Part shown: piece by piece, positions 1 to 64,000 of the stretch | Position numbering within the stretch: position 1 is the stretch's first letter | How the letters are laid out: each line of letters opens with the position of its first letter | NCBI RefSeq assembly: GCF_900108185.1 | Contig: NZ_FNVA01000001.1 | Span: forward strand, 1-64,000 | Length of the DNA stretch: 64,000 nt | Reading direction: 5' to 3' | Source of the DNA: Bryocella elongata | Lineage (GTDB): Bacteria; Acidobacteriota; Terriglobia; Terriglobales; Acidobacteriaceae | Notes under the pieces: generated by a model | What the model was told of the DNA's origin: nothing | The model's database searches: none | Seen by the model: only the letters and a program-made list of their open reading frames with translations | Translations under genes and position numbers: made by a program

Positions 1-261
1 CCAGTACAACTGGCATCGACCTCATACCAGCCTCGATCGAAAACCTCCCATCAGCCGATCTGGACTCAACGTAAATAACCTGCTGATACACCACAGCTAG
101 AGCTCACCTCGGTCTAGCGTTCGGGCGTAGAGCCAGTTCGGTTCTGCACCCGAACGCTCGACATGCTCTGCAGGAGTGCAGCGGCAGACATCCACTATCT
201 TGCTCGGAGGCGCAGCCCGTTGTTGGAGGCTGGGCGGCGGCGGAAAGAACAGAGCCTGAAG
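1..261. other. Left-edge non-coding stretch with long hairpin
   Basis: I see no convincing complete gene here. Frame 3 is open from the window edge to a TAA at 72-74 and could be the tail of a gene lying to the left, but about 24 codons are too few to judge. An inverted repeat with 10-bp perfect arms lies at 116-125 and 149-158. The inner bases also pair imperfectly, giving a stem-loop of about 43 nt. It has no T-run after it, so it is not a standard terminator. It lies about 100 bp before the first glycosidase gene and could be a leader structure. Confidence 0.35.
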
Positions 262-1830
262 ATGAATCGCAGAGAATTCCTCGGTGCGGCCGCAGCTATT
301 TCGCTGACGGGCAGGGCCGTGTCCCCGTTTTCAATTCCGGGGCAGACCTCGTCGACGGGCCGCAACCTGATTCCACAGCGGCTGTCGACGGCTCCGAACT
401 ACTGGTGCACGTGGGCCGTACAGAACTATCGATTTGGAGAGGGTAAACAGGCCATAGATGTCACCCGTTTGGAAGGAGATTCTGGCGCCGGTCTCGCTCA
501 TGATGCAATGAATGGAGAGGCATTGTTCGGAGCTCAAGGATGGGCGAAGACGTTTCATTCACGAACGCGCAATGAGCTCTACTTACTCCTCGACGATGGA
601 TGGGAGGCCGAGGGGACGGCCACCTTCAAGTTGGATCACGCAAAGTTTCCATCATTTCGAGGACCGAATGAGGAACGCCTGAGGTCATTGAATCGTGAGG
701 CGCAGCGGCTTGGCTGGCGTGGCGCTGCGCTCTGGTGTCGCAATACTCCTGGCGGCTCCAGGGACCTCGCGCTCGAAGACGAATGCAGCAAGGCCGGGAT
801 CAGCTATTGGAAGATCGATATCGGAGACCCGGAATTCAATCTGTTGCGCGTAAGAAACAAAGAGCGCATCCCACTCACGCTAGAGCATGTCTACGGCGAA
901 CCTCCGACAAATGGCAATTGGAGACTCGATGGCCGCTTTGGTCCGCAAGGTTGGGACTCACGGCGGATGGAGATATTGCGACACACGGATGTCTACCGCA
1001 CCTATGATGTGACCTCAATTCTCTCGCTTCCGACGACACTCGACCGGGTGAATGAGTTACTGCGCTCGGCAGCTGGCCATTCGGAGATTCATAGCCTCCT
1101 GAATGTCGAAGATGAGGTGTATGTGGCAGCCGTGCTCGGTTGCACAATGGGCGTTATGCGTCATCCGCTGATTGGCCTGAGGCCTGGAGATGATCCTGAT
1201 CTCTTCTTTAACGGCCCGCGAAAGACGAAGCGCCGTATGGATGAGGTGGTGCGCGCGCAACGTTGGCAAAGAATCGCTGCGCCCTTCGCTGCCGGAGTCG
1301 GATCCTTCGAAGCATCCGATGAGATCCTGACCGATGGCTGGAAGTTCGCAAGCGGCGAGACGTGGCAGCATGGGCTGGTCGGATCTACCGTATGGCAAAG
1401 TGCGCCAGCCGTCATCGCGCGCAACATGGCGCTTCCGGAGGTTACTGCCATCGATGGTGAAAAGCCTTTCGTCTTCGCTGCACGTTTCCCGAATGGTGCG
1501 GTCGCTGTAGGAGTTCACGAACGCACGCACCCAGGACGCGGCTGGTATCTGCCACGCTGTCGAGTGACAGTACATGTCGACGATGCTTCCGGTCCGTTCG
1601 GGATCTTTGGCGAATTTGATCGACTTACCTTAGACTTCGACAGGCCCGTCCAGAACAGGCGGTTGCTTGCACAAGATCTCGCGGGCGAAAAGTCCGTTGA
1701 CATCACTGCGCCTGCCGAAATTAGCCGGACTTCAGTCAGCTTTGGCGGGCAGCTCTTGCGCGAGGTTGGACTACACAACAGAAGTGCGGGCGACTTGTCC
1801 TCACCCGGTTTGGTCCTTGTCTTGATGTAG
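262..1830 (+). CDS. Tat-exported clan GH-D-like glycoside hydrolase (putative)
   Basis: This probably cleaves an alpha-linked glycoside outside the cytoplasm. I chose the ATG at 262 because it opens a twin-arginine signal (MNRREFLGAAAAISLTG). An upstream ATG at 163 would add 33 residues with no signal character. The body reads like an alpha-galactosidase-type TIM barrel. It has an LLDDGW strand, then a Lys-Phe-Pro loop followed by a long helix. A YWKIDIGD strand has its Asp where clan GH-D enzymes carry the nucleophile, and RTYDVT could carry the acid/base Asp. The C-terminal 150 residues look like a beta-sandwich. An alpha-galactosidase follows 88 bp downstream on the same strand, which supports a galactoside or related substrate. 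The family is inferred from motifs only, and the exact GH number is uncertain. Confidence 0.55.
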   Translation: MNRREFLGAAAAISLTGRAVSPFSIPGQTSSTGRNLIPQRLSTAPNYWCTWAVQNYRFGEGKQAIDVTRLEGDSGAGLAHDAMNGEALFGAQGWAKTFHSRTRNELYLLLDDGWEAEGTATFKLDHAKFPSFRGPNEERLRSLNREAQRLGWRGAALWCRNTPGGSRDLALEDECSKAGISYWKIDIGDPEFNLLRVRNKERIPLTLEHVYGEPPTNGNWRLDGRFGPQGWDSRRMEILRHTDVYRTYDVTSILSLPTTLDRVNELLRSAAGHSEIHSLLNVEDEVYVAAVLGCTMGVMRHPLIGLRPGDDPDLFFNGPRKTKRRMDEVVRAQRWQRIAAPFAAGVGSFEASDEILTDGWKFASGETWQHGLVGSTVWQSAPAVIARNMALPEVTAIDGEKPFVFAARFPNGAVAVGVHERTHPGRGWYLPRCRVTVHVDDASGPFGIFGEFDRLTLDFDRPVQNRRLLAQDLAGEKSVDITAPAEISRTSVSFGGQLLREVGLHNRSAGDLSSPGLVLVLM

Positions 1831-1918
1831 TAGAACGAGAACGGGATCTTATCGCAGCGAGCTCATGGAGAAGATCCGGCGCGGCGATTGATCGATCAAG
1901 TGAAAGAGTATGGTGCCC

Positions 1919-3088
1919 ATGAAGAAGATTTGCGCATTAGTTCTTGGATTGCTGGGAGCGATGAATCCGTTGTTTGCACAGCGGTCGAATGTGTCGGCCA
2001 CTCCCCCTATGGGATGGAACAGCTGGAACCATTTCGCAGAAAAGGTGACGGAGGCAGATGTAAGAGCCGCCGCCGACGCGTTGGTGTCGAGCGGTATGCG
2101 TGACGCGGGGTATGTGTACGTCAATATTGATGACACCTGGGAAGGGAAGCGGGACGCGCAGGGCGTGATCCACACCAATGATAAGTTCCCCGACATGAAG
2201 GGGCTCGCGGATTACGTACACTCCAAAGGCCTGAAGCTTGGCATCTACTCCTCTCCAGGGCCCAGTACGTGCGCCGGTTACGAAGGAAGCTATGGCCATG
2301 AGGACGAGGATGCCAGGACCTACGCTGCATGGGGTATCGATTATCTCAAGTACGACCAATGCAGCTTCGGCGACATCATCGAACAGCAGGCCGGCGGCGA
2401 TCAAGACAAGGCGGCCAGTATCCAACGGGCGGCTTACGAAAAGATGCACCAGGCGATCATGAAGGCCGGACGGCCCATGGTCTATAGCTTCTGCCAGTAT
2501 GGCCTCTATGCCGTGTGGCAGTGGGGACCTGACGCGGGCGCGAACCTGTGGCGAACGACAGGCGACATCAGTGATCATTGGGATCGTATGTCGCTCATCG
2601 GGTTCGATCAGGACGGATTGGAGAAGTTTGCTGGGCCGGGCCACTGGAACGATCCCGATATGCTCGAGATCGGCAACGGAGGGATGACGCGCTCCGAATA
2701 TGAGGTGCACATGAGCCTCTGGGCGATGCTCTCCGCTCCGCTATTGGCCGGGAACGATCTGAGCAAAATGACACCGGAGACAAAATCCATCCTGATGAAC
2801 CGCGACGTTATTGCTGTCGATCAGGATCCTCTGGGGCATCAGGCGAAGAGGCTGTGGGTAGAAGGTCCGATGGAAATATGGGGTAAAGATCTATCGGGAG
2901 GCCGACGTGTCATAGCGTACTTCAATCGCGGTGAGGCGGCCTTTGACTTCGATCCGCGCCTGTCGATTCTGGCACCGTTGCATGGGGTACGCTTCAAAGA
3001 TCTCTGGAGCGGCAATACCATCGTCTTGAATGAGAAATCTCGACTGCTTGTGCCCCGACACGGCGTGTTGCTCCTGAGGCAACAGTGA
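1919..3088 (+). CDS. Alpha-galactosidase, glycoside hydrolase family 27
   Basis: This secreted enzyme should release terminal alpha-linked galactose (or alpha-N-acetylgalactosamine/arabinopyranose, which related GH27 enzymes accept). A typical signal peptide (MKKICALVLGLLGAMNPLFA) is followed by the GH27 start motif TPPMGWNSWN. Strand VNIDDTW, the loop GLKLGIYSSPG, the nucleophile strand YLKYDQC and the acid/base region RTTGDISDHW (second Asp likely catalytic) appear in family order. GHWNDPDML and DQDPLG are further GH27 signatures. The last 80 residues form the usual beta-sandwich. At 389 residues it is full length. I preferred ATG 1919 over ATG 1910 because GAAAGAG at 1902-1908 is correctly spaced and the signal peptide starts there. 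The stop overlaps the next start (TGATG), so the two genes are translationally coupled. Confidence 0.9.
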   Translation: MKKICALVLGLLGAMNPLFAQRSNVSATPPMGWNSWNHFAEKVTEADVRAAADALVSSGMRDAGYVYVNIDDTWEGKRDAQGVIHTNDKFPDMKGLADYVHSKGLKLGIYSSPGPSTCAGYEGSYGHEDEDARTYAAWGIDYLKYDQCSFGDIIEQQAGGDQDKAASIQRAAYEKMHQAIMKAGRPMVYSFCQYGLYAVWQWGPDAGANLWRTTGDISDHWDRMSLIGFDQDGLEKFAGPGHWNDPDMLEIGNGGMTRSEYEVHMSLWAMLSAPLLAGNDLSKMTPETKSILMNRDVIAVDQDPLGHQAKRLWVEGPMEIWGKDLSGGRRVIAYFNRGEAAFDFDPRLSILAPLHGVRFKDLWSGNTIVLNEKSRLLVPRHGVLLLRQQ

Positions 3089-4587
3089 TGGGGCAGAAGA
3101 TGTGGCGGGATTGGTGTTGCGCTCTCTTGCTACTGCTTGGCCCTGGCAGATACAGCCAGGGCCAGGATCCAAAGGCCGCATCCAATTTGCAATTTACTTC
3201 TTCGGATAAGAAGCTCACCGAAGCATTTTCGTGGGCCAGGACGCAGGCTTTGACCTACGCACATGAGTCTGGCGATCCGGTAGGACCTTGGTACGAAGCG
3301 GCCTTACCGGAACGGGATGCCTTTTGCATACGGGATGTGTCTCACCAAACCACCGGGGCGGCCGCACTCGGCTTGTACCCAGCAAACAAGAACATGCTGC
3401 AGCGTTTTGTCTCGTCGGTAACTCCTATTCGTGACTGGGCGGGATATTGGGAGATCGATAAAGCGGGGGAGGCTTCACCTGCGGACTATCTCACCGATGA
3501 AGACTTCTGGTACAACCTGCCTGCCAACTTCGATCTGCTGGATGCCAGCTTTCGCATGTGGCTCTGGACGGGCGATTCCTCGTTTGTGACGGAGCCTCGA
3601 TTCAAGAGCTTCTTCCAGGAGACGTCAACGGACTATGTCTCACGTTGGCAGCTGGGGCCTGACGAAGTACTTTCGCGGCCAAGGATCATGAACCGCCGCT
3701 TGCAGAAGGGCAAGTTTGTTGAAGCGCGAGGCATCCCGAGCTATACCGAGGGCAGAAGCAACTTCAACGTCGGCACCGATCTTCTTGCCGCGGAGTTTCG
3801 CGCGTTCGAAGACCTCAGCTTCCTCGCTTCGGCACAAGAGCACGAGCTGCAATCCCGCAGCTACGCCGCTACCGCGCGCAAGCTGCTCAATCTGATTGAG
3901 ACCAGAGGGTGGTCTGAGAGCGATCAACACTTCGCGGGGAGTCTCGCGGATGATGGCACACAGAAGGACGGCGATGGAGATGCGATGGTCCTTTACTTCG
4001 GCGCAGTCCGAAACCCTCGGCACCTACGGGGGGCGTTGTCCTGGATCTCTCGGCCAGAATTTCGCAGAGACATCGGCATCGAGGAAGAGAGCTACTTGCC
4101 GCAGATTCTTTATCACTACGATCGCGCCCAGGCGGCGTATGACACCATCCTGAACCTAACCCGTTCAGACAAGGAGCGGCGCACCTATCCCGAGGTGTCA
4201 TACGCCGTCGTCGCAGCTATCGTTACCGGAGCGATGGGCGTTGAGGTTGCGTACGATCGATCGTCCCTGTCGTTCGAAGTGGGGTCGTTGGACAGGCTAG
4301 CGGACCCTGTCGCCGAAGCGAGGATCGCGCATCTGCATGTCCAACAGAACGACGTGGAACTTGAGCATCGCGGACAGTCTGCAAGTTCAATCACCAATGT
4401 CTCGGGACCGCCGCTGCTTTGGAAGGCAGAGTTTTACGGCCGGACCAATGTTCTAGACGTTGAAGGGGAAAAGCGTCGAGCCAGAGTTACACGCGATTCG
4501 GCTGGCGAGCCCGTCAGCTTCGTGGTGATTCGCGTTCTCCCTGGCATGCACATAACTGTGAAGCGACCCCAGGCACTCCAACCCTGA
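3088..4587 (+). CDS. Secreted six-hairpin-fold glycosidase-like protein
   Basis: A protein of about 499 residues with an N-terminal hydrophobic signal (CCALLLLLGPG). It then shows a helical pattern typical of six-hairpin (alpha/alpha toroid) glycosidases. Motifs such as WYEAALPERDAFCIRDVSHQ, DWAGYWEID, DFWYNLPANFDLLDA and RGIPSYTEGRSNFNVGTDLLA place acidic and aromatic residues on barrel-lining loops, as in GH78/GH63-like families. The final 110 residues look like a beta-domain. The gene overlaps the stop of the alpha-galactosidase, so it is part of the same operon and probably acts on the same polysaccharide or glycoside. Start: ATG 3088, though a GTG lies one codon earlier. I cannot assign a substrate or a family number. 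Confidence 0.55.
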   Translation: MGQKMWRDWCCALLLLLGPGRYSQGQDPKAASNLQFTSSDKKLTEAFSWARTQALTYAHESGDPVGPWYEAALPERDAFCIRDVSHQTTGAAALGLYPANKNMLQRFVSSVTPIRDWAGYWEIDKAGEASPADYLTDEDFWYNLPANFDLLDASFRMWLWTGDSSFVTEPRFKSFFQETSTDYVSRWQLGPDEVLSRPRIMNRRLQKGKFVEARGIPSYTEGRSNFNVGTDLLAAEFRAFEDLSFLASAQEHELQSRSYAATARKLLNLIETRGWSESDQHFAGSLADDGTQKDGDGDAMVLYFGAVRNPRHLRGALSWISRPEFRRDIGIEEESYLPQILYHYDRAQAAYDTILNLTRSDKERRTYPEVSYAVVAAIVTGAMGVEVAYDRSSLSFEVGSLDRLADPVAEARIAHLHVQQNDVELEHRGQSASSITNVSGPPLLWKAEFYGRTNVLDVEGEKRRARVTRDSAGEPVSFVVIRVLPGMHITVKRPQALQP

Positions 4588-4910
4588 ATCGGTCGCTCAA
4601 GCTTTTGATTTCTTGTGCTGTCCGCATAGGTGTTGGTCGATATGAGTTGAGCGATGCGCAGTGGTCGGGGTCCACAAGCGACGCAGCCGCTGGACTGTTT
4701 GTGGGACAAGGTCTTGGGCGACCTGGTGGCTAACCGCAGGAACCTGTATCGAGGTCGGTATGTTTCAACTCCCGACATCCGAAACTTCGCTTGTGGCACT
4801 CCCGAAAGTGTCCCACACCATGCGTGCGCGCCGTTCGGCTGCGATAACGTTGAGTTGTCTTCGCGGGTGGGAGCGAAGACCGTTCTTACTCAACCCCTTC
4901 GAGCTCTTGC
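4588..4910. other. Intergenic region before the lipid operon
   Basis: These 323 bases hold no gene or RNA I can recognise. They separate the glycosidase operon from the ketosynthase operon and probably contain the promoter of the latter. I see no clear terminator after 4587 and no strong -10/-35 pair. Confidence 0.3.
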
Positions 4911-6764
4911 GTGAACGCATACATCACCTCTCTGGGCAAGTTCCTTCCGGGCGAGCCCGTCGCCAACGACGATATGGAGTCGCATCTCGGCCTCATTGCA
5001 GGCAAGCCGTCAAGGGTGCGCCAGCGTATCTTGAAGCAGAACGGTATTCAGTCTCGACACTACGCCATCGATCGCCAACAGCGGAGTCTCTTCTCCAACG
5101 CGGAGATGACCGCGAATGCAGCACGCTGTGCGGTCGCACGCGGTGGTCTCGCGCTGGCGGACATCGACTTCATTGCTGCAGCGACTTCGCAGGCCGATCT
5201 TCCGCTGCCTGGCTTCGCGAGCATGGTGCATGGGGAGTTGAAGTCTCCGCCGTGCGAAGTGACCACCGTGCACGGCATCTGTGCCAGCGGCCTCATGGCG
5301 ATGAAGGCGGCGGCGTTGCAAGTCTCTGCGGGCAAGCAGAACGCACTGGCATGTGCAGGCGAGTTTGCCAGCCGCCTCTTCAAGGCTTCTCGCTTCGATG
5401 ATCAGGAACTCGTACGTGAGGAGGGTCTCGGCTTTGACGCCGAGTTCCTGCGCTGGATGCTCTCGGACGGCGCCGGCGCCGCGATGCTATGTCCGGCACC
5501 TGCACCGAACGGCCTCAGCCTCCGGATTGACTGGATCGAGCTTCGCTCGTTCGCCAACAACTTTGAGCCATGCATGTATGTTGGCCCAGCAAAACAGGAG
5601 GGCCGCATCCCGCAAAGCTGGCTGGACTATTCCAGCTATCGCGCTGCGGCGGATGCAGGTGCGATCAACCTTCGCCAGGACATCCGCATGTTGAAGGAAG
5701 TCGTTCGTCATGCGGTGGGCGGACTCTTGCAGGTTGCGAAAGAGAAATCGCTCGCCCCGGAGGAAGTTGACTGGCTCGCGGTCCACTATTCCTCAAATTT
5801 CTTTCGAGAGCAGTCCGCGGCGTTGGCCACCAAAGCCGGCTTCCACATTCCGTCCGAGCGCTGGTTCTCGAATCTGAGCACTACCGGCAATGTTGGATCT
5901 GCTTCCACGTTCCTGTTGCTGGAGGAGCTTCTCTATTCGGGCAAGTTGCTACCCGGCCAAAAGGTCCTCTGCCTGGTCCCGGAGAGCGGTCGCTTCATCT
6001 TCGGCTACATGCTCCTCACGGTAGTCTCAGGCGCACAAGACCCAATGCCCTCTGCACCGCCGCTTCACGCTGAACCGCCACGGTTGGACGCGGGCTCTAC
6101 TCCTCTCGCACAACAGCTGACCCGTGAACTGTCTCTCGTGTGGTTTGATCTCGAAGACAGGATGCAGCGCGTGCCGCTTCTCCAGAAGCTCTATGCCGGG
6201 CGCTTCACGATCGAGGACTATCGCTCGTTCCTTTTCAACCTTCGTCAGCAGGTGATCGATGGATCGCGTTGGATCGCCCGAGCTGCATCAAGCATCACGC
6301 CGGAGTACCTTCCGATCCGTAGTGCGTTCATCCAGCACACAAGCGACGAGCACCGCGACTTCGAGATGCTCGAACGAAACTTCGTCTCAACAGGGGGCTC
6401 GATAGAGGAGATTCGTACGGGCCGCAAGAACATCGGCAGTGAGGCTCTTTCGGCGTACATCCTCGAGCGCGCGGGGCATGAGAACCCGTTCGACCTCATC
6501 GGCGCGATGTTCATTGTGGAGGGTATAGGTCAGCGCCTGGCGCGGCAGTGGGGAGAGCGCATTCAGGCCACACTGCAGCTCAAAGACGACGCGGTTTCGT
6601 TCTTTCTCTACCACTCCGAGAGCGATATCGTGCATTTTCAGCGGCTCGATCTCGCACTTGCCTCCGGTATATTGACGCCGCCGCTCGTCGAGGCCATTGT
6701 CAGGTGCGCTCGCGTGACCGCCCGTCTATACGTTCTCCAACTGGAAGAGATTGGCAACTTTTAG
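4911..6764 (+). CDS. Ketoacyl-ACP synthase III fused to haem-oxygenase-like di-iron domain
   Basis: Residues 1 to about 380 form a FabH/KAS III thiolase fold with an intact Cys-His-Asn triad: C124 in HGICASG, H292 in AVHYSSN and N327 in STTGNVGS. It should condense an acyl thioester with a malonyl- or acyl-ACP. A Pro-rich linker (about 378-400) leads to a helical domain of about 215 residues resembling haem-oxygenase-like di-iron oxidases (HDO). Candidate metal ligands are E480/H481 in SDEHRDF, E537 in FIVEGIGQ and H568-D572-H575. The last three have the HxxxDxxH spacing seen in SznF-type enzymes. The total length (617) is also near that of StlD/DarB-type ketosynthases, which make dialkylresorcinol or cyclohexanedione precursors; I cannot tell which group is closer. 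The start is GTG with a weak ribosome site. A desaturase and an unknown protein follow in an operon. The fused architecture suggests condensation and oxidation of the same lipid chain. Confidence 0.75.
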   Translation: MNAYITSLGKFLPGEPVANDDMESHLGLIAGKPSRVRQRILKQNGIQSRHYAIDRQQRSLFSNAEMTANAARCAVARGGLALADIDFIAAATSQADLPLPGFASMVHGELKSPPCEVTTVHGICASGLMAMKAAALQVSAGKQNALACAGEFASRLFKASRFDDQELVREEGLGFDAEFLRWMLSDGAGAAMLCPAPAPNGLSLRIDWIELRSFANNFEPCMYVGPAKQEGRIPQSWLDYSSYRAAADAGAINLRQDIRMLKEVVRHAVGGLLQVAKEKSLAPEEVDWLAVHYSSNFFREQSAALATKAGFHIPSERWFSNLSTTGNVGSASTFLLLEELLYSGKLLPGQKVLCLVPESGRFIFGYMLLTVVSGAQDPMPSAPPLHAEPPRLDAGSTPLAQQLTRELSLVWFDLEDRMQRVPLLQKLYAGRFTIEDYRSFLFNLRQQVIDGSRWIARAASSITPEYLPIRSAFIQHTSDEHRDFEMLERNFVSTGGSIEEIRTGRKNIGSEALSAYILERAGHENPFDLIGAMFIVEGIGQRLARQWGERIQATLQLKDDAVSFFLYHSESDIVHFQRLDLALASGILTPPLVEAIVRCARVTARLYVLQLEEIGNF

Positions 6765-6819
6765 CTCGCTGTGCCTGCGTTTCATTACTCGGAGCCGCCG
6801 CACTGAGAGGTCCATCATC

Positions 6820-7635
6820 ATGCACTTGAGTCTCTTGCTATTTCCCGCCGCGTATTACCTGCTCGCCGGCCTTGGAGTGAACCTTGCCTATCATCGCGTC
6901 CTGTCGCACCGATCGCTACGCTTACCCCGTTGGCTCGAGCGCGGGCTGATCACCCTTGGCCTGCCTGCGGGCACGCCCATTCAGTGGGCCGGGAACCATC
7001 GCTTTCACCACGCGCATACCGACACCCCCGACGACCCACATTCTCCTCAACATCAGGGATTCTGGTGCGCCCACACAGGCTGGTATCTTGGTACTCATTC
7101 TGTTGCGCTCGCCGTCCTCTACGCATTCGGCGGTCCACTGCGTACTGTCTTCGATGCCTTCTGGCGTCCTCGCACGAATCAGGAGCATGACGCTCTCGCA
7201 CGAGATATTGCCGCCGACGGCTATTACCGTTGGCTCAGCCGCCCATGGCCATATACCTTCGTTCTTCTGGCACTGCACGTCGCTGTACCCGCATACATTG
7301 CGTGGCATTTCTGGGGTGTCGCCGGACTGATGACGTTTTGGCTGACGCTGATGGTTCTGTACAACCTGGGAGACGCGATCGACAGCGTGGCTCATACCTT
7401 CGGCGAGCGGCTCTCCCAAGCTGGCGACCAGTCGCGCAATAGCGCTCTGATGGGACTCCTTATCCATGGAGAAGGATGGCATGCCAATCACCATCGTGTG
7501 CCCTGGAGCGCACGCCATGGCATTCGCCCGGGGCAGTTCGACTGGACCTGGCAAGTCATTCGGCTGCTGAGGGCGATGAGACTCGCCCACAATGTGCAGG
7601 TAGCAACTCATGCAGACTTGGTCGATCACCACTAA
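6820..7635 (+). CDS. Membrane fatty-acid desaturase (acyl-CoA/acyl-lipid type)
   Basis: An integral-membrane di-iron desaturase that should insert a double bond in a fatty acyl chain. All three histidine boxes are visible: HRVLSH (residues 25-30), HRFHH (60-64, within GNHRFHHAHTDTPDDPHSP) and GWHANHHRVP near residue 230. Hydrophobic segments lie at about 3-22, 95-115 and 150-190. The length of 271 residues is a little short for delta-9 acyl-CoA desaturases but matches bacterial members. I chose ATG 6820 over the upstream ATG 6751 because GAGAGG at 6805-6810 is well placed and the upstream codons overlap the previous gene without membrane or family features. It lies 55 bp after the ketosynthase-HDO fusion. 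Confidence 0.85.
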   Translation: MHLSLLLFPAAYYLLAGLGVNLAYHRVLSHRSLRLPRWLERGLITLGLPAGTPIQWAGNHRFHHAHTDTPDDPHSPQHQGFWCAHTGWYLGTHSVALAVLYAFGGPLRTVFDAFWRPRTNQEHDALARDIAADGYYRWLSRPWPYTFVLLALHVAVPAYIAWHFWGVAGLMTFWLTLMVLYNLGDAIDSVAHTFGERLSQAGDQSRNSALMGLLIHGEGWHANHHRVPWSARHGIRPGQFDWTWQVIRLLRAMRLAHNVQVATHADLVDHH

Positions 7636-7657
7636 ACTCACATCACCGGAGAATCTC

Positions 7658-8560
7658 ATGGACGTGACAGAGCTCTACGAGAAAGCGCCCTACAATCCCG
7701 ACGACCCCAACCCTTGGCTCGCACTCTACCTCGACGCGAGCCTGCCACTCTCTGACGAGGTGAAAGCTGCGTTGCTGGCGAACTCGGGTTCGAAGTCGCG
7801 CCAGTTTGTGTTGCCGTTCCTCCGTCCACTCGCCAAGCTCTCGATTGTGCTGCTGCAGATCGTCAAGCTCGTGGTCCCCAATAAGCTCACGTCGTCGAAG
7901 ATATGCCACTGGCTGATCTACAAAGGGCTGCAGGCCTTTGTTCGTCCTGACGCGAATTACCTGATTCTGCGCCACTTTCATATCGGTTCCGAAGTGCTCG
8001 GGTTTGTGGCCACGAATGTGCCGGGTGTCAGCATCCCGCTCAATCCGCTCCGCCCACGCACGCTCGCCGATCTGCAGGACGACATCTTCTTGAAGCACGA
8101 CCTCAACATCTACAACTTCCTCATCCGTCTCAATCGCGAGATGAAGGAACGTCGTCTGAAGCTCACGAAGCAGGCGCATCCCAACTTCAACTGCATTACC
8201 GATGGTCCCTTTGCGATTGACGAAGCTGGGCTCCCTAACACCTGGCACAATTTTCTCGATCTCGAGTCAGCCATCGAGATCTACACCCCGGTGTACCAGC
8301 TCTTTCTTACCGACTCCGACTTTTGGCGAGCATGCAACTCTCTCCAACTCGACGAGACCGTCGCGATCTATGCCTCGAAGCTACTTGGCGATTCCAGTTA
8401 TGTCGGACTGGTGAACAACAAACATCCCCTCGTGCCACTTTCCACTCTTCAAGCCGGATATCGCCTGCTGCTCCACGGACTGGCGGCAGAGAGCCTTCAC
8501 GCGCAGCTGGTGCAGATCAAACGCGCACAGGTTGCGACCGCGGAGCCGGTGCTTGCCTAG
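7658..8560 (+). CDS. Conserved-looking protein of unknown function in the lipid operon
   Basis: I do not recognise this 300-residue protein. It starts MDVTELYEKAPYNPDDPNPW, with a good ribosome site (CGGAGAA, 7647-7653). It contains an amphipathic, Val/Leu-rich segment around residues 60-80 (VLLQIVKLVVP). The rest is mostly helical with aromatic and His residues (LILRHFHIGSEVLGF, NTWHNFLDLESAIEIY). There is no signal peptide. It starts 22 bp after the desaturase stop and is surely co-transcribed with it and the ketosynthase fusion. This suggests a role in handling or modifying the same acyl product, possibly at the membrane. That role is inference from context only. Confidence 0.6.
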   Translation: MDVTELYEKAPYNPDDPNPWLALYLDASLPLSDEVKAALLANSGSKSRQFVLPFLRPLAKLSIVLLQIVKLVVPNKLTSSKICHWLIYKGLQAFVRPDANYLILRHFHIGSEVLGFVATNVPGVSIPLNPLRPRTLADLQDDIFLKHDLNIYNFLIRLNREMKERRLKLTKQAHPNFNCITDGPFAIDEAGLPNTWHNFLDLESAIEIYTPVYQLFLTDSDFWRACNSLQLDETVAIYASKLLGDSSYVGLVNNKHPLVPLSTLQAGYRLLLHGLAAESLHAQLVQIKRAQVATAEPVLA

Positions 8561-8723
8561 ACATAACAGCGAACCCCTCCGTCGGCGTGAAAGAAGTGGG
8601 CTCTTATCGACAGGGAGCACCTTCAGAGATACATCAAGGAATGTAGCCGCCTGCTCGATTGATCCTTATCCGTCATAGCATCGGAAGAGGTCAGCGGAAG
8701 TTCAGCGCGGCCCTGGAGGATAG

Positions 8724-8975
8724 ATGGACGTAAAGAATTTACTCGCTGAGATTGACGCGGAAATTGCGCGGCTGCAGTCCGCACGGGCGTCGTTGGTTGC
8801 GTTGTCGGGTACTGCTACACCGAAACGCGGCCGTCCGAAGGGCAGCATGACCTTGGTTGCGAAGGCGATTCCGGAGCAGAAGCCCAGGAAGATGTCAGCA
8901 GAAGGGCGCAAGCGGATTGCCGAGGCCCAGAAGCGTCGCTGGGCAGCCGCGAAGAAGGCTGCCGCTCGAAAGTAA
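8724..8975 (+). CDS. Small basic AT-hook protein
   Basis: An 83-residue, strongly basic protein. Residues 1-30 form a helix with coiled-coil character (LLAEIDAEIARLQSARASL). Residues 34-41 (KRGRPKGS) are a textbook AT-hook, which inserts Arg-Gly-Arg into the minor groove of AT-rich DNA. The C-terminus (RKRIAEAQKRRWAAAKKAAARK) resembles histone-H1-like Lys/Ala tails. It is therefore probably a nucleoid-associated or regulatory DNA-binding protein. The start has a clear ribosome site (GGAGGATAG). It stands alone between the lipid operon and the decayed zone. Confidence 0.7.
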   Translation: MDVKNLLAEIDAEIARLQSARASLVALSGTATPKRGRPKGSMTLVAKAIPEQKPRKMSAEGRKRIAEAQKRRWAAAKKAAARK

Positions 8976-9639
8976 GAGATCACTGAGCTCGAAGAGGATG
9001 CTGCGTGAGCAGTTTCTGGCATCACCCGTTGCCGCTGACGATTGAGATCATTTCTGCGACAACAGAAGAGAACGAAGCCGTGAGAGGCCGCGGTAGAAGT
9101 GGCCTCTCACGCTCGCATATGACATTCCCGTCTCTTCAACGCTCTCTGGCAGGGAGTTCCCTCGGAAGTAGAAGACTCGAGGACATCGCACTGTTCGAGC
9201 GTGAGGTGCTCGCGGAAGCGTTTCAGCAGATCTCGTCCGCCGATCCGCTGAACGAGGTGTTGCTCCGCATCGCTGTTCCCTGCGTTCGGCAGATGCTGCT
9301 CTCCCAGTTCCTCAGCAGCATAGAAGCATCTCGCCAGACGCCAGCATGATGAATGACGTAAAGAAAAGCCCCCTGCGATGAGTTGTGTCCAATTCGATGA
9401 CGAAGTCGACCACCGGCCGGCTTGAAGATCGCTAGCCCTGCCGAATGAAGTTGCTCAATGCCGTCGCAAGCACGCACCTCTCGTTGAGCTTGTGCACATG
9501 CATAGAAGGAGTGCGATCGTTCCTAAAGCCTTTGACGGAGTCAGCACCCTGGATGCCCAAGAGAAGCCTGGGTAGGACACAAACGCGACAACCGGAAATC
9601 ACTGGCCTAAATTTCGAGATTCGCCATATTTGAGTGTGA
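8976..9639. other. Intergenic region downstream of the AT-hook gene
   Basis: I see no credible gene in these 664 bases. A GTG-started reading frame from 9005 to 9349 runs through a strong hairpin (9078-9110) and has no recognisable composition, so I treat it as chance. The remainder holds no RNA gene or repeat that I recognise. Confidence 0.35.
9078..9110 (+). terminator. Hairpin after the AT-hook gene
   Basis: Perfect 11-bp arms CGTGAGAGGCC (9078-9088) and GGCCTCTCACG (9100-9110) with an 11-nt loop. It lies about 100 bp past the AT-hook stop. No T-run follows, so termination is plausible but not certain. It could instead stabilise the 3' end of that message. Confidence 0.45.
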
Positions 9640-10488
9640 GAGCTCTCCGCTTCGCGGCCCCTGATCCGCGTGGTGAAGCCTTCGGCGGCCCAGTTGGCTG
9701 TTGCCGAACTCGAGGTGTATGCGGTGCTGCATCGTGTTTCTGCGGATCTAGGCGAGCAGATAGCCGTTCACAGTGCTGTGGACGGCGAAATAGAGGTAGA
9801 GGGAGTAATCGATAGTGACGCGCGCAGAATGCAGATTCGCGATGCGATTGCGGGTATCCCCTATGCGAAGGCTGAGATCGAGAGCATCTCCGAGGCCACT
9901 GCTCATCGTGACGTGAATTTGCCTCGGTCGACGCTCGCTACGCTTGTCGAGTCCAATCCTCCGCTTCTGGCGGAGCGGATCAAGCATAGCTTTCCCGATG
10001 CAAATCAACGTTCCAAGTTTGTCAATGCTTCGATGTTTCTCTGCCAGGATGATTCAGCGCACGCGTGGGCGTTGAATAAGTTGGCGGATCGCTACACACC
10101 GCAGAATCTGGCCTTGTTGAGCGCCGATGAAAACTTTAAGCTGCATGGCATACTCGCTGACCACATCGCCGCGCTGCGAGGGGATGTTGGGCATCTGCAA
10201 CGTCAGCTTGGGCCTTTGCCTGACTACGATCTCGAGACCTCGACGGCGAGCGCAGTGACTGGAGACCTGTTGTCCGCCTCAGGAGCCAGCCTGTAGATGG
10301 ATGACTGGAGAATTCATGCCCATCGCGCGTATGAATCGATGGAGCTTGCGAGCGATACGGTGGCGTCGCTCCGGGTGGGAGCGACGGGGATGGAAGAGTC
10401 ACCCTTCAAAGTGCAATTGAGACTTCATGCCACGTTGATCGAGTTGCAGGAAGAGAACGAGATATTCGATGAGAAGACATATCCATAG
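9640..10488 (+). pseudogene. Remnant interrupted by an in-frame amber codon, anti-sigma-like C-terminus
   Basis: One reading frame is open from 9640 (after a TGA at 9637) to a TAG at 10294-10296, and resumes in the same frame from an ATG at 10297 to 10488. The first part, about 208 residues from GTG 9670, has a region reading GEQIAVHSAVDGEIEVEGVI followed by a helix-rich tail. I have the impression that it resembles the C-terminal part of acidobacterial membrane anti-sigma-type proteins, but the N-terminal zinc-finger and membrane parts are absent. The amber codon and the missing front suggest a decayed gene. Alternatively these are two adjacent small genes, since ATG directly follows TAG. 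Low certainty on family. Confidence 0.4.
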
Positions 10489-10738
10489 TACGTCACACCT
10501 GAAATTATCGCTTGACCATCGGCTGAGGACGACGCGTGATGTCGCAGGTGTTTCCGTGCATTCATGTTGACCGGCCGGCAGGGTTTCCTGCGCGAATTCG
10601 CGTATGAGGGAAGAGTTACGTCTAATTCAGATGCGAATGGAAGATCAGAGCGTAGTTCGCAGGCGAAAACATGCATCGCTCATATAGCTGCAGTGCGTGT
10701 AGTCAGATAAAATCCTTACAACCACGAGAAGGATAAAG

Positions 10739-12361
10739 ATGAACATCAGGTGGAACTGCAACCTTCTAGCCGCAGCCATCGCGGCAAGTGCGGCAACGAG
10801 CGCGCTCCCGCAAAGCCAGGCGATCGACTGTAATATCGATGGCTATGTCAGGGCCCAGGATGGAGCCGCTCTAAATCACGCCCATGTGCGAATCGCGACG
10901 TGAATACGGGATTTGTAAGAGAGGCCGAAACCGATGACAACGGTTACTACCTTGTTCAGCTTCTTCCGCCGGGTACGTATACCGTGATGGCGTCCAGGGC
11001 GAAGTTCAACACCGCTGTGCGCAGCAACCCGGTGCTGACGGTGGGCGAGGCGGAGCGTGTATCTGCGCCTGGCGGTCGGGGATGTGAAGACTGCGATCGA
11101 GGAGAACAGCGAACCGCCAGTCGTGGAGGTCGAACGGACGACAGCGTACTCGAATGCCCATACGGAGCGCGATGCTCGCAGCATTCCTCTCGCCGCTCGT
11201 AATCCTCTTGAGTTTTATATCTTCGATCCGTTGTTGAACTCCGCACAAAATTCGATGGCGGCTCCGGGACGCAGACGCCATCCGTATCTTTTGCGGGTTT
11301 CAGCTCGGCTGGATTCAACGTCGATGGCGTCTCGAATAACCTGCAGGGCGGCGCTCGCAACGTCGTGATTAGTGGCGAAGCGATTGCTGAGTACCAGACG
11401 CTCATGAATCCCACTGCCGAGTTCGGCCGGTCGACAGGTCCATTCCTCAATGCCATATCGCGGTCGGGTACCAATGACTGGCACGCGTGGGTTTACATGT
11501 TCGCGAAGCAGAAGGAGTTGTCCGCGCGGCCTTACCTCCTTGCTCCAACTACGGTGATGCCAGGTTTCTCCAGGTATAACTATGGAGCGACGGTCGCCGG
11601 ACCGGTGATTCGCGATAAGGTATCCTTCTTTTTGAGTTACGAACGTTGGGTGCAGGATAGTCCAGCGATCTCCACCCTCGGCGGCTCGCGACAGGCTCCG
11701 ATCGCACAGGAGCTGGGTCTCGCGCCTGGCAAAGTTGGTACATGGGAGAACTCCTTTCGCGCTCACACGGTTACAGTCAAGGGCGATATTGTGCTCAATG
11801 ACAGGAATCGTCTTGCGCTGCGCTACAACATGTACAACGATCATGAGTCCGGCAGCCACAGCGGCGCGGTGACGCGACATGAGGCCCCCGGATTTGACGA
11901 CGAGCCGCAGAGCGGGACGGGGCAGTTGGTGACGGTGTCCAGCCCCACGCTCCTGAACCAGTTCCGCTTTCTCTATGCTTTTCGTCCCGTACAGCAGCCC
12001 ACGCTCTCACCAAAGAGTCCCGCAGTAAACATCTCAGGTGTGGGCAACTTCAATGGCAACGCAGACGGCGACTACTGGTGTCTCGAATCCGGAGAACAGA
12101 TGGTCGACAACCTCACCTGGGACAAGGGGCGGCACACGATCAAGGGCGGTGTCGAGATTCTCCCTGTCAACTTCCAGGACACGACCGCGAACCTGAACGG
12201 GACGTCTTCGTTTACATCGCTGCAGCAGTACCTGAACACAGTGCAGGGAGTAACGAATCCCGCGACTGGAAAACCATATAGTTACATACAGTTTACGCAG
12301 GCAACCGGATCGCAGATCTATGATGCGACGGTAATCTCAGAGGGATACTTCGTGCAGGCTG
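10739..12361 (+). pseudogene. Decayed TonB-dependent receptor (Oar-like), truncated 3'
   Basis: A clear start (ribosome site GAGAAGGA) opens a signal peptide and the carboxypeptidase-regulatory fold. The coding frame then shifts three times: near 10900, near 11055 and near 11250. Joined across the shifts it reads as a standard receptor. The fold has NGYYLVQLLPPGTYTV, the plug region has the SAGFNVDGVSNNL motif, and barrel strands such as FFLSYERW and TIKGGVEIL follow. Around 12360 the receptor sequence stops abruptly and runs into phosphodiesterase sequence in another frame, so its C-terminal barrel was lost by deletion. It is not a close copy of the intact receptor at 52539. It is another member with the same kind of neighbour. 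Confidence 0.8.
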
Positions 12362-13540
12362 ATGCGCGAGGGCGCGTTTGCGGACTGGATGCAACCGATC
12401 AACCGCACGGTTACGTGGCCAAACCATACCGCCATGATCACCGGGGTGAATGCGGCGAGGCATGACGTCTTGCTAAACGGAGATGTGATCTTTGGTGAGC
12501 ACAGAGAGCCGCCTCGCATCGAACCTTGGATCGACAAAGAGAAGATGGTGCATGTTCCCGAGGTCTATGACCTGGCGCGGGAAAATGGTCTGACAACCGC
12601 GCAGGTGGACTGGGTCGCCATCCACCACGCGCACGGGATCCAGTGGCGGTTTCCGGAGCTGCCAGATCCTGACGGTGAGGTCGAGCGGGATCTTATTGCG
12701 CAGGGTGTGGTCACCGCCGAACAGCTGAGAGACTTCAATAAGTCCAGCTCAGCTTGGAGGGATCAGATTCGCATCGATGCGGTCGCGGACATTCTCGGGA
12801 GCATCATCCCCACCTGCTGGTGTTACACCTTACTGACCTCGATAACACGAACCTGCCTACGGTCCGACAGGTCGCGCGAGTCATACGTCAATGAAGAATC
12901 TTGACGACCGGATCCACGAAGTCTTGTACGCGGTGCAGAAGAACGGCGATCTGGTCGGGACGACGTTGTTCGTGGTGTCGGACCATGGGTTCTGGTCTTT
13001 CACTCACGTGGTGCATCCCAACGTGCTGCTCCGTGAGAAGGGCATGGTGCATGGAGAGGGACGCAAGATTACCTGTGATGCCTGGGTGATGGGTGAGGGT
13101 GGGAGTGCGCTCGTCTATGTCAACGAATAAAGCGATGAAGGCTACACTTATCCGACAACTCCAGGCGCTGTTGTCTGGGGCAGAGGGGGTCGAGCATGTC
13201 TTTACTGAGGCTGATTTTCCGGCGCTGGGTTTGCCGGTTCGCGCGGCGAGCGATCAATCGCCCGCGCTGTTTCTGACAGCGAAGCCGGCTATACATTGGA
13301 GGGAGGCGATCAAGCAGCGCTCTTTACCCCAAGGTGCAGCCACGGGACACACGGTTACATCAATACTGACCCGAAGATGGGGCACTCTTTGTCGCGTGGG
13401 GCGCTGGGATACGCAGCGGTGTCCATCTTCGGTCGATTCGAAACGTCGATGTTGCACCGACAATTTCGTCTCTTCTTCAGCTGAGAATGAAAGACGTAGA
13501 TAGTCGAGTGCTCACGGAGAGACTCCGTCCGCAGCCATGA
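12362..13540 (+). pseudogene. Decayed alkaline-phosphatase-family phosphodiesterase
   Basis: This is homologous along its length to the intact enzyme at 56083-57435. Shared blocks are TVTWPNHTAMITGV (nucleophile Thr region), GLTTAQVDWVAI, LFVVSDHGFWSFTH (metal-binding Asp-His) and HGTHGYINTDPKMG near the end. The N-terminal 70 residues with the first metal-binding Asp are missing at the deletion junction with the receptor. Frame changes are visible near 12815, 12890, 13125 and 13320-13380. The last frame reads to a TGA at 13538-13540. No functional enzyme can be made. Confidence 0.85.
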
Positions 13541-14354
13541 GGTAAGTGTGCATCGTCGCTGAGCTCAGAGCTTAGACGCACCTGGATCAGGTACGCGGTC
13601 GAGCGGTGGCCGCGTCGTGGCGGGCTTCTATGCGAGAGAGAATCTGCGATGCAACGGAGCACATAACAAAATACATTTACCTCCGGTGTCCCTGGAGCAG
13701 GCTGCATATCATATGAAACTCGCAACGAGCAGTTTGTGGTGATACCCTCTCGAGGCGGCCGATGCTTACGACAGTGGTACACGCGGCGCTTGAAGATGGA
13801 CCTGCCGCTCCAGCTCCAGCGCAAATGCTGTCGCCGGCTCGTCGGAGTAACTGAGCCCAATGGAGATCGATTTCGAGGAAGATACTCTACCCTGCGAACG
13901 CTTAATCCCAGGCATGGATACAAGATGAGGTTCCACTGATCGCGAGCACGAAGATGAAGCACGGTATCGGAAGACGAAGCATAGCCGCTCTATACAAGGT
14001 TGTCATTGGGATGCTGCTGGGCAGCACGTCCCAAGGGCACCGAGCTGATGCGCTTCGCTGTCCCCAACCCCATATATATTCGCTTCACGTGCGCACCTGC
14101 GGTGGCAGCAATGCACTTGCCGACAGCGATGCTTCCGGCTCTGGATTGTCAGTGATGGTATCGGACCGCTCGTGTGAGACCAGGAGAATTGGTGCAGGCC
14201 AGAAGACGTATAAGAGGTGCCGGCAACAGATGCGGCGGTCAGGGTGAGCAAAAGGGACCACTCTTGTGAGGTAAAGGTCGGTAGGGTAGAGATAGACTCT
14301 GACCGCTCTCACTTGCTCTCTGGTGGTTGAACGTCGACACGGAGAGTGGAAGCT
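13541..14354. other. Gap between the decayed zone and the first Crp/Fnr gene
   Basis: About 810 bases with only short, overlapping frames of chance composition on both strands. I recognise no gene, RNA or mobile-element end. Like the neighbouring pseudogenes, it may be degraded DNA. The promoter of the Crp/Fnr gene should lie in the last 150 bases. Confidence 0.3.
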
Positions 14355-15098
14355 ATGCCAGGAACAAAGATGGCGAAATTTGATCCGGCGAGATATCTCT
14401 CAGTTCTCGCTCTCACTCAGAAGACGATCCGTGTCAAGGCAGGGCATGTCTTCTATTCGCAGGGAGACCCCGCGAGTTCGATCTTCTACCTCGAGTCCGG
14501 AAGAGCGAAACTTGTCGTGGTCTCAAAGCGCGGCAAGGAAGCGACTGTTTCACTGATGCTCCCGCACGATTTCATCGGAGAAGAGTCGCTCGCAGGACCA
14601 GCTGGAGTTCACGCTGCTACGGCGATGGCGATTACCCCTTGCACGGCGCTCAGGTTTGATCGTGACGAGATGATCCAGCTACTTCACAGCGAGCACGAAT
14701 TCTCTGACATGTTTCTGAAGTTTGTTCTTACGAGAGCCATTCGCACGCAGGAAGATCTCGTGGACCAACTCTTCAACAACAGCGAGAAGCGTTTGGCCCG
14801 GACTCTGTTGCTGATGGCACAGTTTGGCGATCCAGGTGAACCCCAGACCTTGATCCCGCCTGTGACCCAGGAAGCGCTTGCAGATATGATTGGGACGACA
14901 CGCTCCAGGGTTAGCAAGTTCATGAACCGATTTCGGAAGCTTGGCTATATCACATACAACGGCCGGATTCACGTTCATAAGTCCCTTCTGAACGTGGTTC
15001 TGCATGACAAGCTTCCCGAGCAGCGAACTAAGCGGCCTGTCACTCTGGATACAAAGCCCGCCTCCACGAAAAAGGCGAATCGGACTAAGAGCGCCTAA
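14355..15098 (+). CDS. Crp/Fnr-family transcriptional regulator (copy 1)
   Basis: A cytoplasmic DNA-binding regulator. Residues about 20-130 form the cyclic-nucleotide-binding-like beta-barrel (HVFYSQGDPASSIFYLESG, DFIGEESLAG). The long dimer helix follows (FLKFVLTRAIRTQEDLVDQL). The C-terminal winged helix has the recognition helix in VTQEALADMIGTTRSRVSKFMNRFRKLGYI. No Cys cluster is seen, so it is not an Fnr-type iron-sulphur oxygen sensor. A basic Lys/Thr tail of about 30 residues ends the protein. It is a close paralogue of the regulator at 21652-22425. Start: ATG 14355 with GGAGAG at 14341-14346; a GTG three codons earlier overlaps that site. Ligand and targets are unknown. Confidence 0.9.
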   Translation: MPGTKMAKFDPARYLSVLALTQKTIRVKAGHVFYSQGDPASSIFYLESGRAKLVVVSKRGKEATVSLMLPHDFIGEESLAGPAGVHAATAMAITPCTALRFDRDEMIQLLHSEHEFSDMFLKFVLTRAIRTQEDLVDQLFNNSEKRLARTLLLMAQFGDPGEPQTLIPPVTQEALADMIGTTRSRVSKFMNRFRKLGYITYNGRIHVHKSLLNVVLHDKLPEQRTKRPVTLDTKPASTKKANRTKSA

Positions 15099-15285
15099 GC
15101 CAGAACTCTTCGTGCCGGCCACGCTTGCGTGTACTCAATTAAGCTGGCTTTGCCGAATCCCTCGAGATTGTGCGAGCCCACCAGTATCGGCCTCTGACGT
15201 GAGCACAAGGGCGCAGACTTCGAACTCGGCGCGATGAAATCCTCTTTATGCAAGTCGGTCGCCTGGGACCGAAGATCGGTGAGAT

Positions 15286-15660
15286 GTGAACAGTCAAATA
15301 CCTATGTCCGCAACTGCAGATTTTGTGGAGACGGTCACAATAGATACGTTTGATTCGCTCGTGCTGAAGTCGTCCACTCCAGTCGCAGTGGAGTTTATGT
15401 CCTACGGCTGCGAGCACTGCCGTTTACTGGAGCCGGTCCTTCAAAGCGTGGCGGAGAGCCTGGGTTCGCAGGTAGCGATAGCGCGTGTGAATATCGCCGC
15501 TGATCAGGAACTGGCGAGCCGCTTTGACATCAGGGGAACACCTACGCTCGTCATGTTTCTCAACGGCGTTGAAGTTGGGCGGGCCGTCGGTCCTGTGCCA
15601 ACAGTCTCCGGAGTGCGGGAGGCGATTGTTGGCACGTTTGACGGCGATGCAAGATCGTGA
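15286..15660 (+). CDS. Thioredoxin-like protein with CEHC active site
   Basis: A thioredoxin-fold protein of 124 residues. The usual WCGPC is replaced by YGCEHCRLLEPVL, keeping the CxxC pair with Glu-His between. This change would raise or otherwise shift its redox potential relative to thioredoxin. The cis-Pro loop is intact (RGTPTLVMFLNG). There is no signal peptide, so it is cytoplasmic. Its stop overlaps the next start by four bases (GTGA), coupling it to a DUF393 dithiol protein. Together they probably handle thiol-disulphide exchange. The start is GTG 15286; an ATG at 15304 is the alternative. Confidence 0.8.
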   Translation: MNSQIPMSATADFVETVTIDTFDSLVLKSSTPVAVEFMSYGCEHCRLLEPVLQSVAESLGSQVAIARVNIAADQELASRFDIRGTPTLVMFLNGVEVGRAVGPVPTVSGVREAIVGTFDGDARS

Positions 15661-16172
15661 CGCAAGCCCTGGATGAGCCGATCCTGCTCTTCAATGACGC
15701 GTGTGCCGTATGTCGGGTGATCGCCCATTGGGTGATGCAGTCTGCGGAACGCGAAATGGGAGGCGCTACACTCATCGTTCGTCCCATCGGTACCGATCCG
15801 GTGGCCTTGCGGGCAATGAATCCTGGATTGGATATATGGGATGCGTATGCGAACATCCATCTTCTGATGCAGGACGGCAGCATGAAGACAAACGGAGAGG
15901 CTGTCGCGGAGACGTTGCGCAATCTGCCGAACACACGGTGGCTGGCGCGGGCCTTCCAGTTCAGCTTTCTGGGCAGGAGACCGTTCCAGTCGATGCTGGA
16001 CGTGGCATACACCATCTTGGCGGATAGTCGACCGCTCTTAGGATGTGAGAGCTGCGGGATTCCGCCGCCGTGGTTGCGACCCTTTCACTGGATGGCGCAA
16101 CAAATGGCAGGGAAGCCGGCCGCGAAGAATCACTCAGTCATTGCCGCGACTACGGTGTTGCCTGGGAGTTGA
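15657..16172 (+). CDS. DUF393 (DCC-family) thiol-disulphide oxidoreductase-like protein
   Basis: The N-terminus PILLFNDACAVCRVIAHWV carries the DxxCxxC motif that defines the DCC/DUF393 family, a predicted thioredoxin-related fold. A second Cys pair (LLGCESCGIPPPW) appears near residue 140, which is less common and may form a second dithiol or metal site. The start is a GTG overlapping the stop of the thioredoxin-like gene. I take the pair as a redox couple; no substrate is known. The length of 171 is slightly above the family's usual 120-140 because of the C-terminal extension. Confidence 0.75.
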   Translation: MTQALDEPILLFNDACAVCRVIAHWVMQSAEREMGGATLIVRPIGTDPVALRAMNPGLDIWDAYANIHLLMQDGSMKTNGEAVAETLRNLPNTRWLARAFQFSFLGRRPFQSMLDVAYTILADSRPLLGCESCGIPPPWLRPFHWMAQQMAGKPAAKNHSVIAATTVLPGS

Positions 16173-16217
16173 ATGCGCCGCGTTGATCCGAAGCTGCGTG
16201 CGTGGCCATTCAGACTG

Positions 16218-16595
16218 TTAGTGGAGTATGAAGACGAAGTCCATCGTCTTTGGCCGGTGACTGTCAAACTGACTCAACTTCCGCACCTTGGACTTGTGTC
16301 CACGAAACGTGGCCCAGAGGCGGTAGTCTGTCTCATCATCCAGGTGTCTGAAATGAAACGTGCCGTCGGGATTCGTAATGTAGGACGCGATATTCGTTGT
16401 CTCTCCGATCTGCAATTGCACCACCGCTCCGTTCAGCGGCTCGTGCTGTCGATCGCGCACGGTTCCTATCAGGTCCCTCGTCCCCATTTGTGGAGAGGCG
16501 GCCATAGCGTACGAGGCTGCCAGCAGGAATAGCAGGATCCGAATGTACCATGTGATCCATGCCGCAGCTCGCTTCACTTCGATGACTCGTCGCAA
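16218..16595 (-). CDS. Carboxypeptidase-regulatory-like (transthyretin-fold) exported protein
   Basis: A 125-residue protein with an N-terminal hydrophobic signal or anchor (ITWYIRILLFLLAASYAMAAS). A single CarboxypepD_reg-like beta-sandwich follows: LIGTVRDRQHEPLNGAVVQL, then SYITNPDGTFHFRHLD. Stand-alone versions are common in Terriglobia. They are thought to act as small secreted binding or assembly proteins, but their role is not established. It lies on the minus strand, oriented away from the dithiol pair. Start chosen at the first ATG (16595); no strong ribosome site decides it. Confidence 0.7.
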   Translation of the reverse strand: MRRVIEVKRAAAWITWYIRILLFLLAASYAMAASPQMGTRDLIGTVRDRQHEPLNGAVVQLQIGETTNIASYITNPDGTFHFRHLDDETDYRLWATFRGHKSKVRKLSQFDSHRPKTMDFVFILH

Positions 16596-16652
16596 ATGGT
16601 CCCGCTCGCGGTTATCTCGGTCGGCTTCATCCGGATGCTCCTGACGCGGATC

Positions 16653-17105
16653 TCAAACACTCATGTATTCAGGGGTGTAGTTCTCAAACAACCCATGTCC
16701 TGGGTACAGCATGCGGATCGGCATGTCCTGGTCATGCCTGAGCATTTTGACCCAGTGCCATGCATGTGCGAGTTCGGAGGAAGTGAAATAGAGAGTCTGG
16801 GCCTGAAGGGCTGCAGTCGCCACAAGCAGCACGCTCGAGATCTCTTCCCATTCATCCGTTCCGACGATCGCGAGCCTTGCGATGCGATCCGTATATCGTT
16901 GAAGGAACCGCATCTCATTCCAGCGGGCCACCCAGTCCGCGCCTTCCATGTCACTCAGGTCGGCTAGGACCCCAAATGGTTTCGTATCGTGGCCAACCTC
17001 AAGATCCAGTTGCGCGATGAGGTCCTCGATGTCAGTCGACGTCAGCCGGCCGTGCACAGTGAATCCGAAGGACGGACCTCGAGCCTGTTGCAGATGTTCA
17101 ATCAT
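16653..17105 (-). CDS. STAS/SpoIIAA-like domain protein
   Basis: A protein of about 150 residues with the pattern of the STAS/SEC14-like family (DUF3478). It has a strand-helix opening (FTVHGRLTSTDIEDLIAQLD), the core LADLSDMEGADW, RLAIVGTDEWEE, and a C-terminal helix with AHAWHWVK. These domains usually bind a lipid or act in anti-sigma partner switching. I chose the ATG at 17105 because GGAAGG stands directly upstream. A longer version from 17195 adds 30 residues lacking family features. It is one of a row of minus-strand stress genes. Confidence 0.7.
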   Translation of the reverse strand: MIEHLQQARGPSFGFTVHGRLTSTDIEDLIAQLDLEVGHDTKPFGVLADLSDMEGADWVARWNEMRFLQRYTDRIARLAIVGTDEWEEISSVLLVATAALQAQTLYFTSSELAHAWHWVKMLRHDQDMPIRMLYPGHGLFENYTPEYMSV

Positions 17106-17218
17106 GGTGGCCTTCCGGGCGAATTGGTTGGAGCGGCTTCGATCTGCAGAGCCACGCCAATGTTGTGGCCGGCCGAAGTAGATGAACCTTGTCATCTACT
17201 GGCCGGCCTGGGTGAAAG

Positions 17219-17746
17219 CTATGCTGTTACAGTCTCGCCGTGCACCGTGTACGAGGTGTGCTCCGTGCCTTCGATAATGGTCTTGGCATGCTCCACCTGA
17301 TCAGGGGAGCCATGAACGATAAGGAGGAACTTGTCCGTCTTGAGAGCGGTGTCGTACTGCAGCACGCTGTCTTTCGGGATTCCGATACTCACAAGACCAG
17401 CGCCGACAGCACTCACACCGCCAACGACTACAGCTCCCTCCAGGCCCGCGATAATCCATGCGACGAGAGGGCCTGCAACAAGGATCGGTCCGATGCCGGG
17501 GATTGCGAACATCGCCGATCCGAAGAGTAATCCCCAGAATCCTCCCCAAAATGCACCGAGCTTACCCCAGTACTTCATCCGGTCACCAGCGTTGTAATAG
17601 CCAATAACGTGTTCATCGGTATGGGTGTTCTTTGCGGCGATCGAAAGGCTCTTCATATCGACCCCCGATTGCTGAAGTTCCTTGACCGCAGCTTCCGCCT
17701 GCTCGTGTGTGCTGTAAATGGCAACGATTGAATTTACTGCCGACAT
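17219..17746 (-). CDS. General-stress-protein-17M-like membrane protein with glycine-rich hairpin
   Basis: The N-terminal 55 residues form a ferredoxin-like alpha-beta domain resembling the general stress protein 17M domain (VNSIVAIYSTHEQAEAAVKELQQSG). Two Gly/Ala-rich hydrophobic stretches follow (GFWGLLFGSAMFAIPGIGPIL and LEGAVVVGGVSAVGAGLVSIG), likely a membrane hairpin of glycine-zipper type. A second alpha-beta segment ends the protein (FLLIVHGSPDQVEHAKTII). It probably contributes to envelope stress tolerance; no biochemical role is known to me. It sits beside the STAS and UspA genes. Confidence 0.65.
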   Translation of the reverse strand: MSAVNSIVAIYSTHEQAEAAVKELQQSGVDMKSLSIAAKNTHTDEHVIGYYNAGDRMKYWGKLGAFWGGFWGLLFGSAMFAIPGIGPILVAGPLVAWIIAGLEGAVVVGGVSAVGAGLVSIGIPKDSVLQYDTALKTDKFLLIVHGSPDQVEHAKTIIEGTEHTSYTVHGETVTA

Positions 17747-18027
17747 ATGAATCTCCCAAGGTAGTCATTGAGCCAAATTTTGAACGCGGTGATAGTGATT
17801 CGCGGCTCTGGCTCCAGTGTCCTCTCCAAGCTGCCAGGATGTAGAGCCGTTGGGCTCACATCGATAGACACTTCGTGAGGCGCACGTATGCAGGCCCTCA
17901 CGGAGAACAGCTTGCTCAACTTTGGTTAGGCAGACAATTCGAAATGACCGATCAAAGATCCATTCGGCATGTTCAGCCGATGATGCCTCCACGTCACTGT
18001 GACACTCGTCTTCACCGACGAATGGAG

Positions 18028-18711
18028 TTACACAACTGCGATCATGTGCCGCTTCGCGATTGCTTCGATCTCTGGATCGCTCAAAGCGGAGAGATCGACC
18101 GTTTCTGTTGCGATCACATGCCGCGCGATGTCATGGTGGTTTGTTCGCAAATACTGTGCCAGATGGTCCACTGCGCTGCTCTTGCCCACGCCATGTCCGA
18201 TGAGAACAATCTCGTTCGCATTCGACAGGCCCTTTGATATCTCTTCGTAGAAGGACTTCTCTTCCGGCGCGCGTTCACCTTGATAGTGGGCTTCCTTCTT
18301 GTGAATCAGGTGATGGTGGAAGTGAAACGGGTCGTACGGGCGGACGGTCTCTTCCAGCTTCGGAACTTCTTCTCCAAGATCCTGGTACACGTGAGCTATG
18401 TGATGATCGACCACCACGACCATTCGACACGGTTGGGAAGCTTGCCCCGGAACTGCGATTGGGTTTGCATCTCGGAGGAATTTACGCAGCCGGGCGACTT
18501 CTTCAACGCCTAGTTCGTGGGTATGCGGATGCTTGAAAAAACCTCGCTGCGTTCCGACAACGAAGACAAACTCGTCGCCGCCGTGGGGCTGTACTTCGCC
18601 GATCTGCCCGATGAGATCTACGGTGTCGGCCCAGCTCAGACTCCGGGGAAGCTTTCCGGTGAGGAGGCTCGTATAAAGCAGGTCGAGATCATGACGGAGA
18701 TGTGTGCTCAT
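18028..18711 (-). CDS. Putative bacterial eRF1-like/stress protein
   Basis: An N-terminal segment (LIGQIGEVQPHGGDEFVFVVG) and a central strand with VVVVDHHIAHVYQ precede a His-rich stretch (PYDPFHFHHHLIHKKE). The C-terminal domain contains ANEIVLIGHGVGKSSAVDHL and HVIATETVDLSALSDPEIEA. The last domain resembles domain 3 of archaeal/eukaryotic release factor 1 as found in bacterial eRF1-like families. Those are suspected to act in ribosome rescue or hibernation, and this assignment is by motif impression only. ATG 18711 is taken as the start; an upstream start at 18771 would add 20 Cys/His-containing residues. Confidence 0.5.
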   Translation of the reverse strand: MSTHLRHDLDLLYTSLLTGKLPRSLSWADTVDLIGQIGEVQPHGGDEFVFVVGTQRGFFKHPHTHELGVEEVARLRKFLRDANPIAVPGQASQPCRMVVVVDHHIAHVYQDLGEEVPKLEETVRPYDPFHFHHHLIHKKEAHYQGERAPEEKSFYEEISKGLSNANEIVLIGHGVGKSSAVDHLAQYLRTNHHDIARHVIATETVDLSALSDPEIEAIAKRHMIAVV

Positions 18712-18785
18712 ACATTGAGCATGGCATCCGGGCTGGCGTGTGGCTGTATCCGTTTGCACACGGGCAAGCAAACGCGCGGGGAGAG

Positions 18786-19457
18786 TTACTTTGTGAATTG
18801 AGAATGGCTTTCGTCAAAGCGCTGCTCGGTTTGCGCTCCCTGTTCCGCCAGGTCACCAGCGACCTCGTTTAGATGTCTCTGGGCCGGAGTCTCAGAAGCC
18901 GTGATCCCGGTTGTGATGCGGTTACCCTGTTCACTCTGCGGAACAAATGACTCGATTCGCGCCCCATCCGTCGGTTCTGAGGCCGGGACCACAGGATGAG
19001 CGGACTGTAGCAGGAGCAGCGTGCAATCCACTTGCTTGATCACATGCTCTGCGATTGACCCAAGAATGAGCGGTTGCCAGCCAGACAGGCCATGCGTCGA
19101 GATCACAATCATGTCTGCCTCTTGCTCCTTGAGGACACGCATCAATGTCCCCACAACTTCATTGCCCATCTCAATGCTGAAGGACGTCGCCACACCCTGG
19201 CGGGCGAGCCGCTCCTGAATTGTGCGGAGCTTCTGTTCACTGACTTCTCTTTGCTCGACGAGCACGGCGGTGGCAGGGAAGAAGTCCGTACCGGTGAAAT
19301 CCGGAATCTGCGGGACGATGTGGACGAGGTGAATTCCGGCATGAAATTGCTTTGCAAGCCCGGTAGCAGCCTCCAAAGCGGTTTCTGACGTCGCGGTGAA
19401 ATCGAGCGGCAGTAGTATCTTCGTCGCTGAAAAAGCTGCTTTGCGAGTGCTGGGCAC
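18786..19457 (-). CDS. Universal stress protein (UspA family)
   Basis: Residues 12-155 form a UspA domain: KILLPLDFTATSETAL, LVHIVPQI, and the nucleotide-binding signature ISTHGLSGWQPLILGSIAEHV (G-x2-G-x9-G-S pattern). It ends in the strand CTLLLLQ. A C-terminal tail of about 65 residues is polar and probably disordered. It should bind ATP and help in stress survival. It lies 57 bp from the slipin gene and on the same strand as the other stress genes of the row. Confidence 0.9.
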   Translation of the reverse strand: MPSTRKAAFSATKILLPLDFTATSETALEAATGLAKQFHAGIHLVHIVPQIPDFTGTDFFPATAVLVEQREVSEQKLRTIQERLARQGVATSFSIEMGNEVVGTLMRVLKEQEADMIVISTHGLSGWQPLILGSIAEHVIKQVDCTLLLLQSAHPVVPASEPTDGARIESFVPQSEQGNRITTGITASETPAQRHLNEVAGDLAEQGAQTEQRFDESHSQFTK

Positions 19458-19514
19458 GGGAAGCTCCTGGTTCGTCTATGAATGCGGATTAGGAAGACGC
19501 CGAATCGTGGCTAT

Positions 19515-20471
19515 CTAGGCCTGGTTTCCTGCTGATGGTGCCTTGACGGGCGAATTCGTCGCGGCCTGGGTGTTCGGTATTGCGAGTGCTTTGTCCTGGC
19601 CAATCCCCATCGTCAGTGCTGTCATGCCGGCAAGCCCGCCGAGTTGCATGGTCTCGATCGCCGAACTCGGTACGATCACGATCGTAGAGTTGCTCTTCAA
19701 GCCCTCGTAGAGCATATTCATCGCCCTCAAGTGAAGAGCGACCGGATTGTTCTCATAGGTCTTAGCCGCCTCGCCGAACTTAGCCGCGACCTGAAGCTCC
19801 GACTCGCCCAGGATGACGCGCGCCTGTCGCTCTCGCTCGGCCTGCGCCTGCATGGACATCGCGTCTTCGAGGGAAGCAGGAATCAATACATCTTTCACCT
19901 CAACCGCCAGCACATTGATCCCCCAGGGCTGTGTGCGAGCGTCAATGATGGTCTGGAGCACAGAGCTGATCTTGTCTCGCCCTTCCAGCATGTCCGAGAG
20001 CATCGTTTTGCCAATCACATCGCGGAGAGCCGTCTGCGAGGCCCATCCGATGGCGCTCTGGTAGTCGGCTACGGCAAGTGCTGCCTTTTCCGGATCCACA
20101 ATCTTCCAGAACAGCACCGCATCAACATCCACGGGGACGGTGTCTTTGGTGAGAGTCTTCTCCGCGGTGAACGAACTGGTGAGCACGCGGGTGTCGATCC
20201 AGTAGGGAATCGTATCGACAAGCGGAATGATGAAGAAGATGCCAGGTCCCTGCAAGGCACGGAACCTGCCAAGCCTCAGCACAACGGCTTTGCTCCATTG
20301 GTCTGCCACGCGGGTTGCGGATGAGGCTGCCGCAGCCACAAAGAGGCCCAACCCGAAGGCGATGAATGCAGGGTAGTCTTTTCCTGCGCCGCGCAGGCCG
20401 AAGGCGAGGCCTGCACTCATGCCCGCTATGACGAGGAAGATCACGGCCGGAAACGAACTGTTCGTTTTCAC
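19515..20471 (-). CDS. Slipin/stomatin-like SPFH membrane protein
   Basis: Two hydrophobic segments (about residues 8-26 and 35-53) anchor the protein. The SPFH/band-7 domain begins at AVVLRLGRFRALQGPGIFFIIPLVDTI and runs through TVPVDVDAVLFWKI to VKDVLIPASLEDAMSMQAQAERERQARV, which is diagnostic of slipins. The tail is Ala/Pro/Thr-rich. Such proteins form large oligomers that organise membrane microdomains and often partner an NfeD protease, but no nfeD gene is adjacent here. Length (318) is typical. Confidence 0.92.
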   Translation of the reverse strand: MKTNSSFPAVIFLVIAGMSAGLAFGLRGAGKDYPAFIAFGLGLFVAAAASSATRVADQWSKAVVLRLGRFRALQGPGIFFIIPLVDTIPYWIDTRVLTSSFTAEKTLTKDTVPVDVDAVLFWKIVDPEKAALAVADYQSAIGWASQTALRDVIGKTMLSDMLEGRDKISSVLQTIIDARTQPWGINVLAVEVKDVLIPASLEDAMSMQAQAERERQARVILGESELQVAAKFGEAAKTYENNPVALHLRAMNMLYEGLKSNSTIVIVPSSAIETMQLGGLAGMTALTMGIGQDKALAIPNTQAATNSPVKAPSAGNQA

Positions 20472-20914
20472 AGAGTGCCTTTCTTTGTGCGCGTGAATAC
20501 CGGGGGCCTTATCTGAGATCCGGTCCGCGAGGCTTATGGGTAACTTGGTGAATTAAACCGCGCCGACAGCCATATTCCGTGTTCTGGGCACGCGCGTGGG
20601 CTGGACGCAGCCGCGTACTCCAAACCGCGAGTATGACGAGACGCCCAGCCCTGAACCAGTCGGGCTGGATTGGAACCTGGGTGCCTTGGCGGCTCTTCAA
20701 ACAAGTCACGCTGCACTCGGGATGCCTCTTGGAGATCAGAGCCGCAACTTCACTCTCGCACCGGCTAAGGCCTGAGTCTGAGCACTTGAGCACATGACAT
20801 CAGCCATTGACGCGGGCATGGAGAATATGGACGTCTCTGCGTCATTCGGTGGCGGCCGCCTCTCGTACTGTGACCTGCTATGCCGAGCGATGAAATCGCA
20901 CAGTGAGATTCTGT
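20472..20914. other. Intergenic region between slipin and response-regulator genes
   Basis: No gene is recognised in these 443 bases. A short inverted repeat CCAGCCC/GGGCTGG (20645-20651 and 20662-20668) is present without a T-run. The slipin promoter must lie at the low-coordinate side. The response-regulator terminator would lie at the high-coordinate side. Confidence 0.3.
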
Positions 20915-21607
20915 CTAATTGGATTTGCTATGGTCGCCGGACGGAAGGTCGAACCTTAGGGAGTCACCATCGATATCGATAGCGCCATGCGAAAAATGAA
21001 GGTCAAGATTCGCACCAGATGTCGGGCCGGGCATCGGAGCGATGGCATACGAGATAGTGGCTCCGCAGTAGCGACACTCCGTTCTGCAGGCGACGGGCGT
21101 CGTTTCTGCAAGTACCTTCGGGAAGGCTCTCAGGCAGCGCGGGCAGCCCATGAGCACATAAAACGAATTTGAGGGAAGTCTTCCGGAAGGGATCATCCAT
21201 TGCGTGGTGGGCAAGTTGGACGCTCTGGCGGCCTTCCCGTCGGATTCGACGCCCTGCTTGAGAGCTTCGAAGAGGAAGCCCAAGCTGGTGGCCTTTTCAT
21301 AGAAGGCGTCGGCCGCGATCCCGTCCGGCACAGTCTTGCCAGAGAATGCCCCACTCGTCGCGACCACGTAGATCGCTGGATGGATGCGGCGTACCACTGA
21401 GAGTAATTCGAAGCCAGACATCCCCGGCATGTTGAGGTCGGAGAGGAGAATATCAGGCGCTGAATCCTCGATCAGGGCCAGCGCGGCAAAGCCATCAGAG
21501 GCGGAGCGAACCATGTAACCCCGCTCAGTGAATATCTGCGACAGGGTCGTCCGTATAGACGATTCATCGTCGACGATCATCAATTTGCGCTCTGCCACTA
21601 GTGTCAT
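20915..21607 (-). CDS. Response regulator with C-terminal zinc-ribbon-like domain
   Basis: Residues 1-125 are a receiver domain. They show the acidic pair in LMIVDDESS, phospho-acceptor Asp in ILLSDLNMPGMSG, the Thr/Ser switch in VVATSGAFS and the conserved Lys in FYEKATSL. The C-terminal part has two Cys pairs (MGCPRCLRAF and CRYCGATISY) that look like a zinc ribbon, not a DNA-binding helix-turn-helix. The output is therefore probably protein-protein interaction or an unusual nucleic-acid contact. Start at 21607 follows a strong GGAGGG at 21613-21619. It lies 45 bp downstream of the second Crp/Fnr gene on the same strand, so the two may be co-transcribed. No histidine kinase is nearby. Confidence 0.8.
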   Translation of the reverse strand: MTLVAERKLMIVDDESSIRTTLSQIFTERGYMVRSASDGFAALALIEDSAPDILLSDLNMPGMSGFELLSVVRRIHPAIYVVATSGAFSGKTVPDGIAADAFYEKATSLGFLFEALKQGVESDGKAARASNLPTTQWMIPSGRLPSNSFYVLMGCPRCLRAFPKVLAETTPVACRTECRYCGATISYAIAPMPGPTSGANLDLHFSHGAIDIDGDSLRFDLPSGDHSKSN

Positions 21608-21651
21608 TTCTATCCCTCCTCGCAAGGTCGTAGCCTAAGCAGAGTGTCCCA

Positions 21652-22425
21652 TCACTTCGGCCGGGGGGGCTGTTTCGTTTTGCTCAATGGTTTGGTCCGT
21701 GTCACTCGGTTTGATGGACCGTGCGCCGGGGCGATGATGGTGGGCCTGGATGATGGATGCCCGGGCAGCTGATCGTGAAGGACAACATTGAGAAGCGACT
21801 TATTGACACGAATTCGTCCGTTGTACTCGATGTATCCCAGCTCGCGAAACCGATTCATGAAATAGCTGACTCGGGAACGAGTTGCACCGATCATCTCGGC
21901 GAGCGCTTCCTGGGTGATCGCTGGGATGAGCGTCTCCGGTTCACCCGGCTTGCCGAACTCCGCCATGAGGAGGAGTGTGCGTGCGAGTCGCTTTTCGCTG
22001 GAGTTGAAGAGCTGATCTACCAGATCCTCCTGCGTACGGATTCCCCGGATGAGGACAAACTTCAGAAAAACTTCCGAGAAAGCGTTGTTGTCGTGCAACA
22101 CGCGCACCATCGCCGAGCGCTCGAACTTCAAGGCCGTGCATGCCGTCACTGCGGTTGCGCTGGCGATGCGCAATCCGATCACACCGGCGAGAGCGTCTTC
22201 GCCGATGAAATCGCCGTTCTTGAAAAGCATGATGGTCGCTTCTTTGCCCCGCTTGGAGAGAACTGTGAGCTTCGCTCGGCCACTCTGGATATAGAAGACG
22301 GAGCTTGCGGCATCTCCTTGTGTGAAGAAGTGGTCCCCGGCCCTGAAGCGAGCCTGTTTCCCTCCCAACTCCGGCTTTGCAAGGAGGGCAGCGATCTCGA
22401 ACTCCGAGCTCCGTGAGTCACTCAT
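21652..22425 (-). CDS. Crp/Fnr-family transcriptional regulator (copy 2)
   Basis: A 257-residue paralogue of the regulator at 14355-15098. It shares long identical stretches, for example in the dimer helix (IRTQEDLVDQLFN) and the LLNVVLHD segment after the helix-turn-helix. The effector barrel is at 20-130, and the DNA-binding helix-turn-helix is in ITQEALAEMIGATRSRVSYFMNRFRELGYI. There is no N-terminal Cys cluster. A Pro/Lys-rich tail ends the protein. It lies 1.3 kb from the multihaem cytochrome operon and is the nearest candidate regulator of the divergent cytochrome/hydrogenase promoters. That link is inference. Confidence 0.9.
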   Translation of the reverse strand: MSDSRSSEFEIAALLAKPELGGKQARFRAGDHFFTQGDAASSVFYIQSGRAKLTVLSKRGKEATIMLFKNGDFIGEDALAGVIGLRIASATAVTACTALKFERSAMVRVLHDNNAFSEVFLKFVLIRGIRTQEDLVDQLFNSSEKRLARTLLLMAEFGKPGEPETLIPAITQEALAEMIGATRSRVSYFMNRFRELGYIEYNGRIRVNKSLLNVVLHDQLPGHPSSRPTIIAPAHGPSNRVTRTKPLSKTKQPPRPK

Positions 22426-22788
22426 GGGACATCGCTCCGCGTTTGCCGCGTTGTCGAACCGGCGTGTCGTGCAGGCTTGCCTGGCGCCGCTGAATCAGCT
22501 TGTGAGAGAGGATTCGCCTCGAGCCGCCAACTAGCCTTGATACAAGTATCAGGGAGGATCTCTCCATTTGACTGTGCTGTTTGGCTCACTTCGGTTATCG
22601 AGGCACACTGGCAGCGGGTCCGGGCGTCAAGTCGAGGAACGGTTCGCTTCAGCAATGTCATGCTCTCGAGGCTTCGTAGGGAGGGATAAATAAGAGCGCC
22701 CGCGCCTGATAGCGGGCGCGGGCGGACATCGCTACAACCGACGCCCGGAGGCTGCTACAACGCGAGCCTCAAGACGGGGAGGTGGATG
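22426..22788. other. Promoter and terminator region between Crp/Fnr and SYLF genes
   Basis: These 363 bases hold no gene. They include the upstream region of the second Crp/Fnr gene (low-coordinate half) and the terminator hairpin of the SYLF gene (22697-22724). I found no obvious Fnr-type TTGAT-N4-ATCAA site. Confidence 0.4.
22697..22724 (-). terminator. Rho-independent-type terminator of the SYLF gene
   Basis: A 10-bp GC-only stem, with arms 22697-22706 and 22715-22724 and an 8-nt loop. On the minus strand it is followed by a T-rich run (TCTTATTTATCC). It lies 65 bp past the stop of the SYLF gene. Confidence 0.7.
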
Positions 22789-23475
22789 CTACCTCGTCGA
22801 GCGAAAGTACCGAGCGACTGTACTTACGAAACGTCGCGCTGCGGACGGGGTGCGGACGTTTCCGTGCAGGATCTCCGGATAGCTGACATCTCCCCCACCG
22901 TAGAAGAGTCGGGTGTCATCGGTATTCTGGGACACTGTGGCGCCGTTGAGATCAACACCGGCGAAGATCCCTCGCGCGCGAGAGTAGGTAAGAAGCTCGG
23001 CCTTCAAAGAAATGTCGGTTGCGGCGGCTGCATTGCGGCCGACGGGGCCGGCTGCGGCCGAAGCGTCCGCGCCGATCTTAAACTTGGAATGGAGTAGATC
23101 CTGAAAGCCTTTGTCATTCACCGCTACCAGGACCAGGTCAGTGGCCTGACCGCCGATCTGGAACCCGAAGCTGGCGCCGGCCAGCCGAATGAAGACCGGC
23201 CCGCTCCATCCATGGCCCGTCCGGCAGGTAACGACTCCTTGTCCGTAGGAAGCCCCGACGACGAACGCGGCCTTCTTCACGCTTGGAATTACGGCGATAC
23301 ACGTCGCTTTGCTGACGATGGAGTCAGGAATGCCTCCGTCCGGAACGTGCATGATCTCGTCCACAACCCGGGTAGCGGAGGAGATGCGTTCGTTGAGGCT
23401 GGAGGGCGTCTGTGCGATGAGTCCTGTCGACGCAGTGAAGGCAACAGCAAGAGTGGCGGTCATAAGTTTCTTCAT
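22789..23475 (-). CDS. Lipid-binding SYLF-domain exported protein
   Basis: A 228-residue protein with a clear signal peptide (MKKLMTATLAVAFTASTGLIA, cleaved before QTPSS). The rest is a SYLF (Ysc84-like) domain: ATCIAVIPSVKKAAFVVGA, SYGQGVVTCR, GWSGPVFIRLAGASFGFQIG and a C-terminal ARGIFAGVDLNGATV. Family members bind phosphoinositides in eukaryotes; bacterial ones are thought to be periplasmic lipid-binding proteins. The ATG at 23475 has AGGAA upstream and begins the signal peptide. An in-frame extension to 23685 is not supported. Confidence 0.9.
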   Translation of the reverse strand: MKKLMTATLAVAFTASTGLIAQTPSSLNERISSATRVVDEIMHVPDGGIPDSIVSKATCIAVIPSVKKAAFVVGASYGQGVVTCRTGHGWSGPVFIRLAGASFGFQIGGQATDLVLVAVNDKGFQDLLHSKFKIGADASAAAGPVGRNAAAATDISLKAELLTYSRARGIFAGVDLNGATVSQNTDDTRLFYGGGDVSYPEILHGNVRTPSAARRFVSTVARYFRSTR

Positions 23476-23759
23476 GAAGTTTTCCTGAACAAGAAGTCGA
23501 TCGAACTGCAAGCGAACGGGTTTCTTGGTTCGCATGGCTTCAATAAGTCCGTTATTGAGTTGGATGCAGAAAGCGCAAGCCACAGGTGGATTCTTTGGAA
23601 TAACTTCACGTGGTGATTCCGAGAGAGGAGATGCGGCTCGACGAAGTCTTTGGTCGCCAACGTCTCCGAGAACACCCGGGAGCACACGAAACTGCTCTGG
23701 AAGCGAACAGTCGAAGCGCGTTCCGTGTTGTCGCCAGGTCTTAACGTTGCATGAAGGCG

Positions 23760-25190
23760 CTATCGCATCCCGAGATCCGCGAGCAGCTTCGGATGCGGCT
23801 CGTTCGACACCACCAGGTTATGGCAGGTTGAACAGTCGTTCGTGATGGTCTGGCCGGTCTTACTCGTATGACTACCGTCGTGGCAGCGGAAGCATCCCGG
23901 AGAATCGTTATGACCAATGTTGTTAGGATGCGTGCCCCAGGTGACTTTCATGGAAGGGAATACGTTGGTGCTGTAGATCTTCACGAGCGCAGCCGCGGAA
24001 CCCTCAACCTGCGCTCGGTGCGTGTCCCAGACGGATGGATACTGAGAGCGATAAAAGGTGATCAGGCCGGAGGATATGCGAGTCTTCGCGTCCGTCTGGG
24101 AATCGTACTTCGCATTCAAGAGGGTGAGCGCCTCCTTGTGCAGGAAGGGCAACGACGCGCTGGGACTACCTTGCGCCATCATCCTGTCCAGCGCACCTTG
24201 CGCCGTATCGAAGGAGTGGGCCGCCCGGTTGTGGCAGTCGATGCAGTCCATGACATGCGGCTTAGCGGATGACGGAAGGGCGGCTCCCGCAGCGACAAAG
24301 TCCGTCGTGGAACCATCGGAGTTTGTCTTCCTCACCCAGGGAATCGTCTGATTCGCGGAGTCGGTCGCCATGTATTCGATCCTTCCCATGTGGGCACCGT
24401 GGATGCCGCTGAGGTGGCCGAGAACATCCTGTCCTCCGACGTGCAACAGTGTGAGGCTTGTCGTCTGGGTGTTGCTCGAATCGTCCGCGTATGCCTTGTG
24501 GATGAGTAGCTTGTCACCCAGGTCGATATGCGCGTTATGGCAATGCAGGCATGTGGCGCTCGCAGCGGGTACCTTGCTATCCGCCATGATTGGCTTCGGA
24601 TAATGGTCGACGACAACCATGAAGAGTTGCTTCGTTCCGTTTACCTTGGCGTGGACGTAGCCTGCTGCTCCCGGCGCGACGTGGCACTCGGTGCACGCTA
24701 CGCCGGAGTGTGATGAGACATGGTACGCCGCGTTCTCTGGCGCCATCACATGGCAGGTCTGCCCGCAGAAAGATACCGTGTCCATGTAAGCGACGCCACG
24801 ATAGCAACCGACGCCGACGATGATGAAGTTGACGATTGTGGCGACGGCGACAATCTCGAGTCCATGCCGGAATGCAGGATCCTGAAGACTGACTTCAGGG
24901 AAAAAGGACGGCACCTGGTCGGTCGCTAGAAGGTAGCTGCGACGTATCAGGATCCCAACAAGAATCAACACCAGTCCGAGTACGAAGACTCCTGGCAGAA
25001 GCAGATCGAAGAGAATGCCCAGGTAGGGATTCGACGAACCACCGTGACCGAAGACGCTGATGACCCAGAAGGCCGCCAGCACCATGGCCGACGCTGTTGT
25101 GATCGCGCCGCCGATCAGGCTGAGCCAGTTATTACCGTAGAAGAAGAACGGACGAAGCCAATTCTCGCGGAACGAACCTGCGTTTGGCAT
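23760..25190 (-). CDS. NapC/ImcH-like inner-membrane multihaem cytochrome c
   Basis: A 476-residue membrane cytochrome likely to oxidise quinol and pass electrons to periplasmic carriers. Three hydrophobic helices lie in the first 160 residues (WLSLIGGAITTASAMVLAAF, then YLGILFDLLLPGVFVLGLVL, then VAVATIVNFIIVGVGCY). Haem sites follow: an unusual CGQTCH (three residues between the Cys), then CTECH, CLHCH, CIDCH, CFRCH and CSTCH, so six in all. The FCGQTCHVMAPENAAY block resembles the first haem site of Geobacter-type NapC/ImcH cytochromes. Start ATG 25190 has GAGGG just upstream. It starts 11 bp after the small cytochrome gene stop and is in one operon with it. A much longer upstream frame is only the shadow of that gene. 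Confidence 0.88.
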   Translation of the reverse strand: MPNAGSFRENWLRPFFFYGNNWLSLIGGAITTASAMVLAAFWVISVFGHGGSSNPYLGILFDLLLPGVFVLGLVLILVGILIRRSYLLATDQVPSFFPEVSLQDPAFRHGLEIVAVATIVNFIIVGVGCYRGVAYMDTVSFCGQTCHVMAPENAAYHVSSHSGVACTECHVAPGAAGYVHAKVNGTKQLFMVVVDHYPKPIMADSKVPAASATCLHCHNAHIDLGDKLLIHKAYADDSSNTQTTSLTLLHVGGQDVLGHLSGIHGAHMGRIEYMATDSANQTIPWVRKTNSDGSTTDFVAAGAALPSSAKPHVMDCIDCHNRAAHSFDTAQGALDRMMAQGSPSASLPFLHKEALTLLNAKYDSQTDAKTRISSGLITFYRSQYPSVWDTHRAQVEGSAAALVKIYSTNVFPSMKVTWGTHPNNIGHNDSPGCFRCHDGSHTSKTGQTITNDCSTCHNLVVSNEPHPKLLADLGMR

Positions 25191-25201
25191 CGAACCCTCG
25201 C

Positions 25202-25522
25202 TTACTTCTGTAGCGTCCGCACATAGGCTACGACCGCGGCGATCTCCGGAGCGGTCAATTTGCTCTTGTACGCTGGCATCTTTCCCTTGCCGTTGGTGGT
25301 CGCGGCGATGAGGTCTGCGTCTGACGTCTTGACCAGTGCGGCGGATGCGAAGGGAATGGCTCCCATCGACTTGCCCGCCGGTGTGCTCCCCGATCCATCC
25401 GCGGCATGGCACATCATGCACTTGGACTTGTAGGTGTCGGCTCCCGCTTGTGCGTAAGCATGCGGAGCGACGCCGGCGATCGCGAACGTCATCAGGAATG
25501 CAACTACGAATGGATGTCTCAT
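25202..25522 (-). CDS. Small periplasmic class I cytochrome c
   Basis: A 106-residue exported cytochrome. It has a signal peptide (VVAFLMTFAIAGVAPHAYA), a single haem site CMMCH about residue 36, and the distal Met in GKMPAYKSKLT, ending with AVVAYVRTLQK as in cytochrome c6/c551-type proteins. It is first in the operon with the NapC/ImcH-like cytochrome and probably acts as its soluble electron partner in the periplasm. Start ATG 25522 with AAGGAGC seven bases upstream. The promoter region is shared with the divergent hydrogenase operon. Confidence 0.9.
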   Translation of the reverse strand: MRHPFVVAFLMTFAIAGVAPHAYAQAGADTYKSKCMMCHAADGSGSTPAGKSMGAIPFASAALVKTSDADLIAATTNGKGKMPAYKSKLTAPEIAAVVAYVRTLQK

Positions 25523-25776
25523 GATCAAGCTCCTTGGTCACAATGGCTGGCTGCCACGGAGAATAGCCAATTGGACCTATCCAATCGAATGATGGCCTAA
25601 GGGCTCCGACAAGGCTGAGCAATATTGCTCAACGGTGTGCCTCGGTGATGAAGTCTGCGGGTTCCCGCAGTTCGACTTGAACTCTTCGCAGAGAAGTGAG
25701 GCTCGCCACCGTGGTCAAAATTGCTCAGCGAACGCTATCCCAAGCTGTGTAGCTTCATGTCACCGGGAGCGTGAGA
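25523..25776. promoter_or_regulatory. Divergent promoter region of cytochrome and hydrogenase operons
   Basis: This 254-bp space controls both operons. It contains a perfect 16-bp palindrome TGAGCAATATTGCTCA at 25616-25631 and a half copy ATTGCTCA at 25720-25727. A second inverted repeat ATTGG-N6-CCAAT lies at 25570-25585, close to the cytochrome start. The symmetry fits a dimeric regulator. The Crp/Fnr protein encoded at 21652-22425 is one candidate. No binding evidence exists, and the sequence differs from the classical Fnr site. Confidence 0.5.
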
Positions 25777-26976
25777 ATGCTGAAGCAACTGCTCGCCGAT
25801 CGTGAATGCGTTCCTCCGCTGGGCACCATTGATCAGCGATTGCGTCAGTGCAACATCAGCCGGCGTTCATTTCTGGTGTTCTGTACCAGCTTGATGGTTG
25901 CGGCGCCCTATGGGCTGGCGTTGACGGACAAGACCCGGCCTGAAGATGTTGCAGCCGTGCTGGGGAAGGTCATTCGGCCACCCGTCATCTGGTTACACTT
26001 CCAGGACTGCACCGGTTGCACAGAATCACTCCTGCAGACGTCTCACCCTGGCTTTGCCGATCTCATCCTCAACGTCATTTCACTTGAGTACCACGAGACA
26101 CTGATGGCGGGCTCCGGCGCGCAGGCTCGGCAGGCGCTCGATGAGGCCATGCAGAGATACGCAGGCAAATACATCCTCGTGGTGGAAGGTTCGATCCCGA
26201 TGGGGGCTCAAGGGATCTACATGAAGAGCGGTGGCCGCACTGCGATGGAGGTGCTGACTGACGTGGGTGGCAAGGCCGCTGCAATCATCGCGATCGGCTC
26301 CTGCGCCTCGTGGGGTGGCATTCCCTCGGCGGACCCTGATCCTACCGGCGCTGTGGGCGTCGCCGATCTGCTGCCGGACCATTCGATCATCAACATTCCC
26401 GGGTGTCCCCCGAACCCTTACACGATGCTTGGCGTGGTGCTGCAGTACGCAGCCGATGGAACCTTGCCGGAGACGGACGAACAGCGGCGGCCAAAGTTTG
26501 CCTTCGATCGCGATATCCATGAACATTGCCCGCGGCGCGCACACTTCGACGCCGGCAACTTCGTGAAGGTGTACGGAGATGCCGGCCACCGCGAAGGTTG
26601 GTGCCTCTATGAGATGGGTTGCAAAGGGCCAGACACGCATGCCGGCTGCTCGACGCGCCACTTCAATGAGATCCCCGATGTCTGGCCGATCGGAATCGGT
26701 GCACCCTGCATCGGCTGTACCGAGAAGGCCGTGGCATTCAAAGTTCCCATGTTCGAGGTGGTGCAGCTTCACACAATTGCCGCGCCTCCGACAAGCTATG
26801 CCTCCATCACGACGACGCGCGGAACGATAAGTCCTCTGGCCACAGGCCTGGTTGGGCTCGGGGTGGGAGTGCTGGCAACCGGCGGCTACGTTGCCTCGCG
26901 CAAGTTCTCGCGGAAGCAAGACGACGATGATGCACCAGGCGAAGACCCTGGTTCGCATGAGCGGCCCCAACCATGA
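25777..26976 (+). CDS. hybO: [NiFe] hydrogenase small subunit, Hyb type
   Basis: This is the electron-transfer subunit of a periplasm-facing, membrane-bound uptake hydrogenase. A Tat signal (SRRSFLVFC, then a hydrophobic stretch) exports the folded dimer. Iron-sulphur ligands are all visible. The proximal cluster has DCTGCTES, GSCASWGG and PGCPPNP. The distal cluster has EHCPRRAHFDAG, GWCLYEMGC. The medial cluster has GCSTRHFN and APCIGC. The proximal motif CTGC lacks the extra Cys of oxygen-tolerant enzymes. A C-terminal helix (LVGLGVGVLATGGYVAS) anchors it. ATG 25777 is chosen because GGGAG is seven bases upstream; GTG 25771 is too close. The gene overlaps the next by four bases. Similarity to E. 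coli HybO is strong by eye. Confidence 0.95.
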   Translation: MLKQLLADRECVPPLGTIDQRLRQCNISRRSFLVFCTSLMVAAPYGLALTDKTRPEDVAAVLGKVIRPPVIWLHFQDCTGCTESLLQTSHPGFADLILNVISLEYHETLMAGSGAQARQALDEAMQRYAGKYILVVEGSIPMGAQGIYMKSGGRTAMEVLTDVGGKAAAIIAIGSCASWGGIPSADPDPTGAVGVADLLPDHSIINIPGCPPNPYTMLGVVLQYAADGTLPETDEQRRPKFAFDRDIHEHCPRRAHFDAGNFVKVYGDAGHREGWCLYEMGCKGPDTHAGCSTRHFNEIPDVWPIGIGAPCIGCTEKAVAFKVPMFEVVQLHTIAAPPTSYASITTTRGTISPLATGLVGLGVGVLATGGYVASRKFSRKQDDDDAPGEDPGSHERPQP

Positions 26977-27929
26977 ATCTCATGGCCATCCCGATGTCGC
27001 GCCGACAAGCGTTCAAGGTGATGATCGGCTTTGGCGGTACGGTCGCCAGCGTAGTCTTGCCAAAGCCGGCGCTGGCCTCCCCGGAGGAGCATCCAGCGCA
27101 TCCTGTGGCCCCGCCGGATGCTGTCGCCATGCTTTATGACAGCACCATCTGCACCGGCTGCAAGGCCTGCATGCCCGCGTGCAACGAAGCCAATGGCCTG
27201 CCCACCGATACGGTTCTCTCCGGCGGCATCTGGGACATGCCTACGGGGCTGAATGCAAAGACTAAGAACATTATTGAGCTGTATCAGGATCCGCAGTCGA
27301 ACGAGTTCGCGTTCGTCAAGAAGCAGTGCATGCACTGTCTTGATCCCGCGTGCGTGACCGGTTGCCCTTTCGGATCACTGGTGAAGAGAGACCTGGGCGC
27401 GGTCACCTGGAATAGCTCGTTGTGCATCGGTTGCCGCTATTGCGAAGTGGCATGTCCGTTCGAGGTTCCGCAGTTTCAATGGGATTCGTGGAACCCGAAG
27501 ATCGTCAAATGCGAGTTCTGCTACGACCAGCGTCTTAAGGAGAATCTGGAGCCGGCCTGCACGGCAGTGTGCCCAACCGGCGCCGTGATCTTCGGGAAGA
27601 GGGACGCGCTGCTGCACCAGGCCAAGGATCGGATCGCCGCAGCCCCAGGCAAGTACTTCGAGAGCCGTATCTACGGAGAACACGAAGCCGGCGGTACGCA
27701 GGTGCTCTATCTCTCGAATGTCTCCTTCCAGAAGATTGGTCTTCCCAAGCTCGGCCCCACCTCCATTGGTCACTATGCAACGAAGGTCACCTCGAAGATC
27801 TACAAGTGGCTGGGAGGCCCAATCCTGATGGCCGGCGTGCTGGGGTTTGTGATTCGACGCAACTGGAACCGGCATGAGTTGGAGAGGCTGGAGCACGAGA
27901 AGAAGACGGGGTATCCGGACCAGCTATGA
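26973..27929 (+). CDS. hybA: Hydrogenase 4Fe-4S ferredoxin-type subunit HybA
   Basis: This carries electrons from the small subunit towards the membrane quinone site. A Tat signal (SRRQAFKVMIGFGG) is followed by four Cys clusters typical of the HybA/DmsB/NrfC family: CTGCKACMPAC, CMHCLDPACVTGC, CIGCRYCEVAC and the split CEFC...CTAVC. That gives four predicted 4Fe-4S centres. A C-terminal hydrophobic helix (WLGGPILMAGVLGFVI) gives membrane attachment, as in E. coli HybA. The start overlaps the hybO stop (ATGA) and its stop overlaps the hybB start, indicating tight translational coupling. Confidence 0.95.
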   Translation: MNLMAIPMSRRQAFKVMIGFGGTVASVVLPKPALASPEEHPAHPVAPPDAVAMLYDSTICTGCKACMPACNEANGLPTDTVLSGGIWDMPTGLNAKTKNIIELYQDPQSNEFAFVKKQCMHCLDPACVTGCPFGSLVKRDLGAVTWNSSLCIGCRYCEVACPFEVPQFQWDSWNPKIVKCEFCYDQRLKENLEPACTAVCPTGAVIFGKRDALLHQAKDRIAAAPGKYFESRIYGEHEAGGTQVLYLSNVSFQKIGLPKLGPTSIGHYATKVTSKIYKWLGGPILMAGVLGFVIRRNWNRHELERLEHEKKTGYPDQL

Positions 27930-29245
27930 TCCCGACCCCCGCAAGTCCCGACGAGCGAGGCACGACCCTCATCAATCACTGGCAAACGGGCGTGCCAGTG
28001 ACGCAAGGTCCTGTCCTTACGCCGCTGCTCTGCTTCCTGATCGCACTGGCAGCCATCGGACTCATTCTGGCTGGCATCCGCGTCGTGTCACCGCTCGCTC
28101 CATTCTCCGCAATGAACTCCGTTTACGCGTGGGGGATCTGGAAGACGTTCAACGTGATGACGCTGACCGCGCTCGGTTCGGGCCCATTGGCGCTGGGGAT
28201 GGCTGCGTGGGTGTTCAACCGGCAGAAACTGCATGTGGTGATGCGCACTGCGCTTGTTTCGGGATTCCTCTTCTATGCGACCGGTCTCATCGCGCTAGGC
28301 TTCGATGTGGGTAGGCCCTGGAACTTCTACAGCGCCGCCATGCCCTGGCGCTGGAACAGCGAATCGGCGATGCTCGAAATCTCAATTTGCATGCCGCTTT
28401 ACTGCGCAGTCTTCCTGTCATTCGAGATTCTGCCTCTCTTTCTCGAGCGCCTCTACTACACCGGCAATGAAAAGTCGCGAGCGTTCCTTCGTCATATCTC
28501 GCCGCGCATTCGCAAGGTATATCCCTACATGATCATAGGAGCGTACGTCATTCCACTGATGCACCAGTCTTCATTGGGTGGCCTGCTGCTTCTGGCGGGA
28601 GACAAGATCGATCCGCTCTGGCAGTCTCCCGCGATGCCTCTGCTCTATCTCGTCGCCGCGGCCCTTTGCGGCTTTGCCTTCACCACGTTCTTGCTGCTCA
28701 TCGTCTGCCTGCGTTATGGGCGCAAGCTCGATACCGCTGTGCTGGCGGAGTTGGCAAACCTGCTCTGCGGCATGTGCTTTCTGTTCCTGGCGATTCGCGC
28801 CATCGACCTTGTGTGGCGGGGACAGATCCACGCAGCGTTCGCGCTGAACGAGATGAGCCTGCTCTTTCTGCTTGAAACATCGCTTATCTTGTTGCCAGCC
28901 GTTGCTCTTCGTTTTCGCCGCGTTCGCGAAACACCGCGTGCGCTGCTGAATACATCCGCCCTCGCCTGCGCCGGTGGTATGTTGTATCGGTTCATCCCCA
29001 CGTCCATCGCCTACTCGCCCATGCGCAGTACCAGCTACTTTCCGTCAGTCCCTGAACTGGTGATGGCCGTTGGCTACATCTCGCTGGGCATCGTCGCGTT
29101 CGTCTTCGCGATCAACTACTTCGCCGTATTGCCCGGAGAGGCCAGCAGCTGGGATCATGCGTTTCGTCCGTTTGGATGGACGCGCCCAAGTTTGGCCAGA
29201 GCTGTGACTGTGAGCCCGGCAATCGCATCAGAGACAGGAGCTTGA
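27926..29245 (+). CDS. hybB: Hydrogenase membrane subunit HybB (NrfD/PsrC family)
   Basis: A 439-residue integral membrane protein with about ten hydrophobic helices and no haem motif. It resembles HybB of the NrfD family, which binds quinone and, in Hyb enzymes, links H2 oxidation to the quinone pool. Typical pieces are the helix after TQGPVLTPLL, NSVYAWGIWKTFNVMTL, a GFDVGRPWNFY loop and YMIIGAYVIPLMHQSSLGG, with conserved polar residues for quinone and proton handling. It lies between hybA and the large subunit, as in E. coli hybOABC, and overlaps both neighbours. Confidence 0.93.
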   Translation: MIPTPASPDERGTTLINHWQTGVPVTQGPVLTPLLCFLIALAAIGLILAGIRVVSPLAPFSAMNSVYAWGIWKTFNVMTLTALGSGPLALGMAAWVFNRQKLHVVMRTALVSGFLFYATGLIALGFDVGRPWNFYSAAMPWRWNSESAMLEISICMPLYCAVFLSFEILPLFLERLYYTGNEKSRAFLRHISPRIRKVYPYMIIGAYVIPLMHQSSLGGLLLLAGDKIDPLWQSPAMPLLYLVAAALCGFAFTTFLLLIVCLRYGRKLDTAVLAELANLLCGMCFLFLAIRAIDLVWRGQIHAAFALNEMSLLFLLETSLILLPAVALRFRRVRETPRALLNTSALACAGGMLYRFIPTSIAYSPMRSTSYFPSVPELVMAVGYISLGIVAFVFAINYFAVLPGEASSWDHAFRPFGWTRPSLARAVTVSPAIASETGA

Positions 29246-30942
29246 TGGCACGCATTTCTATCGACCCGGTGACGCGCATCGAGGGGCATCTGCGTATTGA
29301 TGTCGAAGTGGATGGCGGCGTGGTCAACAAGGCCTGGGCCAGCTGTACGATGTGGCGAGGCCTCGAGACGATACTGCGCGGGCGCGATGCGCGCGAGGGC
29401 TGGGTCTTCGCACAGCGTTTCTGTGGCGTATGCACAACCGTTCATGCAGTCGCTTCAGTGCGGGCAGTAGAGGATGCTCTCTCGCTTGAGATCCCACCGA
29501 ACGCCCAGTACATTCGCAATCTCATCCTCATCGGACATGCGCTGCACGATCACATCGTGCACTTCTATCACCTCTCCGCGCTGGATTTCGTGGACATCAT
29601 GCAGATACCGAAAGCGGATCCAGCCAAAGCCGCATCCATCGCAGAGGCTTCGAGCTCGTGGGCAGGCAACTCTAGGACGGAGCTTGCAGCGGTGCAGACC
29701 AAGGTGAAAGGCCTCGTCGCCAGTGGTCAACTCGGCATCTTTTCGCATGGCTACTGGGGCCATCCCGCGATGAAGCTCAGTCCGGAAGTGAACCTCATTC
29801 TCTTTTCTCACTATCTTCAGGCGCTGGATTTCCAGCGTAAGTCCTGCCAGGTGGTTGCAATTCTTGGCGGCAAGACGCCACACATCCAGAACCTTGCTGT
29901 CGGCGGCGTGATGAACGCCATCAACCTCAACAGCCTCGCAACAATGAATATGGATCGGCTAGGCATGCTGCAATCGATCCTTGAAGACCTCATCCCATTT
30001 GTGCAGCAGGTGTTTCTCGCTGACACCTGCCTTCTTGCCGCGTACTATCCGGAATACCTGCACATTGGACGCGGCGTCGCCAACTATCTCGCTGTGCCCG
30101 ATCTTCCGCTGGATGCAAAGGCAAGTAAGTTTGACCTTCCCGGCGGCGTAATCTTGAATGGTGATCTCGCAGGAGTGCGCCCTATCGTCAACTGGCAGGA
30201 CACGGAGTTTCGCAAAGCCGTCACAGAGGACTCCACGCATGCCTGGTATCAAGGTGCCGGACCGCTGCAGCCTTACAAGGGCCAGCAGATCCCCGACTAC
30301 ACAGACTTCAGGGAAGATGCCAAGTACACCTGGGTAAAGGCGCCGCGCTACAACGGAAGCCCCATGCAGGCCGGCCCTCTCGCCAATGTCTTAGTGGGAT
30401 ATTCGAGTGGTCACAAGCTCACGCGCAAGTGGACGGACATCGCCTTCCAGCGAATCGCCGCGGTGGATGGGCTGAAGGTTACGCCCAACGATCTTCAGTC
30501 GACGATGGGCCGTTATCTCGCCCGTTCCATCCGTTCGGCGATGCTCTCTGACCTCGCCCTCGAACATCTGCAGTTGCTGACGACCAACATACTCAATGGT
30601 GATGACACCACCTATAACGCACCCCAGTTTCCCAAGGGAGAGATCATGGGAATGGGGATGCACGAAGCGCCGCGTGGAGCACTTTCGCATTGGGTCGTCA
30701 TCGACAAAGGTTCGTTTACCAACTACCAGGCAGTTGTTCCCACGACCTGGAACGCGAGCCCCCGGGATGAAAACGGTGTTCCAGGGCCCTACGAGACGTC
30801 GCTGGTCGGAAGCCCTGTCGTCGATGCAGAGAAGCCGCTGGAAGTGCTTCGCACGGTTCATTCCTTCGACCCTTGCATGGCTTGTTCCTGCCACACAATG
30901 GACGCAACAGGAAACGAAGTGGCACAGGTGAAAGTCCAGTGA
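29245..30942 (+). CDS. hybC: [NiFe] hydrogenase large (catalytic) subunit HybC
   Basis: This holds the NiFe active site that splits H2 into protons and electrons. Both metal-binding Cys pairs are present: RFCGVCTTVH (C60, C63) near the N-terminus and DPCMACSCH (C544, C547) near the end. After His550 there is a 15-residue tail that the maturation protease should remove after nickel insertion. The start ATG overlaps the hybB stop (TGATG) with AGGAG just upstream. A longer in-frame extension from 29176 overlaps hybB and is not supported. Family: group 1 uptake enzyme, Hyb-like (1c) by gene order and motifs. No own signal; it should be co-exported with HybO. Confidence 0.95.
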   Translation: MARISIDPVTRIEGHLRIDVEVDGGVVNKAWASCTMWRGLETILRGRDAREGWVFAQRFCGVCTTVHAVASVRAVEDALSLEIPPNAQYIRNLILIGHALHDHIVHFYHLSALDFVDIMQIPKADPAKAASIAEASSSWAGNSRTELAAVQTKVKGLVASGQLGIFSHGYWGHPAMKLSPEVNLILFSHYLQALDFQRKSCQVVAILGGKTPHIQNLAVGGVMNAINLNSLATMNMDRLGMLQSILEDLIPFVQQVFLADTCLLAAYYPEYLHIGRGVANYLAVPDLPLDAKASKFDLPGGVILNGDLAGVRPIVNWQDTEFRKAVTEDSTHAWYQGAGPLQPYKGQQIPDYTDFREDAKYTWVKAPRYNGSPMQAGPLANVLVGYSSGHKLTRKWTDIAFQRIAAVDGLKVTPNDLQSTMGRYLARSIRSAMLSDLALEHLQLLTTNILNGDDTTYNAPQFPKGEIMGMGMHEAPRGALSHWVVIDKGSFTNYQAVVPTTWNASPRDENGVPGPYETSLVGSPVVDAEKPLEVLRTVHSFDPCMACSCHTMDATGNEVAQVKVQ

Positions 30943-31508
30943 CTACGATCTCCGTGATTGGACTGGGAAACATCTTCCTTGGCGATGATGGCTTCGGGCC
31001 GGTTGCCATCGAAAGCTTTCGTTGTGAGTACGAATGGCCTCCGCATGTGGATGTTCTTGATCTTGGAACGCCTGGGCTCGATCTGGCACCCTACCTCTAC
31101 GACAAAGAGCTTGTGGTCATGGTCGATGCAGTCCATGCGGATGCGGCAGTGGGAACACTCTCGATCTTTCAGGAAGAGGACTTTGTCTCGCAACGGGCAA
31201 AGCTCCGCATCACCGGCCACGATCCGGGACTATGGGAGACGCTGGCACACCTTCGACTGGCCGGACATGCCCCTTCGGAGCTCATTATCGTGGGTGTCAA
31301 TCCGAAAGCCTGCAATTTCGCTGACGGCATCAGCGACGAAGTTTGGAGCACGGCATCGCGTGCCTCCGAGATGATCGCGATCTTGCTTCTCGAACGCGGG
31401 ATCGCTTGCTTCCCGCGTCGAAAGCCTGGGGTGCCCAACCTCTGGTGGTTGCGGATGCTATCGGCCGACAGTTCTGCGGAACTACCGGGAGCTTCTACGA
31501 ATGCATGA
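30939..31508 (+). CDS. hybD: Hydrogenase maturation protease (HybD/HyaD family)
   Basis: This endopeptidase removes the C-terminal tail of the large subunit after nickel loading. The N-terminal signature VIGLGNIFLGDDGFGPVAIE carries the first acidic nickel-sensing residue. VVMVDAVHAD and the TGHDPGL segment provide the further Asp and His ligands of this family. Start GTG 30939 overlaps the hybC stop by four bases. It is 189 residues, slightly longer than E. coli HybD (about 164) because of a C-terminal tail containing a Cys and a Trp-rich stretch. The stop overlaps the hypA start. Confidence 0.9.
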   Translation: MTTISVIGLGNIFLGDDGFGPVAIESFRCEYEWPPHVDVLDLGTPGLDLAPYLYDKELVVMVDAVHADAAVGTLSIFQEEDFVSQRAKLRITGHDPGLWETLAHLRLAGHAPSELIIVGVNPKACNFADGISDEVWSTASRASEMIAILLLERGIACFPRRKPGVPNLWWLRMLSADSSAELPGASTNA

Positions 31509-31905
31509 GATCTCGATTGCCGAGAGTATTGTTCAGATCGCTGAAGCAAAAGCGCGCGAGCAGAACGCGCAATCGATCCAGATCATCAAGCTGCGACTGG
31601 GGACGTTTACAACAATCGTCCCTGAAGCTCTCCAGTTTGCCTTCGAGATCGCTCGCCAGGACACGCTGTCCTGCAACGCCCAGCTCGACATCGAAATCGT
31701 ACCCATGACCATGCGCTGTGTCGTTTGCGACGCGACAATGCAACCCGTGTGCGGACTCTGTCTCTTCTGTGAGCAATGCGGCTTTCCGTTGAAGATCATC
31801 TCTGGAGAAGAGCTCCAGGTCGAGTACATCGAAGTGGATTCGGAGAAGGAGGAGGCACCATGGAATCGACGCCAGGACGAATTTCGGTCCAGACCCATGT
31901 ACTGA
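31501..31905 (+). CDS. hypA: Hydrogenase nickel-insertion protein HypA/HybF
   Basis: A small nickel metallochaperone. The N-terminus MHEISIAESIV contains His2, the nickel ligand. The zinc-binding loop shows CVVC and CEQC pairs, with CGLC between, as in HypA. Residues after 110 form a polar tail (KEEAPWNRRQDEFRSRPMY) not usual in the family; this tail overlaps the hypB gene. It works with HypB to load nickel into HybC. It is in the middle of the overlapping maturation operon. Confidence 0.92.
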   Translation: MHEISIAESIVQIAEAKAREQNAQSIQIIKLRLGTFTTIVPEALQFAFEIARQDTLSCNAQLDIEIVPMTMRCVVCDATMQPVCGLCLFCEQCGFPLKIISGEELQVEYIEVDSEKEEAPWNRRQDEFRSRPMY

Positions 31906-32576
31906 ACGCTAATCAACAAACAGCCGCGGCGAACCGCGAGCGATTTGCCACGGAAGGCCTGCTGGTGATGAACCTGATGTCAGCCCCCGGAGCTGGCAAG
32001 ACGACGCTTCTCGAAGCAACGATCAAAGCCCTTCAAGGTCAATTCCAACTCGCTGTCATCGAGGGTGATCTGCAGACTGACCTCGACGCCCAGCGAATCG
32101 AGGCCCTCGGAGTCCGTGCATACCAGATCACCACGGGAACCGTGTGTCATTTGGATGCTCGAATGGTGGCGCGCGCGCTTGACGCATTTCCCATCAGCGG
32201 CCTGGACCTTCTGGTCGTCGAAAATGTCGGAAACCTTATCTGTCCTGCATCGTTCGACCTGGGAGAAGGCCTCCGCGTGGTGGTATGCAGTGTTGCGGAA
32301 GGAGCGGAGAAGCCAAAGAAATACCCTGTCATGTTCAATAAAGCCAATGTCGTCCTGATCAATAAGATCGATCTCGCTGCCGCATCGGGCGCGGACCTAA
32401 ACGAACTCATGACCAACGTCCGAGACGTCAATCCCGATGCCACCATCTTTGCCCTTTCCTCACGGACGGGCGAAGGCATGGGGGCATGGATACATTGGCT
32501 TCAACAGGCGGTAGAACTCCGCGCTGTCCCAGTAATGGCCGGGATGTCATCGCGACGTCTCGGTCCTGCTTTGTAA
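31860..32576 (+). CDS. hypB: Hydrogenase nickel-incorporation GTPase HypB
   Basis: A 238-residue SIMIBI-class GTPase that drives nickel delivery. The P-loop is SAPGAGKTTLLEA, with VIEGDLQTDLDA, the dimer metal site GTVCHLDARM, and NKIDLAA for guanine binding. It lacks the N-terminal CxxCGC nickel motif of E. coli HypB and any His-rich stretch, so it is the short form without nickel storage. A very strong ribosome site (GGAGGAGG) precedes ATG 31860, which lies inside the end of hypA. It pairs functionally with HypA. Confidence 0.93.
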   Translation: MESTPGRISVQTHVLNANQQTAAANRERFATEGLLVMNLMSAPGAGKTTLLEATIKALQGQFQLAVIEGDLQTDLDAQRIEALGVRAYQITTGTVCHLDARMVARALDAFPISGLDLLVVENVGNLICPASFDLGEGLRVVVCSVAEGAEKPKKYPVMFNKANVVLINKIDLAAASGADLNELMTNVRDVNPDATIFALSSRTGEGMGAWIHWLQQAVELRAVPVMAGMSSRRLGPAL

Positions 32577-32606
32577 TGCACCAACGATGATCCGCAGGGG
32601 ACGACT

Positions 32607-32867
32607 ATGTGTCTGGCTGTGCCAGGAAAGATTGTGAGCATTCAAGTCGAAGAATACTTGGGCCTGCGACGAGGACAGATCGACTTCGGAGGCATTCGCA
32701 AGGAAGTGTGCCTTGACTACACGCCTGAAGCTCTGGTGGGAGACTTCGTTATGGTCCATGTCGGATTTGCCTTGTCGATTGTGAACGAAGTCGAGGCGCA
32801 TCGGGTCTTCGCAGCGCTGCGAGAGTTCGATCTGCTTGAGGACCTCGAAACGCCGGGGGCAGGATAA
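32607..32867 (+). CDS. hypC: Hydrogenase assembly chaperone HypC
   Basis: An 86-residue HypC/HybG-family protein. It begins [10 protein letters not shown]; Cys2 and the following AVPGK motif bind the Fe(CN)2CO fragment and HypD. The remaining OB-like barrel includes [18 protein letters not shown] and [12 protein letters not shown], as expected. It ferries the iron centre from the HypCD complex to the large-subunit precursor. Thirty bases separate it from hypB and five from hypD. Confidence 0.95.
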
Positions 32868-32872
32868 GTCGG

Positions 32873-34003
32873 ATGAGATACCTCGACGAGTACCGGGACT
32901 ACGACTCCGTCCAGCGCATGGCACAGGAGATTCGCCGTGTCTCGAATCGCCCATGGACGCTGATGGAGGTCTGCGGTGGACAGACCCACACCATCGTCAA
33001 GAGCGGTCTACAGGAATTGCTGCCCGCATCGATCACTCTCGTCCATGGTCCTGGTTGCCCGGTCTGCGTCACTCCTATCTCCATGATCGATCGAGCGGTA
33101 GCCACGGCACTCTTGCCCGAGGTCATCCTCTGTTCCTTTGGGGATATGCTTCGTGTGCCCGGTTCTACGCAGAGCCTGCTCGACGCCAAATCTCTTGGCG
33201 CCGATGTCCGTATTGTTTATTCGCCCCTAGATGCTCTGAAGTTGGCTCGGTCCAATCCTCAACGCGAGGTCGTCTTCTTCGCGGTCGGCTTCGAAACGAC
33301 TGCCCCAGCGAATGCCATGACGGTGTGGCAGGCTTGTCGCGAGAAGCTTTCCAATCTATCGATGCTGGTCTCGCACGTCCTCGTGCCGCCAGCTATGGAA
33401 GCTGTGCTCTCGTCTCCTCAATGCCAGGTCCAGGGCTTTCTCGCGGCAGGACACGCCTGCATGGTTACAGGCTACGAAGAGTACTTTTCGATCAGCCGAA
33501 GGTTTCGGGTTCCGATTGTCGTCACAGGGTTCGAACCGCTCGATCTTCTCGAAGGTGTGCTGATGCTGGTGCGGCAGCTTGAACACGGATGTGCCGAGGT
33601 CGCGAACCAATACACACGCGCTGTAGCAAGGGAAGGGAATCGGGCCGCACAAGAGAGGGTGTCTGAGGTCTTTGAGGTGACAGACCGCGCGTGGCGTGGC
33701 ATCGGCGAGATCGCTGGAAGTGGATTGCGCTTGCGAGAGACCTACCGGAGCTTCGATGCCGAGGCGAAATTCGATCTGCAACTCGAAGACCCAACAGAGT
33801 CTCCGGAGTGCATCGCCGGCCTCGTCTTGCAAGGTCTGCGCAGGCCCTACGACTGCCCCGCGTTTGGCACGCGTTGCACTCCGGATGCCCCGCTGGGCGC
33901 TCCTATGGTCTCGTCGGAAGGTGCGTGCGCCGCCTACTTTCACTTTGGAAGGAGCAAGGACGATGCCGACCTTTACATGCCCGTTGCCGCTGCCAACCCG
34001 TGA
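32873..34003 (+). CDS. hypD: Hydrogenase Fe-cyanide assembly protein HypD
   Basis: This is the scaffold on which Fe(CN)2CO is built, with HypC. It has the expected motifs in order: MEVCGGQTH (iron/thiol site), [11 protein letters not shown] (redox Cys pair), [36 protein letters not shown] and the C-terminal 4Fe-4S ligands around [29 protein letters not shown]. It is 376 residues, full length. Its 3' end overlaps the start of hypE by 41 bases. Confidence 0.95.
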
Positions 34004-35015
34004 ACGGATTCTGCTGGCTCACGGTGGCGGTGGTCGACTGACAAATCAACTTCTCGAAGAGATATTCCTTCCTGCGTTCGCCAACACAGCCCTCGAAGCA
34101 CGTCATGACGGAGCATTGCTCTCGGTAGGTGGCGCCAGGCTTGCCATGACGACCGACAGCTATGTCGTCCAGCCATTAGTGTTCCCAGGAGGGACGATTG
34201 GTGACCTCGCCGTCAACGGAACCGTTAACGATCTTGCGATGTGTGGCGCACGCCCCATGGCTCTCAGTGCCGGATTCATCCTCGAGGAGGGGCTAGCCAT
34301 GGATACCCTCCGTCAGGTGGTTTTCTCCATGCGCGATGCCGCAATGATGGCTCACGTGCCCATCGTGACCGGAGACACGAAGGTGGTGGACAAGGGAAAG
34401 GGCGACGGGATCTTCATCAACACGTCAGGCATCGGTGTGGTGGTTGCGCCAGGACCGATTGGTCCCCAGTCCGTTCGAGCCGGCGATGTCGTCCTCGTGA
34501 GTGGAGATCTTGGAGCTCACGGAATCGCGATCCTCTCCGTGCGCGAAGGGCTCCAGTTCGAGGGCCCGATGCTCAGCGACACAGCGTGCCTCTGGCCCGC
34601 TGTCGAGGCACTACTCAGTGCCGGCATCGAGATCCATTGTCTGCGAGATCTTACCCGTGGGGGCTTGTCCTCTGCGCTCAATGAGATTGCTTCAGCCGCA
34701 GGACTTCACATCATGGTGCAGGAGGCTCTTATCCCGGTCTCGGCTGTCGTCCGAGGTGCGTGTGAACTGCTTGGCCTCGATCCACTCTACGTCGCCAATG
34801 AGGGACGCTTCGCCGTCTTTATCGCCGAGAAAGACGCTGACCGTGCGCTCACAATCCTTCGCGCACAAAGTGTCTCCGCGGGTGCCGTGCAGGTTGGCAT
34901 GGTCCATGAACGAAAGTCCGATAGGAGTTCAGGGATCGTTACCCTTCGCAGCCGTATCGGAGGCCACCGGGTGCTCGACATGATGTCGGGGGAACAGCTT
35001 CCGAGGATCTGCTGA
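33963..35015 (+). CDS. hypE: Hydrogenase carbamoyl-dehydratase HypE
   Basis: This converts the carbamoylated C-terminal Cys to thiocyanate, giving the cyanide ligands of the iron. PurM/AIR-synthase-like fold with ATP site: [56 protein letters not shown] and [12 protein letters not shown]-like text ([11 protein letters not shown]). It ends exactly in PRIC, the conserved carbamoylation tail. ATG 33963 has AAGGAGCAAGGA directly upstream. It closes the operon. HypF, which supplies the carbamoyl group, is not in this window. Only 8 bases separate its stop from the stop of the convergent mtrB-like gene. Confidence 0.95.
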
Positions 35016-35023
35016 TGATGTTG

Positions 35024-37684
35024 CTAGAACTCGTAGTGCATGGACAGAGTGACGATGTTGGCATGCATGTTTCTCGGTGCGCTCAATCCGGAGGATGGTT
35101 CCTTCAACCCGGTTGGTCCAATGAGCGTGGGAGAGTTGCAAGGGACGACTACCGAAGTCAGAGACGTTGAACTGCTGCAGAACGGTGCACCCGAAGGGCC
35201 ACCCTCGCCGTAGCCAAAATAGTTGTACTCCGCCTTCCAGATCCAACCAGGCCGGATCGTCCAGGTTGCATTGAAGTAGGGAGACTGGTATGCCGATTGG
35301 AGAGAACCATTCACCTGCTGCGCGTTCGCGAAGAACTGGTTGCCGCTTACCGCACTGATACTGTAACCCGCCGCTAAGCGGATCATCGGCTTCGGGGAGA
35401 AGTTGGCGCCCACGGACGCATACTGGGTGGGTGCATCCATGAAGTCCTTGGTCGGTCCCCAGTCCGAGAGCACGGTCGTAGAGCCCCTGACGAATACTCC
35501 AGGACAGATATTTGGCGCACCGCTGCTGGTGGTGGAGGCCGTTCCGGGCAACGTTGCTGTGGCGCCATTCAGATAACAGGCATTCGTTGAGATATAGATG
35601 TCCGAGTAGTCATAGTTGACTTCGAACCCATAACGCTCGTTCGGTGCGACTGTCAGGCCCACGCCGGCATTTCGCGTGTGGTCGACATGCCCCAGGGGCC
35701 CATCGATCGGTGTGACACCGGTGTTGAAGGTGTTGTTGTGACGCTCCAGATCGTTCCAGGCTCCCGATATCGTGGCCCATGGCTTGAGCTTGTACAACGT
35801 GTGAAACCGGTAGTGCTTTGTTTGCCTGGGGCCAATGGGAGTCAACGCGTTGTCGTCATACAGCATCTCGACTGTCCCGTTGATCCTCCACTGCGCTGTA
35901 GGGCGCAGCGCGATATTCAGGATCCCGCCGTTCTCGTTGATGGTAATCAGCGAACTTAACGTGCCCGACCCGGCTGCCTGCACAATGCTATGCGTCCTGT
36001 AGCGGTAGGTGAGCGCGATCGTAGCTCGAGGCGAAGCTTCCCAGCTCACGGTCGCATTGTTCGTCAGGTAGCGCTGGCCGAAGTAACCATACAGAGGCGC
36101 ACCATTGGGATTTCCTTCGATCGTGTAATTCGCTCCCGCCAGCAGTGGTCCAGCGTAGTTCACGGTCTCATTGCCTGCGGTGGTTGGCACGTTCTGCGTG
36201 ATACCCGGGGTGACGTTTGCACTGCCCGGCTGGTGCACGTTTGAGAAATCAAACTGATCGGAGAGGCTGATTCTCTCCGTTGCCTGCCAGGTGATGCCGA
36301 GGTCTGAGCTTGCCACCCGCCTCTGCACCCTCGCATTACCCGTGAAGGTTGCATTGCGAATCGCTCCGTCGAGTCCCTGGAAGTTTTCGTAGTAGTGCGC
36401 GAGGTTGCTGTTCGCGATCGTGTACCCGAGGTCGCCGTTGACAGCGATATTCTTCAGGCTCGCACTCTGAAAGCGGAGCATCTCGGTGGGGTAGAGCACA
36501 CGCGTCGGCTGGGAACGAAGGTAGCTCGTCACGACATCGCACGCCGGATTGATGATCGGCCGGCCGCCTGCGGTCTGCGCCGGCGACAGGATCGTGTAGT
36601 TGCTCGCGCTTGTGTACCCGCTGCCCATACTCGCGGTGTTGCATGAGGCAATGGAATAGGGCGACGCCGTTGCGTCCCAGTTACCAAGTGCAGCCGGCGT
36701 GCCGTCCGCTTCCTGCACGTTGAACTGGCCTGGCGCGATCGTGAAGTACGAATCGGCCTTGTAGTGGTCCACCTGTTCTTCAAAGGTGAGCGAGGTCAAC
36801 CGCCACGGCTTCCATGTGATCGCTCCGAGGAAGTCATCGGTGCTGTTGCGCTGGTACTCCTGAAGCAGCAAATCGGATGTTCCGATGGAATACCCAGGGC
36901 TCAGACTCGGCCCTTGGAATATGTTTTGTGAATATCCCACCCGGAAAGAGACCTTTGAAAGCGGCAGAATCGTCAGGTTGACGTCTGTCATCCTGCGCAC
37001 TGTATTGAACATAACGGGCGATTGATTCAGCTGCGGTTGGGGCAGTGAAGCCGTCGTTGGAACTCCAGCCGTCATTCCATACGCAGTCCCCACCCCCGGC
37101 GGAATACTGGGATTCGCAAGCAGATCGTAGTCGAAATATTGCCGGTCGCGCCGAAAGGTTCCACTGAACTCATAAAGCTTGCCCTTGGAAAACGATAGCT
37201 TGGCATAGTTGATGGGGTCGCCCCCAAAGCCATTGCTGAAGGCACTCAGCGAATCGATGAGCGCGTGCTTTGTGCCAGGGATCGCGCGCATCGAAAACGT
37301 CTGGCCGAGTACCCGTGGCCCGGAATGAAGATTCACAAGTGTGTCGTACATCGCACCACTGCCCGATACCCCCACCAGGTGCCCTCCAAGATCAGCCGAC
37401 TGCCGGATCACATAGCCGTCCTGCTGCACCTGCTGTGCTGCGACAGGCGCGACAGCGGCCACTGGTGCGACTGGAGCGACTGGAGCGGTAGGGCCGCGCG
37501 GCACCGTTGCTGTTGGGGGCGCAGCCGGCTTCGATGCGGGCACCTTCAGCGAAGGCGTCTGTGCAGTCATGATCGCCACGCTCATCAACTGTCCCACCAT
37601 GACGAGACTCATCATGATCGAACCCCAGCGCGCGCGCGTTACCCGGCATTTGTATCCCCGGCAGAGTCGGTCGATCTTCGTCAT
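35024..37684 (-). CDS. MtrB/PioB-like decahaem-associated outer-membrane beta-barrel
   Basis: An 886-residue outer-membrane protein with many alternating beta strands and a C-terminal aromatic strand (IVTLSMHYEF). This matches the MtrB/PioB/DmsF-type porin that sheathes a decahaem cytochrome. The signal region (IMMSLVMVGQLMSVAIMTAQT) lies after a 24-residue positive N-terminus. An unusual Pro/Ala/Val-rich periplasmic stretch (VAPVAPVAAVAPVAA) precedes the barrel. Barrel text includes YEFSGTFRRDRQYFDYDLL, VSFRVGYSQNIF and ALTYRYRTHS. No N-terminal CxxC pair, seen in Shewanella MtrB, is present. The adjacent decahaem gene lies 85 bp upstream on the same strand, forming an mtrAB-type operon. The family assignment rests on size, barrel pattern and partner. 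Confidence 0.82.
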   Translation of the reverse strand: MTKIDRLCRGYKCRVTRARWGSIMMSLVMVGQLMSVAIMTAQTPSLKVPASKPAAPPTATVPRGPTAPVAPVAPVAAVAPVAAQQVQQDGYVIRQSADLGGHLVGVSGSGAMYDTLVNLHSGPRVLGQTFSMRAIPGTKHALIDSLSAFSNGFGGDPINYAKLSFSKGKLYEFSGTFRRDRQYFDYDLLANPSIPPGVGTAYGMTAGVPTTASLPQPQLNQSPVMFNTVRRMTDVNLTILPLSKVSFRVGYSQNIFQGPSLSPGYSIGTSDLLLQEYQRNSTDDFLGAITWKPWRLTSLTFEEQVDHYKADSYFTIAPGQFNVQEADGTPAALGNWDATASPYSIASCNTASMGSGYTSASNYTILSPAQTAGGRPIINPACDVVTSYLRSQPTRVLYPTEMLRFQSASLKNIAVNGDLGYTIANSNLAHYYENFQGLDGAIRNATFTGNARVQRRVASSDLGITWQATERISLSDQFDFSNVHQPGSANVTPGITQNVPTTAGNETVNYAGPLLAGANYTIEGNPNGAPLYGYFGQRYLTNNATVSWEASPRATIALTYRYRTHSIVQAAGSGTLSSLITINENGGILNIALRPTAQWRINGTVEMLYDDNALTPIGPRQTKHYRFHTLYKLKPWATISGAWNDLERHNNTFNTGVTPIDGPLGHVDHTRNAGVGLTVAPNERYGFEVNYDYSDIYISTNACYLNGATATLPGTASTTSSGAPNICPGVFVRGSTTVLSDWGPTKDFMDAPTQYASVGANFSPKPMIRLAAGYSISAVSGNQFFANAQQVNGSLQSAYQSPYFNATWTIRPGWIWKAEYNYFGYGEGGPSGAPFCSSSTSLTSVVVPCNSPTLIGPTGLKEPSSGLSAPRNMHANIVTLSMHYEF

Positions 37685-37769
37685 ATCAAGCCTCGTCGGC
37701 GATGAAGCAGTGTTCTGTCGAAGTCATCATTCGACCCGGGAGTGCGGCCACGTCATCGTGCCGCCACCG

Positions 37770-38699
37770 TTACCGAATAAATGCCGGATTGACGTTAGAG
37801 CCATGGATCATGGTGTGACAGCCCACGCAGGATTGGACCTCGGCGGACCCAGCATTCATGCCATGGATGGTTCCAGCGGCAACCGGGCTGTGGCACTGGT
37901 TGCACATCTGGTTGACGTTGGGAACATTCAGCAGCCGCGCGTTCTGAGAGCCATGGGGTGTGTGGCATCCAAGGCAGCCTTCCGCCTTCACCGCAGCATG
38001 CTCGAAGACGAACGGTCCGCGCGTCTCCGTGTGGCACTTGGTGCAGATCATGTTCTGATCCGCTGTCGACCGTAGCTGGCTATTGCCAAAGGTCCCATGC
38101 GCGTCGTGGCAATCACTGCACTTGATCAGGCCTTCCTTGACCTTGTGATGAAATGGCTGACTGAAGGCGGGCTTCACGTCGGCGTGGCAAGTGAAGCAAA
38201 GCTGCGGCTGATCGACCTTCAGCAGACTTGCGGCGCCATCAAGACTCTTCGAGCTGCTGTGGATGCTATGGCAGCTCGTGCAGCCGACATCGGCTTTGCC
38301 GTGTGCAGAACGCATGAAGTTGGGGTGAGCTTCAGCATGGCAGGCAAGACATGTGCTATCGATCTGCTTCGCCGACATCTTACTGAGTTGCAGAATCTTC
38401 GTCGGGTCCCCGCCAGAATCAACGTGCGCTTGCCCTGGCCCATGACAGCCTTCACAGGTCACACCCTTGCCGCCGTGCATGAGAGCCAAAGCAGAATGAG
38501 GGTTTGAGGAGAACTTGTTGGCGACGTCCGCGTGGCATGTGGCGCAGGTCTCCGCTCCTGCAAAGGCTCCGGGAATTGCTGACGCTGCCTGATGACCCAA
38601 CGTAGACGATTTTGTCTGTTGCCCTGCGGCAACCGTCGCGGAGGTCCAGAAGCCTGCGAGTGTCGCTAGCGAGAAAAGAACCAGGAGCAAGCGCCGCAT
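37770..38699 (-). CDS. Decahaem c-type cytochrome, MtrA/PioA/DmsE family
   Basis: A periplasmic cytochrome that carries electrons into or through the outer-membrane porin. A signal peptide (LLLVLFSLATLAGFWTSATVA) is followed by exactly ten CxxCH sites: CATCH, CEGCH, CLACH, CTSCH, CFTCH, CSDCH, CTKCH, CLGCH, CNQCH and CVGCH. Two repeated five-haem halves, with extra His residues as distal ligands, fit the MtrA fold. The length of 309 is typical (MtrA about 333). Strong ribosome site (GAGGAG) before ATG 38699. Next gene in the operon is the MtrB-like barrel. No extracellular MtrC-type cytochrome gene is present. Confidence 0.95.
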   Translation of the reverse strand: MRRLLLVLFSLATLAGFWTSATVAAGQQTKSSTLGHQAASAIPGAFAGAETCATCHADVANKFSSNPHSALALMHGGKGVTCEGCHGPGQAHVDSGGDPTKILQLSKMSAKQIDSTCLACHAEAHPNFMRSAHGKADVGCTSCHSIHSSSKSLDGAASLLKVDQPQLCFTCHADVKPAFSQPFHHKVKEGLIKCSDCHDAHGTFGNSQLRSTADQNMICTKCHTETRGPFVFEHAAVKAEGCLGCHTPHGSQNARLLNVPNVNQMCNQCHSPVAAGTIHGMNAGSAEVQSCVGCHTMIHGSNVNPAFIR

Positions 38700-39809
38700 C
38701 GAATCTCCTCAATGAGCCGTGTACAAGACCGAACGCCCGTACAGCGAGTCAAATGGGTCACCTTCGCCGAACAGTGGGAGCTTGCCAGGGCTTATGTCGA
38801 GTGTCTCGGACTTAGCCGAAGGAAGATGTATCGTTTTGCTCTATTCGAAACAAAGGCGCACCGATCCGCTGCAGGTAATGGCCGAAGGAAGACGCGGCTG
38901 CTGGCCAGCTCGACGTTTGCATCGGCAGAGGCGCTCAAGCGATTGCTCAGACGCCAACCGGCGTCGCTAAGTACCGGTATAGTGGATCACCTACGATGGC
39001 GAGTGTCGCCTTTGTTCGAACAGTTCGTGACATCGGACAGACGTAATCAACGTCGCCGATGGTGCTGTTCAGCGATTGACCAATTTCCGTACCGTTGACG
39101 TTCCACATCACATCCAAACAGGTCACTGCTCCGAAGAGGTTGGATGGAACGAGCGCGATCGGGACCTGCTTCAGAAATTTCGAGAGGCCAAGGATGCGGC
39201 CGCCGTCGCCCACAGGCCACCAAACCTAAACTTGCAAAGTGCATCGGGGAACCGCACCTGGTCAAACTGAGCCCCCGGGAAGCAAACGTGAGTGAGTGGC
39301 AGAGCTTGCAGTGCTATCGATGCTGGCAGCATCCCGCCGGCTAAGTGAAGCGTTGGTGTTTACACGAGACAGCACGGGGATACTTTAGGAGAAGCCGGAC
39401 ATGAGCATGGCGCTCTACTGCCAGACCGTTTTGCATCGTTGGATCCGGAGTAATTAGGAATCTTCCTGGTGGCGCGATTCCATAGGTTTGGTGGTACTCA
39501 CAGGCTGGAGAGATTTCCGGAAGATCGGCCAGTAATGGGCGCCCCGCTCGACCTATCTTTGTTATGAATTGCCTTAGCGTCGTACCAATTTCGGCGGCGA
39601 GTTTTCCAGCAGAAAGTAACGGCTTTTGACGATGACTTTCTGCTGGTTCTTTAGGGTCTTGCGGAACTGCCAGTTCGCGCTGCCTGCCGTGATCTCCGCT
39701 TCCAGGCCAAGCGGAGAACCCGCGCGCCGTGGGACGGAATGTGTAGCCTGAGGATCAGGACATGGATCAAACGCGCCACGAGGGGGCCCTCGCTTGGTAG
39801 ACTTCCGTC
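38700..39809. other. 1.1-kb gap upstream of the decahaem operon
   Basis: This stretch separates the decahaem operon from the IclR gene. Several short reading frames exist (for example 38712-39098 plus strand), but none has a family signature, a good ribosome site or consistent codon use. It should hold the decahaem promoter near 38700-38850 and a strong inverted repeat at 39606-39646. It may be degraded DNA from a lost insertion, but I could not identify an element end. Confidence 0.35.
39606..39646. repeat. 12-bp perfect inverted repeat with 17-nt spacer
   Basis: The arms CCAGCAGAAAGT (39606-39617) and ACTTTCTGCTGG (39635-39646) are perfectly complementary. On the plus strand the hairpin is followed by TTCTTTAGG. 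No gene ends just before it on the plus strand, so its function is open: terminator of a lost gene, an operator, or a mobile-element end. Confidence 0.55.
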
Positions 39810-40673
39810 ATGATTCGATCGCCTCAAAAGATTGCCGGGAAAAACGCGGAAAAAGCCGGAAAGCGGCGCGAGTACCCGACGCCAGCGTTGGAAAAGGGCC
39901 TGGACATCCTTGAACTGTTCGCGAGTACGCCGGAAGGTTTGACGGTTAGCGAGGTAGCTCGTTCGCTGAATAGAACCGTCTCCGAGATATTCCGGATGTT
40001 GCTGTGTCTGGAGCGGCGCGGTTACCTGGCCCAGTCCGAGAACAGGGAACGGTATCATCTGACGCTGCGACTCTTTCGGCTTGCGCAGGAGCATCCTCCG
40101 ACCAAGCGATTGACGCTGGAAGCTCTGCCTGTGATGCATCGTGTGGCGTATGAATTGCGTCAGTCCTGCCACCTGGGTGTGGTTGATGGCGGACATGTCG
40201 TGATTGTGGCCCAGGTCGATTCGCCGGAATCTACGGGCTTCTCCGTCAAGATGGGTTCGAAGGTAAACCTGATGCATGCGGCAACCGGTCACGTCATCCT
40301 CGCCCACCAATCGGAGGACGCGAGGATGCGAGCGATTATGGAGTGGAGCCTCGAAACCAAGAAGGAGCGCCCGCCGGCAGATTTTGATGCGCACCTCAAC
40401 AAGATTCGCGCTCGCGGCTATGAGCGTCGCGAGAGTTACGAGGTGACCGGAGTCGTCAACGTCAGCTTCCCGATCGTCAACGCACAGCAGGATGCGGTGG
40501 CAGGACTCACGGTGCCCTATGTAAAGCGCATCGAAGATAAGGTCGGTGTAGCGGAAGTGATCGAGGTGCTGCGCGCGGCGAGCGGGCGTATCTCGGAGGC
40601 CCTGGGAGCGCCTCCGAATCAAGGGCTTGCTCCACGTGTGAAGCGCTCGAAGAAGTCCCACCGGAGCACCTAG
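39810..40673 (+). CDS. IclR-family transcriptional regulator
   Basis: A 287-residue regulator. The N-terminal winged helix is at about 25-90 (ALEKGLDILELFASTPEGLTVSEVARSLNRTVSEIFRML). The C-terminal effector-binding domain includes CHLGVVDGGHVVIVAQVDS, LMHAATGHVILAHQ and VNVSFPIVNAQQDAVAGLTVPYV. IclR proteins commonly repress catabolic genes, and KdgR in pectin use is one example. The gene precedes a TonB receptor, an esterase and two beta-helix genes, so it probably controls that locus. A basic tail (APRVKRSKKSHRST) ends the protein. Confidence 0.92.
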   Translation: MIRSPQKIAGKNAEKAGKRREYPTPALEKGLDILELFASTPEGLTVSEVARSLNRTVSEIFRMLLCLERRGYLAQSENRERYHLTLRLFRLAQEHPPTKRLTLEALPVMHRVAYELRQSCHLGVVDGGHVVIVAQVDSPESTGFSVKMGSKVNLMHAATGHVILAHQSEDARMRAIMEWSLETKKERPPADFDAHLNKIRARGYERRESYEVTGVVNVSFPIVNAQQDAVAGLTVPYVKRIEDKVGVAEVIEVLRAASGRISEALGAPPNQGLAPRVKRSKKSHRST

Positions 40674-40784
40674 ACCCGCGATCGAACTTTACTGATGCGA
40701 ACGAGGTTGGTGTCCTGCCTGGGCTCGGCATCGCAATCTATGGCGATCGCGGCGACCGGAGCGTCACGCCAACCCGCAAATCCT

Positions 40785-40824
40785 CCGCGCGGCCAGTCAT
40801 CATTCGTGATGACTGGCCGCGCGG
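40785..40824. terminator. 18-bp TTCG-tetraloop hairpin after IclR gene
   Basis: Perfect 18-bp arms (40785-40802 and 40807-40824) close on a TTCG loop, a very stable RNA tetraloop. The right arm is followed by TGTTTAAAC. It lies between convergent genes and could stop transcription from either side. Confidence 0.75.
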
Positions 40825-40848
40825 GTGTTTAAACTGCTTCCTTGTTTC

Positions 40849-40886
40849 GCCCATTTGGGATGGGAACTCGTCCATCCCAAATGGGC
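40849..40886. terminator. Second tandem hairpin between convergent genes
   Basis: A 15-bp perfect stem (40849-40863 and 40872-40886) with an 8-nt loop, followed by TGTTTC on the plus strand. It lies 24 bp beyond the first hairpin and 14 bp before the stop codon of the convergent TonB receptor gene. Confidence 0.65.
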
Positions 40887-40900
40887 TGTTTCATTGCGAC

Positions 40901-43900
40901 TTAGAACAGAATCTTGCCGGAGAACTGCAGGATTCGTTGGGCGTTTGCGGTGCCGGTGATGACACCGAAACCGCTGGGGATCCCGTTCGTAACGCTCGTG
41001 GGGGTTGTCGTCGCCGATCCAGGGCTCGCTAGTACCGGGTGGTTGAGGACGTTAAAGGCATCGGCTCGCAGCGAGAGCTTCAGATTGTCCCAGATGGGAA
41101 AGTTTCTGAAGATCGATGTGTCCGCCTGGTAGTAGGTTGGAGCCATCAGCACGTTGCGCCCGAAGTTGCCGAGTGTTCCAGCGGCCGGCGTCGTGAGGGC
41201 TGCGGTATTAAACCACTGGAAGCGGTTGCGTCCACCGACTGGAGTCAGGTTCGCTCCGTTGTACTGCGCCCGCTCATAGGTATTCCCGTTTCCTGTGTTG
41301 CCGATATCGCCCGCGGCCGTGACATTGAAGTTCTGCCCGGACCGCATGATGAAGATCGTGCCGACTTCCCAGTTGCCGAGGATGTAGTCCGCGACTCGGT
41401 TGCCGGTGCTGAAGCTCTGGTTCTTGCCAACAGGAACGGCGTAGGTAAGAGCGACAGTGAGAAGGTGCGGGATATTGAAGCCAGCGGGCCCGCGGCTGCC
41501 GCGGATGTTGTAGGGATCTTCCGAGACACCACCCTCAACGCCGAAGTAGCCGTCGTCCGCTTCGTCAATGACCTTGCTCCAGGTGTAGGCCGCGTGGAAG
41601 GTGAGCCCGTTTGCCGTGCTGTGGGCCAGGGATGCCTGCAACGCGTTGTAGGTCGAGTTACCGCCGGGACGGTCCCACTTGTTCGGTTGCATATAAGGGA
41701 ACGGCTGCCCGGTAGCGTTGGCTCCTGTGGTGTATACGCCCGTCGTCTGGTTGATGTCCTGCGCCAGACGGGTGGCGAACGAGGTGGTGGAGAGGGCGCC
41801 GGTGTTGTAGTAGCCGCCAATATCCAGGCGATGGCTCTCGGATCCAACGTAGTTGAGGCTCAGCAGGGTGTTGTGTCCGAACTGCTGCTCGATGCCGAGG
41901 TTGTACTGCTCGGAGTAGGGGTTTTTGATCAGCGGATCGACGAAGTAGTTGACGTTGCTGGTGAAGGGAGAGGCTGCCGGCTCGAGCCCTGCGAGAGACG
42001 TACCGACCGCGAACGGGTTCTGTCCGGAGACATAGAGTGCGGAACCGTTGGTGTTCAGGCCAGTGACGCCGAGCGTTCCAACATCCGGCCAGGAGCCCTG
42101 GAAGTTCTGCGGCAACTGGATGGAAGCCGCCCAGTTGTCAAAGAAGATGCCGAAGCTGCCGCGGATAGCGAGCGTGGGATTGACGCTGTAGGCGAGGCCG
42201 AACCGTGGCCCGAGGTTGGTCTTCGATCCGTGCAGGATCTTTTCGTGCGGCGCGATGACCACATTGGCGGGCAATGTGCTCGATGGAAGACATGGGGCGC
42301 GCTGCCGCACCGCACAGGTTGGAGGCGCCACCATCAGTTCGTAGTAGCCATTGTTGAAGTCGAAGTCACCCGTCTCGATACTGCCCTGCTGGCCGATGGA
42401 GGCATTGGTCCCGTATTGCGGGATCACTGTGCGGTCATAGCGAATGCCGATGTTGGCAGTGAGTCGCGGCAGGATCTTCCACGAGTCTTGCACGTAGATG
42501 TTGCCGATGCCGCCGGGCCGCTCGGTGAGGAGCACGTTACGCTTCGTCGCCGAGGTGGGCTCATCGATCAGGAAGCTCGCCAACCCAATGCCGGTCTGGT
42601 TCTTGTAAGCCGATCCCAGTCCTGCGGTCGTATTGATCGGGTTGCCGGAGAAATTCGCAGTCTGCGAGCCACTGAAGCTGACCGTGTCATTGCGAATCGT
42701 CTCGCCGTAGTTGATCTCCGCCCAGCCTCCGCCGGCCGTAATGACGTGGCGGCCAATGGTCTTGCTGATAGAACCAAGCCACTCGTGGATATTAGCTTCA
42801 TTCGGTGCGGGACTGCTGTTTTCGCCGGCGCCAAAGCCGTTGGTTCCACCGCTGACCGCGACGTCGGGCGTGAGCGTGATGTTGCCGATAAAGTTCTGCG
42901 CGAGGGAAGGGTTTGGCTGATAGGCATTGAACGGCGCCGAGCTATCGAACGCCGCGTAGGAGTTCGAGGTGACATGCGTTCTGCCGTATTGCACCTGCAC
43001 GCTCAGGCTCGGGCTGAAGACGTGCAGCCAGCTCACGCCGTATTGCTGCGCAGGCAATTGGCCATAGGAGTATAGGTGCGGGAAGGTGGAGGAGGTGTTC
43101 TTCTCCTGCCAGTTGTTATAGCGGGCGAAGATGAAGTCACGCGTCCCGATGTGCTCATCGATTCGGATCATGTAGTTGTAGGTGTTCTCGACCGAGGGAG
43201 TCGTCACCTGCTCGTTATAGGTGGTGATGGCATAGCCAGGGATCACTCTGGGCGCGGGGAAGATCGCGTTGATGTAGGCGACGGCGCGCGGGTCGAGCTC
43301 GGACGCGGGAATTTGATTGCCGAGGTAAGCGGGCCTGCTGTTGTTCGCATTGTTGTTGCCGGTCGGGTCAAACAACTGGCAGGAATACGCGCTGACAGTC
43401 GTAGCGCTGCTCAGGCATGGATTCTTGGTCGTCGAGTCCACAAGTCCGGTTTGCGCGCTGCTGAAGTCGGCGTATGGAAGATTGATCCCGCTGCCCCATG
43501 AGGACTCGGCCATTTCGGCGGCGTTCGGAACGAGAAGGTTGGACGCCGAGTTTTGTGTCCTGCGGAAGCCCTCGTAGGCAACCTCGAAGAAGGTCTTGTC
43601 GCGCCCGTTGTAAAGATGCGGGATGACGACCGGACCGCCGGCCTGAACGCCGAACTGGTTCACTCTGTAGATGCTCGGGGTCGATGGAGGAACCCACGGA
43701 ACTGAGTCGAACGCATTGTTGCGCACGAACTCCCACAGGCTTCCGTGAACCGTGTTCGTCCCCGATTTCGTGGCAAGGTTCACGACGCCGCCCTGCACGC
43801 CACCGTACTGCGCCGAATCGTGCGCGCTGATCTTGAACTCGAGGATCGTATCGATGATCGGCGGGATGGCATAGGTGTTGTACCAGTTGTTGGTGTCGTT

Positions 43901-44563
43901 CAGGCCGTCCAGCGTGTAGAAGGTGGAGCGGCTTGTCTGCCCATTCAGTGAAGGAGCGATATAGTTGGTGCCGCTCCCAATATTGTTGTCCGCGGTGTTG
44001 CTCGGGTTGTTGTTCTGCCCCACGCTGATCGGCGTAGCGCCGGGCGTCAGCTCCAGTAGCACGGTGAAATTGCGCCCATTCAGCGGAAGGTCATTCACTT
44101 CCGTGGTGGACATGATCGTGCCCAGCTCCGAGGTTGCGGACTCGACCTGTGTTCCAACCGCCTCGACCGTCACGCTTTGACTAGTGTCACCCACCTTCAG
44201 TGAAGCATTGATGTTCACCGTCTGGTCGACGCCGACCGGGAACGGTGCGATCTTCTCCGTCTGGAACGTGGGTGCGGCGATGGTGAGCGTATATCGCGCT
44301 GGCGGCACGCTGACGAAGTTGTAGTCGCCGGCGCCGTTGGAACTGGTGACGCGAACGACGTTGGTGTCGACATTCGTCAACGTAATCTTCGCTGCAGGCA
44401 CCTTGGCTCCGGTGGGATCAGAGACCGCTCCGGTAACCGCGGAGGAAGAACTCTGACCGGCAGCCGGATGGGGTGACAGTACGAAGGCGAGAATCGCGGA
44501 TGCGAGAAGCATCAACATCCGGAAACTTCTTGTGGTTGTGGATCGGTGTGACATGCGCGTCAT
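40901..44563 (-). CDS. TonB-dependent receptor, Oar-like, with carboxypeptidase-regulatory domain
   Basis: A 1220-residue outer-membrane receptor for large substrates. A signal (LMLLASAILAFVLSPHPAAG) leads to a CarboxypepD_reg beta-sandwich (AVTGAVSDPTGAKVPAAKITL, YNFVSVPPARYTLTI) at about 38-120. A plug follows with LPLNGRNFTVLLELTPG and a Ser/Asn-rich YTLDGLNDTNNWYNT. About 850 residues of barrel end in ILQFSGKILF. A ribosome site GGAGG precedes ATG 44563. Its position between the IclR regulator and secreted esterase/beta-helix genes suggests uptake of oligosaccharides from a pectin-like polymer. Classical TonB boxes are not obvious, as is usual in this group. Confidence 0.9.
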   Translation of the reverse strand: MTRMSHRSTTTRSFRMLMLLASAILAFVLSPHPAAGQSSSSAVTGAVSDPTGAKVPAAKITLTNVDTNVVRVTSSNGAGDYNFVSVPPARYTLTIAAPTFQTEKIAPFPVGVDQTVNINASLKVGDTSQSVTVEAVGTQVESATSELGTIMSTTEVNDLPLNGRNFTVLLELTPGATPISVGQNNNPSNTADNNIGSGTNYIAPSLNGQTSRSTFYTLDGLNDTNNWYNTYAIPPIIDTILEFKISAHDSAQYGGVQGGVVNLATKSGTNTVHGSLWEFVRNNAFDSVPWVPPSTPSIYRVNQFGVQAGGPVVIPHLYNGRDKTFFEVAYEGFRRTQNSASNLLVPNAAEMAESSWGSGINLPYADFSSAQTGLVDSTTKNPCLSSATTVSAYSCQLFDPTGNNNANNSRPAYLGNQIPASELDPRAVAYINAIFPAPRVIPGYAITTYNEQVTTPSVENTYNYMIRIDEHIGTRDFIFARYNNWQEKNTSSTFPHLYSYGQLPAQQYGVSWLHVFSPSLSVQVQYGRTHVTSNSYAAFDSSAPFNAYQPNPSLAQNFIGNITLTPDVAVSGGTNGFGAGENSSPAPNEANIHEWLGSISKTIGRHVITAGGGWAEINYGETIRNDTVSFSGSQTANFSGNPINTTAGLGSAYKNQTGIGLASFLIDEPTSATKRNVLLTERPGGIGNIYVQDSWKILPRLTANIGIRYDRTVIPQYGTNASIGQQGSIETGDFDFNNGYYELMVAPPTCAVRQRAPCLPSSTLPANVVIAPHEKILHGSKTNLGPRFGLAYSVNPTLAIRGSFGIFFDNWAASIQLPQNFQGSWPDVGTLGVTGLNTNGSALYVSGQNPFAVGTSLAGLEPAASPFTSNVNYFVDPLIKNPYSEQYNLGIEQQFGHNTLLSLNYVGSESHRLDIGGYYNTGALSTTSFATRLAQDINQTTGVYTTGANATGQPFPYMQPNKWDRPGGNSTYNALQASLAHSTANGLTFHAAYTWSKVIDEADDGYFGVEGGVSEDPYNIRGSRGPAGFNIPHLLTVALTYAVPVGKNQSFSTGNRVADYILGNWEVGTIFIMRSGQNFNVTAAGDIGNTGNGNTYERAQYNGANLTPVGGRNRFQWFNTAALTTPAAGTLGNFGRNVLMAPTYYQADTSIFRNFPIWDNLKLSLRADAFNVLNHPVLASPGSATTTPTSVTNGIPSGFGVITGTANAQRILQFSGKILF

Positions 44564-44792
44564 CGAGCGCCTCCCTGAAAACGGAACAATTCCTGTTGCA
44601 AGAACGCGCGAATCCTATAAAGCTCCAAATTCTTCTGTCAACAGATTTTTTATTGGTCACGATTCGTTTTCATATATTGAAGAGCCAGAGTTACATCCGC
44701 AACGCGGCTTCGAGGCGCCGGATTCACACCGTCTTGAGGGGCTGCACGCAGAACTGACGCAACTTAGCAAGGCGGGAACGCGCCTCGTCCTT

Positions 44793-45968
44793 CTAGCGAA
44801 GGATGAGATCGAGGTAGGCTTCAACGGCCTTTGCCCAAAGCACACCGTGCGCTTTGAGACCGGCATCATTGAAGTGAGTGCCTTTGCCCTCATTCTGCCG
44901 GTAGGCCGAGGTGAGGGTATCGGTGTCGGGCCCTTCCAGCGCGATGCCGCTCTGCCAGAGGCTGGCTTGAGCCGCCCGGATCGGAGGGCAGGACTGATCC
45001 TCCGGCGTATGGTAGGTCGCCTCTGCAACAAACCAGGGCAGCTTCCAACCCGCCTGATTCCGGGCAGCCACGATGACGCGCTCCATCATGCGTCGATACG
45101 TCTCGGCCGTGATGTCATGCGCGGGCGGCTGATGGGAATCAGACTCTCCCTGGTGCCACAGGACAGCGCGAAATCCTCCAACGCCCAATTGCTGGATGCG
45201 CTCCATCATGCCGTTGAAGAGCGTGCCATCGCTGACGAGCGTTCCGTCCGGCTTTACAGTGATGTACTTCGTCATCGTGGGCATGACTTCCACGCGGTCT
45301 CCCGCAGGCAGCCACTGCCGCACGCTGGTGGACCCATGGCCCACCGAAGCTACGCCAATCGGTACACCATACCGGCGATAGAGCGAGTCGCCGAAGGATG
45401 GGATAAAGCTGCCCTTCGTGCTGTTGTCCTGTACGCCAGGCTGTGGATCGTTTGCTAGTCTCCAGGCGTTCCCGCTGAAGGTCGTGACCATACCGGTCTC
45501 CGAGACCTGTCTTACCTCTCCATAGTTCGTAGAGTTCGACTGGCCAGCGATAACGAATACCTCGCCGACGCCCACGTGCGCCACGGTGGCTGTTTCAATC
45601 GTCTGCGAGTGGCTCTGGATTCTGATCTGCACGGTGTAGAAGCCGCCCGCCGGCGTCTTCAACCCTCCGTGGAACTGGCCGCTTCCGCGATCGTATGCCA
45701 CACGCTGCCAGCGTGAAGGGAGAGGACCCGTGACGGAGCGACCGGTGATGAGAACTTCAACCCTGCTGGCCCCGGAGGGCGCATGGCCCTGAATGGAGAT
45801 TGTGCCAACCAGACGCGTCGAACGTTGAAACACCTGGTAGTCGAGAGGAGAGGTGATGCTCAACGCTGCAGCCGGCGGTGGGGTCTGCGCGGACAGCACT
45901 CCGCCGAGGCAAAGTATGAGCCCCAGCACGCGGGCCAGGATCGAGCCATGACGGCGATAAGTCTTCAC
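44793..45968 (-). CDS. Sialate O-acetylesterase-type (SGNH/CE6) secreted esterase
   Basis: This should remove acetyl groups from sugars of a polysaccharide (sialate, xylan or pectin; context favours a plant polymer). The SGNH blocks are visible: VIAGQSNSTNYGE (catalytic Ser), VLWHQGESDSH (block with oxyanion Gly and Gln/Glu), and THFNDAGLKAHG near the end with the His/Asp. An N-terminal Ig-like domain (LSITSPLDYQVFQRS) precedes it. I prefer the GTG at 45968, which begins a signal peptide (SILARVLGLILCLGGVLSA) with GGAG upstream. A start at 46097 would place 43 unlikely residues before the signal. It is 392 residues long. It points away from the beta-helix gene, with a shared promoter region. 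Confidence 0.8.
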   Translation of the reverse strand: MKTYRRHGSILARVLGLILCLGGVLSAQTPPPAAALSITSPLDYQVFQRSTRLVGTISIQGHAPSGASRVEVLITGRSVTGPLPSRWQRVAYDRGSGQFHGGLKTPAGGFYTVQIRIQSHSQTIETATVAHVGVGEVFVIAGQSNSTNYGEVRQVSETGMVTTFSGNAWRLANDPQPGVQDNSTKGSFIPSFGDSLYRRYGVPIGVASVGHGSTSVRQWLPAGDRVEVMPTMTKYITVKPDGTLVSDGTLFNGMMERIQQLGVGGFRAVLWHQGESDSHQPPAHDITAETYRRMMERVIVAARNQAGWKLPWFVAEATYHTPEDQSCPPIRAAQASLWQSGIALEGPDTDTLTSAYRQNEGKGTHFNDAGLKAHGVLWAKAVEAYLDLILR

Positions 45969-46481
45969 GCATTCACTCCACTCCACGACACGCTTGAGGC
46001 GTTGCTCTCGTAATTTCACCAGCCAACAGACAGTTTCATCAGCGGCGCTACGGATTTTATCCGAACGTTCCAAATGCCATCCAGGAAAGATCATCAAGGG
46101 CGCAGGATCATTGTTGCCTCAGGAAACGTGCCGACAGACGGATGCTGCGAGCGTGCAGATTCGCATATGAAAATACTTTTTCATTGACAATAGAACACGC
46201 CTTCTGAAATCGTCAGAGCCGGTTGTAGCCGGATGCGAGATGCGCCGTCCCATCGAATGACATGCACTGAAAGTTCCATGAGCCCTCACTCTCGGACGCA
46301 CAAGGCGCATGGTTCGGGCTGGCAGCAAGCCCACACTGTCGTCGCATGCGGTGAGCGTGCATGTATATGGAACGTTGTGGAGACAAATCATCATCACGGC
46401 CGGGCAGTGAGAGTTCGCGTTCGAACCTTGCAGCCGATTGCCAGCGAAGGACGAAACGTCCGCAAAGATAGCAGGGGATGG
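45969..46481. promoter_or_regulatory. Divergent promoter region of esterase and beta-helix genes
   Basis: These 513 bases contain no supported gene. A palindrome ATGAAAA-TACT-TTTTCAT at 46167-46184 has the GAAA-N6-TTTC form of KdgR (IclR-family) operators. The same 9-mer ATATGAAAA recurs on the minus strand at 44667-44675, upstream of the TonB receptor. The encoded IclR regulator is the natural candidate to bind them. TTGACA at 46184-46189 could be a -35 box. Confidence 0.45.
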
Positions 46482-49037
46482 ATGTATAGATACGGTTGGT
46501 TGAGAAGGATGTCGGTGGTTGGCATCGCGGCGATTGGCGTGACCCTGTCTTTCGGGGGCATGCAGGCGCAGACGATCTACGTCTCCCCTCGTGGTCGCGA
46601 TCAGGCAAGTGGCAGCAAGGGGTCGCCGGTTGCGTCCCTTCAGCAAGCCATTCAGCTGGCGCGTGCCACGCGCGAGCATGTGGTGGAGATCGAGGCTGGC
46701 ATCTATGTCCTGCCCGCTCCGCTGCATCTCACTGCCGCTGATTCGGGCCTGTCCCTGGGCGCCGCGGCTGGGCAGCACGTGACGCTGAGTGGAGGGACGC
46801 GCGTGCAGGAATGGAAGCTCGTCGACCGCCAACGTTCCCTCTGGTCTGCAACGTTGCCGGCTGGCGTCGCGCCACCGAGGCAGATCTATATTGATGGCGT
46901 CAGGGCGAGACGCGCCAAGGGGCGCGTCCCCGTTGGCCTCACCATGACCGACCGCGGCTACACCGCAGACAGCGATCTGCTCGCGCATTGGAAGCATCCC
47001 GAGGAGATGGAGTTCGTCTACACAGGTGGCAATGCGCTGTGGAGTGAGCCCGAAGTCGGGCTCGGTGGATGGACCGAACCCCGTTGCCCGCTGGCATCGA
47101 TTCACGGCACGGAGATCGAGATGGCACAGCCATGTTGGGATAACTCGACCAAGCGCATCAAGACGGCTGGTGCGACACGCCCCAACAATCTCGTTGGGCC
47201 CGCGAGCGTGGGAAAGCAACCCACCTTCATGGAGAATGCTTACGAACTGCTCGGCACGCCGGGCGAGTTTTACTTCGACCGCACAAGCCGCAAGCTCTTC
47301 TATACGCCCCGTTCCGGGGAGGATCTCCGCAACGCCGATGTAGAAGCGCCAGTGCTTGAATCGCTGCTCGAGATCGCCGGGGATGAAGCGAAGCCAGCAC
47401 ATGACATCACCATCGCGGGTCTCACCTTTGCCTATGCCGGTTGGCAGGAGCCAAGTGGGCCCGAAGGTTTCTCCGAGATTCAGGCGAATTATCGAGTCAC
47501 AGGCAAGGATGGCGCGACCCGCCAGGCCCTATGTACTCTGGCGCCGCAAGGAACTTGCCCGTATGCTGCGTGGAGTCCTGAGCCTGCAAATGTGACCACG
47601 CACTTCGCGGATTCGGTCCACTTCAAGCGGGATACCTTCACTCACCTCGGAGCGGCTGGCCTTGCGATCGCAGATGGTGCACACAACAACCTTGTTGAAG
47701 GTTGCGTCTTCAGCGACATCTCGGGTAACGGGTTGGAGTTGGCGGGAGTTGCTGCCCCTGAAGCTGCGGATCCGGCCTTCGCCGTCGGCAACAAAGTCGA
47801 AAATAACCTCTTCCGCAACGTTGGGGCGGAGTTTCATGGCGGTATTCCGATCGTCGTTGGATATGCCCGCTTCAGCCATATCGCCCACAATCAGATCGAT
47901 CATGTTCCTTACGCCGGGATTTCGATGGGCTGGGGCGGCTGGCCCGACAAGATCGGCTTGCCGGGCGTTGCAAATCGTTCTACAGGCAATGTCGTCGAGA
48001 AGAACCGGATCACACGATTCATGCTCAATCTCGCGGACGGCGGCGGCATTTATACGCAGGGCCGGACCGGCGTGACCATCGCCGATGGCGAACACGTCGA
48101 GGGAAATGTCATTGACCTCCAGTTCAGCACGGGCCACGGCATCTACACCGACAACGGTTCGGCGATGATTACCATCCGCGGGAACGTGGTCTTCAACACC
48201 AACCACGACAACATCGCATCGGCCCATAAGGATTACTACGATGGTCTGAAGGGAGACGTGAACGATCCGCTTGCCATCGAGGACAACTGGTGGCAGCAGG
48301 GCGACCCGGACTCCGATGCGAAGCAGATCGTTCGCTCGGGAAATCATCTGATCGATGCGCTGAACCAGGCTCCCGGGGAAGTCCTTTCGTCGGCTGGCCT
48401 TGAGCCCGCGTTCCGCGATCTTCTGGCTCCGCCCGCTCGAGCGGTAGCGCCGGAGGCGCCCACGGGCGTGGCCGTCTTCCTCACGCCGGCGGAGGCCTAT
48501 GTTACATGGCGACCCTCTGTCTTTGAGGGCGGGGCCGCTGTCGACCGCTACATCGTGCGGTCGAGCGATGGTGGTGAGACTGTGCTCTCAGCAGCAGAGT
48601 TTGATCGTCTCGGCTACGCGGTGCAGAAGCTGAAGCCTGGAGCGGAATCTCTGCGCTTCACGGTATCGGCCTCGAATGCTGCGGGCGTCAGCGTGGCGTC
48701 CCTGCCATCGTTGCCAGTATCTCGAGCGACGTCGCAGCAGCCCGTGCCCGGCAAACCCGATGAAGCGAGTGTCGAAATCCAGGGCACACGAGCGAGCATC
48801 CACTTCGCCGCGCCGAAGAACAGCAAGGACATCATTGCCTATGCCGTGACCGTAGATCCCGATGGCCGGCACGAGGTCTTTACCGGCCGCAGAGTTCTGA
48901 CTCTCGCCGGGACGCATCGTACCTTCGTCACCCTCGATGGGCTCACGCCCGGCAGGCAATATCGATTCGCCGTCTCGGCGATCAATCCATCAGGCGAGGG
49001 TGAGAAGCTGTGGGTCGAAGGCAAACATACCAACTAA
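46482..49037 (+). CDS. Secreted right-handed parallel beta-helix protein with C-terminal fibronectin-III domains
   Basis: An 851-residue exported protein. A signal peptide (MSVVGIAAIGVTLSFGGMQA) is followed by TIYVSPRGRDQASGSKGSPV, the opening of DUF1565/pectate-lyase-type beta-helices. The helix core runs to about residue 640, with repeated short strands such as HDITIAGLTFAYAGW, HNNLVEGCVFSDISGNGLEL and TGNVVEKNRITRF. The last 180 residues form two fibronectin type III-like modules (PTGVAVFLTPAEAYVTWRPS; ASVEIQGTRASIHF). It is likely a polysaccharide lyase or glycosidase of the pectin or alginate type. Start ATG 46482 is supported by AGGGGATGG; upstream codons are not signal-like. It is adjacent to a second beta-helix gene. 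Confidence 0.75.
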   Translation: MYRYGWLRRMSVVGIAAIGVTLSFGGMQAQTIYVSPRGRDQASGSKGSPVASLQQAIQLARATREHVVEIEAGIYVLPAPLHLTAADSGLSLGAAAGQHVTLSGGTRVQEWKLVDRQRSLWSATLPAGVAPPRQIYIDGVRARRAKGRVPVGLTMTDRGYTADSDLLAHWKHPEEMEFVYTGGNALWSEPEVGLGGWTEPRCPLASIHGTEIEMAQPCWDNSTKRIKTAGATRPNNLVGPASVGKQPTFMENAYELLGTPGEFYFDRTSRKLFYTPRSGEDLRNADVEAPVLESLLEIAGDEAKPAHDITIAGLTFAYAGWQEPSGPEGFSEIQANYRVTGKDGATRQALCTLAPQGTCPYAAWSPEPANVTTHFADSVHFKRDTFTHLGAAGLAIADGAHNNLVEGCVFSDISGNGLELAGVAAPEAADPAFAVGNKVENNLFRNVGAEFHGGIPIVVGYARFSHIAHNQIDHVPYAGISMGWGGWPDKIGLPGVANRSTGNVVEKNRITRFMLNLADGGGIYTQGRTGVTIADGEHVEGNVIDLQFSTGHGIYTDNGSAMITIRGNVVFNTNHDNIASAHKDYYDGLKGDVNDPLAIEDNWWQQGDPDSDAKQIVRSGNHLIDALNQAPGEVLSSAGLEPAFRDLLAPPARAVAPEAPTGVAVFLTPAEAYVTWRPSVFEGGAAVDRYIVRSSDGGETVLSAAEFDRLGYAVQKLKPGAESLRFTVSASNAAGVSVASLPSLPVSRATSQQPVPGKPDEASVEIQGTRASIHFAAPKNSKDIIAYAVTVDPDGRHEVFTGRRVLTLAGTHRTFVTLDGLTPGRQYRFAVSAINPSGEGEKLWVEGKHTN

Positions 49038-49066
49038 CGGACTCTCGTTGATTTGAGGTGGGTGGC

Positions 49067-50632
49067 ATGGTTCTTGAGTTTCGGAGGCACTGGCTTCTTT
49101 GCGCAACGCTGGCCACGGGGCTATCGTTCGCGGCGCAGCCGGTGGCGGGCCAGAGTGCGTGGGCCGCGATCGGTCCGGACGGCAAGTTGGCATACCGGCA
49201 TCTTCCCGGTGGAGACCATATCGCGGACTTCTCCTCGGCAGGATACAGAGGCGGCGGAGTCGCTCTGCCGATGGTGCCGATGAAGCGCGCCGTAACTCCT
49301 TCCGGACAGGACGACACCGCAGCGATTCAGAAGGCCATCGACGAGGTCGCCGCGCTGCCTCAGGTCGATGGCTTCCGTGGCGCGGTTGTTTTAAGGAAAG
49401 GCACCTATCATTGCTTCGGCACGATTCTGCTCACTGTCTCAGGTGTGGTGCTGCGTGGGGAAGGCGCTGACGATACTGGCACGACGATCGTGATGACCGG
49501 TGAGCCGCATGTTGCCATCCGGGTTCGTGGAAAGCTCGATGTGCAGACCGTGGGTGCTCCCGTGCAAGTCGCCGATACTTACGTTCCTTCCGGCGCAACG
49601 ACGTTCCATGTTACCGATGCTTCGGGCATTCATGCAGGCGACACGCTCTCGATCGTCAAGCCTGTTACCCCGGCATGGGTTCAATTCATGGGGATGGATG
49701 CGTTGGGGCTTCGCGGCGGCAAGCCGGAGCATTGGATCGATGGAACGCTGCAGGTCAGGCGTCGCGTCGCATCCGTCAAAGGGAACGCAGTAACGTTGGC
49801 TGTGCCGCTGATGGACTCGTATGACGCGAAGTATCTCGGTGTGGGCGCGGTAAGTGTGACCAGGGTTCAAGTGAGCGGGCAGGTGGAGGAGGTCGGCGTG
49901 GAAGACCTCCGCGTGGTTGCGCCCAGCCGTAGCATCACGTTTGGCACGCCGGAGTTCGACGGCCTGATGATGAACGATGCTGCGGACTGCTGGTTGCGGT
50001 CCCTCGTATTCCTGGAGACGACGAGCTCAGTTGGCATCGACTCCGGTACGGAGCGAATTTCAGTCGTCAGGACGGACGTCGTGAATAAGACGCCGATCGT
50101 CGGAGAAGCCAAGCCATCCGACTTCGAGGCGAACGGTCAACAGATTCTCTTTGACCGCATCACCGCCAGCGGAGATCGAACGTTCTTCTTCCTGACACAA
50201 GCCAAGCAGCAGGGGCCCGTCGTCCTGTTGCACTGTCGCTTCACGGGTGACAGCCACATCCAGCCCCATCAGCGCTGGTTTACAGGGCTGTTGATCGATG
50301 GTTGTGATGTCCCGGACGGCGGCATCGACCTCATGAATCGCGGGATGATGGGCTCGGGCCATGGTTGGGCGATTGGCTGGTCGGTGATCTGGAACAGCAG
50401 TGCAAAATCCTTCGCAGTGAATACGCCGCCAGGCACAGCGAACTGGTCAATTGGTAACCGGGGCGAGGAGCTGAACCCTCCGCAACCGGCCAGAGATGCT
50501 GGCAAGGAAGTTGCACTGCAGCCCGGCATGATTGAGTCGCCCGGCAAGCAAGTCAAGCCCGCGAGCCTATACCTCGAGCAGCTTTCCGAGCGACTCGGAC
50601 GAGATGCGCTAAGGAACATCGGCTACAAGTAG
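49067..50632 (+). CDS. Secreted pectate-lyase-superfamily beta-helix protein
   Basis: A 521-residue exported protein. A signal peptide (HWLLCATLATGLSFAAQPVAG) precedes the Pectate_lyase_3-type motif (TPSGQDDTAAIQKAIDEVAAL, then GAVVLRKGTYHCFGTI). Beta-helix strands continue, for example VEEVGVEDLRVVAPSRS, CWLRSLVFLETTSSVGID and VVLLHCRFTGDSHIQPHQ. No catalytic set can be named with confidence. ATG 49067 is used with GAGGTGGG upstream; a GTG at 49058 overlaps that site. It starts 29 bp after the larger beta-helix gene and is in the same operon. Confidence 0.75.
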   Translation: MVLEFRRHWLLCATLATGLSFAAQPVAGQSAWAAIGPDGKLAYRHLPGGDHIADFSSAGYRGGGVALPMVPMKRAVTPSGQDDTAAIQKAIDEVAALPQVDGFRGAVVLRKGTYHCFGTILLTVSGVVLRGEGADDTGTTIVMTGEPHVAIRVRGKLDVQTVGAPVQVADTYVPSGATTFHVTDASGIHAGDTLSIVKPVTPAWVQFMGMDALGLRGGKPEHWIDGTLQVRRRVASVKGNAVTLAVPLMDSYDAKYLGVGAVSVTRVQVSGQVEEVGVEDLRVVAPSRSITFGTPEFDGLMMNDAADCWLRSLVFLETTSSVGIDSGTERISVVRTDVVNKTPIVGEAKPSDFEANGQQILFDRITASGDRTFFFLTQAKQQGPVVLLHCRFTGDSHIQPHQRWFTGLLIDGCDVPDGGIDLMNRGMMGSGHGWAIGWSVIWNSSAKSFAVNTPPGTANWSIGNRGEELNPPQPARDAGKEVALQPGMIESPGKQVKPASLYLEQLSERLGRDALRNIGYK

Positions 50633-50795
50633 CGCGCACGGTCCTGCAACGGCAACCTCACCCGGGAGCTGCCATTGCAGTCAACCGCAGAGATCCTTAA
50701 GAGTCCGAGGTGTGGAGTACCCATGGTCCGGCGACTCGTGGAACGCCATCTCCCGCATGACGTTGAAGGCGTCGCGTTCCGTGCTCACGGCGAGA

Positions 50796-52205
50796 CTAGC
50801 GATGCACGTGGAGAGCCACGACCTGTGGAGGAGCAGGGCTGTCCTTCACGACGTTGGCTGCGATCATCATCTCGAAGTGGGGCAGTGTCCCGTCCTTTCC
50901 GCGCATGCGGCGAAGAATGGGCAGCAGTTGTTGATCATCCATCATCAGGTCGACTGCAGACTCCGTTCCCGCCATGTTGATTCCTTCCAGCAGCAACACA
51001 TCTCCCGTGCCATTCAGGTTTGGCAGAAATGCGACGACCGCGTAGATCTGGCGAGGGCCTTCGAGTTCGGGGCGATAGACTGCCGGCTCTCCCGGCTGGG
51101 GGTTCTTATTGAGAAAGACTGCAGTCTTCTCCGGGTTATCGATCGAAAAGACAAAGTCCATCTGGCGCTCGAACAGTTCGACCCAGGGATCTGCCTCCTG
51201 GGCGCCAACAATGATGGTGTTACCGTTCTTGAAGTCATCCAGGCGCATGTCGCGGCTGAACCGCACTGTAGTACGGTCTGGCAGCGCCTCCGGCAAACGC
51301 AACAGGCGGATCGCTGCCGTCGCATCGACGAAGGACGTGTACCGGCGCCCCGAGAGGAAGAGGGCGAAGTTCGGATCGACGTGCTCCACATACGGAAGCT
51401 CTTTTGCGAAGTCGTTGTTGACGTACTCAGAGAGGCTCACGTAGCGCCGCGCTGTGGCATGAAAGAGGACGAGCCCGGAGTCGCCGAGAACCACCTGCGT
51501 TGGCTCCTCCGTGTTGAAGAGACGACTCCACAACGGATGATTGCGGTCGTGGTACGCGTGCGCCCGCAGCATAGCGAGCGCGCGCCACTGATAGACAACG
51601 GCGGCGACGAGCAAGATCACCAGACACAGCGTCAGCGTAAGCACCGTGCGATATCGGCTCATCACCTCGCGGAGGTCGGGAGAGATCGCGGTCGCCACCA
51701 GTGCCGGTTCGGGGACGAGCACCCGCAAGTCGTCCTCGGTGTGAGGAGCGGCTTCGGGAAGCGCTCCCGTCGCGAGTTGGGGAGGCATCTGCTCGCGCCC
51801 TTGAGCACCTGCTGACGCAGTCTCCGCACCCGGGATAAAGGTTGGCACATAACCGCCCCGGGGAATGATCAGGGTCAGCGGCTCCGACCGGCCATCGTGC
51901 CGGAAGTAGTGCTCGAGCTTGCGGCGAAGCCGCAAGGCGTGCGATCGCACGATCGTGTCCGAGGTGGAATCGTAGTCCGCGGACCGCCCGAACAGAGCCG
52001 TGCCCAGGTACTGTTCGCTGATGGTGTCTTCGTGGCCCTGGAGAGTCAGCTGACTGACGTGACGCAGGAACTCCGACAGCCGTGGCGAGCGCTGGAAGTC
52101 CCGAGTGGCAAGAATTCTTTCCACCAGCAACCAGCGCGGGTCACCGGTGTAGCCACGATCCTCTTCCGTTGTCCCCGGTGCCACCACGCTGCAATCCTCA
52201 CCCAT
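50796..52205 (-). CDS. Membrane-anchored winged-helix transcription regulator (acidobacterial type)
   Basis: Residues about 25-125 form a DNA-binding domain of the kind common in Acidobacteria (RILATRDFQRSPRLSEFLRHV, YDSTSDTIVRSHALRLRRKL, LTLIIPRGGYVPTF). This resembles an OmpR-like winged helix in a cytoplasmic position. A single transmembrane helix follows at about 188-210 (VLTLTLCLVILLVAAVVYQW). The remaining 255 residues are periplasmic, with no TPR or kinase motif (VVLGDSGLVLFHATARRYVSL, TIIVGAQEADPWVELFERQMDF). This is a ToxR-like one-component sensor that could read the periplasm and act on the divergent TonB-receptor operon. Confidence 0.8.
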   Translation of the reverse strand: MGEDCSVVAPGTTEEDRGYTGDPRWLLVERILATRDFQRSPRLSEFLRHVSQLTLQGHEDTISEQYLGTALFGRSADYDSTSDTIVRSHALRLRRKLEHYFRHDGRSEPLTLIIPRGGYVPTFIPGAETASAGAQGREQMPPQLATGALPEAAPHTEDDLRVLVPEPALVATAISPDLREVMSRYRTVLTLTLCLVILLVAAVVYQWRALAMLRAHAYHDRNHPLWSRLFNTEEPTQVVLGDSGLVLFHATARRYVSLSEYVNNDFAKELPYVEHVDPNFALFLSGRRYTSFVDATAAIRLLRLPEALPDRTTVRFSRDMRLDDFKNGNTIIVGAQEADPWVELFERQMDFVFSIDNPEKTAVFLNKNPQPGEPAVYRPELEGPRQIYAVVAFLPNLNGTGDVLLLEGINMAGTESAVDLMMDDQQLLPILRRMRGKDGTLPHFEMMIAANVVKDSPAPPQVVALHVHR

Positions 52206-52538
52206 GCAGGTTGGCCATCCTGTTGCCGTTCCATGCCATCGCTAGATGAATTGAACCTAGTTTCCATGAATGCAGCGTGAATCACCTGCGTTTCACGTGG
52301 CCATCCGTCATGGAACGAAGCCTTGCATGTCGTTGATTTTGCAAATCGTCGTCGTTGATGGTGCATGAATCACTGAGAATTCACTGCGTTCTCGTTCTGC
52401 GGCGTCCCTAGTGTCGGCATTGGACACGCAGACAGCGGAGTGGATCTTCCAATCCCTGCACGTCCTGCTTAATTTCGCGCAGCCGGCCTCCCCGCCGGTG
52501 TGCGCTGCTTCTTTCACCAGATGACGAAAGGAAGAACG
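52206..52538. promoter_or_regulatory. Divergent promoter region with repeated TGAATCAC sites
   Basis: The space between the membrane regulator and the TonB receptor contains CGTGAA-N10-TTCACG (52276-52297) and TGAAT-N8-ATTCA (52366-52383). Both begin with the same 8-mer TGAATCAC, about 88 bp apart. They are plausible operators for the divergently encoded regulator; no binding evidence exists. Confidence 0.4.
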
Positions 52539-55500
52539 ATGAAGATTTGGAGGCCACGGAATTCCTGGCCGCAACGTACCCTGCAGCGAGGCTCGGCGGC
52601 GACGCTGTTGCTGGCAGGGCTGCTGACCTTCCAGCCAGCGAACCTCCCGGCACGCGCTCAGTCGATCGGCGCCAGCCTTGTCGGGGCCATTCACGACAGC
52701 AACGGCCGGTCGATCCGCACCGCAACGATCACCGTCACCAACACCGCGACCAACGCTCGGACCGTCCAGAAAACCAACGACCGCGGCGAGTACACCTTGC
52801 TCGACCTCCAGCCCGGCACCTATTCGCTCCATGTCGAAGCCGATGGCTTTCGTGGTTATGACCAGACGGACATCCGGCTCGACCTGAACCAGAACGCGAA
52901 CCAGGATGTGACGCTGCAGGTCGGCCAGCTGGACCAGGTCATCACCGTCAATGCCGACGTCTCCGGGCTCGATACGGTCTCCTCCCAGGTGAGCGATGAG
53001 GTGAACGGCAAGGAGTTGCGCGAGCTGCCGTTGAATACTCGCAACCCATACGCGCTTCTGGCCCTGATCCCCAGCTACTCCGGATCGACCGGCGATGACT
53101 ACAACTCCAACAGCTTTTCCATCAGCGGCGGCCGCCAGGGTTACCACGACACGCTGGTCGACGGAACGCCAGCGGGCTTTCCCACCGTCAACGGGAACTC
53201 AGGCATCGGAGTGTTTCCGTCCATCGACGCCATCGGCGAGTTCCATGTCCTCGCCCAGAACTTTCCGGCGGAGTACGGCAGGACGCTCGATGGCGTCGTG
53301 AACGTAGTCTTCAAGTCCGGCGCCAACCAGTTTCACGGCACGGCGTTCGAGTTCATCCGCAACTCCGCGCTGGACGCGAACACCTACTTCGCGAACCTGC
53401 ACAAGCAGCCCCTTCCGCTGTTCCACCGCAATCAATATGGTGGCGAACTGAGCGGGCCCATCTTCAAGGACCGCACCTTCTTCATGGTGTCGACCGAGCT
53501 GCTGCGCTCCAACCAGTCCACCGAAATTACCAACACCGTGCCCACGGATGCAGAGCGTCAGGGCGACTTCTCGCAGACCGGCGAGACGATCTATAACCCC
53601 TTCACGACCCAGTGCGCGGTCGTAGGACAGACGCCCTGCCAGCAGTACGTTCGCACCGCCTTCCAGAACAACATCATCCCCACGTCGATGCTGAGCCCCG
53701 TGGCGCTCAAGGCACTCTCCTACTATCCGGAGCCCAACGTTCCCGGAGCGACGGTAAACAACTTCTACGCGACAGGTGGCAGTCCCAACGCGACCACAGC
53801 GTGGGACGTCCGGGTGGACCACACGCTGAGCGAGCGTCAGAAGCTGTTCGTGCGCTACTCCAACCGCGTCTTCGAATCGAACCCCGAGAACCTGTGGCCA
53901 GGCAAGACCGCCGTGGCTGAAGGCCTGATCGACGGAGAGGACTTCTCGCGTGGTCTGACGGCCGCCTACACGCTGTTCCCCAAGTCGAACATGATCTTCG
54001 ACGTGCGGCTGGGCTTCTCGCGCACGCTCTATAACTACCTCAACAAGAGCCTGGGCTTCGATGAAACCACGCTGGGACTTCCGGCGAACATCAACCAGTT
54101 CGGTGGCACGCCGCTCTTCCCAGTGTTCTCGCCGCAGGCCTATACCGGGCTGGGCAACAACGGAAACCGCCACAACGCCTTCATGACCTACAGCCTGCTC
54201 TCGTCGCTGGCGTGGACTCATGGACAGCACACCTTCAAGTTCGGATTCGATGGCCGTCTGATTCGCGTCAACGACCATGAGAGCGCCGACAGCTCAGGCA
54301 ACTTCTCCTTCGGCACCAGTTGGACCCAACAGCCTAACAAGGCCGTTGCAGGACAGGGCGATGGTATCGCCTCCATGCTGCTGGGTCTTGGCACCGGCGA
54401 TATGATCCAGCACTACAAGGACGTTGCCACCCAGAGCTACTACTTCGCGGGATATCTCCAGGACGACTGGCGTATCCTTCCGCGCCTGACGCTGAACCTG
54501 GGACTGCGCTACGACATCGACGTGCCGCGCACCGAGCGCTACAACCGCATGAACTTCTTCAACCCCACGATCTCGTCTCCGCTGGCTTCCAGCGTGCCGG
54601 GGCTCGAAGGTGGACTGGTCTTCGTCGGCGTCAATGGGCAGAGCCGTCATCAATACAACATCGATGCGAACAACCTGGCGCCGCGGTTTGGCTTCTCATA
54701 CCAGGCTGCCAGGCAGACGGTGGTGCACGGCGGCGCGGCCATCGTGTACGGTCCCTCCGCTCAGGCGGCGGCAGGAACGGTAGGACCGTATGGCTTCCGC
54801 GTGCAGAACAACTGGATCAGCTCCGTCAACAACGACGGCATCCACCCGCAGAGCACCAGCCTGCTCGACAACCCCTTCCCGCAGGGCTTCCAGAATCCTC
54901 CAGGAGCCACAGCGGGGCTGCTCACGGGCGTTGGCGGGCAGATTGAAGGCGTGCTGCAAAACACTCCCACGCCGTACGTCGTGCAGTACTCGCTCGATGT
55001 GCAGCAACAGCTACCTGGAAACACGATCTTCGATATCGCCTACGTCGGCGATCGTGGACGCAAGCAGCAGCAGAGCCGCGAAGGTGGTATCGACTTCGAC
55101 CAGGTGCCCGCTGCAGAGATTCTTGCGCAGGGCGCGAACCTTCAGACCGCGGTGACGAACCCGTACTACGGTCAGATCACCACGGGCGGCGCCATCAACG
55201 GAACCACCACCACGGTGGCGCAGCTGCTCAAGAAGTACTCGCAATACACCAGCATGCTGCCCCTGTTCCTTTCGGGCGGCAACAATCAGTACGACGCGCT
55301 GCAGGTCCGTCTCAACAAGCGCTTCCGCCAGGGGCTGCAGCTCGAAGGCTCCTACGTCTGGGCGAAGAACTACGACAACGGCACCAATCATCAGGACAGC
55401 TTCAACCCGATGGCCGACTATGCGGTGACTTCGTATGACGTCCGTCAACGCTTCATCGTCAGCTACATCTACGATCTTCCCTTCGGACGCGACCGCCAGT

Positions 55501-55994
55501 TTGGCAAGAGCTTCAACGGCATTGAGAACGCTGTCCTCGGGGGTTGGCAGATCAATGGCATCACTACGCTGCAGGGCGGAAACCCTCTGCAGATCAGTGC
55601 CAGCAACAATCTCTCCACCTTCAATGTGCAGACGCTCCGCGCCGATACCAACGGCCAGAACGCGACGCTGCACGGCGACATCCATCAGCGGTTGAACGCG
55701 TACTTCAACAAGGCAGACTTCAGCCAGCCGCAGTCGTACCATCTGGGCAACGGTCCCGGCTACTACGACAACCTTCGCGGCCCTGGACTTGCCAGCACCG
55801 ACCTCTCTCTGTTCAAGGAGTTCCACGCGGTGGAGAGGCTGAACGTACAGTTCCGCGCCGAAGCCTTCAACGCCTTCAACCATGTACAGTTCGGCAATCC
55901 GGATACCGGGGTCACGGACGCGGGCTTTGGCACCATCACCTCGCAGAACAATCTGCCCCGGCAGATTCAGTTCGGCCTCAAGCTGCTGTTCTAA
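52539..55994 (+). CDS. TonB-dependent receptor, Oar-like (partner of phosphodiesterase)
   Basis: A 1151-residue outer-membrane receptor. A signal peptide (SAATLLLAGLLTFQPANLPARA) leads into a CarboxypepD_reg domain (LVGAIHDSNGRSIRTATITV, YTLLDLQPGTYSLHV). The plug contains ELPLNTRNPYALLALIPSY and SISGGRQGYHDTLVDGTPA. The large barrel ends in PRQIQFGLKLLF. ATG 52539 has AAAGGAAG upstream. A strong terminator follows at 56012-56040, then the phosphodiesterase gene. The pairing recurs in the decayed genes at 10739-13540, which suggests the two act together, perhaps on a phosphate diester. Confidence 0.92.
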   Translation: MKIWRPRNSWPQRTLQRGSAATLLLAGLLTFQPANLPARAQSIGASLVGAIHDSNGRSIRTATITVTNTATNARTVQKTNDRGEYTLLDLQPGTYSLHVEADGFRGYDQTDIRLDLNQNANQDVTLQVGQLDQVITVNADVSGLDTVSSQVSDEVNGKELRELPLNTRNPYALLALIPSYSGSTGDDYNSNSFSISGGRQGYHDTLVDGTPAGFPTVNGNSGIGVFPSIDAIGEFHVLAQNFPAEYGRTLDGVVNVVFKSGANQFHGTAFEFIRNSALDANTYFANLHKQPLPLFHRNQYGGELSGPIFKDRTFFMVSTELLRSNQSTEITNTVPTDAERQGDFSQTGETIYNPFTTQCAVVGQTPCQQYVRTAFQNNIIPTSMLSPVALKALSYYPEPNVPGATVNNFYATGGSPNATTAWDVRVDHTLSERQKLFVRYSNRVFESNPENLWPGKTAVAEGLIDGEDFSRGLTAAYTLFPKSNMIFDVRLGFSRTLYNYLNKSLGFDETTLGLPANINQFGGTPLFPVFSPQAYTGLGNNGNRHNAFMTYSLLSSLAWTHGQHTFKFGFDGRLIRVNDHESADSSGNFSFGTSWTQQPNKAVAGQGDGIASMLLGLGTGDMIQHYKDVATQSYYFAGYLQDDWRILPRLTLNLGLRYDIDVPRTERYNRMNFFNPTISSPLASSVPGLEGGLVFVGVNGQSRHQYNIDANNLAPRFGFSYQAARQTVVHGGAAIVYGPSAQAAAGTVGPYGFRVQNNWISSVNNDGIHPQSTSLLDNPFPQGFQNPPGATAGLLTGVGGQIEGVLQNTPTPYVVQYSLDVQQQLPGNTIFDIAYVGDRGRKQQQSREGGIDFDQVPAAEILAQGANLQTAVTNPYYGQITTGGAINGTTTTVAQLLKKYSQYTSMLPLFLSGGNNQYDALQVRLNKRFRQGLQLEGSYVWAKNYDNGTNHQDSFNPMADYAVTSYDVRQRFIVSYIYDLPFGRDRQFGKSFNGIENAVLGGWQINGITTLQGGNPLQISASNNLSTFNVQTLRADTNGQNATLHGDIHQRLNAYFNKADFSQPQSYHLGNGPGYYDNLRGPGLASTDLSLFKEFHAVERLNVQFRAEAFNAFNHVQFGNPDTGVTDAGFGTITSQNNLPRQIQFGLKLLF

Positions 55995-56011
55995 GCAGGC
56001 ACTTCCCCTTG

Positions 56012-56040
56012 GGAGCCGCTCCGGCGGCTCCTATTTTTTA
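56012..56040 (+). terminator. Rho-independent terminator after TonB receptor
   Basis: Perfect arms GGAGCCGC (56012-56019) and GCGGCTCC (56024-56031) with a TCCG loop, followed by TATTTTTTA. This is the clearest intrinsic terminator in the window. The phosphodiesterase gene downstream therefore relies on read-through or its own promoter. Confidence 0.9.
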
Positions 56041-56082
56041 TCCTGACAGCGGCGATCCAAAGTGCCGCGGAAATGAGTTGAG

Positions 56083-57435
56083 TTGAAGAGAGTGTCCGTA
56101 CTTGTTCTTGCAGCGCTGACGACCTGCGCTGGCATTGACGCCCAGGCTCCGTTGAAGGAAGCCGCGGCGGGGGCCCACGTAGTTGTCATCAGCCTGGATG
56201 GCTTTCCCGCCCGGGCTCTGCAGGACCCCATGCTGCCCATGCCTACCCTGCGCTCGCTGGCTGCGCGCGGAGCCAGCGCCACGGCGATGCAGCCCATCAA
56301 TCCGACCGTCACCTGGCCCAACCATACGGCGATGATCACAGGCGTCGATGCCAGCCAGCACCACGTCATGGCCAACGGCCTGATCGAATTTCCAGCCGAT
56401 CACGGCGAGCCGACGATCGAGCCATGGGTCGCGAAGGAGAAGTTGGTTCACGCGCACACGCTGTATGAGGCCGCAACGGAGAAAGGCCTCACCACGGCGC
56501 AGGTGGACTGGGTCGCCATCTACGGGGCCAAAGGCGTCACCTGGGACTTCGGCGAGAGGCCGGATGCCTCCGGCACGATCGCTCACGAGCTGGTCGCTCA
56601 AGGCACCCTCACGGCGGAGCAGGTGCGGCACTTCGGCGACGGCAGCAGCCCAGCCTGGCGTGACGAGATCTGGACCGCAGCTGCGGTGGACATCATCGAG
56701 AAGCACAAGCCGAACCTGCTGCTGCTGCACCTTCTGCAGACGGACACCCTGCAACATATGTACGCGCCGCTGACCCCGGCCGCTTACGCCGCCTATGCCG
56801 ATGCGGACGCCTGCATCGCGCGGGTCGTAGATGCGGTGCGGGAGGCTGGCCTGCTCGATCGCACAACCTTCTTCCTCGTCTCCGACCATGGCTTCGCGAG
56901 CTTTACACACACGATCCACCTCAACGTCGGCCTCGAGCAGCAGGGCTTCGTGCATCGCAGCGGTGATCGCTACACGGGCCCGGTCCTGATGAAGGCCGAA
57001 GGCGGTGCCGCGGAGATCTTCATTCCCGACACAACACAACGCGCAACGCTTGTACCAAAGCTCAAAGAGTATTTCGCTACGCTGCCCGGAGTCGCTCACG
57101 TCTACACCAACGCAGAGGCTCGCGCCATTGGACTTCCCTCGGAGCAGGATACCGACCAGGCGCCGCAGCTGTACCTTACTGCAACGCCCGACTATGCCTT
57201 CAGCGACGAGAGCGCCGCTACGTTGATCACTGCGCATCCCGCGGAAGGACAGCACGGCTACCTCAATACGGACTCGGACATGCAGGCGCTGTTCATCGCC
57301 TCAGGCGCACGCATCCGCAGCGGTGTGCACGTGGGCTCGATCTCGAACCTGCGCGTTGCTCCTACCATTGCGTCCGTTCTGGGCGTCCGTCTCGACCAGG
57401 CGCAGGATAGTCCCCTCAGCGAGATATTCCAATAA
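56083..57435 (+). CDS. Type I phosphodiesterase/nucleotide pyrophosphatase (alkaline phosphatase superfamily), exported
   Basis: A 450-residue periplasmic enzyme that should split phosphodiester or pyrophosphate bonds of nucleotides or lipids. Signal peptide MKRVSVLVLAALTTCAG. Metal ligands and nucleophile are visible in order: VVISLDGFPA (Asp), NPTVTWPNHTAMITG (nucleophile Thr), LLQTDTLQHMY (Asp, His), FLVSDHGFASFTH (Asp, His) and GQHGYLNTDSDM (His). The start is a TTG at 56083 because the only ATG nearby (56073) meets a stop two codons on; GTG 56092 is the alternative. A degraded homologue lies at 12362-13540. Confidence 0.9.
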   Translation: MKRVSVLVLAALTTCAGIDAQAPLKEAAAGAHVVVISLDGFPARALQDPMLPMPTLRSLAARGASATAMQPINPTVTWPNHTAMITGVDASQHHVMANGLIEFPADHGEPTIEPWVAKEKLVHAHTLYEAATEKGLTTAQVDWVAIYGAKGVTWDFGERPDASGTIAHELVAQGTLTAEQVRHFGDGSSPAWRDEIWTAAAVDIIEKHKPNLLLLHLLQTDTLQHMYAPLTPAAYAAYADADACIARVVDAVREAGLLDRTTFFLVSDHGFASFTHTIHLNVGLEQQGFVHRSGDRYTGPVLMKAEGGAAEIFIPDTTQRATLVPKLKEYFATLPGVAHVYTNAEARAIGLPSEQDTDQAPQLYLTATPDYAFSDESAATLITAHPAEGQHGYLNTDSDMQALFIASGARIRSGVHVGSISNLRVAPTIASVLGVRLDQAQDSPLSEIFQ

Positions 57436-57476
57436 CTTTGCGGCGCGGTCGTGATCGAGTTGTCCTGGCACTGTTG

Positions 57477-57500
57477 GGGAGCAGCGGAGATTCTGCTCCC
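57477..57500. terminator. Hairpin between convergent genes
   Basis: Arms GGGAGCAG (57477-57484) and CTGCTCCC (57493-57500) with an 8-nt loop lie between the phosphodiesterase stop and the convergent outer-membrane protein stop. There is no T-run, so its strength is uncertain. Confidence 0.45.
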
Positions 57501-57528
57501 TGGCAGGCCAGGCTCCGGAGCACGTTGT

Positions 57529-58098
57529 CTAGTGTCTTTCGCCGAATCGCAACACCACGCCCGCCGTCACCAGCAGGTTGTTCTGGTGCCCATTCACCCC
57601 ATTGGGGACCGTAGCGAGATAGTAGTCAGCCTGGACGGCTTGAATCGCAATTCGCGGCGTGACATCGATGAGCAGACCTCCGCCAACCGTCGCCGCGAAG
57701 ACGTTCTGCGACGGGCCGTATCCCTGCAACGAAATCATGGAGCCTGTGGCATGTGCGACGCCGACGGCAGCTTCGCCGTACGGCCTGAACCAGTGCCGCA
57801 CGGGTAAACCGGATCGCGCACCGAAGAGGTAACTGGTGAGGTTGAGATTGCTCGACGTACCGTTGATGGCGCTCGCCTGGGTGTCCGAGGCCTTGAACAT
57901 CGGCTCGAAGTGCGGGCTCAGGTTCCAAAGTACCGCACCACCTCCACCCTGCATGGTGAAGCAGCTGCAGCCGGCCGGCGGAGCGTTCGTATGCACGAAG
58001 TTGTAGTCGAGCGCGATCTCTATGGGTGGCTGCACCTGCTGCGAGCAAGCGGCCATGGACGCGCTGAAGAGTGACATGAGTACGAGAAACAAACGCAT
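57529..58098 (-). CDS. Outer-membrane beta-barrel protein, small
   Basis: A 189-residue exported protein with a signal peptide (LFLVLMSLFSASMAACS; a Cys at the end could make it a lipoprotein). Alternating amphipathic strands follow (PPIEIALDYNFVHTN, LTSYLFGARSGLPVR, GEAAVGVAHATGS, TVGGGLLIDVTPRIAI), ending in LLVTAGVVLRFGERH. This is the pattern of an eight-stranded OmpA-like porin-family barrel. ATG 58098 has AAGGAGGC upstream. Its start is 11 bp from the stop of the giant repeat gene, so they are likely co-transcribed. Confidence 0.75.
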   Translation of the reverse strand: MRLFLVLMSLFSASMAACSQQVQPPIEIALDYNFVHTNAPPAGCSCFTMQGGGGAVLWNLSPHFEPMFKASDTQASAINGTSSNLNLTSYLFGARSGLPVRHWFRPYGEAAVGVAHATGSMISLQGYGPSQNVFAATVGGGLLIDVTPRIAIQAVQADYYLATVPNGVNGHQNNLLVTAGVVLRFGERH

Positions 58099-58109
58099 CC
58101 GAAGCCTCC

Positions 58110-61100
58110 TTACTGCACGGTGAGGTTGACAGTGGTGGTGTGTGTGGTTGTGCTCGAAGCACCGGTCACAGAGATCGTGTAGGTGCGGGACGGGAGAGCG
58201 AATCCGCCGCCGCAACCACTGAGAGATGTGACCGCCGCACCCAGCAGGACGAACAGACTCAGCAAAGTGAGCTTGCGTCGGACAGTTCTCGGGAAGCGTC
58301 GGCGCATGAAGAACAGCGGAGACATCAATGCCAGGGCGATCGGTCCAGCCGGTCCGATTCGCCACGGTTCAAGAGCTGCAAGCGCTGATGTGGTCTGTAC
58401 CGTCATCACGCTGGTAGCAGAGCCGCTGCCCGGCGATACCGATGCTGGTGAGAAGGTGATCGTGGCTCCCGGCAGAGAGGTTGCCGTGAGTGTCACAGGG
58501 CTGGCCAGCGTGCCGTTGATCGACGTCACGGTGAAGGTGTAGCTCGCGGTCGAGCCACCGACCACCGTCACCGACGGAGGTGCGGCGGCCACGCTGAAGT
58601 CCGTGGCAATCGTCCCGGTACCGGAGAGCGCAGAGCTCTGCGGCGAGCCGGAGGCGTTGTCCGTGACGTTGAGCGAAGCTGTCAGCGCTCCTCCTGCGGC
58701 CGGGGTGAAGGTAACCGTGATGGAGCACATCGCGGATGCCGCGAGCGTTGCGCCGCAGTTGTTGGTTTGCGTGAAGGAGGAAGCGTTGGCGCCTCCAATG
58801 GCAATGGAGGAGATCGTCATCGGGCCCGTCCCGGTGTTACTCAATGTCAGGGTCTGGGTGGGATCCGAAGTGCCGTACGGCGTCGATGCAAAAGTGAGGC
58901 TTGCAGGCGTCAGCGATGCGATGGGGATCAGCGCTGCTGTAGCCGTGCCGGACAGCATCACTGTCTGCTGCGGTGTAGGAGCGTTGTCCGAAACGGTGAC
59001 CACCGCGGCGTTGGCTCCGAGAACCGTCGGCGCGAACGCAAGCGTGATCGTGCAGCTTGCGCTCGGAGCCAGCGTCGCACCGCAGCTGCTGCTCTCTGGG
59101 AACGCACCAGCATTCGCTCCACTCACCACGATGCCGCTGATCGTGAGCGTTGCTGTGCCGGTGTTCGTGAGTGTTGCCATCTGCGTTGCGCTGGTGGTCG
59201 CCAGCGGTTGAGCGCTGAAGGTCAGCGATGACGTGAGCGTGGCGTTCGGCGCTGTGCCGGTGCCGCTCAGCGCCAGCATCTGCGTGGTTGCGCTGCTGGC
59301 ATTGTCAGTCACGGTGAGCGTTGCAACATCAGCTCCCGTCGCCGTCGGAGCAAAGGCGAAGCTGATCGTGCAGCTCGAGCCCGCGGTCAGCGAGCTTCCG
59401 CAGGTGGTGCTCTCCGGGAAGACCGAAGCGTTCGCCCCACCCACCACGATGCCGCTGATCGTCAGCGTCGCAGTGCCGGTGTTGCTGAGCGTCGCCATCT
59501 GCGTTCCGCTCGTGGAGCCGACAGGCTGATTACCAAACGAGAGCGCCGAGGTGAGGCTCGCGTTCGGAGCCGTGCCGGTCCCAGTCAACGCAATCGTCTG
59601 TGTTGTGCCGGACGCGGCGTTATCCGTCACCGTCACCATCGCGGTGTTTGCGCCGGAGGCTGTTGGCGAAAAGCCAACGGTGATGGTGCAGCTCGAACCC
59701 GCAGCAAGAGAACCGCCGCAGGTTGTGCTCTCCGGGAAGGCCTGCGCGTTCGTGCCACTCACCGCAATGCTGCTGATCGTCAGCGTCGTAGTGCCCGTGT
59801 TCGTGAGCGTCGCCATCTGCGTAGCGCTGGAGGTTCCCACCAGCTGATTGCCGAAGGCCAGCGATCCGGTGAGGCTGACTCCTGGTGCCGTGCCGGTCCC
59901 GCTTAGCGCCACGCTCTGCGTCGTGCCGGAGGACGCGTTGTCCGTCACAGTGACACTGGCCATGTTGCCACCGGCGATCGTCGGCGCGAAGGCAACGGTG
60001 ATGCTGCAGCTTGCCCCTGCAGTGAGCGAACTGCCGCAGGTTGTGCTCTCGGGGAAGGCTTGCGCGTTCGTTCCAGTGACCACGATGCTGCTGATGGTCA
60101 GCGTGTCGTTGCCTGAGTTCATCAGGGTCGCGATCTGAGTCGCACTTGTCGTCCCGAGGGCCTGATTGCCGAATGCAAGCGAAGCGGTGAGGGTCGCATT
60201 CGGCGCCGTACCTGTGCCACTCAGCGCTACCGTCTGAGGAGAACCGGTGGCATTGTCACTCACACTCAGCGAGCCGCTGTACATCAGTGCCGCACCCGGT
60301 GAGAAGCTCACCATGATGTTGCAGCTGCCATTGGGTGCGATGGTCGTATTGGCGCAGGCGGTGTTGAGCGTGAACGCGCCTGAACCTCCAGTGATGGCGA
60401 TGGCCCCCACATTCAGCGCCGCATTGCCCGGGTTGGACAGCACGAAGACCTGGGGCGTCGTCAATCCCACGCTGGTGTTCGCGAAGCTGAACGGACTCGC
60501 CGGGCTGATGACTGCAAGAGCTGCACTGGCTGCTGCCCCTGTGCCCGTGAGCGAAGCGGTCTCCGTTCCGCCCTGGGCGTTTGACGAGAAGGCGAGAGAC
60601 GCCGTCGCCGACGTGGCTGTAGTCGGCGTGAACGTCACCTGCACAGCGCATGTTGCTGCGATCGCCAGGGAGCCCGTGCAGGTGGAGCTTGTCACGGTGA
60701 ACTCTGACGAGCCAGTGAGGATGTAAGGAGTCGAGCCGAAGACCAGCGGCGTGTTCCCCGTGTTCTCGATCGTTAGTGTCTGCACCGCGCTGGTGTTCAG
60801 CGTTTGCGTGCCGAAGGCCAGCAGGCCCGCTCCGCCCACCGAATACACATTGGTGTAGTTCGGGATGATGAGGTTTCCGTTGAGATCGGGCCGCGAGATG
60901 CCGATGGCCGACGCGAACGATGCTGTATTCGCCGGTGCGCCAACGCCGCCGGAACCGCTCCCGGCGAAGGTGGAGATCGTTCCTGAAGGTGTGACCTTGC
61001 GGACGACGTAGAACTCGCCGGCATAGCCTGGCTGTGTCGTCATGCCCATCACGTACACGTCGCCGGCGAGATCGGTGGAGACATAGTTCGCGCCGATCTG

Positions 61101-63998
61101 GGCGCTGGTGGCGGCGCCGCCATCGCCGGTGTAGCCCAGCGTCCCGGTGCCCGCGTAAGTGCTGATGATGCCGGTGGCAGCACTTACCCTGCGGATGACG
61201 TTGTTGTTCGTGTCAGCGATGTAGATATTGCCTGCAAGGTCGGAAGCTACGCCTTGCGGATTATTCAGCGTTGCGTTGTAGGCCGGGCCGCCATCGCCCG
61301 TGTAGCCGGGGAGTCCTGGGCCGGAGTTTGTCTCGGTGCCTGCGAAGATACTCGGCGATCCAGCGGGCGTGATCTTGATAACAAGGTGGCTGTAACCGCC
61401 GGCCAGATACATGTTGCCCGAAGGATCAAAGGCGATCGAGCCTGTATCTCCGATGGGCAGCGTACCCGTGGTGCCGTTGAAGAAACCGATCGTCGGGCCG
61501 TACAACGTGTTGATGTTGCCGTTGTTGGCCGTGACCTTGCGCATCCGCGCGTTGCCAAGATCCACGATGTAGCCGTTGCCCAGGGGATCGAAGATGGTAT
61601 CGACGGGGAAGTTGAGGCCCGCAGCCGCGGCCGGCCCGCCATCTCCTGAACTCGATCCCGCCACGTTGGCCACACCAGCGTAGCTGGAGATGATGCCCGC
61701 AGGCGTAACCTTGCGAACATCATTGGCCTGAGAGTCGGTGATGTAGACGTTGCCAGAGGGATCGACCGATGTGCCGAACGCCGTGCAGAAGCTGGCTGCG
61801 GTCGCCGGGCCTCCATCCCCGCCACCAAGAGTCGCGCGGCTGCATGGTGCTCCTGTTCCGGCGAACTGCGTCAGCGCTGCGGGCGTGAACTGCAGCTGTG
61901 CGATGGGAATAAAGGCGTTGCCCGTACCTGTAAGCGGAGTGCTCGCCGTGCTCGCGCCACCAGTGGCCGTGAAGGCCGCGGTGTAGGGACCCGCGGTGCC
62001 GGGCGGCGTAAAGGTGATGGTCGCTGTGCAGCTTGCTCCAGGCGCGAGTGTCGTGGTGCACGTGGTTGCCGTCTGCGTGAAGTTTGCCGAGTTGGTGCCG
62101 GTCAACGATAGCGCGAGGTTCGTGATCGTCGTCGTGCCGATGTTTGTGACCAGCGCGTTCTGCGGTGGCGAGGTCGTACCCACCGTTGCAGCGTAGGAGA
62201 GCGCCGTGGGTACAACCGACAGCTGTGGCGTGAAGCCCGTGCCGCTCGCTGTGAAGCTCACTGTCTGGTTCGGGCCACCTCCGTTGCTCCCCACAGAGGC
62301 GCTGAATGTGACGTTCGTATAAGCCTGTGCTGCCGTCGGCGTGAAGGTCACGGCAAGCGCGCAGGAACCGCCTGGCGCGAGCCCGCTGCTGCAGTTCGAC
62401 GCGTTCACCGTGAACCCTGCATTGGTGTTGAAGCCGCCGATTCCAGCCGTGTAGAGGACTCCGGAGTTGGTGAGCGTGATGTTCTGCGGAGTGCTGGACG
62501 TACCGACGGCCTGGTTGCCAAACGTAAGTGTTGTGGGATTCGGTGTGACATAAACACCGTTCACATAGCCACTAAGTGCCACTGTCTGCGTAGTTGCCGT
62601 GGTGTTCAATGAGTTGGTGATAAAGGTGACAGCCCCGGTGAAGCTGCCTGCGTGTGTGGGAGTGGCGGTGACGAGGATGTTGCACAATGCGCCGGGAGCG
62701 ATGCTCATGTTGTTGCTGCAGGAGTTCGAACTGGCGGGCGAAAGGGTGAAGATGGCGCCAGACACGCCCACAGTCGCCAGCGTGAGCGCTTGATTGCCCC
62801 CGTTGTACAGGGTCAGCGTCGATGTCGAGGGCGTGCTGGTGCTCATGCTGCCAAAGTTCACCGCGCCCTGGGAGCGATCGACCTTGTCGAGGTTGGTGTA
62901 GTCGCCGACATAGACAGTGCCATCGGGACCCACGCTTGGGTTACCGGTGATGTAACCACCAGCGTCAATCCCACCTAACGGGGCGAGGTAGTTAGAGGCC
63001 GGAAGCAGCCCGACGGAATACGAGTAGGTGCTGTTGTTGGTGTCGCGCGAGACGTACACCGTGTTCGCAGCATCGATGCCGATGCCGGAGTTGCCGTTGG
63101 GCGTGATCTGACTCTGTGTTCCACCCGACTGAAGCTCGTTGATCGAGTAACCACCGATGAAGACATCCTCGCTGCTGTCGACGACCAGTCCGCTGGCTTG
63201 GGTAATGCTGGGGGAGATAACAGTCGCCGCCCCGGTTCCATTCGGAAAGATCGTGTAAATCTTGCTGCTGTCCGTGGCGTAGACGTCTCCGGTGTTGCCT
63301 GTGGTCAGGCTCTGCAGCGTGTTGCCCGTACCAGGCACATTGATGGTTCCCTGTAAGCCTTGGACGGTGTCGTAATACTTGATGAAGCCGTTCGAGCTCT
63401 GGTCCGCGATGTAGAGCACACCAGCTCCATCGATCCCGATTCCTCGGGGTGAATTCAAGCCTGTGATCGGAAGGGTAGAGGTAACACCGCCCGTTGTGAG
63501 CCGGAGGATGGAGTTCGCACCTTCGAGCGCGATATAGACCGTTCCGTTCTCATCCACGACGGAGTTATAAAGATAGTTGGAATTATTGAGGATGGGAGTG
63601 GTGATGATGCCGGGTTGCATCAATGCTAAGGGCGCTTGTCCAACCCCATCCAGCAGCGTTGTGGCGATGCGGGTACCGTTGACGGTGAGGAAGATGGCGT
63701 CTTTACGCGCCCCCGGATACTTTGGGGTGAACTGGACGGTCACCGTGCAGACCACCGCTGCGACAGGGCCGGTGCAGCTTGCCTGGCCTGCGCTGTAACT
63801 GGTGCCCGTATGCAGCGTGGCGACGGGAGTTATCGAGCTGCTGTACCCGGTGATCGTATACGTCGCGGTAAGTGACTGTGCGGAACCGGGCGCGATGCCG
63901 ACCGCTGCCGAGTTGAAGATGAGGACGTTGTTACTATTACTGCCGCCCGTCTGCACGATACCCGGCAGGCCATTGCCTGTGACAGGAATCGAGGCCAC
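58110..63998 (-). CDS. Giant surface protein with NHL and choice-of-anchor-D (ASH) repeats, 5' end beyond window
   Basis: At least 1962 residues are visible; the true start lies past the window edge. The first 900 residues mix NHL-like beta-propeller units (SPRGIGIDGAGVLYIADQ; NPQGVASDLAGNIYIADT) with ASH/HYDIN-type beta-sandwiches. From about residue 1150 comes a run of ASH modules, with ALSGTG linkers and ESTTCG cores, four of them exactly 106 residues apart. The C-terminus has a hydrophobic stretch (GPIALALMSPLFFMRRR), a basic turn and a second hydrophobic segment ending in LSGCGGG. This layout is common in Acidobacteria, where such proteins are thought to be exposed. Function unknown; adhesion is a guess. 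Confidence 0.85.
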   Translation of the reverse strand: MASIPVTGNGLPGIVQTGGSNSNNVLIFNSAAVGIAPGSAQSLTATYTITGYSSSITPVATLHTGTSYSAGQASCTGPVAAVVCTVTVQFTPKYPGARKDAIFLTVNGTRIATTLLDGVGQAPLALMQPGIITTPILNNSNYLYNSVVDENGTVYIALEGANSILRLTTGGVTSTLPITGLNSPRGIGIDGAGVLYIADQSSNGFIKYYDTVQGLQGTINVPGTGNTLQSLTTGNTGDVYATDSSKIYTIFPNGTGAATVISPSITQASGLVVDSSEDVFIGGYSINELQSGGTQSQITPNGNSGIGIDAANTVYVSRDTNNSTYSYSVGLLPASNYLAPLGGIDAGGYITGNPSVGPDGTVYVGDYTNLDKVDRSQGAVNFGSMSTSTPSTSTLTLYNGGNQALTLATVGVSGAIFTLSPASSNSCSNNMSIAPGALCNILVTATPTHAGSFTGAVTFITNSLNTTATTQTVALSGYVNGVYVTPNPTTLTFGNQAVGTSSTPQNITLTNSGVLYTAGIGGFNTNAGFTVNASNCSSGLAPGGSCALAVTFTPTAAQAYTNVTFSASVGSNGGGPNQTVSFTASGTGFTPQLSVVPTALSYAATVGTTSPPQNALVTNIGTTTITNLALSLTGTNSANFTQTATTCTTTLAPGASCTATITFTPPGTAGPYTAAFTATGGASTASTPLTGTGNAFIPIAQLQFTPAALTQFAGTGAPCSRATLGGGDGGPATAASFCTAFGTSVDPSGNVYITDSQANDVRKVTPAGIISSYAGVANVAGSSSGDGGPAAAAGLNFPVDTIFDPLGNGYIVDLGNARMRKVTANNGNINTLYGPTIGFFNGTTGTLPIGDTGSIAFDPSGNMYLAGGYSHLVIKITPAGSPSIFAGTETNSGPGLPGYTGDGGPAYNATLNNPQGVASDLAGNIYIADTNNNVIRRVSAATGIISTYAGTGTLGYTGDGGAATSAQIGANYVSTDLAGDVYVMGMTTQPGYAGEFYVVRKVTPSGTISTFAGSGSGGVGAPANTASFASAIGISRPDLNGNLIIPNYTNVYSVGGAGLLAFGTQTLNTSAVQTLTIENTGNTPLVFGSTPYILTGSSEFTVTSSTCTGSLAIAATCAVQVTFTPTTATSATASLAFSSNAQGGTETASLTGTGAAASAALAVISPASPFSFANTSVGLTTPQVFVLSNPGNAALNVGAIAITGGSGAFTLNTACANTTIAPNGSCNIMVSFSPGAALMYSGSLSVSDNATGSPQTVALSGTGTAPNATLTASLAFGNQALGTTSATQIATLMNSGNDTLTISSIVVTGTNAQAFPESTTCGSSLTAGASCSITVAFAPTIAGGNMASVTVTDNASSGTTQSVALSGTGTAPGVSLTGSLAFGNQLVGTSSATQMATLTNTGTTTLTISSIAVSGTNAQAFPESTTCGGSLAAGSSCTITVGFSPTASGANTAMVTVTDNAASGTTQTIALTGTGTAPNASLTSALSFGNQPVGSTSGTQMATLSNTGTATLTISGIVVGGANASVFPESTTCGSSLTAGSSCTISFAFAPTATGADVATLTVTDNASSATTQMLALSGTGTAPNATLTSSLTFSAQPLATTSATQMATLTNTGTATLTISGIVVSGANAGAFPESSSCGATLAPSASCTITLAFAPTVLGANAAVVTVSDNAPTPQQTVMLSGTATAALIPIASLTPASLTFASTPYGTSDPTQTLTLSNTGTGPMTISSIAIGGANASSFTQTNNCGATLAASAMCSITVTFTPAAGGALTASLNVTDNASGSPQSSALSGTGTIATDFSVAAAPPSVTVVGGSTASYTFTVTSINGTLASPVTLTATSLPGATITFSPASVSPGSGSATSVMTVQTTSALAALEPWRIGPAGPIALALMSPLFFMRRRFPRTVRRKLTLLSLFVLLGAAVTSLSGCGGGFALPSRTYTISVTGASSTTTHTTTVNLTVQ
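58955..60240 (-). repeat. Tandem 318-bp coding repeats (ASH modules)
   Basis: A recognisable core (CAGGTTGTGCTCTC and variants, which encodes the ESTTCG region on the minus strand) recurs at 59083, 59401, 59719 and 60037. The spacing is exactly 318 bp each time, equal to 106 codons. The units are similar but not identical, and no insertion or deletion has disturbed the period. Confidence 0.85.
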
Positions 63999-64000
63999 CG

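Follow-up and report, generated by a model that had tools for sequence, protein, structure and literature searches.

Soil and peat harbour large numbers of Acidobacteria. In a soil member of this group, Bryocella elongata, a [NiFe] hydrogenase operon stands between two groups of cytochrome genes, and the question raised by this locus is whether hydrogenase and cytochromes make up one respiratory chain that ends outside the cell. We analysed a window of 64,000 nucleotides, the whole stretch of DNA to which the coordinates in Table 1 refer. The genes named in an earlier sequence-only reading were found in place, with open frames. We consider it probable that the locus encodes an H2-oxidising respiratory module connected with an electron conduit through the outer membrane, running outward.

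The hydrogenase operon and its maturation genes occupied window positions 25771-35015, all on the + strand. One flank of the operon carried a cytochrome c and an ImcH-like cytochrome, the other a DmsE/MtrA decahaem cytochrome and a beta-barrel, so that the operon lies in reverse orientation inside an electron-export cassette (decahaem-barrel-cytochrome c-ImcH). The two flanks are halves of one conserved cassette, because these four genes were contiguous in most of the relatives examined.

Table 1. Features of the hydrogenase locus and its surroundings (window coordinates).
Feature	Position	Strand	Evidence and remarks
CRP/FNR-family regulator	21652..22425	-	cNMP_binding E 6.3e-17, HTH_Crp_2 E 1.7e-12; about 1.3 kb beyond the ImcH-like gene
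ImcH-like quinol-oxidising cytochrome, 476 aa	23760..25190	-	3 TM helices, one CX3CH and five CX2CH haem motifs
Small monohaem class I cytochrome c, signal peptide	25202..25522	-	PF13442 E 4.3e-14; CMMCH motif
Perfect 16-bp palindrome TGAGCAATATTGCTCA, candidate CRP/FNR-type operator	25616..25631	.	Divergent region, cytochrome c / hybO
hybO, hydrogenase small subunit	25771..26976	+	TIGR00391 E 1.9e-117; Tat signal SRRSFL; C-terminal TM helix
hybA, Fe-S electron-transfer subunit	26973..27929	+	NF008134 HybA 319.7 bits, cut-off 263
hybB, NrfD-type quinone-reactive membrane subunit	27926..29245	+	NF008133 E 1.6e-83, below cut-off; PF03916; several TM helices
hybC, [NiFe] large subunit	29245..30942	+	PF00374 E 3.8e-203; listed ORF from 29176, probable ATG 29245
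hybD, maturation protease	30939..31508	+	PF01750 E 5.2e-19; listed ORF from 30873, probable GTG start 30939
hypA	31501..31905	+	TIGR00100 above cut-off
hypB	31860..32576	+	TIGR00073 above cut-off; listed ORF from 31776
hypC	32607..32867	+	PF01455 E 1.4e-22
hypD	32873..34003	+	PF01924 E 1.5e-150
hypE	33963..35015	+	AIRS + AIRS_C domains; listed ORF from 33696
MtrB-like outer-membrane beta-barrel, 886 aa	35024..37684	-	Ends 8 bp from hypE end; fold match
DmsE/MtrA-family decahaem cytochrome c	37770..38699	-	TIGR03508 256.4 bits, cut-off 192.2; ten CXXCH

A complete hybOABC, hybD and hypABCDE operon had been proposed, and family matches were obtained for all ten genes. Those of HybO, HybA, HybB, HybC and HybD, all within one operon, were strong in both Pfam and NCBIfam. 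HypF was absent from the cluster; a 45%-identical HypF was found elsewhere in the genome (G000:C10:30317-32647). The reading frames overlapped by 4 bp at hybO-hybA and at hybA-hybB, and by 1 bp at hybB-hybC if the probable hybC start is used. HybC had the Ni-binding motifs RFCGVCTTVH near the N-terminus (pattern RxCGxCxxxH) and DPCMACSCH at the C-terminus (DPCxxCxxH), as well as a 15-residue cleavable tail. The Hyd-2 type (group 1c) was assigned from gene content. E. coli hydrogenase 2 (group 1c, HybOABC) has the same subunits, Tat signals and active-site motifs, and its HybC was the best PDB match (E 9e-209). The Bryocella operon differs from it in being linked to an outer-membrane conduit and in its distance from the E. 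coli-type equivalogs of NCBIfam, whose cut-offs were missed by HybO (397 vs 659 bits), HybB (281 vs 450) and HybC (772 vs 969), HybA being the only one of the four subunits to pass.

The decahaem cytochrome had been read as MtrA/DmsE, and this held: besides passing the family cut-off, a profile made from eight relatives had its best match in 6r2q_A (E 1.9e-50). For the neighbouring barrel, described earlier as MtrB-like, profile and fold gave different answers. No family was detected in Pfam up to E 1 or in NCBIfam up to E 10, a 10-row profile of the barrel found no match among PDB sequences (best E 2.3), and a viral fold library returned at E <0.001 only generic outer-membrane barrels (two matches). 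A whole-genome search with PF11854 (MtrB/PioB) detected neither this barrel nor a canonical MtrB elsewhere in the genome; the search is one without a positive control, because 14 control genomes also gave no match above cut-off. The AlphaFold2 model of the barrel (mean pLDDT 78.8, pTM 0.70, first 87 residues of low confidence), on the other hand, had as its top PDB fold match 6r2q_B, which is MtrB (E 4.7e-14). The match was partial (TM 0.65 on the target, 0.49 on the query, rmsd 8.5), while other barrels reached a TM on the target of at most 0.48 among the 50 matches listed. Since the barrel is invisible to profiles, the MtrB label rests on the fold and on the decahaem neighbour; membership of the MtrB/PioB family in a profile search did not stand.

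Shewanella MtrAB/MtrCAB (PDB 6R2Q) likewise places a DmsE/MtrA decahaem beside a large barrel, and its chain B is the closest solved fold. Unlike MtrCAB, however, the Bryocella conduit has a barrel outside the MtrB/PioB profile and no MtrC/OmcA partner above cut-off: a whole-genome search for surface cytochromes of this type gave one weak TIGR03507 match (E 8.3e-5), on another contig. The quinol donor in the cassette is ImcH-like and not CymA-like as in the Shewanella Mtr system. DMSO or iodate respiration, as in DmsEF, was considered and rejected; no DMSO-reductase catalytic gene was present among the cluster genes scanned.

On the opposite flank, both the NapC/ImcH-like cytochrome and the small cytochrome c of the sequence-only reading were present, and the first label can be narrowed to ImcH-like by motif architecture. 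The gene matched PF03264 (E 5.8e-07, in the longer ORF) and an NrfH-like domain (E 4e-12, below cut-off), and the nearest solved relative of its product was NrfH 2j7a (E 1.4e-07). According to the available text of PMC6295460, ImcH homologues, of which 19 were counted in Acidobacteria, have three TM helices, one atypical CX3CH and 5 to 9 CX2CH motifs; the Bryocella protein has in common with Geobacter ImcH and its homologues the three N-terminal helices, the CX3CH and five CX2CH. We found the CX3CH motif conserved in 9/9 aligned ImcH-like rows and in all 53 ImcH-like ORFs longer than 400 aa in the 80 loci of the barrel scan (best 80 of 171 relatives).

Owing to this selection, the following cassette counts favour near relatives. 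Of the 76 loci with room for it, 73 had the decahaem gene immediately upstream of the barrel gene. Among the 49 loci in which 6 kb or more followed the barrel, the cytochrome c was found in 42 and the ImcH-like gene, on the same strand and within 9 kb, in 39; in contrast, the survey in PMC6295460 reports that neither mtrAB nor mtoAB was found adjoining imcH. One cassette (L110) was without an adjoining ImcH-like gene. Hydrogenase subunits appeared in only 10 of these 80 barrel loci (flanks of at most 10 kb, many contigs being shorter), and therefore the cassette works without hydrogenase. Still, the hydrogenase operon was nested in the cassette in Granulicella rosea and G. paludicola as well. 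In Silvibacterium bohemicum S15, the large subunit and the barrel were 15.8 kb apart, and in bog_364 (L048/L122) hybB was fragmentary, with no large subunit seen beside it. Gene calls in the relatives were the longest ORFs with BLAST labels, and some genes were missed; for example, the G. rosea cytochrome c was masked by an overlapping ORF in these calls and is intact at L121:16657-17043.

Linkage was counted in 299 Acidobacteriaceae genomes from 99 large-subunit places (E 1e-100) and 121 barrel places (E 1e-60, fragmented barrels kept as one). We observed 18 hydrogenase-barrel pairs within 20 kb compared to 0.6 expected, about 30 times chance, where the expectation assumes a 4.8-Mb genome and ignores phylogeny and completeness, and where the 18 pairs are not independent because the linked species are related. 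The sequence-only reading had named separation of the operons in relatives as evidence against it. The linkage does recur, but 39 of the 56 genomes with both parts had no pair within 20 kb, some of them split by contig ends. In a tree of 71 large subunits (those longer than 480 aa from annotated loci, identical rows removed, hence not all 99), the linked hydrogenases, defined by a barrel within 17 kb in the locus stretch, fell into two deep clades, one of 6 rows with 5 linked and one of 19 rows with 13 linked.

Another hydrogenase of a different type is present in the Bryocella genome, linked to a further cassette (island C6). The two barrels of the genome, both of its Hyb/Hya-type large subunits and its six best matches for paired CXXCH all fell into the two islands. 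We give about an even chance to a broader claim, namely that one-locus chains leading from H2 to the exterior arose more than once in the Acidobacteriaceae, where two or more deeply divergent [NiFe] hydrogenases (Hyb, and Hya with cytochrome b) came to lie within or next to an ImcH-MtrAB-like cassette. On this view the barrel of the cassette would be a new, profile-invisible relative of MtrB, and Bryocella would carry two such chains.

The locus, together with a similar hydrogenase-conduit pairing in some related species, suggests that these bacteria can respire from hydrogen to something outside the cell. HybOC would oxidise H2 in the periplasm, with HybA and HybB delivering the electrons to menaquinone. 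The quinol would be re-oxidised by the ImcH-like cytochrome, the small cytochrome c would act as the periplasmic electron carrier, and the decahaem inside the MtrB-like barrel would take electrons through the outer membrane to an outside acceptor, which may be Fe(III), humic quinones or a different oxidant. From the named families we predict the individual electron-transfer steps, co-regulation and, on account of ImcH, the outward direction. The coupling of H2 oxidation to an outside acceptor had already been suggested from the letters of the locus; a functional link between hydrogenase and cassette is now supported by the nesting, its conservation in the two Granulicella species, the second linked island and the excess over chance linkage.

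Hydrogenase and conduit could instead share an island because both are low-oxygen systems, perhaps under one CRP/FNR-type regulator, with electrons from H2 going mainly to terminal oxidases and the conduit serving mainly organic donors. Most cassettes are without an adjoining hydrogenase and many hydrogenases without a nearby cassette, the two modules meet at the quinone pool in any case, and CRP-like genes often accompany the cassette: of 63 eligible relatives, 40 had one no more than 3 kb upstream of the decahaem, a count to be read with caution. The nesting, the linkage of two hydrogenase types and the pairing of both hydrogenases in the Bryocella genome nevertheless exceed what a shared regulator needs, and we regard this explanation as rather unlikely. 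Accidental rearrangement or drift, to which the frequent lack of linkage of the parts could be ascribed, is already disfavoured and seems very improbable against the 18 pairs, the nested order kept between species with large subunits about 91% identical, and the linkage in two deep hydrogenase clades.

The conduit might also run inward, like MtoAB/PioAB, from Fe(II) or another solid donor, with the hydrogenase reversed as an H2-evolving valve. Hyd-2-type enzymes are reversible, and a two-component conduit that lacks a surface cytochrome is similar to PioAB/MtoAB; at low pH, however, Fe(II) reduces quinones poorly. PioA/MtoA homologues are reported from the class Acidobacteriia (available part of PMC10654088), but the only role so far linked to ImcH homologues is quinol oxidation (PMC6295460, available text), and we consider electron uptake improbable.

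Single parts of this proposed outward chain are already known in Acidobacteria. The accessible portion of PMC5900883 reports mtrA/mtrB homologues and group 1c/1f hydrogenases in this group, including S. bohemicum S15; it treats the two separately and concludes that its strains are without complete mtr/omc operons. Fe(III) reduction by Acidobacteriaceae cultures is nevertheless recorded (PMC8790237, in part), and a conserved cassette with a barrel missed by standard profiles could help explain this gap. A printed precedent is Deferribacter autotrophicus, where a multihaem cytochrome cluster lies beside a [NiFe] hydrogenase and the authors tie it to H2-dependent iron reduction; that genome, of another phylum, uses other parts, having no MtrA, MtrB, ImcH or CbcL homologues (PMC6896113, in the portion available). 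The sequence-only reading was aware of no described acidobacterial H2-MtrAB island, and we too did not find in print the hydrogenase-cassette linkage, nor ImcH beside MtrAB-like genes. Because the cassette is tied to hydrogenases, H2-driven extracellular respiration can be tested in the strains G. rosea DSM 18704, G. paludicola DSM 22464 and S. bohemicum S15.

The CRP/FNR-family gene in Table 1 is a possible regulator of the cluster, and the palindrome before hybO is, as a post hoc reading, a putative operator. The palindrome is self-complementary at 8/8 positions, a value reached in 0.35% of 250-base stretches drawn at random from the window, and across the 5.67-Mb genome no other site matched its degenerate pattern exactly. 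With up to two mismatches allowed, the window contained 2 matches vs 1.3 expected, no fewer than chance would give; no site within four mismatches was found in the 650 bases scanned before the Bryocella decahaem, and none at 0-1 mismatch in island C6. At the equivalent place, the pattern was exact in G. paludicola (self-complementarity 7/8) and had two mismatches in G. rosea and bog_364 (5/8 in both), while one-mismatch sites preceded the decahaem in two other Hyb-linked loci. Across 3.14 Mb of loci (overlaps included), there were six distinct sites at 0-1 mismatch. Four of these lay directly before hyb or decahaem genes in Hyb-linked loci; of the remaining two, one was in S. bohemicum (L043 = L190), at a distance of about 0.9 kb from the decahaem, and the other was unrelated (L199).

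The hydrogenase genes hybO to hypE were present as one operon, as the sequence-only reading had described, with both motifs and signals intact. HybO and HybA have Tat signals, HybO ends in a C-terminal transmembrane helix, and HybC carries the motifs RFCGVCTTVH and DPCMACSCH as well as a tail of 15 residues to be removed by HybD. With hydrogenase-2 as its best solved match, the enzyme looks intact from its sequence. The run lacks hypF; a HypF homologue is encoded elsewhere in this acidobacterial genome of 5.67 Mb (C10:30317-32647, while the window lies within contig C4). Close to that hypF, we also observed a five-haem TPR protein (locus L123 on C10, 2590-4872) with an MtrC/MtrF domain II/IV match barely over the cut-off (31.3 vs 30 bits).

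Features of the hydrogenase island in the window and of the second island in the same genome
Feature	Position	Strand	Remark
CRP-family gene	21652-22425		in the window
ImcH-like membrane cytochrome, 476 aa	23760-25190	-	three predicted TM helices, one CX3CH, five CX2CH
Monohaem cytochrome c	25202-25522	-	hydrogenase flank
hybO, hybA, hybB, hybC, hybD, hypA, hypB, hypC, hypD, hypE	25771-35015	+	one tight gene run
Barrel, 886 aa	35024-37684	-	beside the decahaem; MtrB-like by predicted fold
Decahaem cytochrome, DmsE/MtrA family		-	far side of the hydrogenase; profile best match 6r2q_A
Second island (L016, G000:C6:98001-118000)	7371-18102 of L016		Hya-type hydrogenase, then decahaem, barrel, ImcH-like gene

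On one side of the operon the same reading had placed a quinol-oxidising NapC/ImcH-like cytochrome beside a small cytochrome c, and we found both. The CX3CH motif of the former occurred in each of the nine aligned sequences, with one extra residue ahead of the conserved Met in two of them. At the 80 named barrel loci (the best 80 of 171), CX3CH was present in 53 of the 53 ImcH-like ORFs longer than 400 aa, and five CX2CH motifs in 50 of them. The window protein shares the architecture given for ImcH homologues in the available text of PMC6295460, with three transmembrane helices, an atypical CX3CH and 5-9 CX2CH motifs.

For the barrel on the other side, proposed to be MtrB-like, the Pfam and NCBIfam searches gave no match, but the predicted fold did. 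The AlphaFold2 model (42 sequences, mean pLDDT 78.8, pTM 0.70) had 172 PDB matches at E 0.001 or better in a fold search. The best was 6r2q_B (E 4.7e-14, TM 0.65 on target and 0.49 on query, rmsd 8.5), followed by TonB-type receptors from E 1.8e-10, and the 49 other PDB matches listed had TM values on target of at most 0.48, compared to 0.65 for 6r2q_B. Entry 6r2q is titled 'Structure of the Mtr complex', and we take its chain A to be MtrA and its chain B to be MtrB. Since no profile recognises the sequence and 6r2q_B is the best fold, the resemblance of the modelled barrel to MtrB is one of fold and not of sequence profile.

Together, the genes on either side of the hydrogenase form a single cassette. 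In named genomes scanned with the barrel (the best 80 of 171 loci), the gene immediately upstream of the barrel encoded a decahaem in 73 of the 76 loci with room for it. Where 6 kb or more lay downstream of the barrel (49 of the 80 loci), a small cytochrome c followed on the same strand in 42 and an ImcH-like gene in 39. The minus-strand order in the window is decahaem, barrel, the hyp-hyb run in the opposite direction, cytochrome c and ImcH; thus, the cassette encloses the hydrogenase operon. The same nesting, with hypF included, was seen in Granulicella paludicola (L037, L120) and G. rosea (L121, with the cytochrome c intact), the nearest named relatives by the barrel among the best 80 of 171. 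A locus in G327 (L153) had the window order up to hybO, where the examined stretch ends. Hydrogenase subunits were found in only 10 of the best 80 of 171 barrel loci; therefore, the cassette plainly works without a hydrogenase.

We surveyed 299 Acidobacteriaceae genomes with a completeness of 70% or more, a subset of a larger group. The large subunit was present in 86, the barrel in 109 and both in 56, and the presence of one was associated with that of the other (odds ratio 5.6, p 1.5e-10, uncorrected for phylogeny or completeness). Eighteen of the 74 same-genome pairs, in 17 genomes, were within 20 kb; random placement in a genome of 4.8 Mb would give 0.6. Conservation of the gene order in relatives, a check that the earlier reading had named, thus held in part: the nesting recurred in the two Granulicella species, but no close pair was seen in 39 of the 56 genomes that carry hydrogenase and barrel. 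When 71 large subunits were placed on a tree, the 18 with a barrel within 17 kb fell into two deep clades, making up 5 of the 6 rows of the Hyb clade and 13 of the 19 rows of the Hya-type clade. The linked and unlinked labels changed 8 times, at least 6 of them forced by well-supported branches, vs 16.4 in shuffles. Seven rows of the two clades were unlinked: four (L155, L183, L196, L197) were near contig ends, and the other three (L020, L021, L179) had no barrel in the stretch examined.

The Bryocella genome itself has a second barrel and a second large subunit (63% and 47% identical to those of the window), 2.2 kb apart at C6:107862-114171, with the small-subunit gene and an adjoining cytochrome b561-type gene oriented away from the large-subunit gene. 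A paired-CXXCH search of this genome gave eight matches; six were the two cassette decahaems (36-50 bits), while the other two were different proteins with weaker scores (22-24 bits), still over the cut-off. No OmcA/MtrC-type surface cytochrome was found above the cut-off in the genome.

Other linked loci differed in layout. In L110, the barrel is followed by hybO, a heptahaem gene and hybABCD; no ImcH-like gene lies near this cassette, but there is one on another contig of the same genome; the heptahaem cytochrome occupies 13733-14614, between hybO and hybA. L063, from an Acidobacteriaceae MAG, has small subunit, large subunit, protease, decahaem and barrel, followed in the same direction by 13-haem and 11-haem cytochromes, cytochrome b and ImcH; L069 resembles it, with the small subunit unrecognised. 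At 13060-17914 of L063, the 13-haem protein has a C-terminal formate-dehydrogenase-gamma-like cytochrome b part in a CbcL-like layout, and the 11-haem protein precedes a separate cytochrome b; both could possibly be further quinol oxidases. In L048 (bog_364), hybBAO is divergent from ImcH, followed by decahaem and barrel; only a hybB fragment is present, with no large-subunit gene seen alongside. In L186 (G237:C52), the Hya-type small- and large-subunit genes are separated by a hexahaem gene distantly related to the NapC/ImcH-like one (32% identical). In another genus, the Hyb operons of L164 and L171 have a distant cytochrome c and 11-haem set some kilobases downstream, with an ImcH-like gene too in L164; this may represent a third linkage involving a different barrel.

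We conclude that the finding of a hydrogenase locus flanked by electron-conduit genes is real and better founded than sequence alone could tell. HybOC would split H2 in the periplasm, HybA and HybB would load the electrons onto menaquinone, the ImcH-like cytochrome would draw them off, and the cytochrome c would hand them to the decahaem within the barrel and hence outside. The parts and their linkage were observed, and these steps, judged by protein family, are most likely. The outward direction is favoured because ImcH, in the available text of PMC6295460, has so far been tied only to quinol oxidation.

The single parts are of known kinds. As far as the available text of each source goes, Acidobacteria have mtrA/mtrB homologues and, separately, group 1c and 1f hydrogenases, with complete mtr/omc operons concluded to be lacking (PMC5900883); Fe reduction by Acidobacteria was proposed from decahaem genes (PMC3669403); porin-cytochrome clusters are given for Holophaga (PMC7399161), PioA/MtoA homologues for Acidobacteriia (PMC10654088) and group 1c and 1d hydrogenases for Terracidiphilus (PMC9599518). 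The searched text of PMC4245776 and PMC11475568 has no mention of Acidobacteria. In Deferribacter, a hydrogenase adjoins a cytochrome cluster without MtrAB or ImcH (available text of PMC6896113), whereas the window has MtrAB-like and ImcH-like genes. Among the matches listed, no open-access title or abstract beginning described an acidobacterial hydrogenase-MtrAB island. In the survey PMC6295460, by its available text, mtrAB/mtoAB was never adjacent to imcH. What appears to be new is the nesting, a linkage that recurs across two clades of hydrogenase, a cassette of ImcH-like and MtrAB-like genes, and a barrel invisible to profiles.

A perfect palindrome, TGAGCAATATTGCTCA, lies in the 248 bp that separate the divergent cytochrome c and hybO genes. 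Its degenerate pattern has no other exact match in this genome, and G. paludicola carries one in the same place. One-mismatch sites were located about 200 bp upstream of the decahaem in G. rosea and about 270 bp upstream in L110 (same contig as G270). Ahead of 82 decahaem genes, for this motif picked after the fact, we observed 2 one-mismatch sites vs 0.08 expected by density and 3 two-mismatch sites vs 1.1. No such motif precedes the decahaem of the window, and neither G. rosea nor bog_364 preserves the symmetry. Of 63 eligible loci, 40 had a CRP-like gene in the 3 kb ahead of the decahaem vs 6.5 expected by density, an excess that is in part built in because the search model was made from six CRP proteins chosen beside cassettes or hydrogenases. 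The palindrome and the neighbouring CRP-like genes hint at CRP/FNR-type control. Near an IclR regulator gene (39810-40673), the window also encodes a large carboxypeptidase-regulatory/OMP_b-brl_4 barrel (40901-44563), apparently unrelated to the hydrogenase island.
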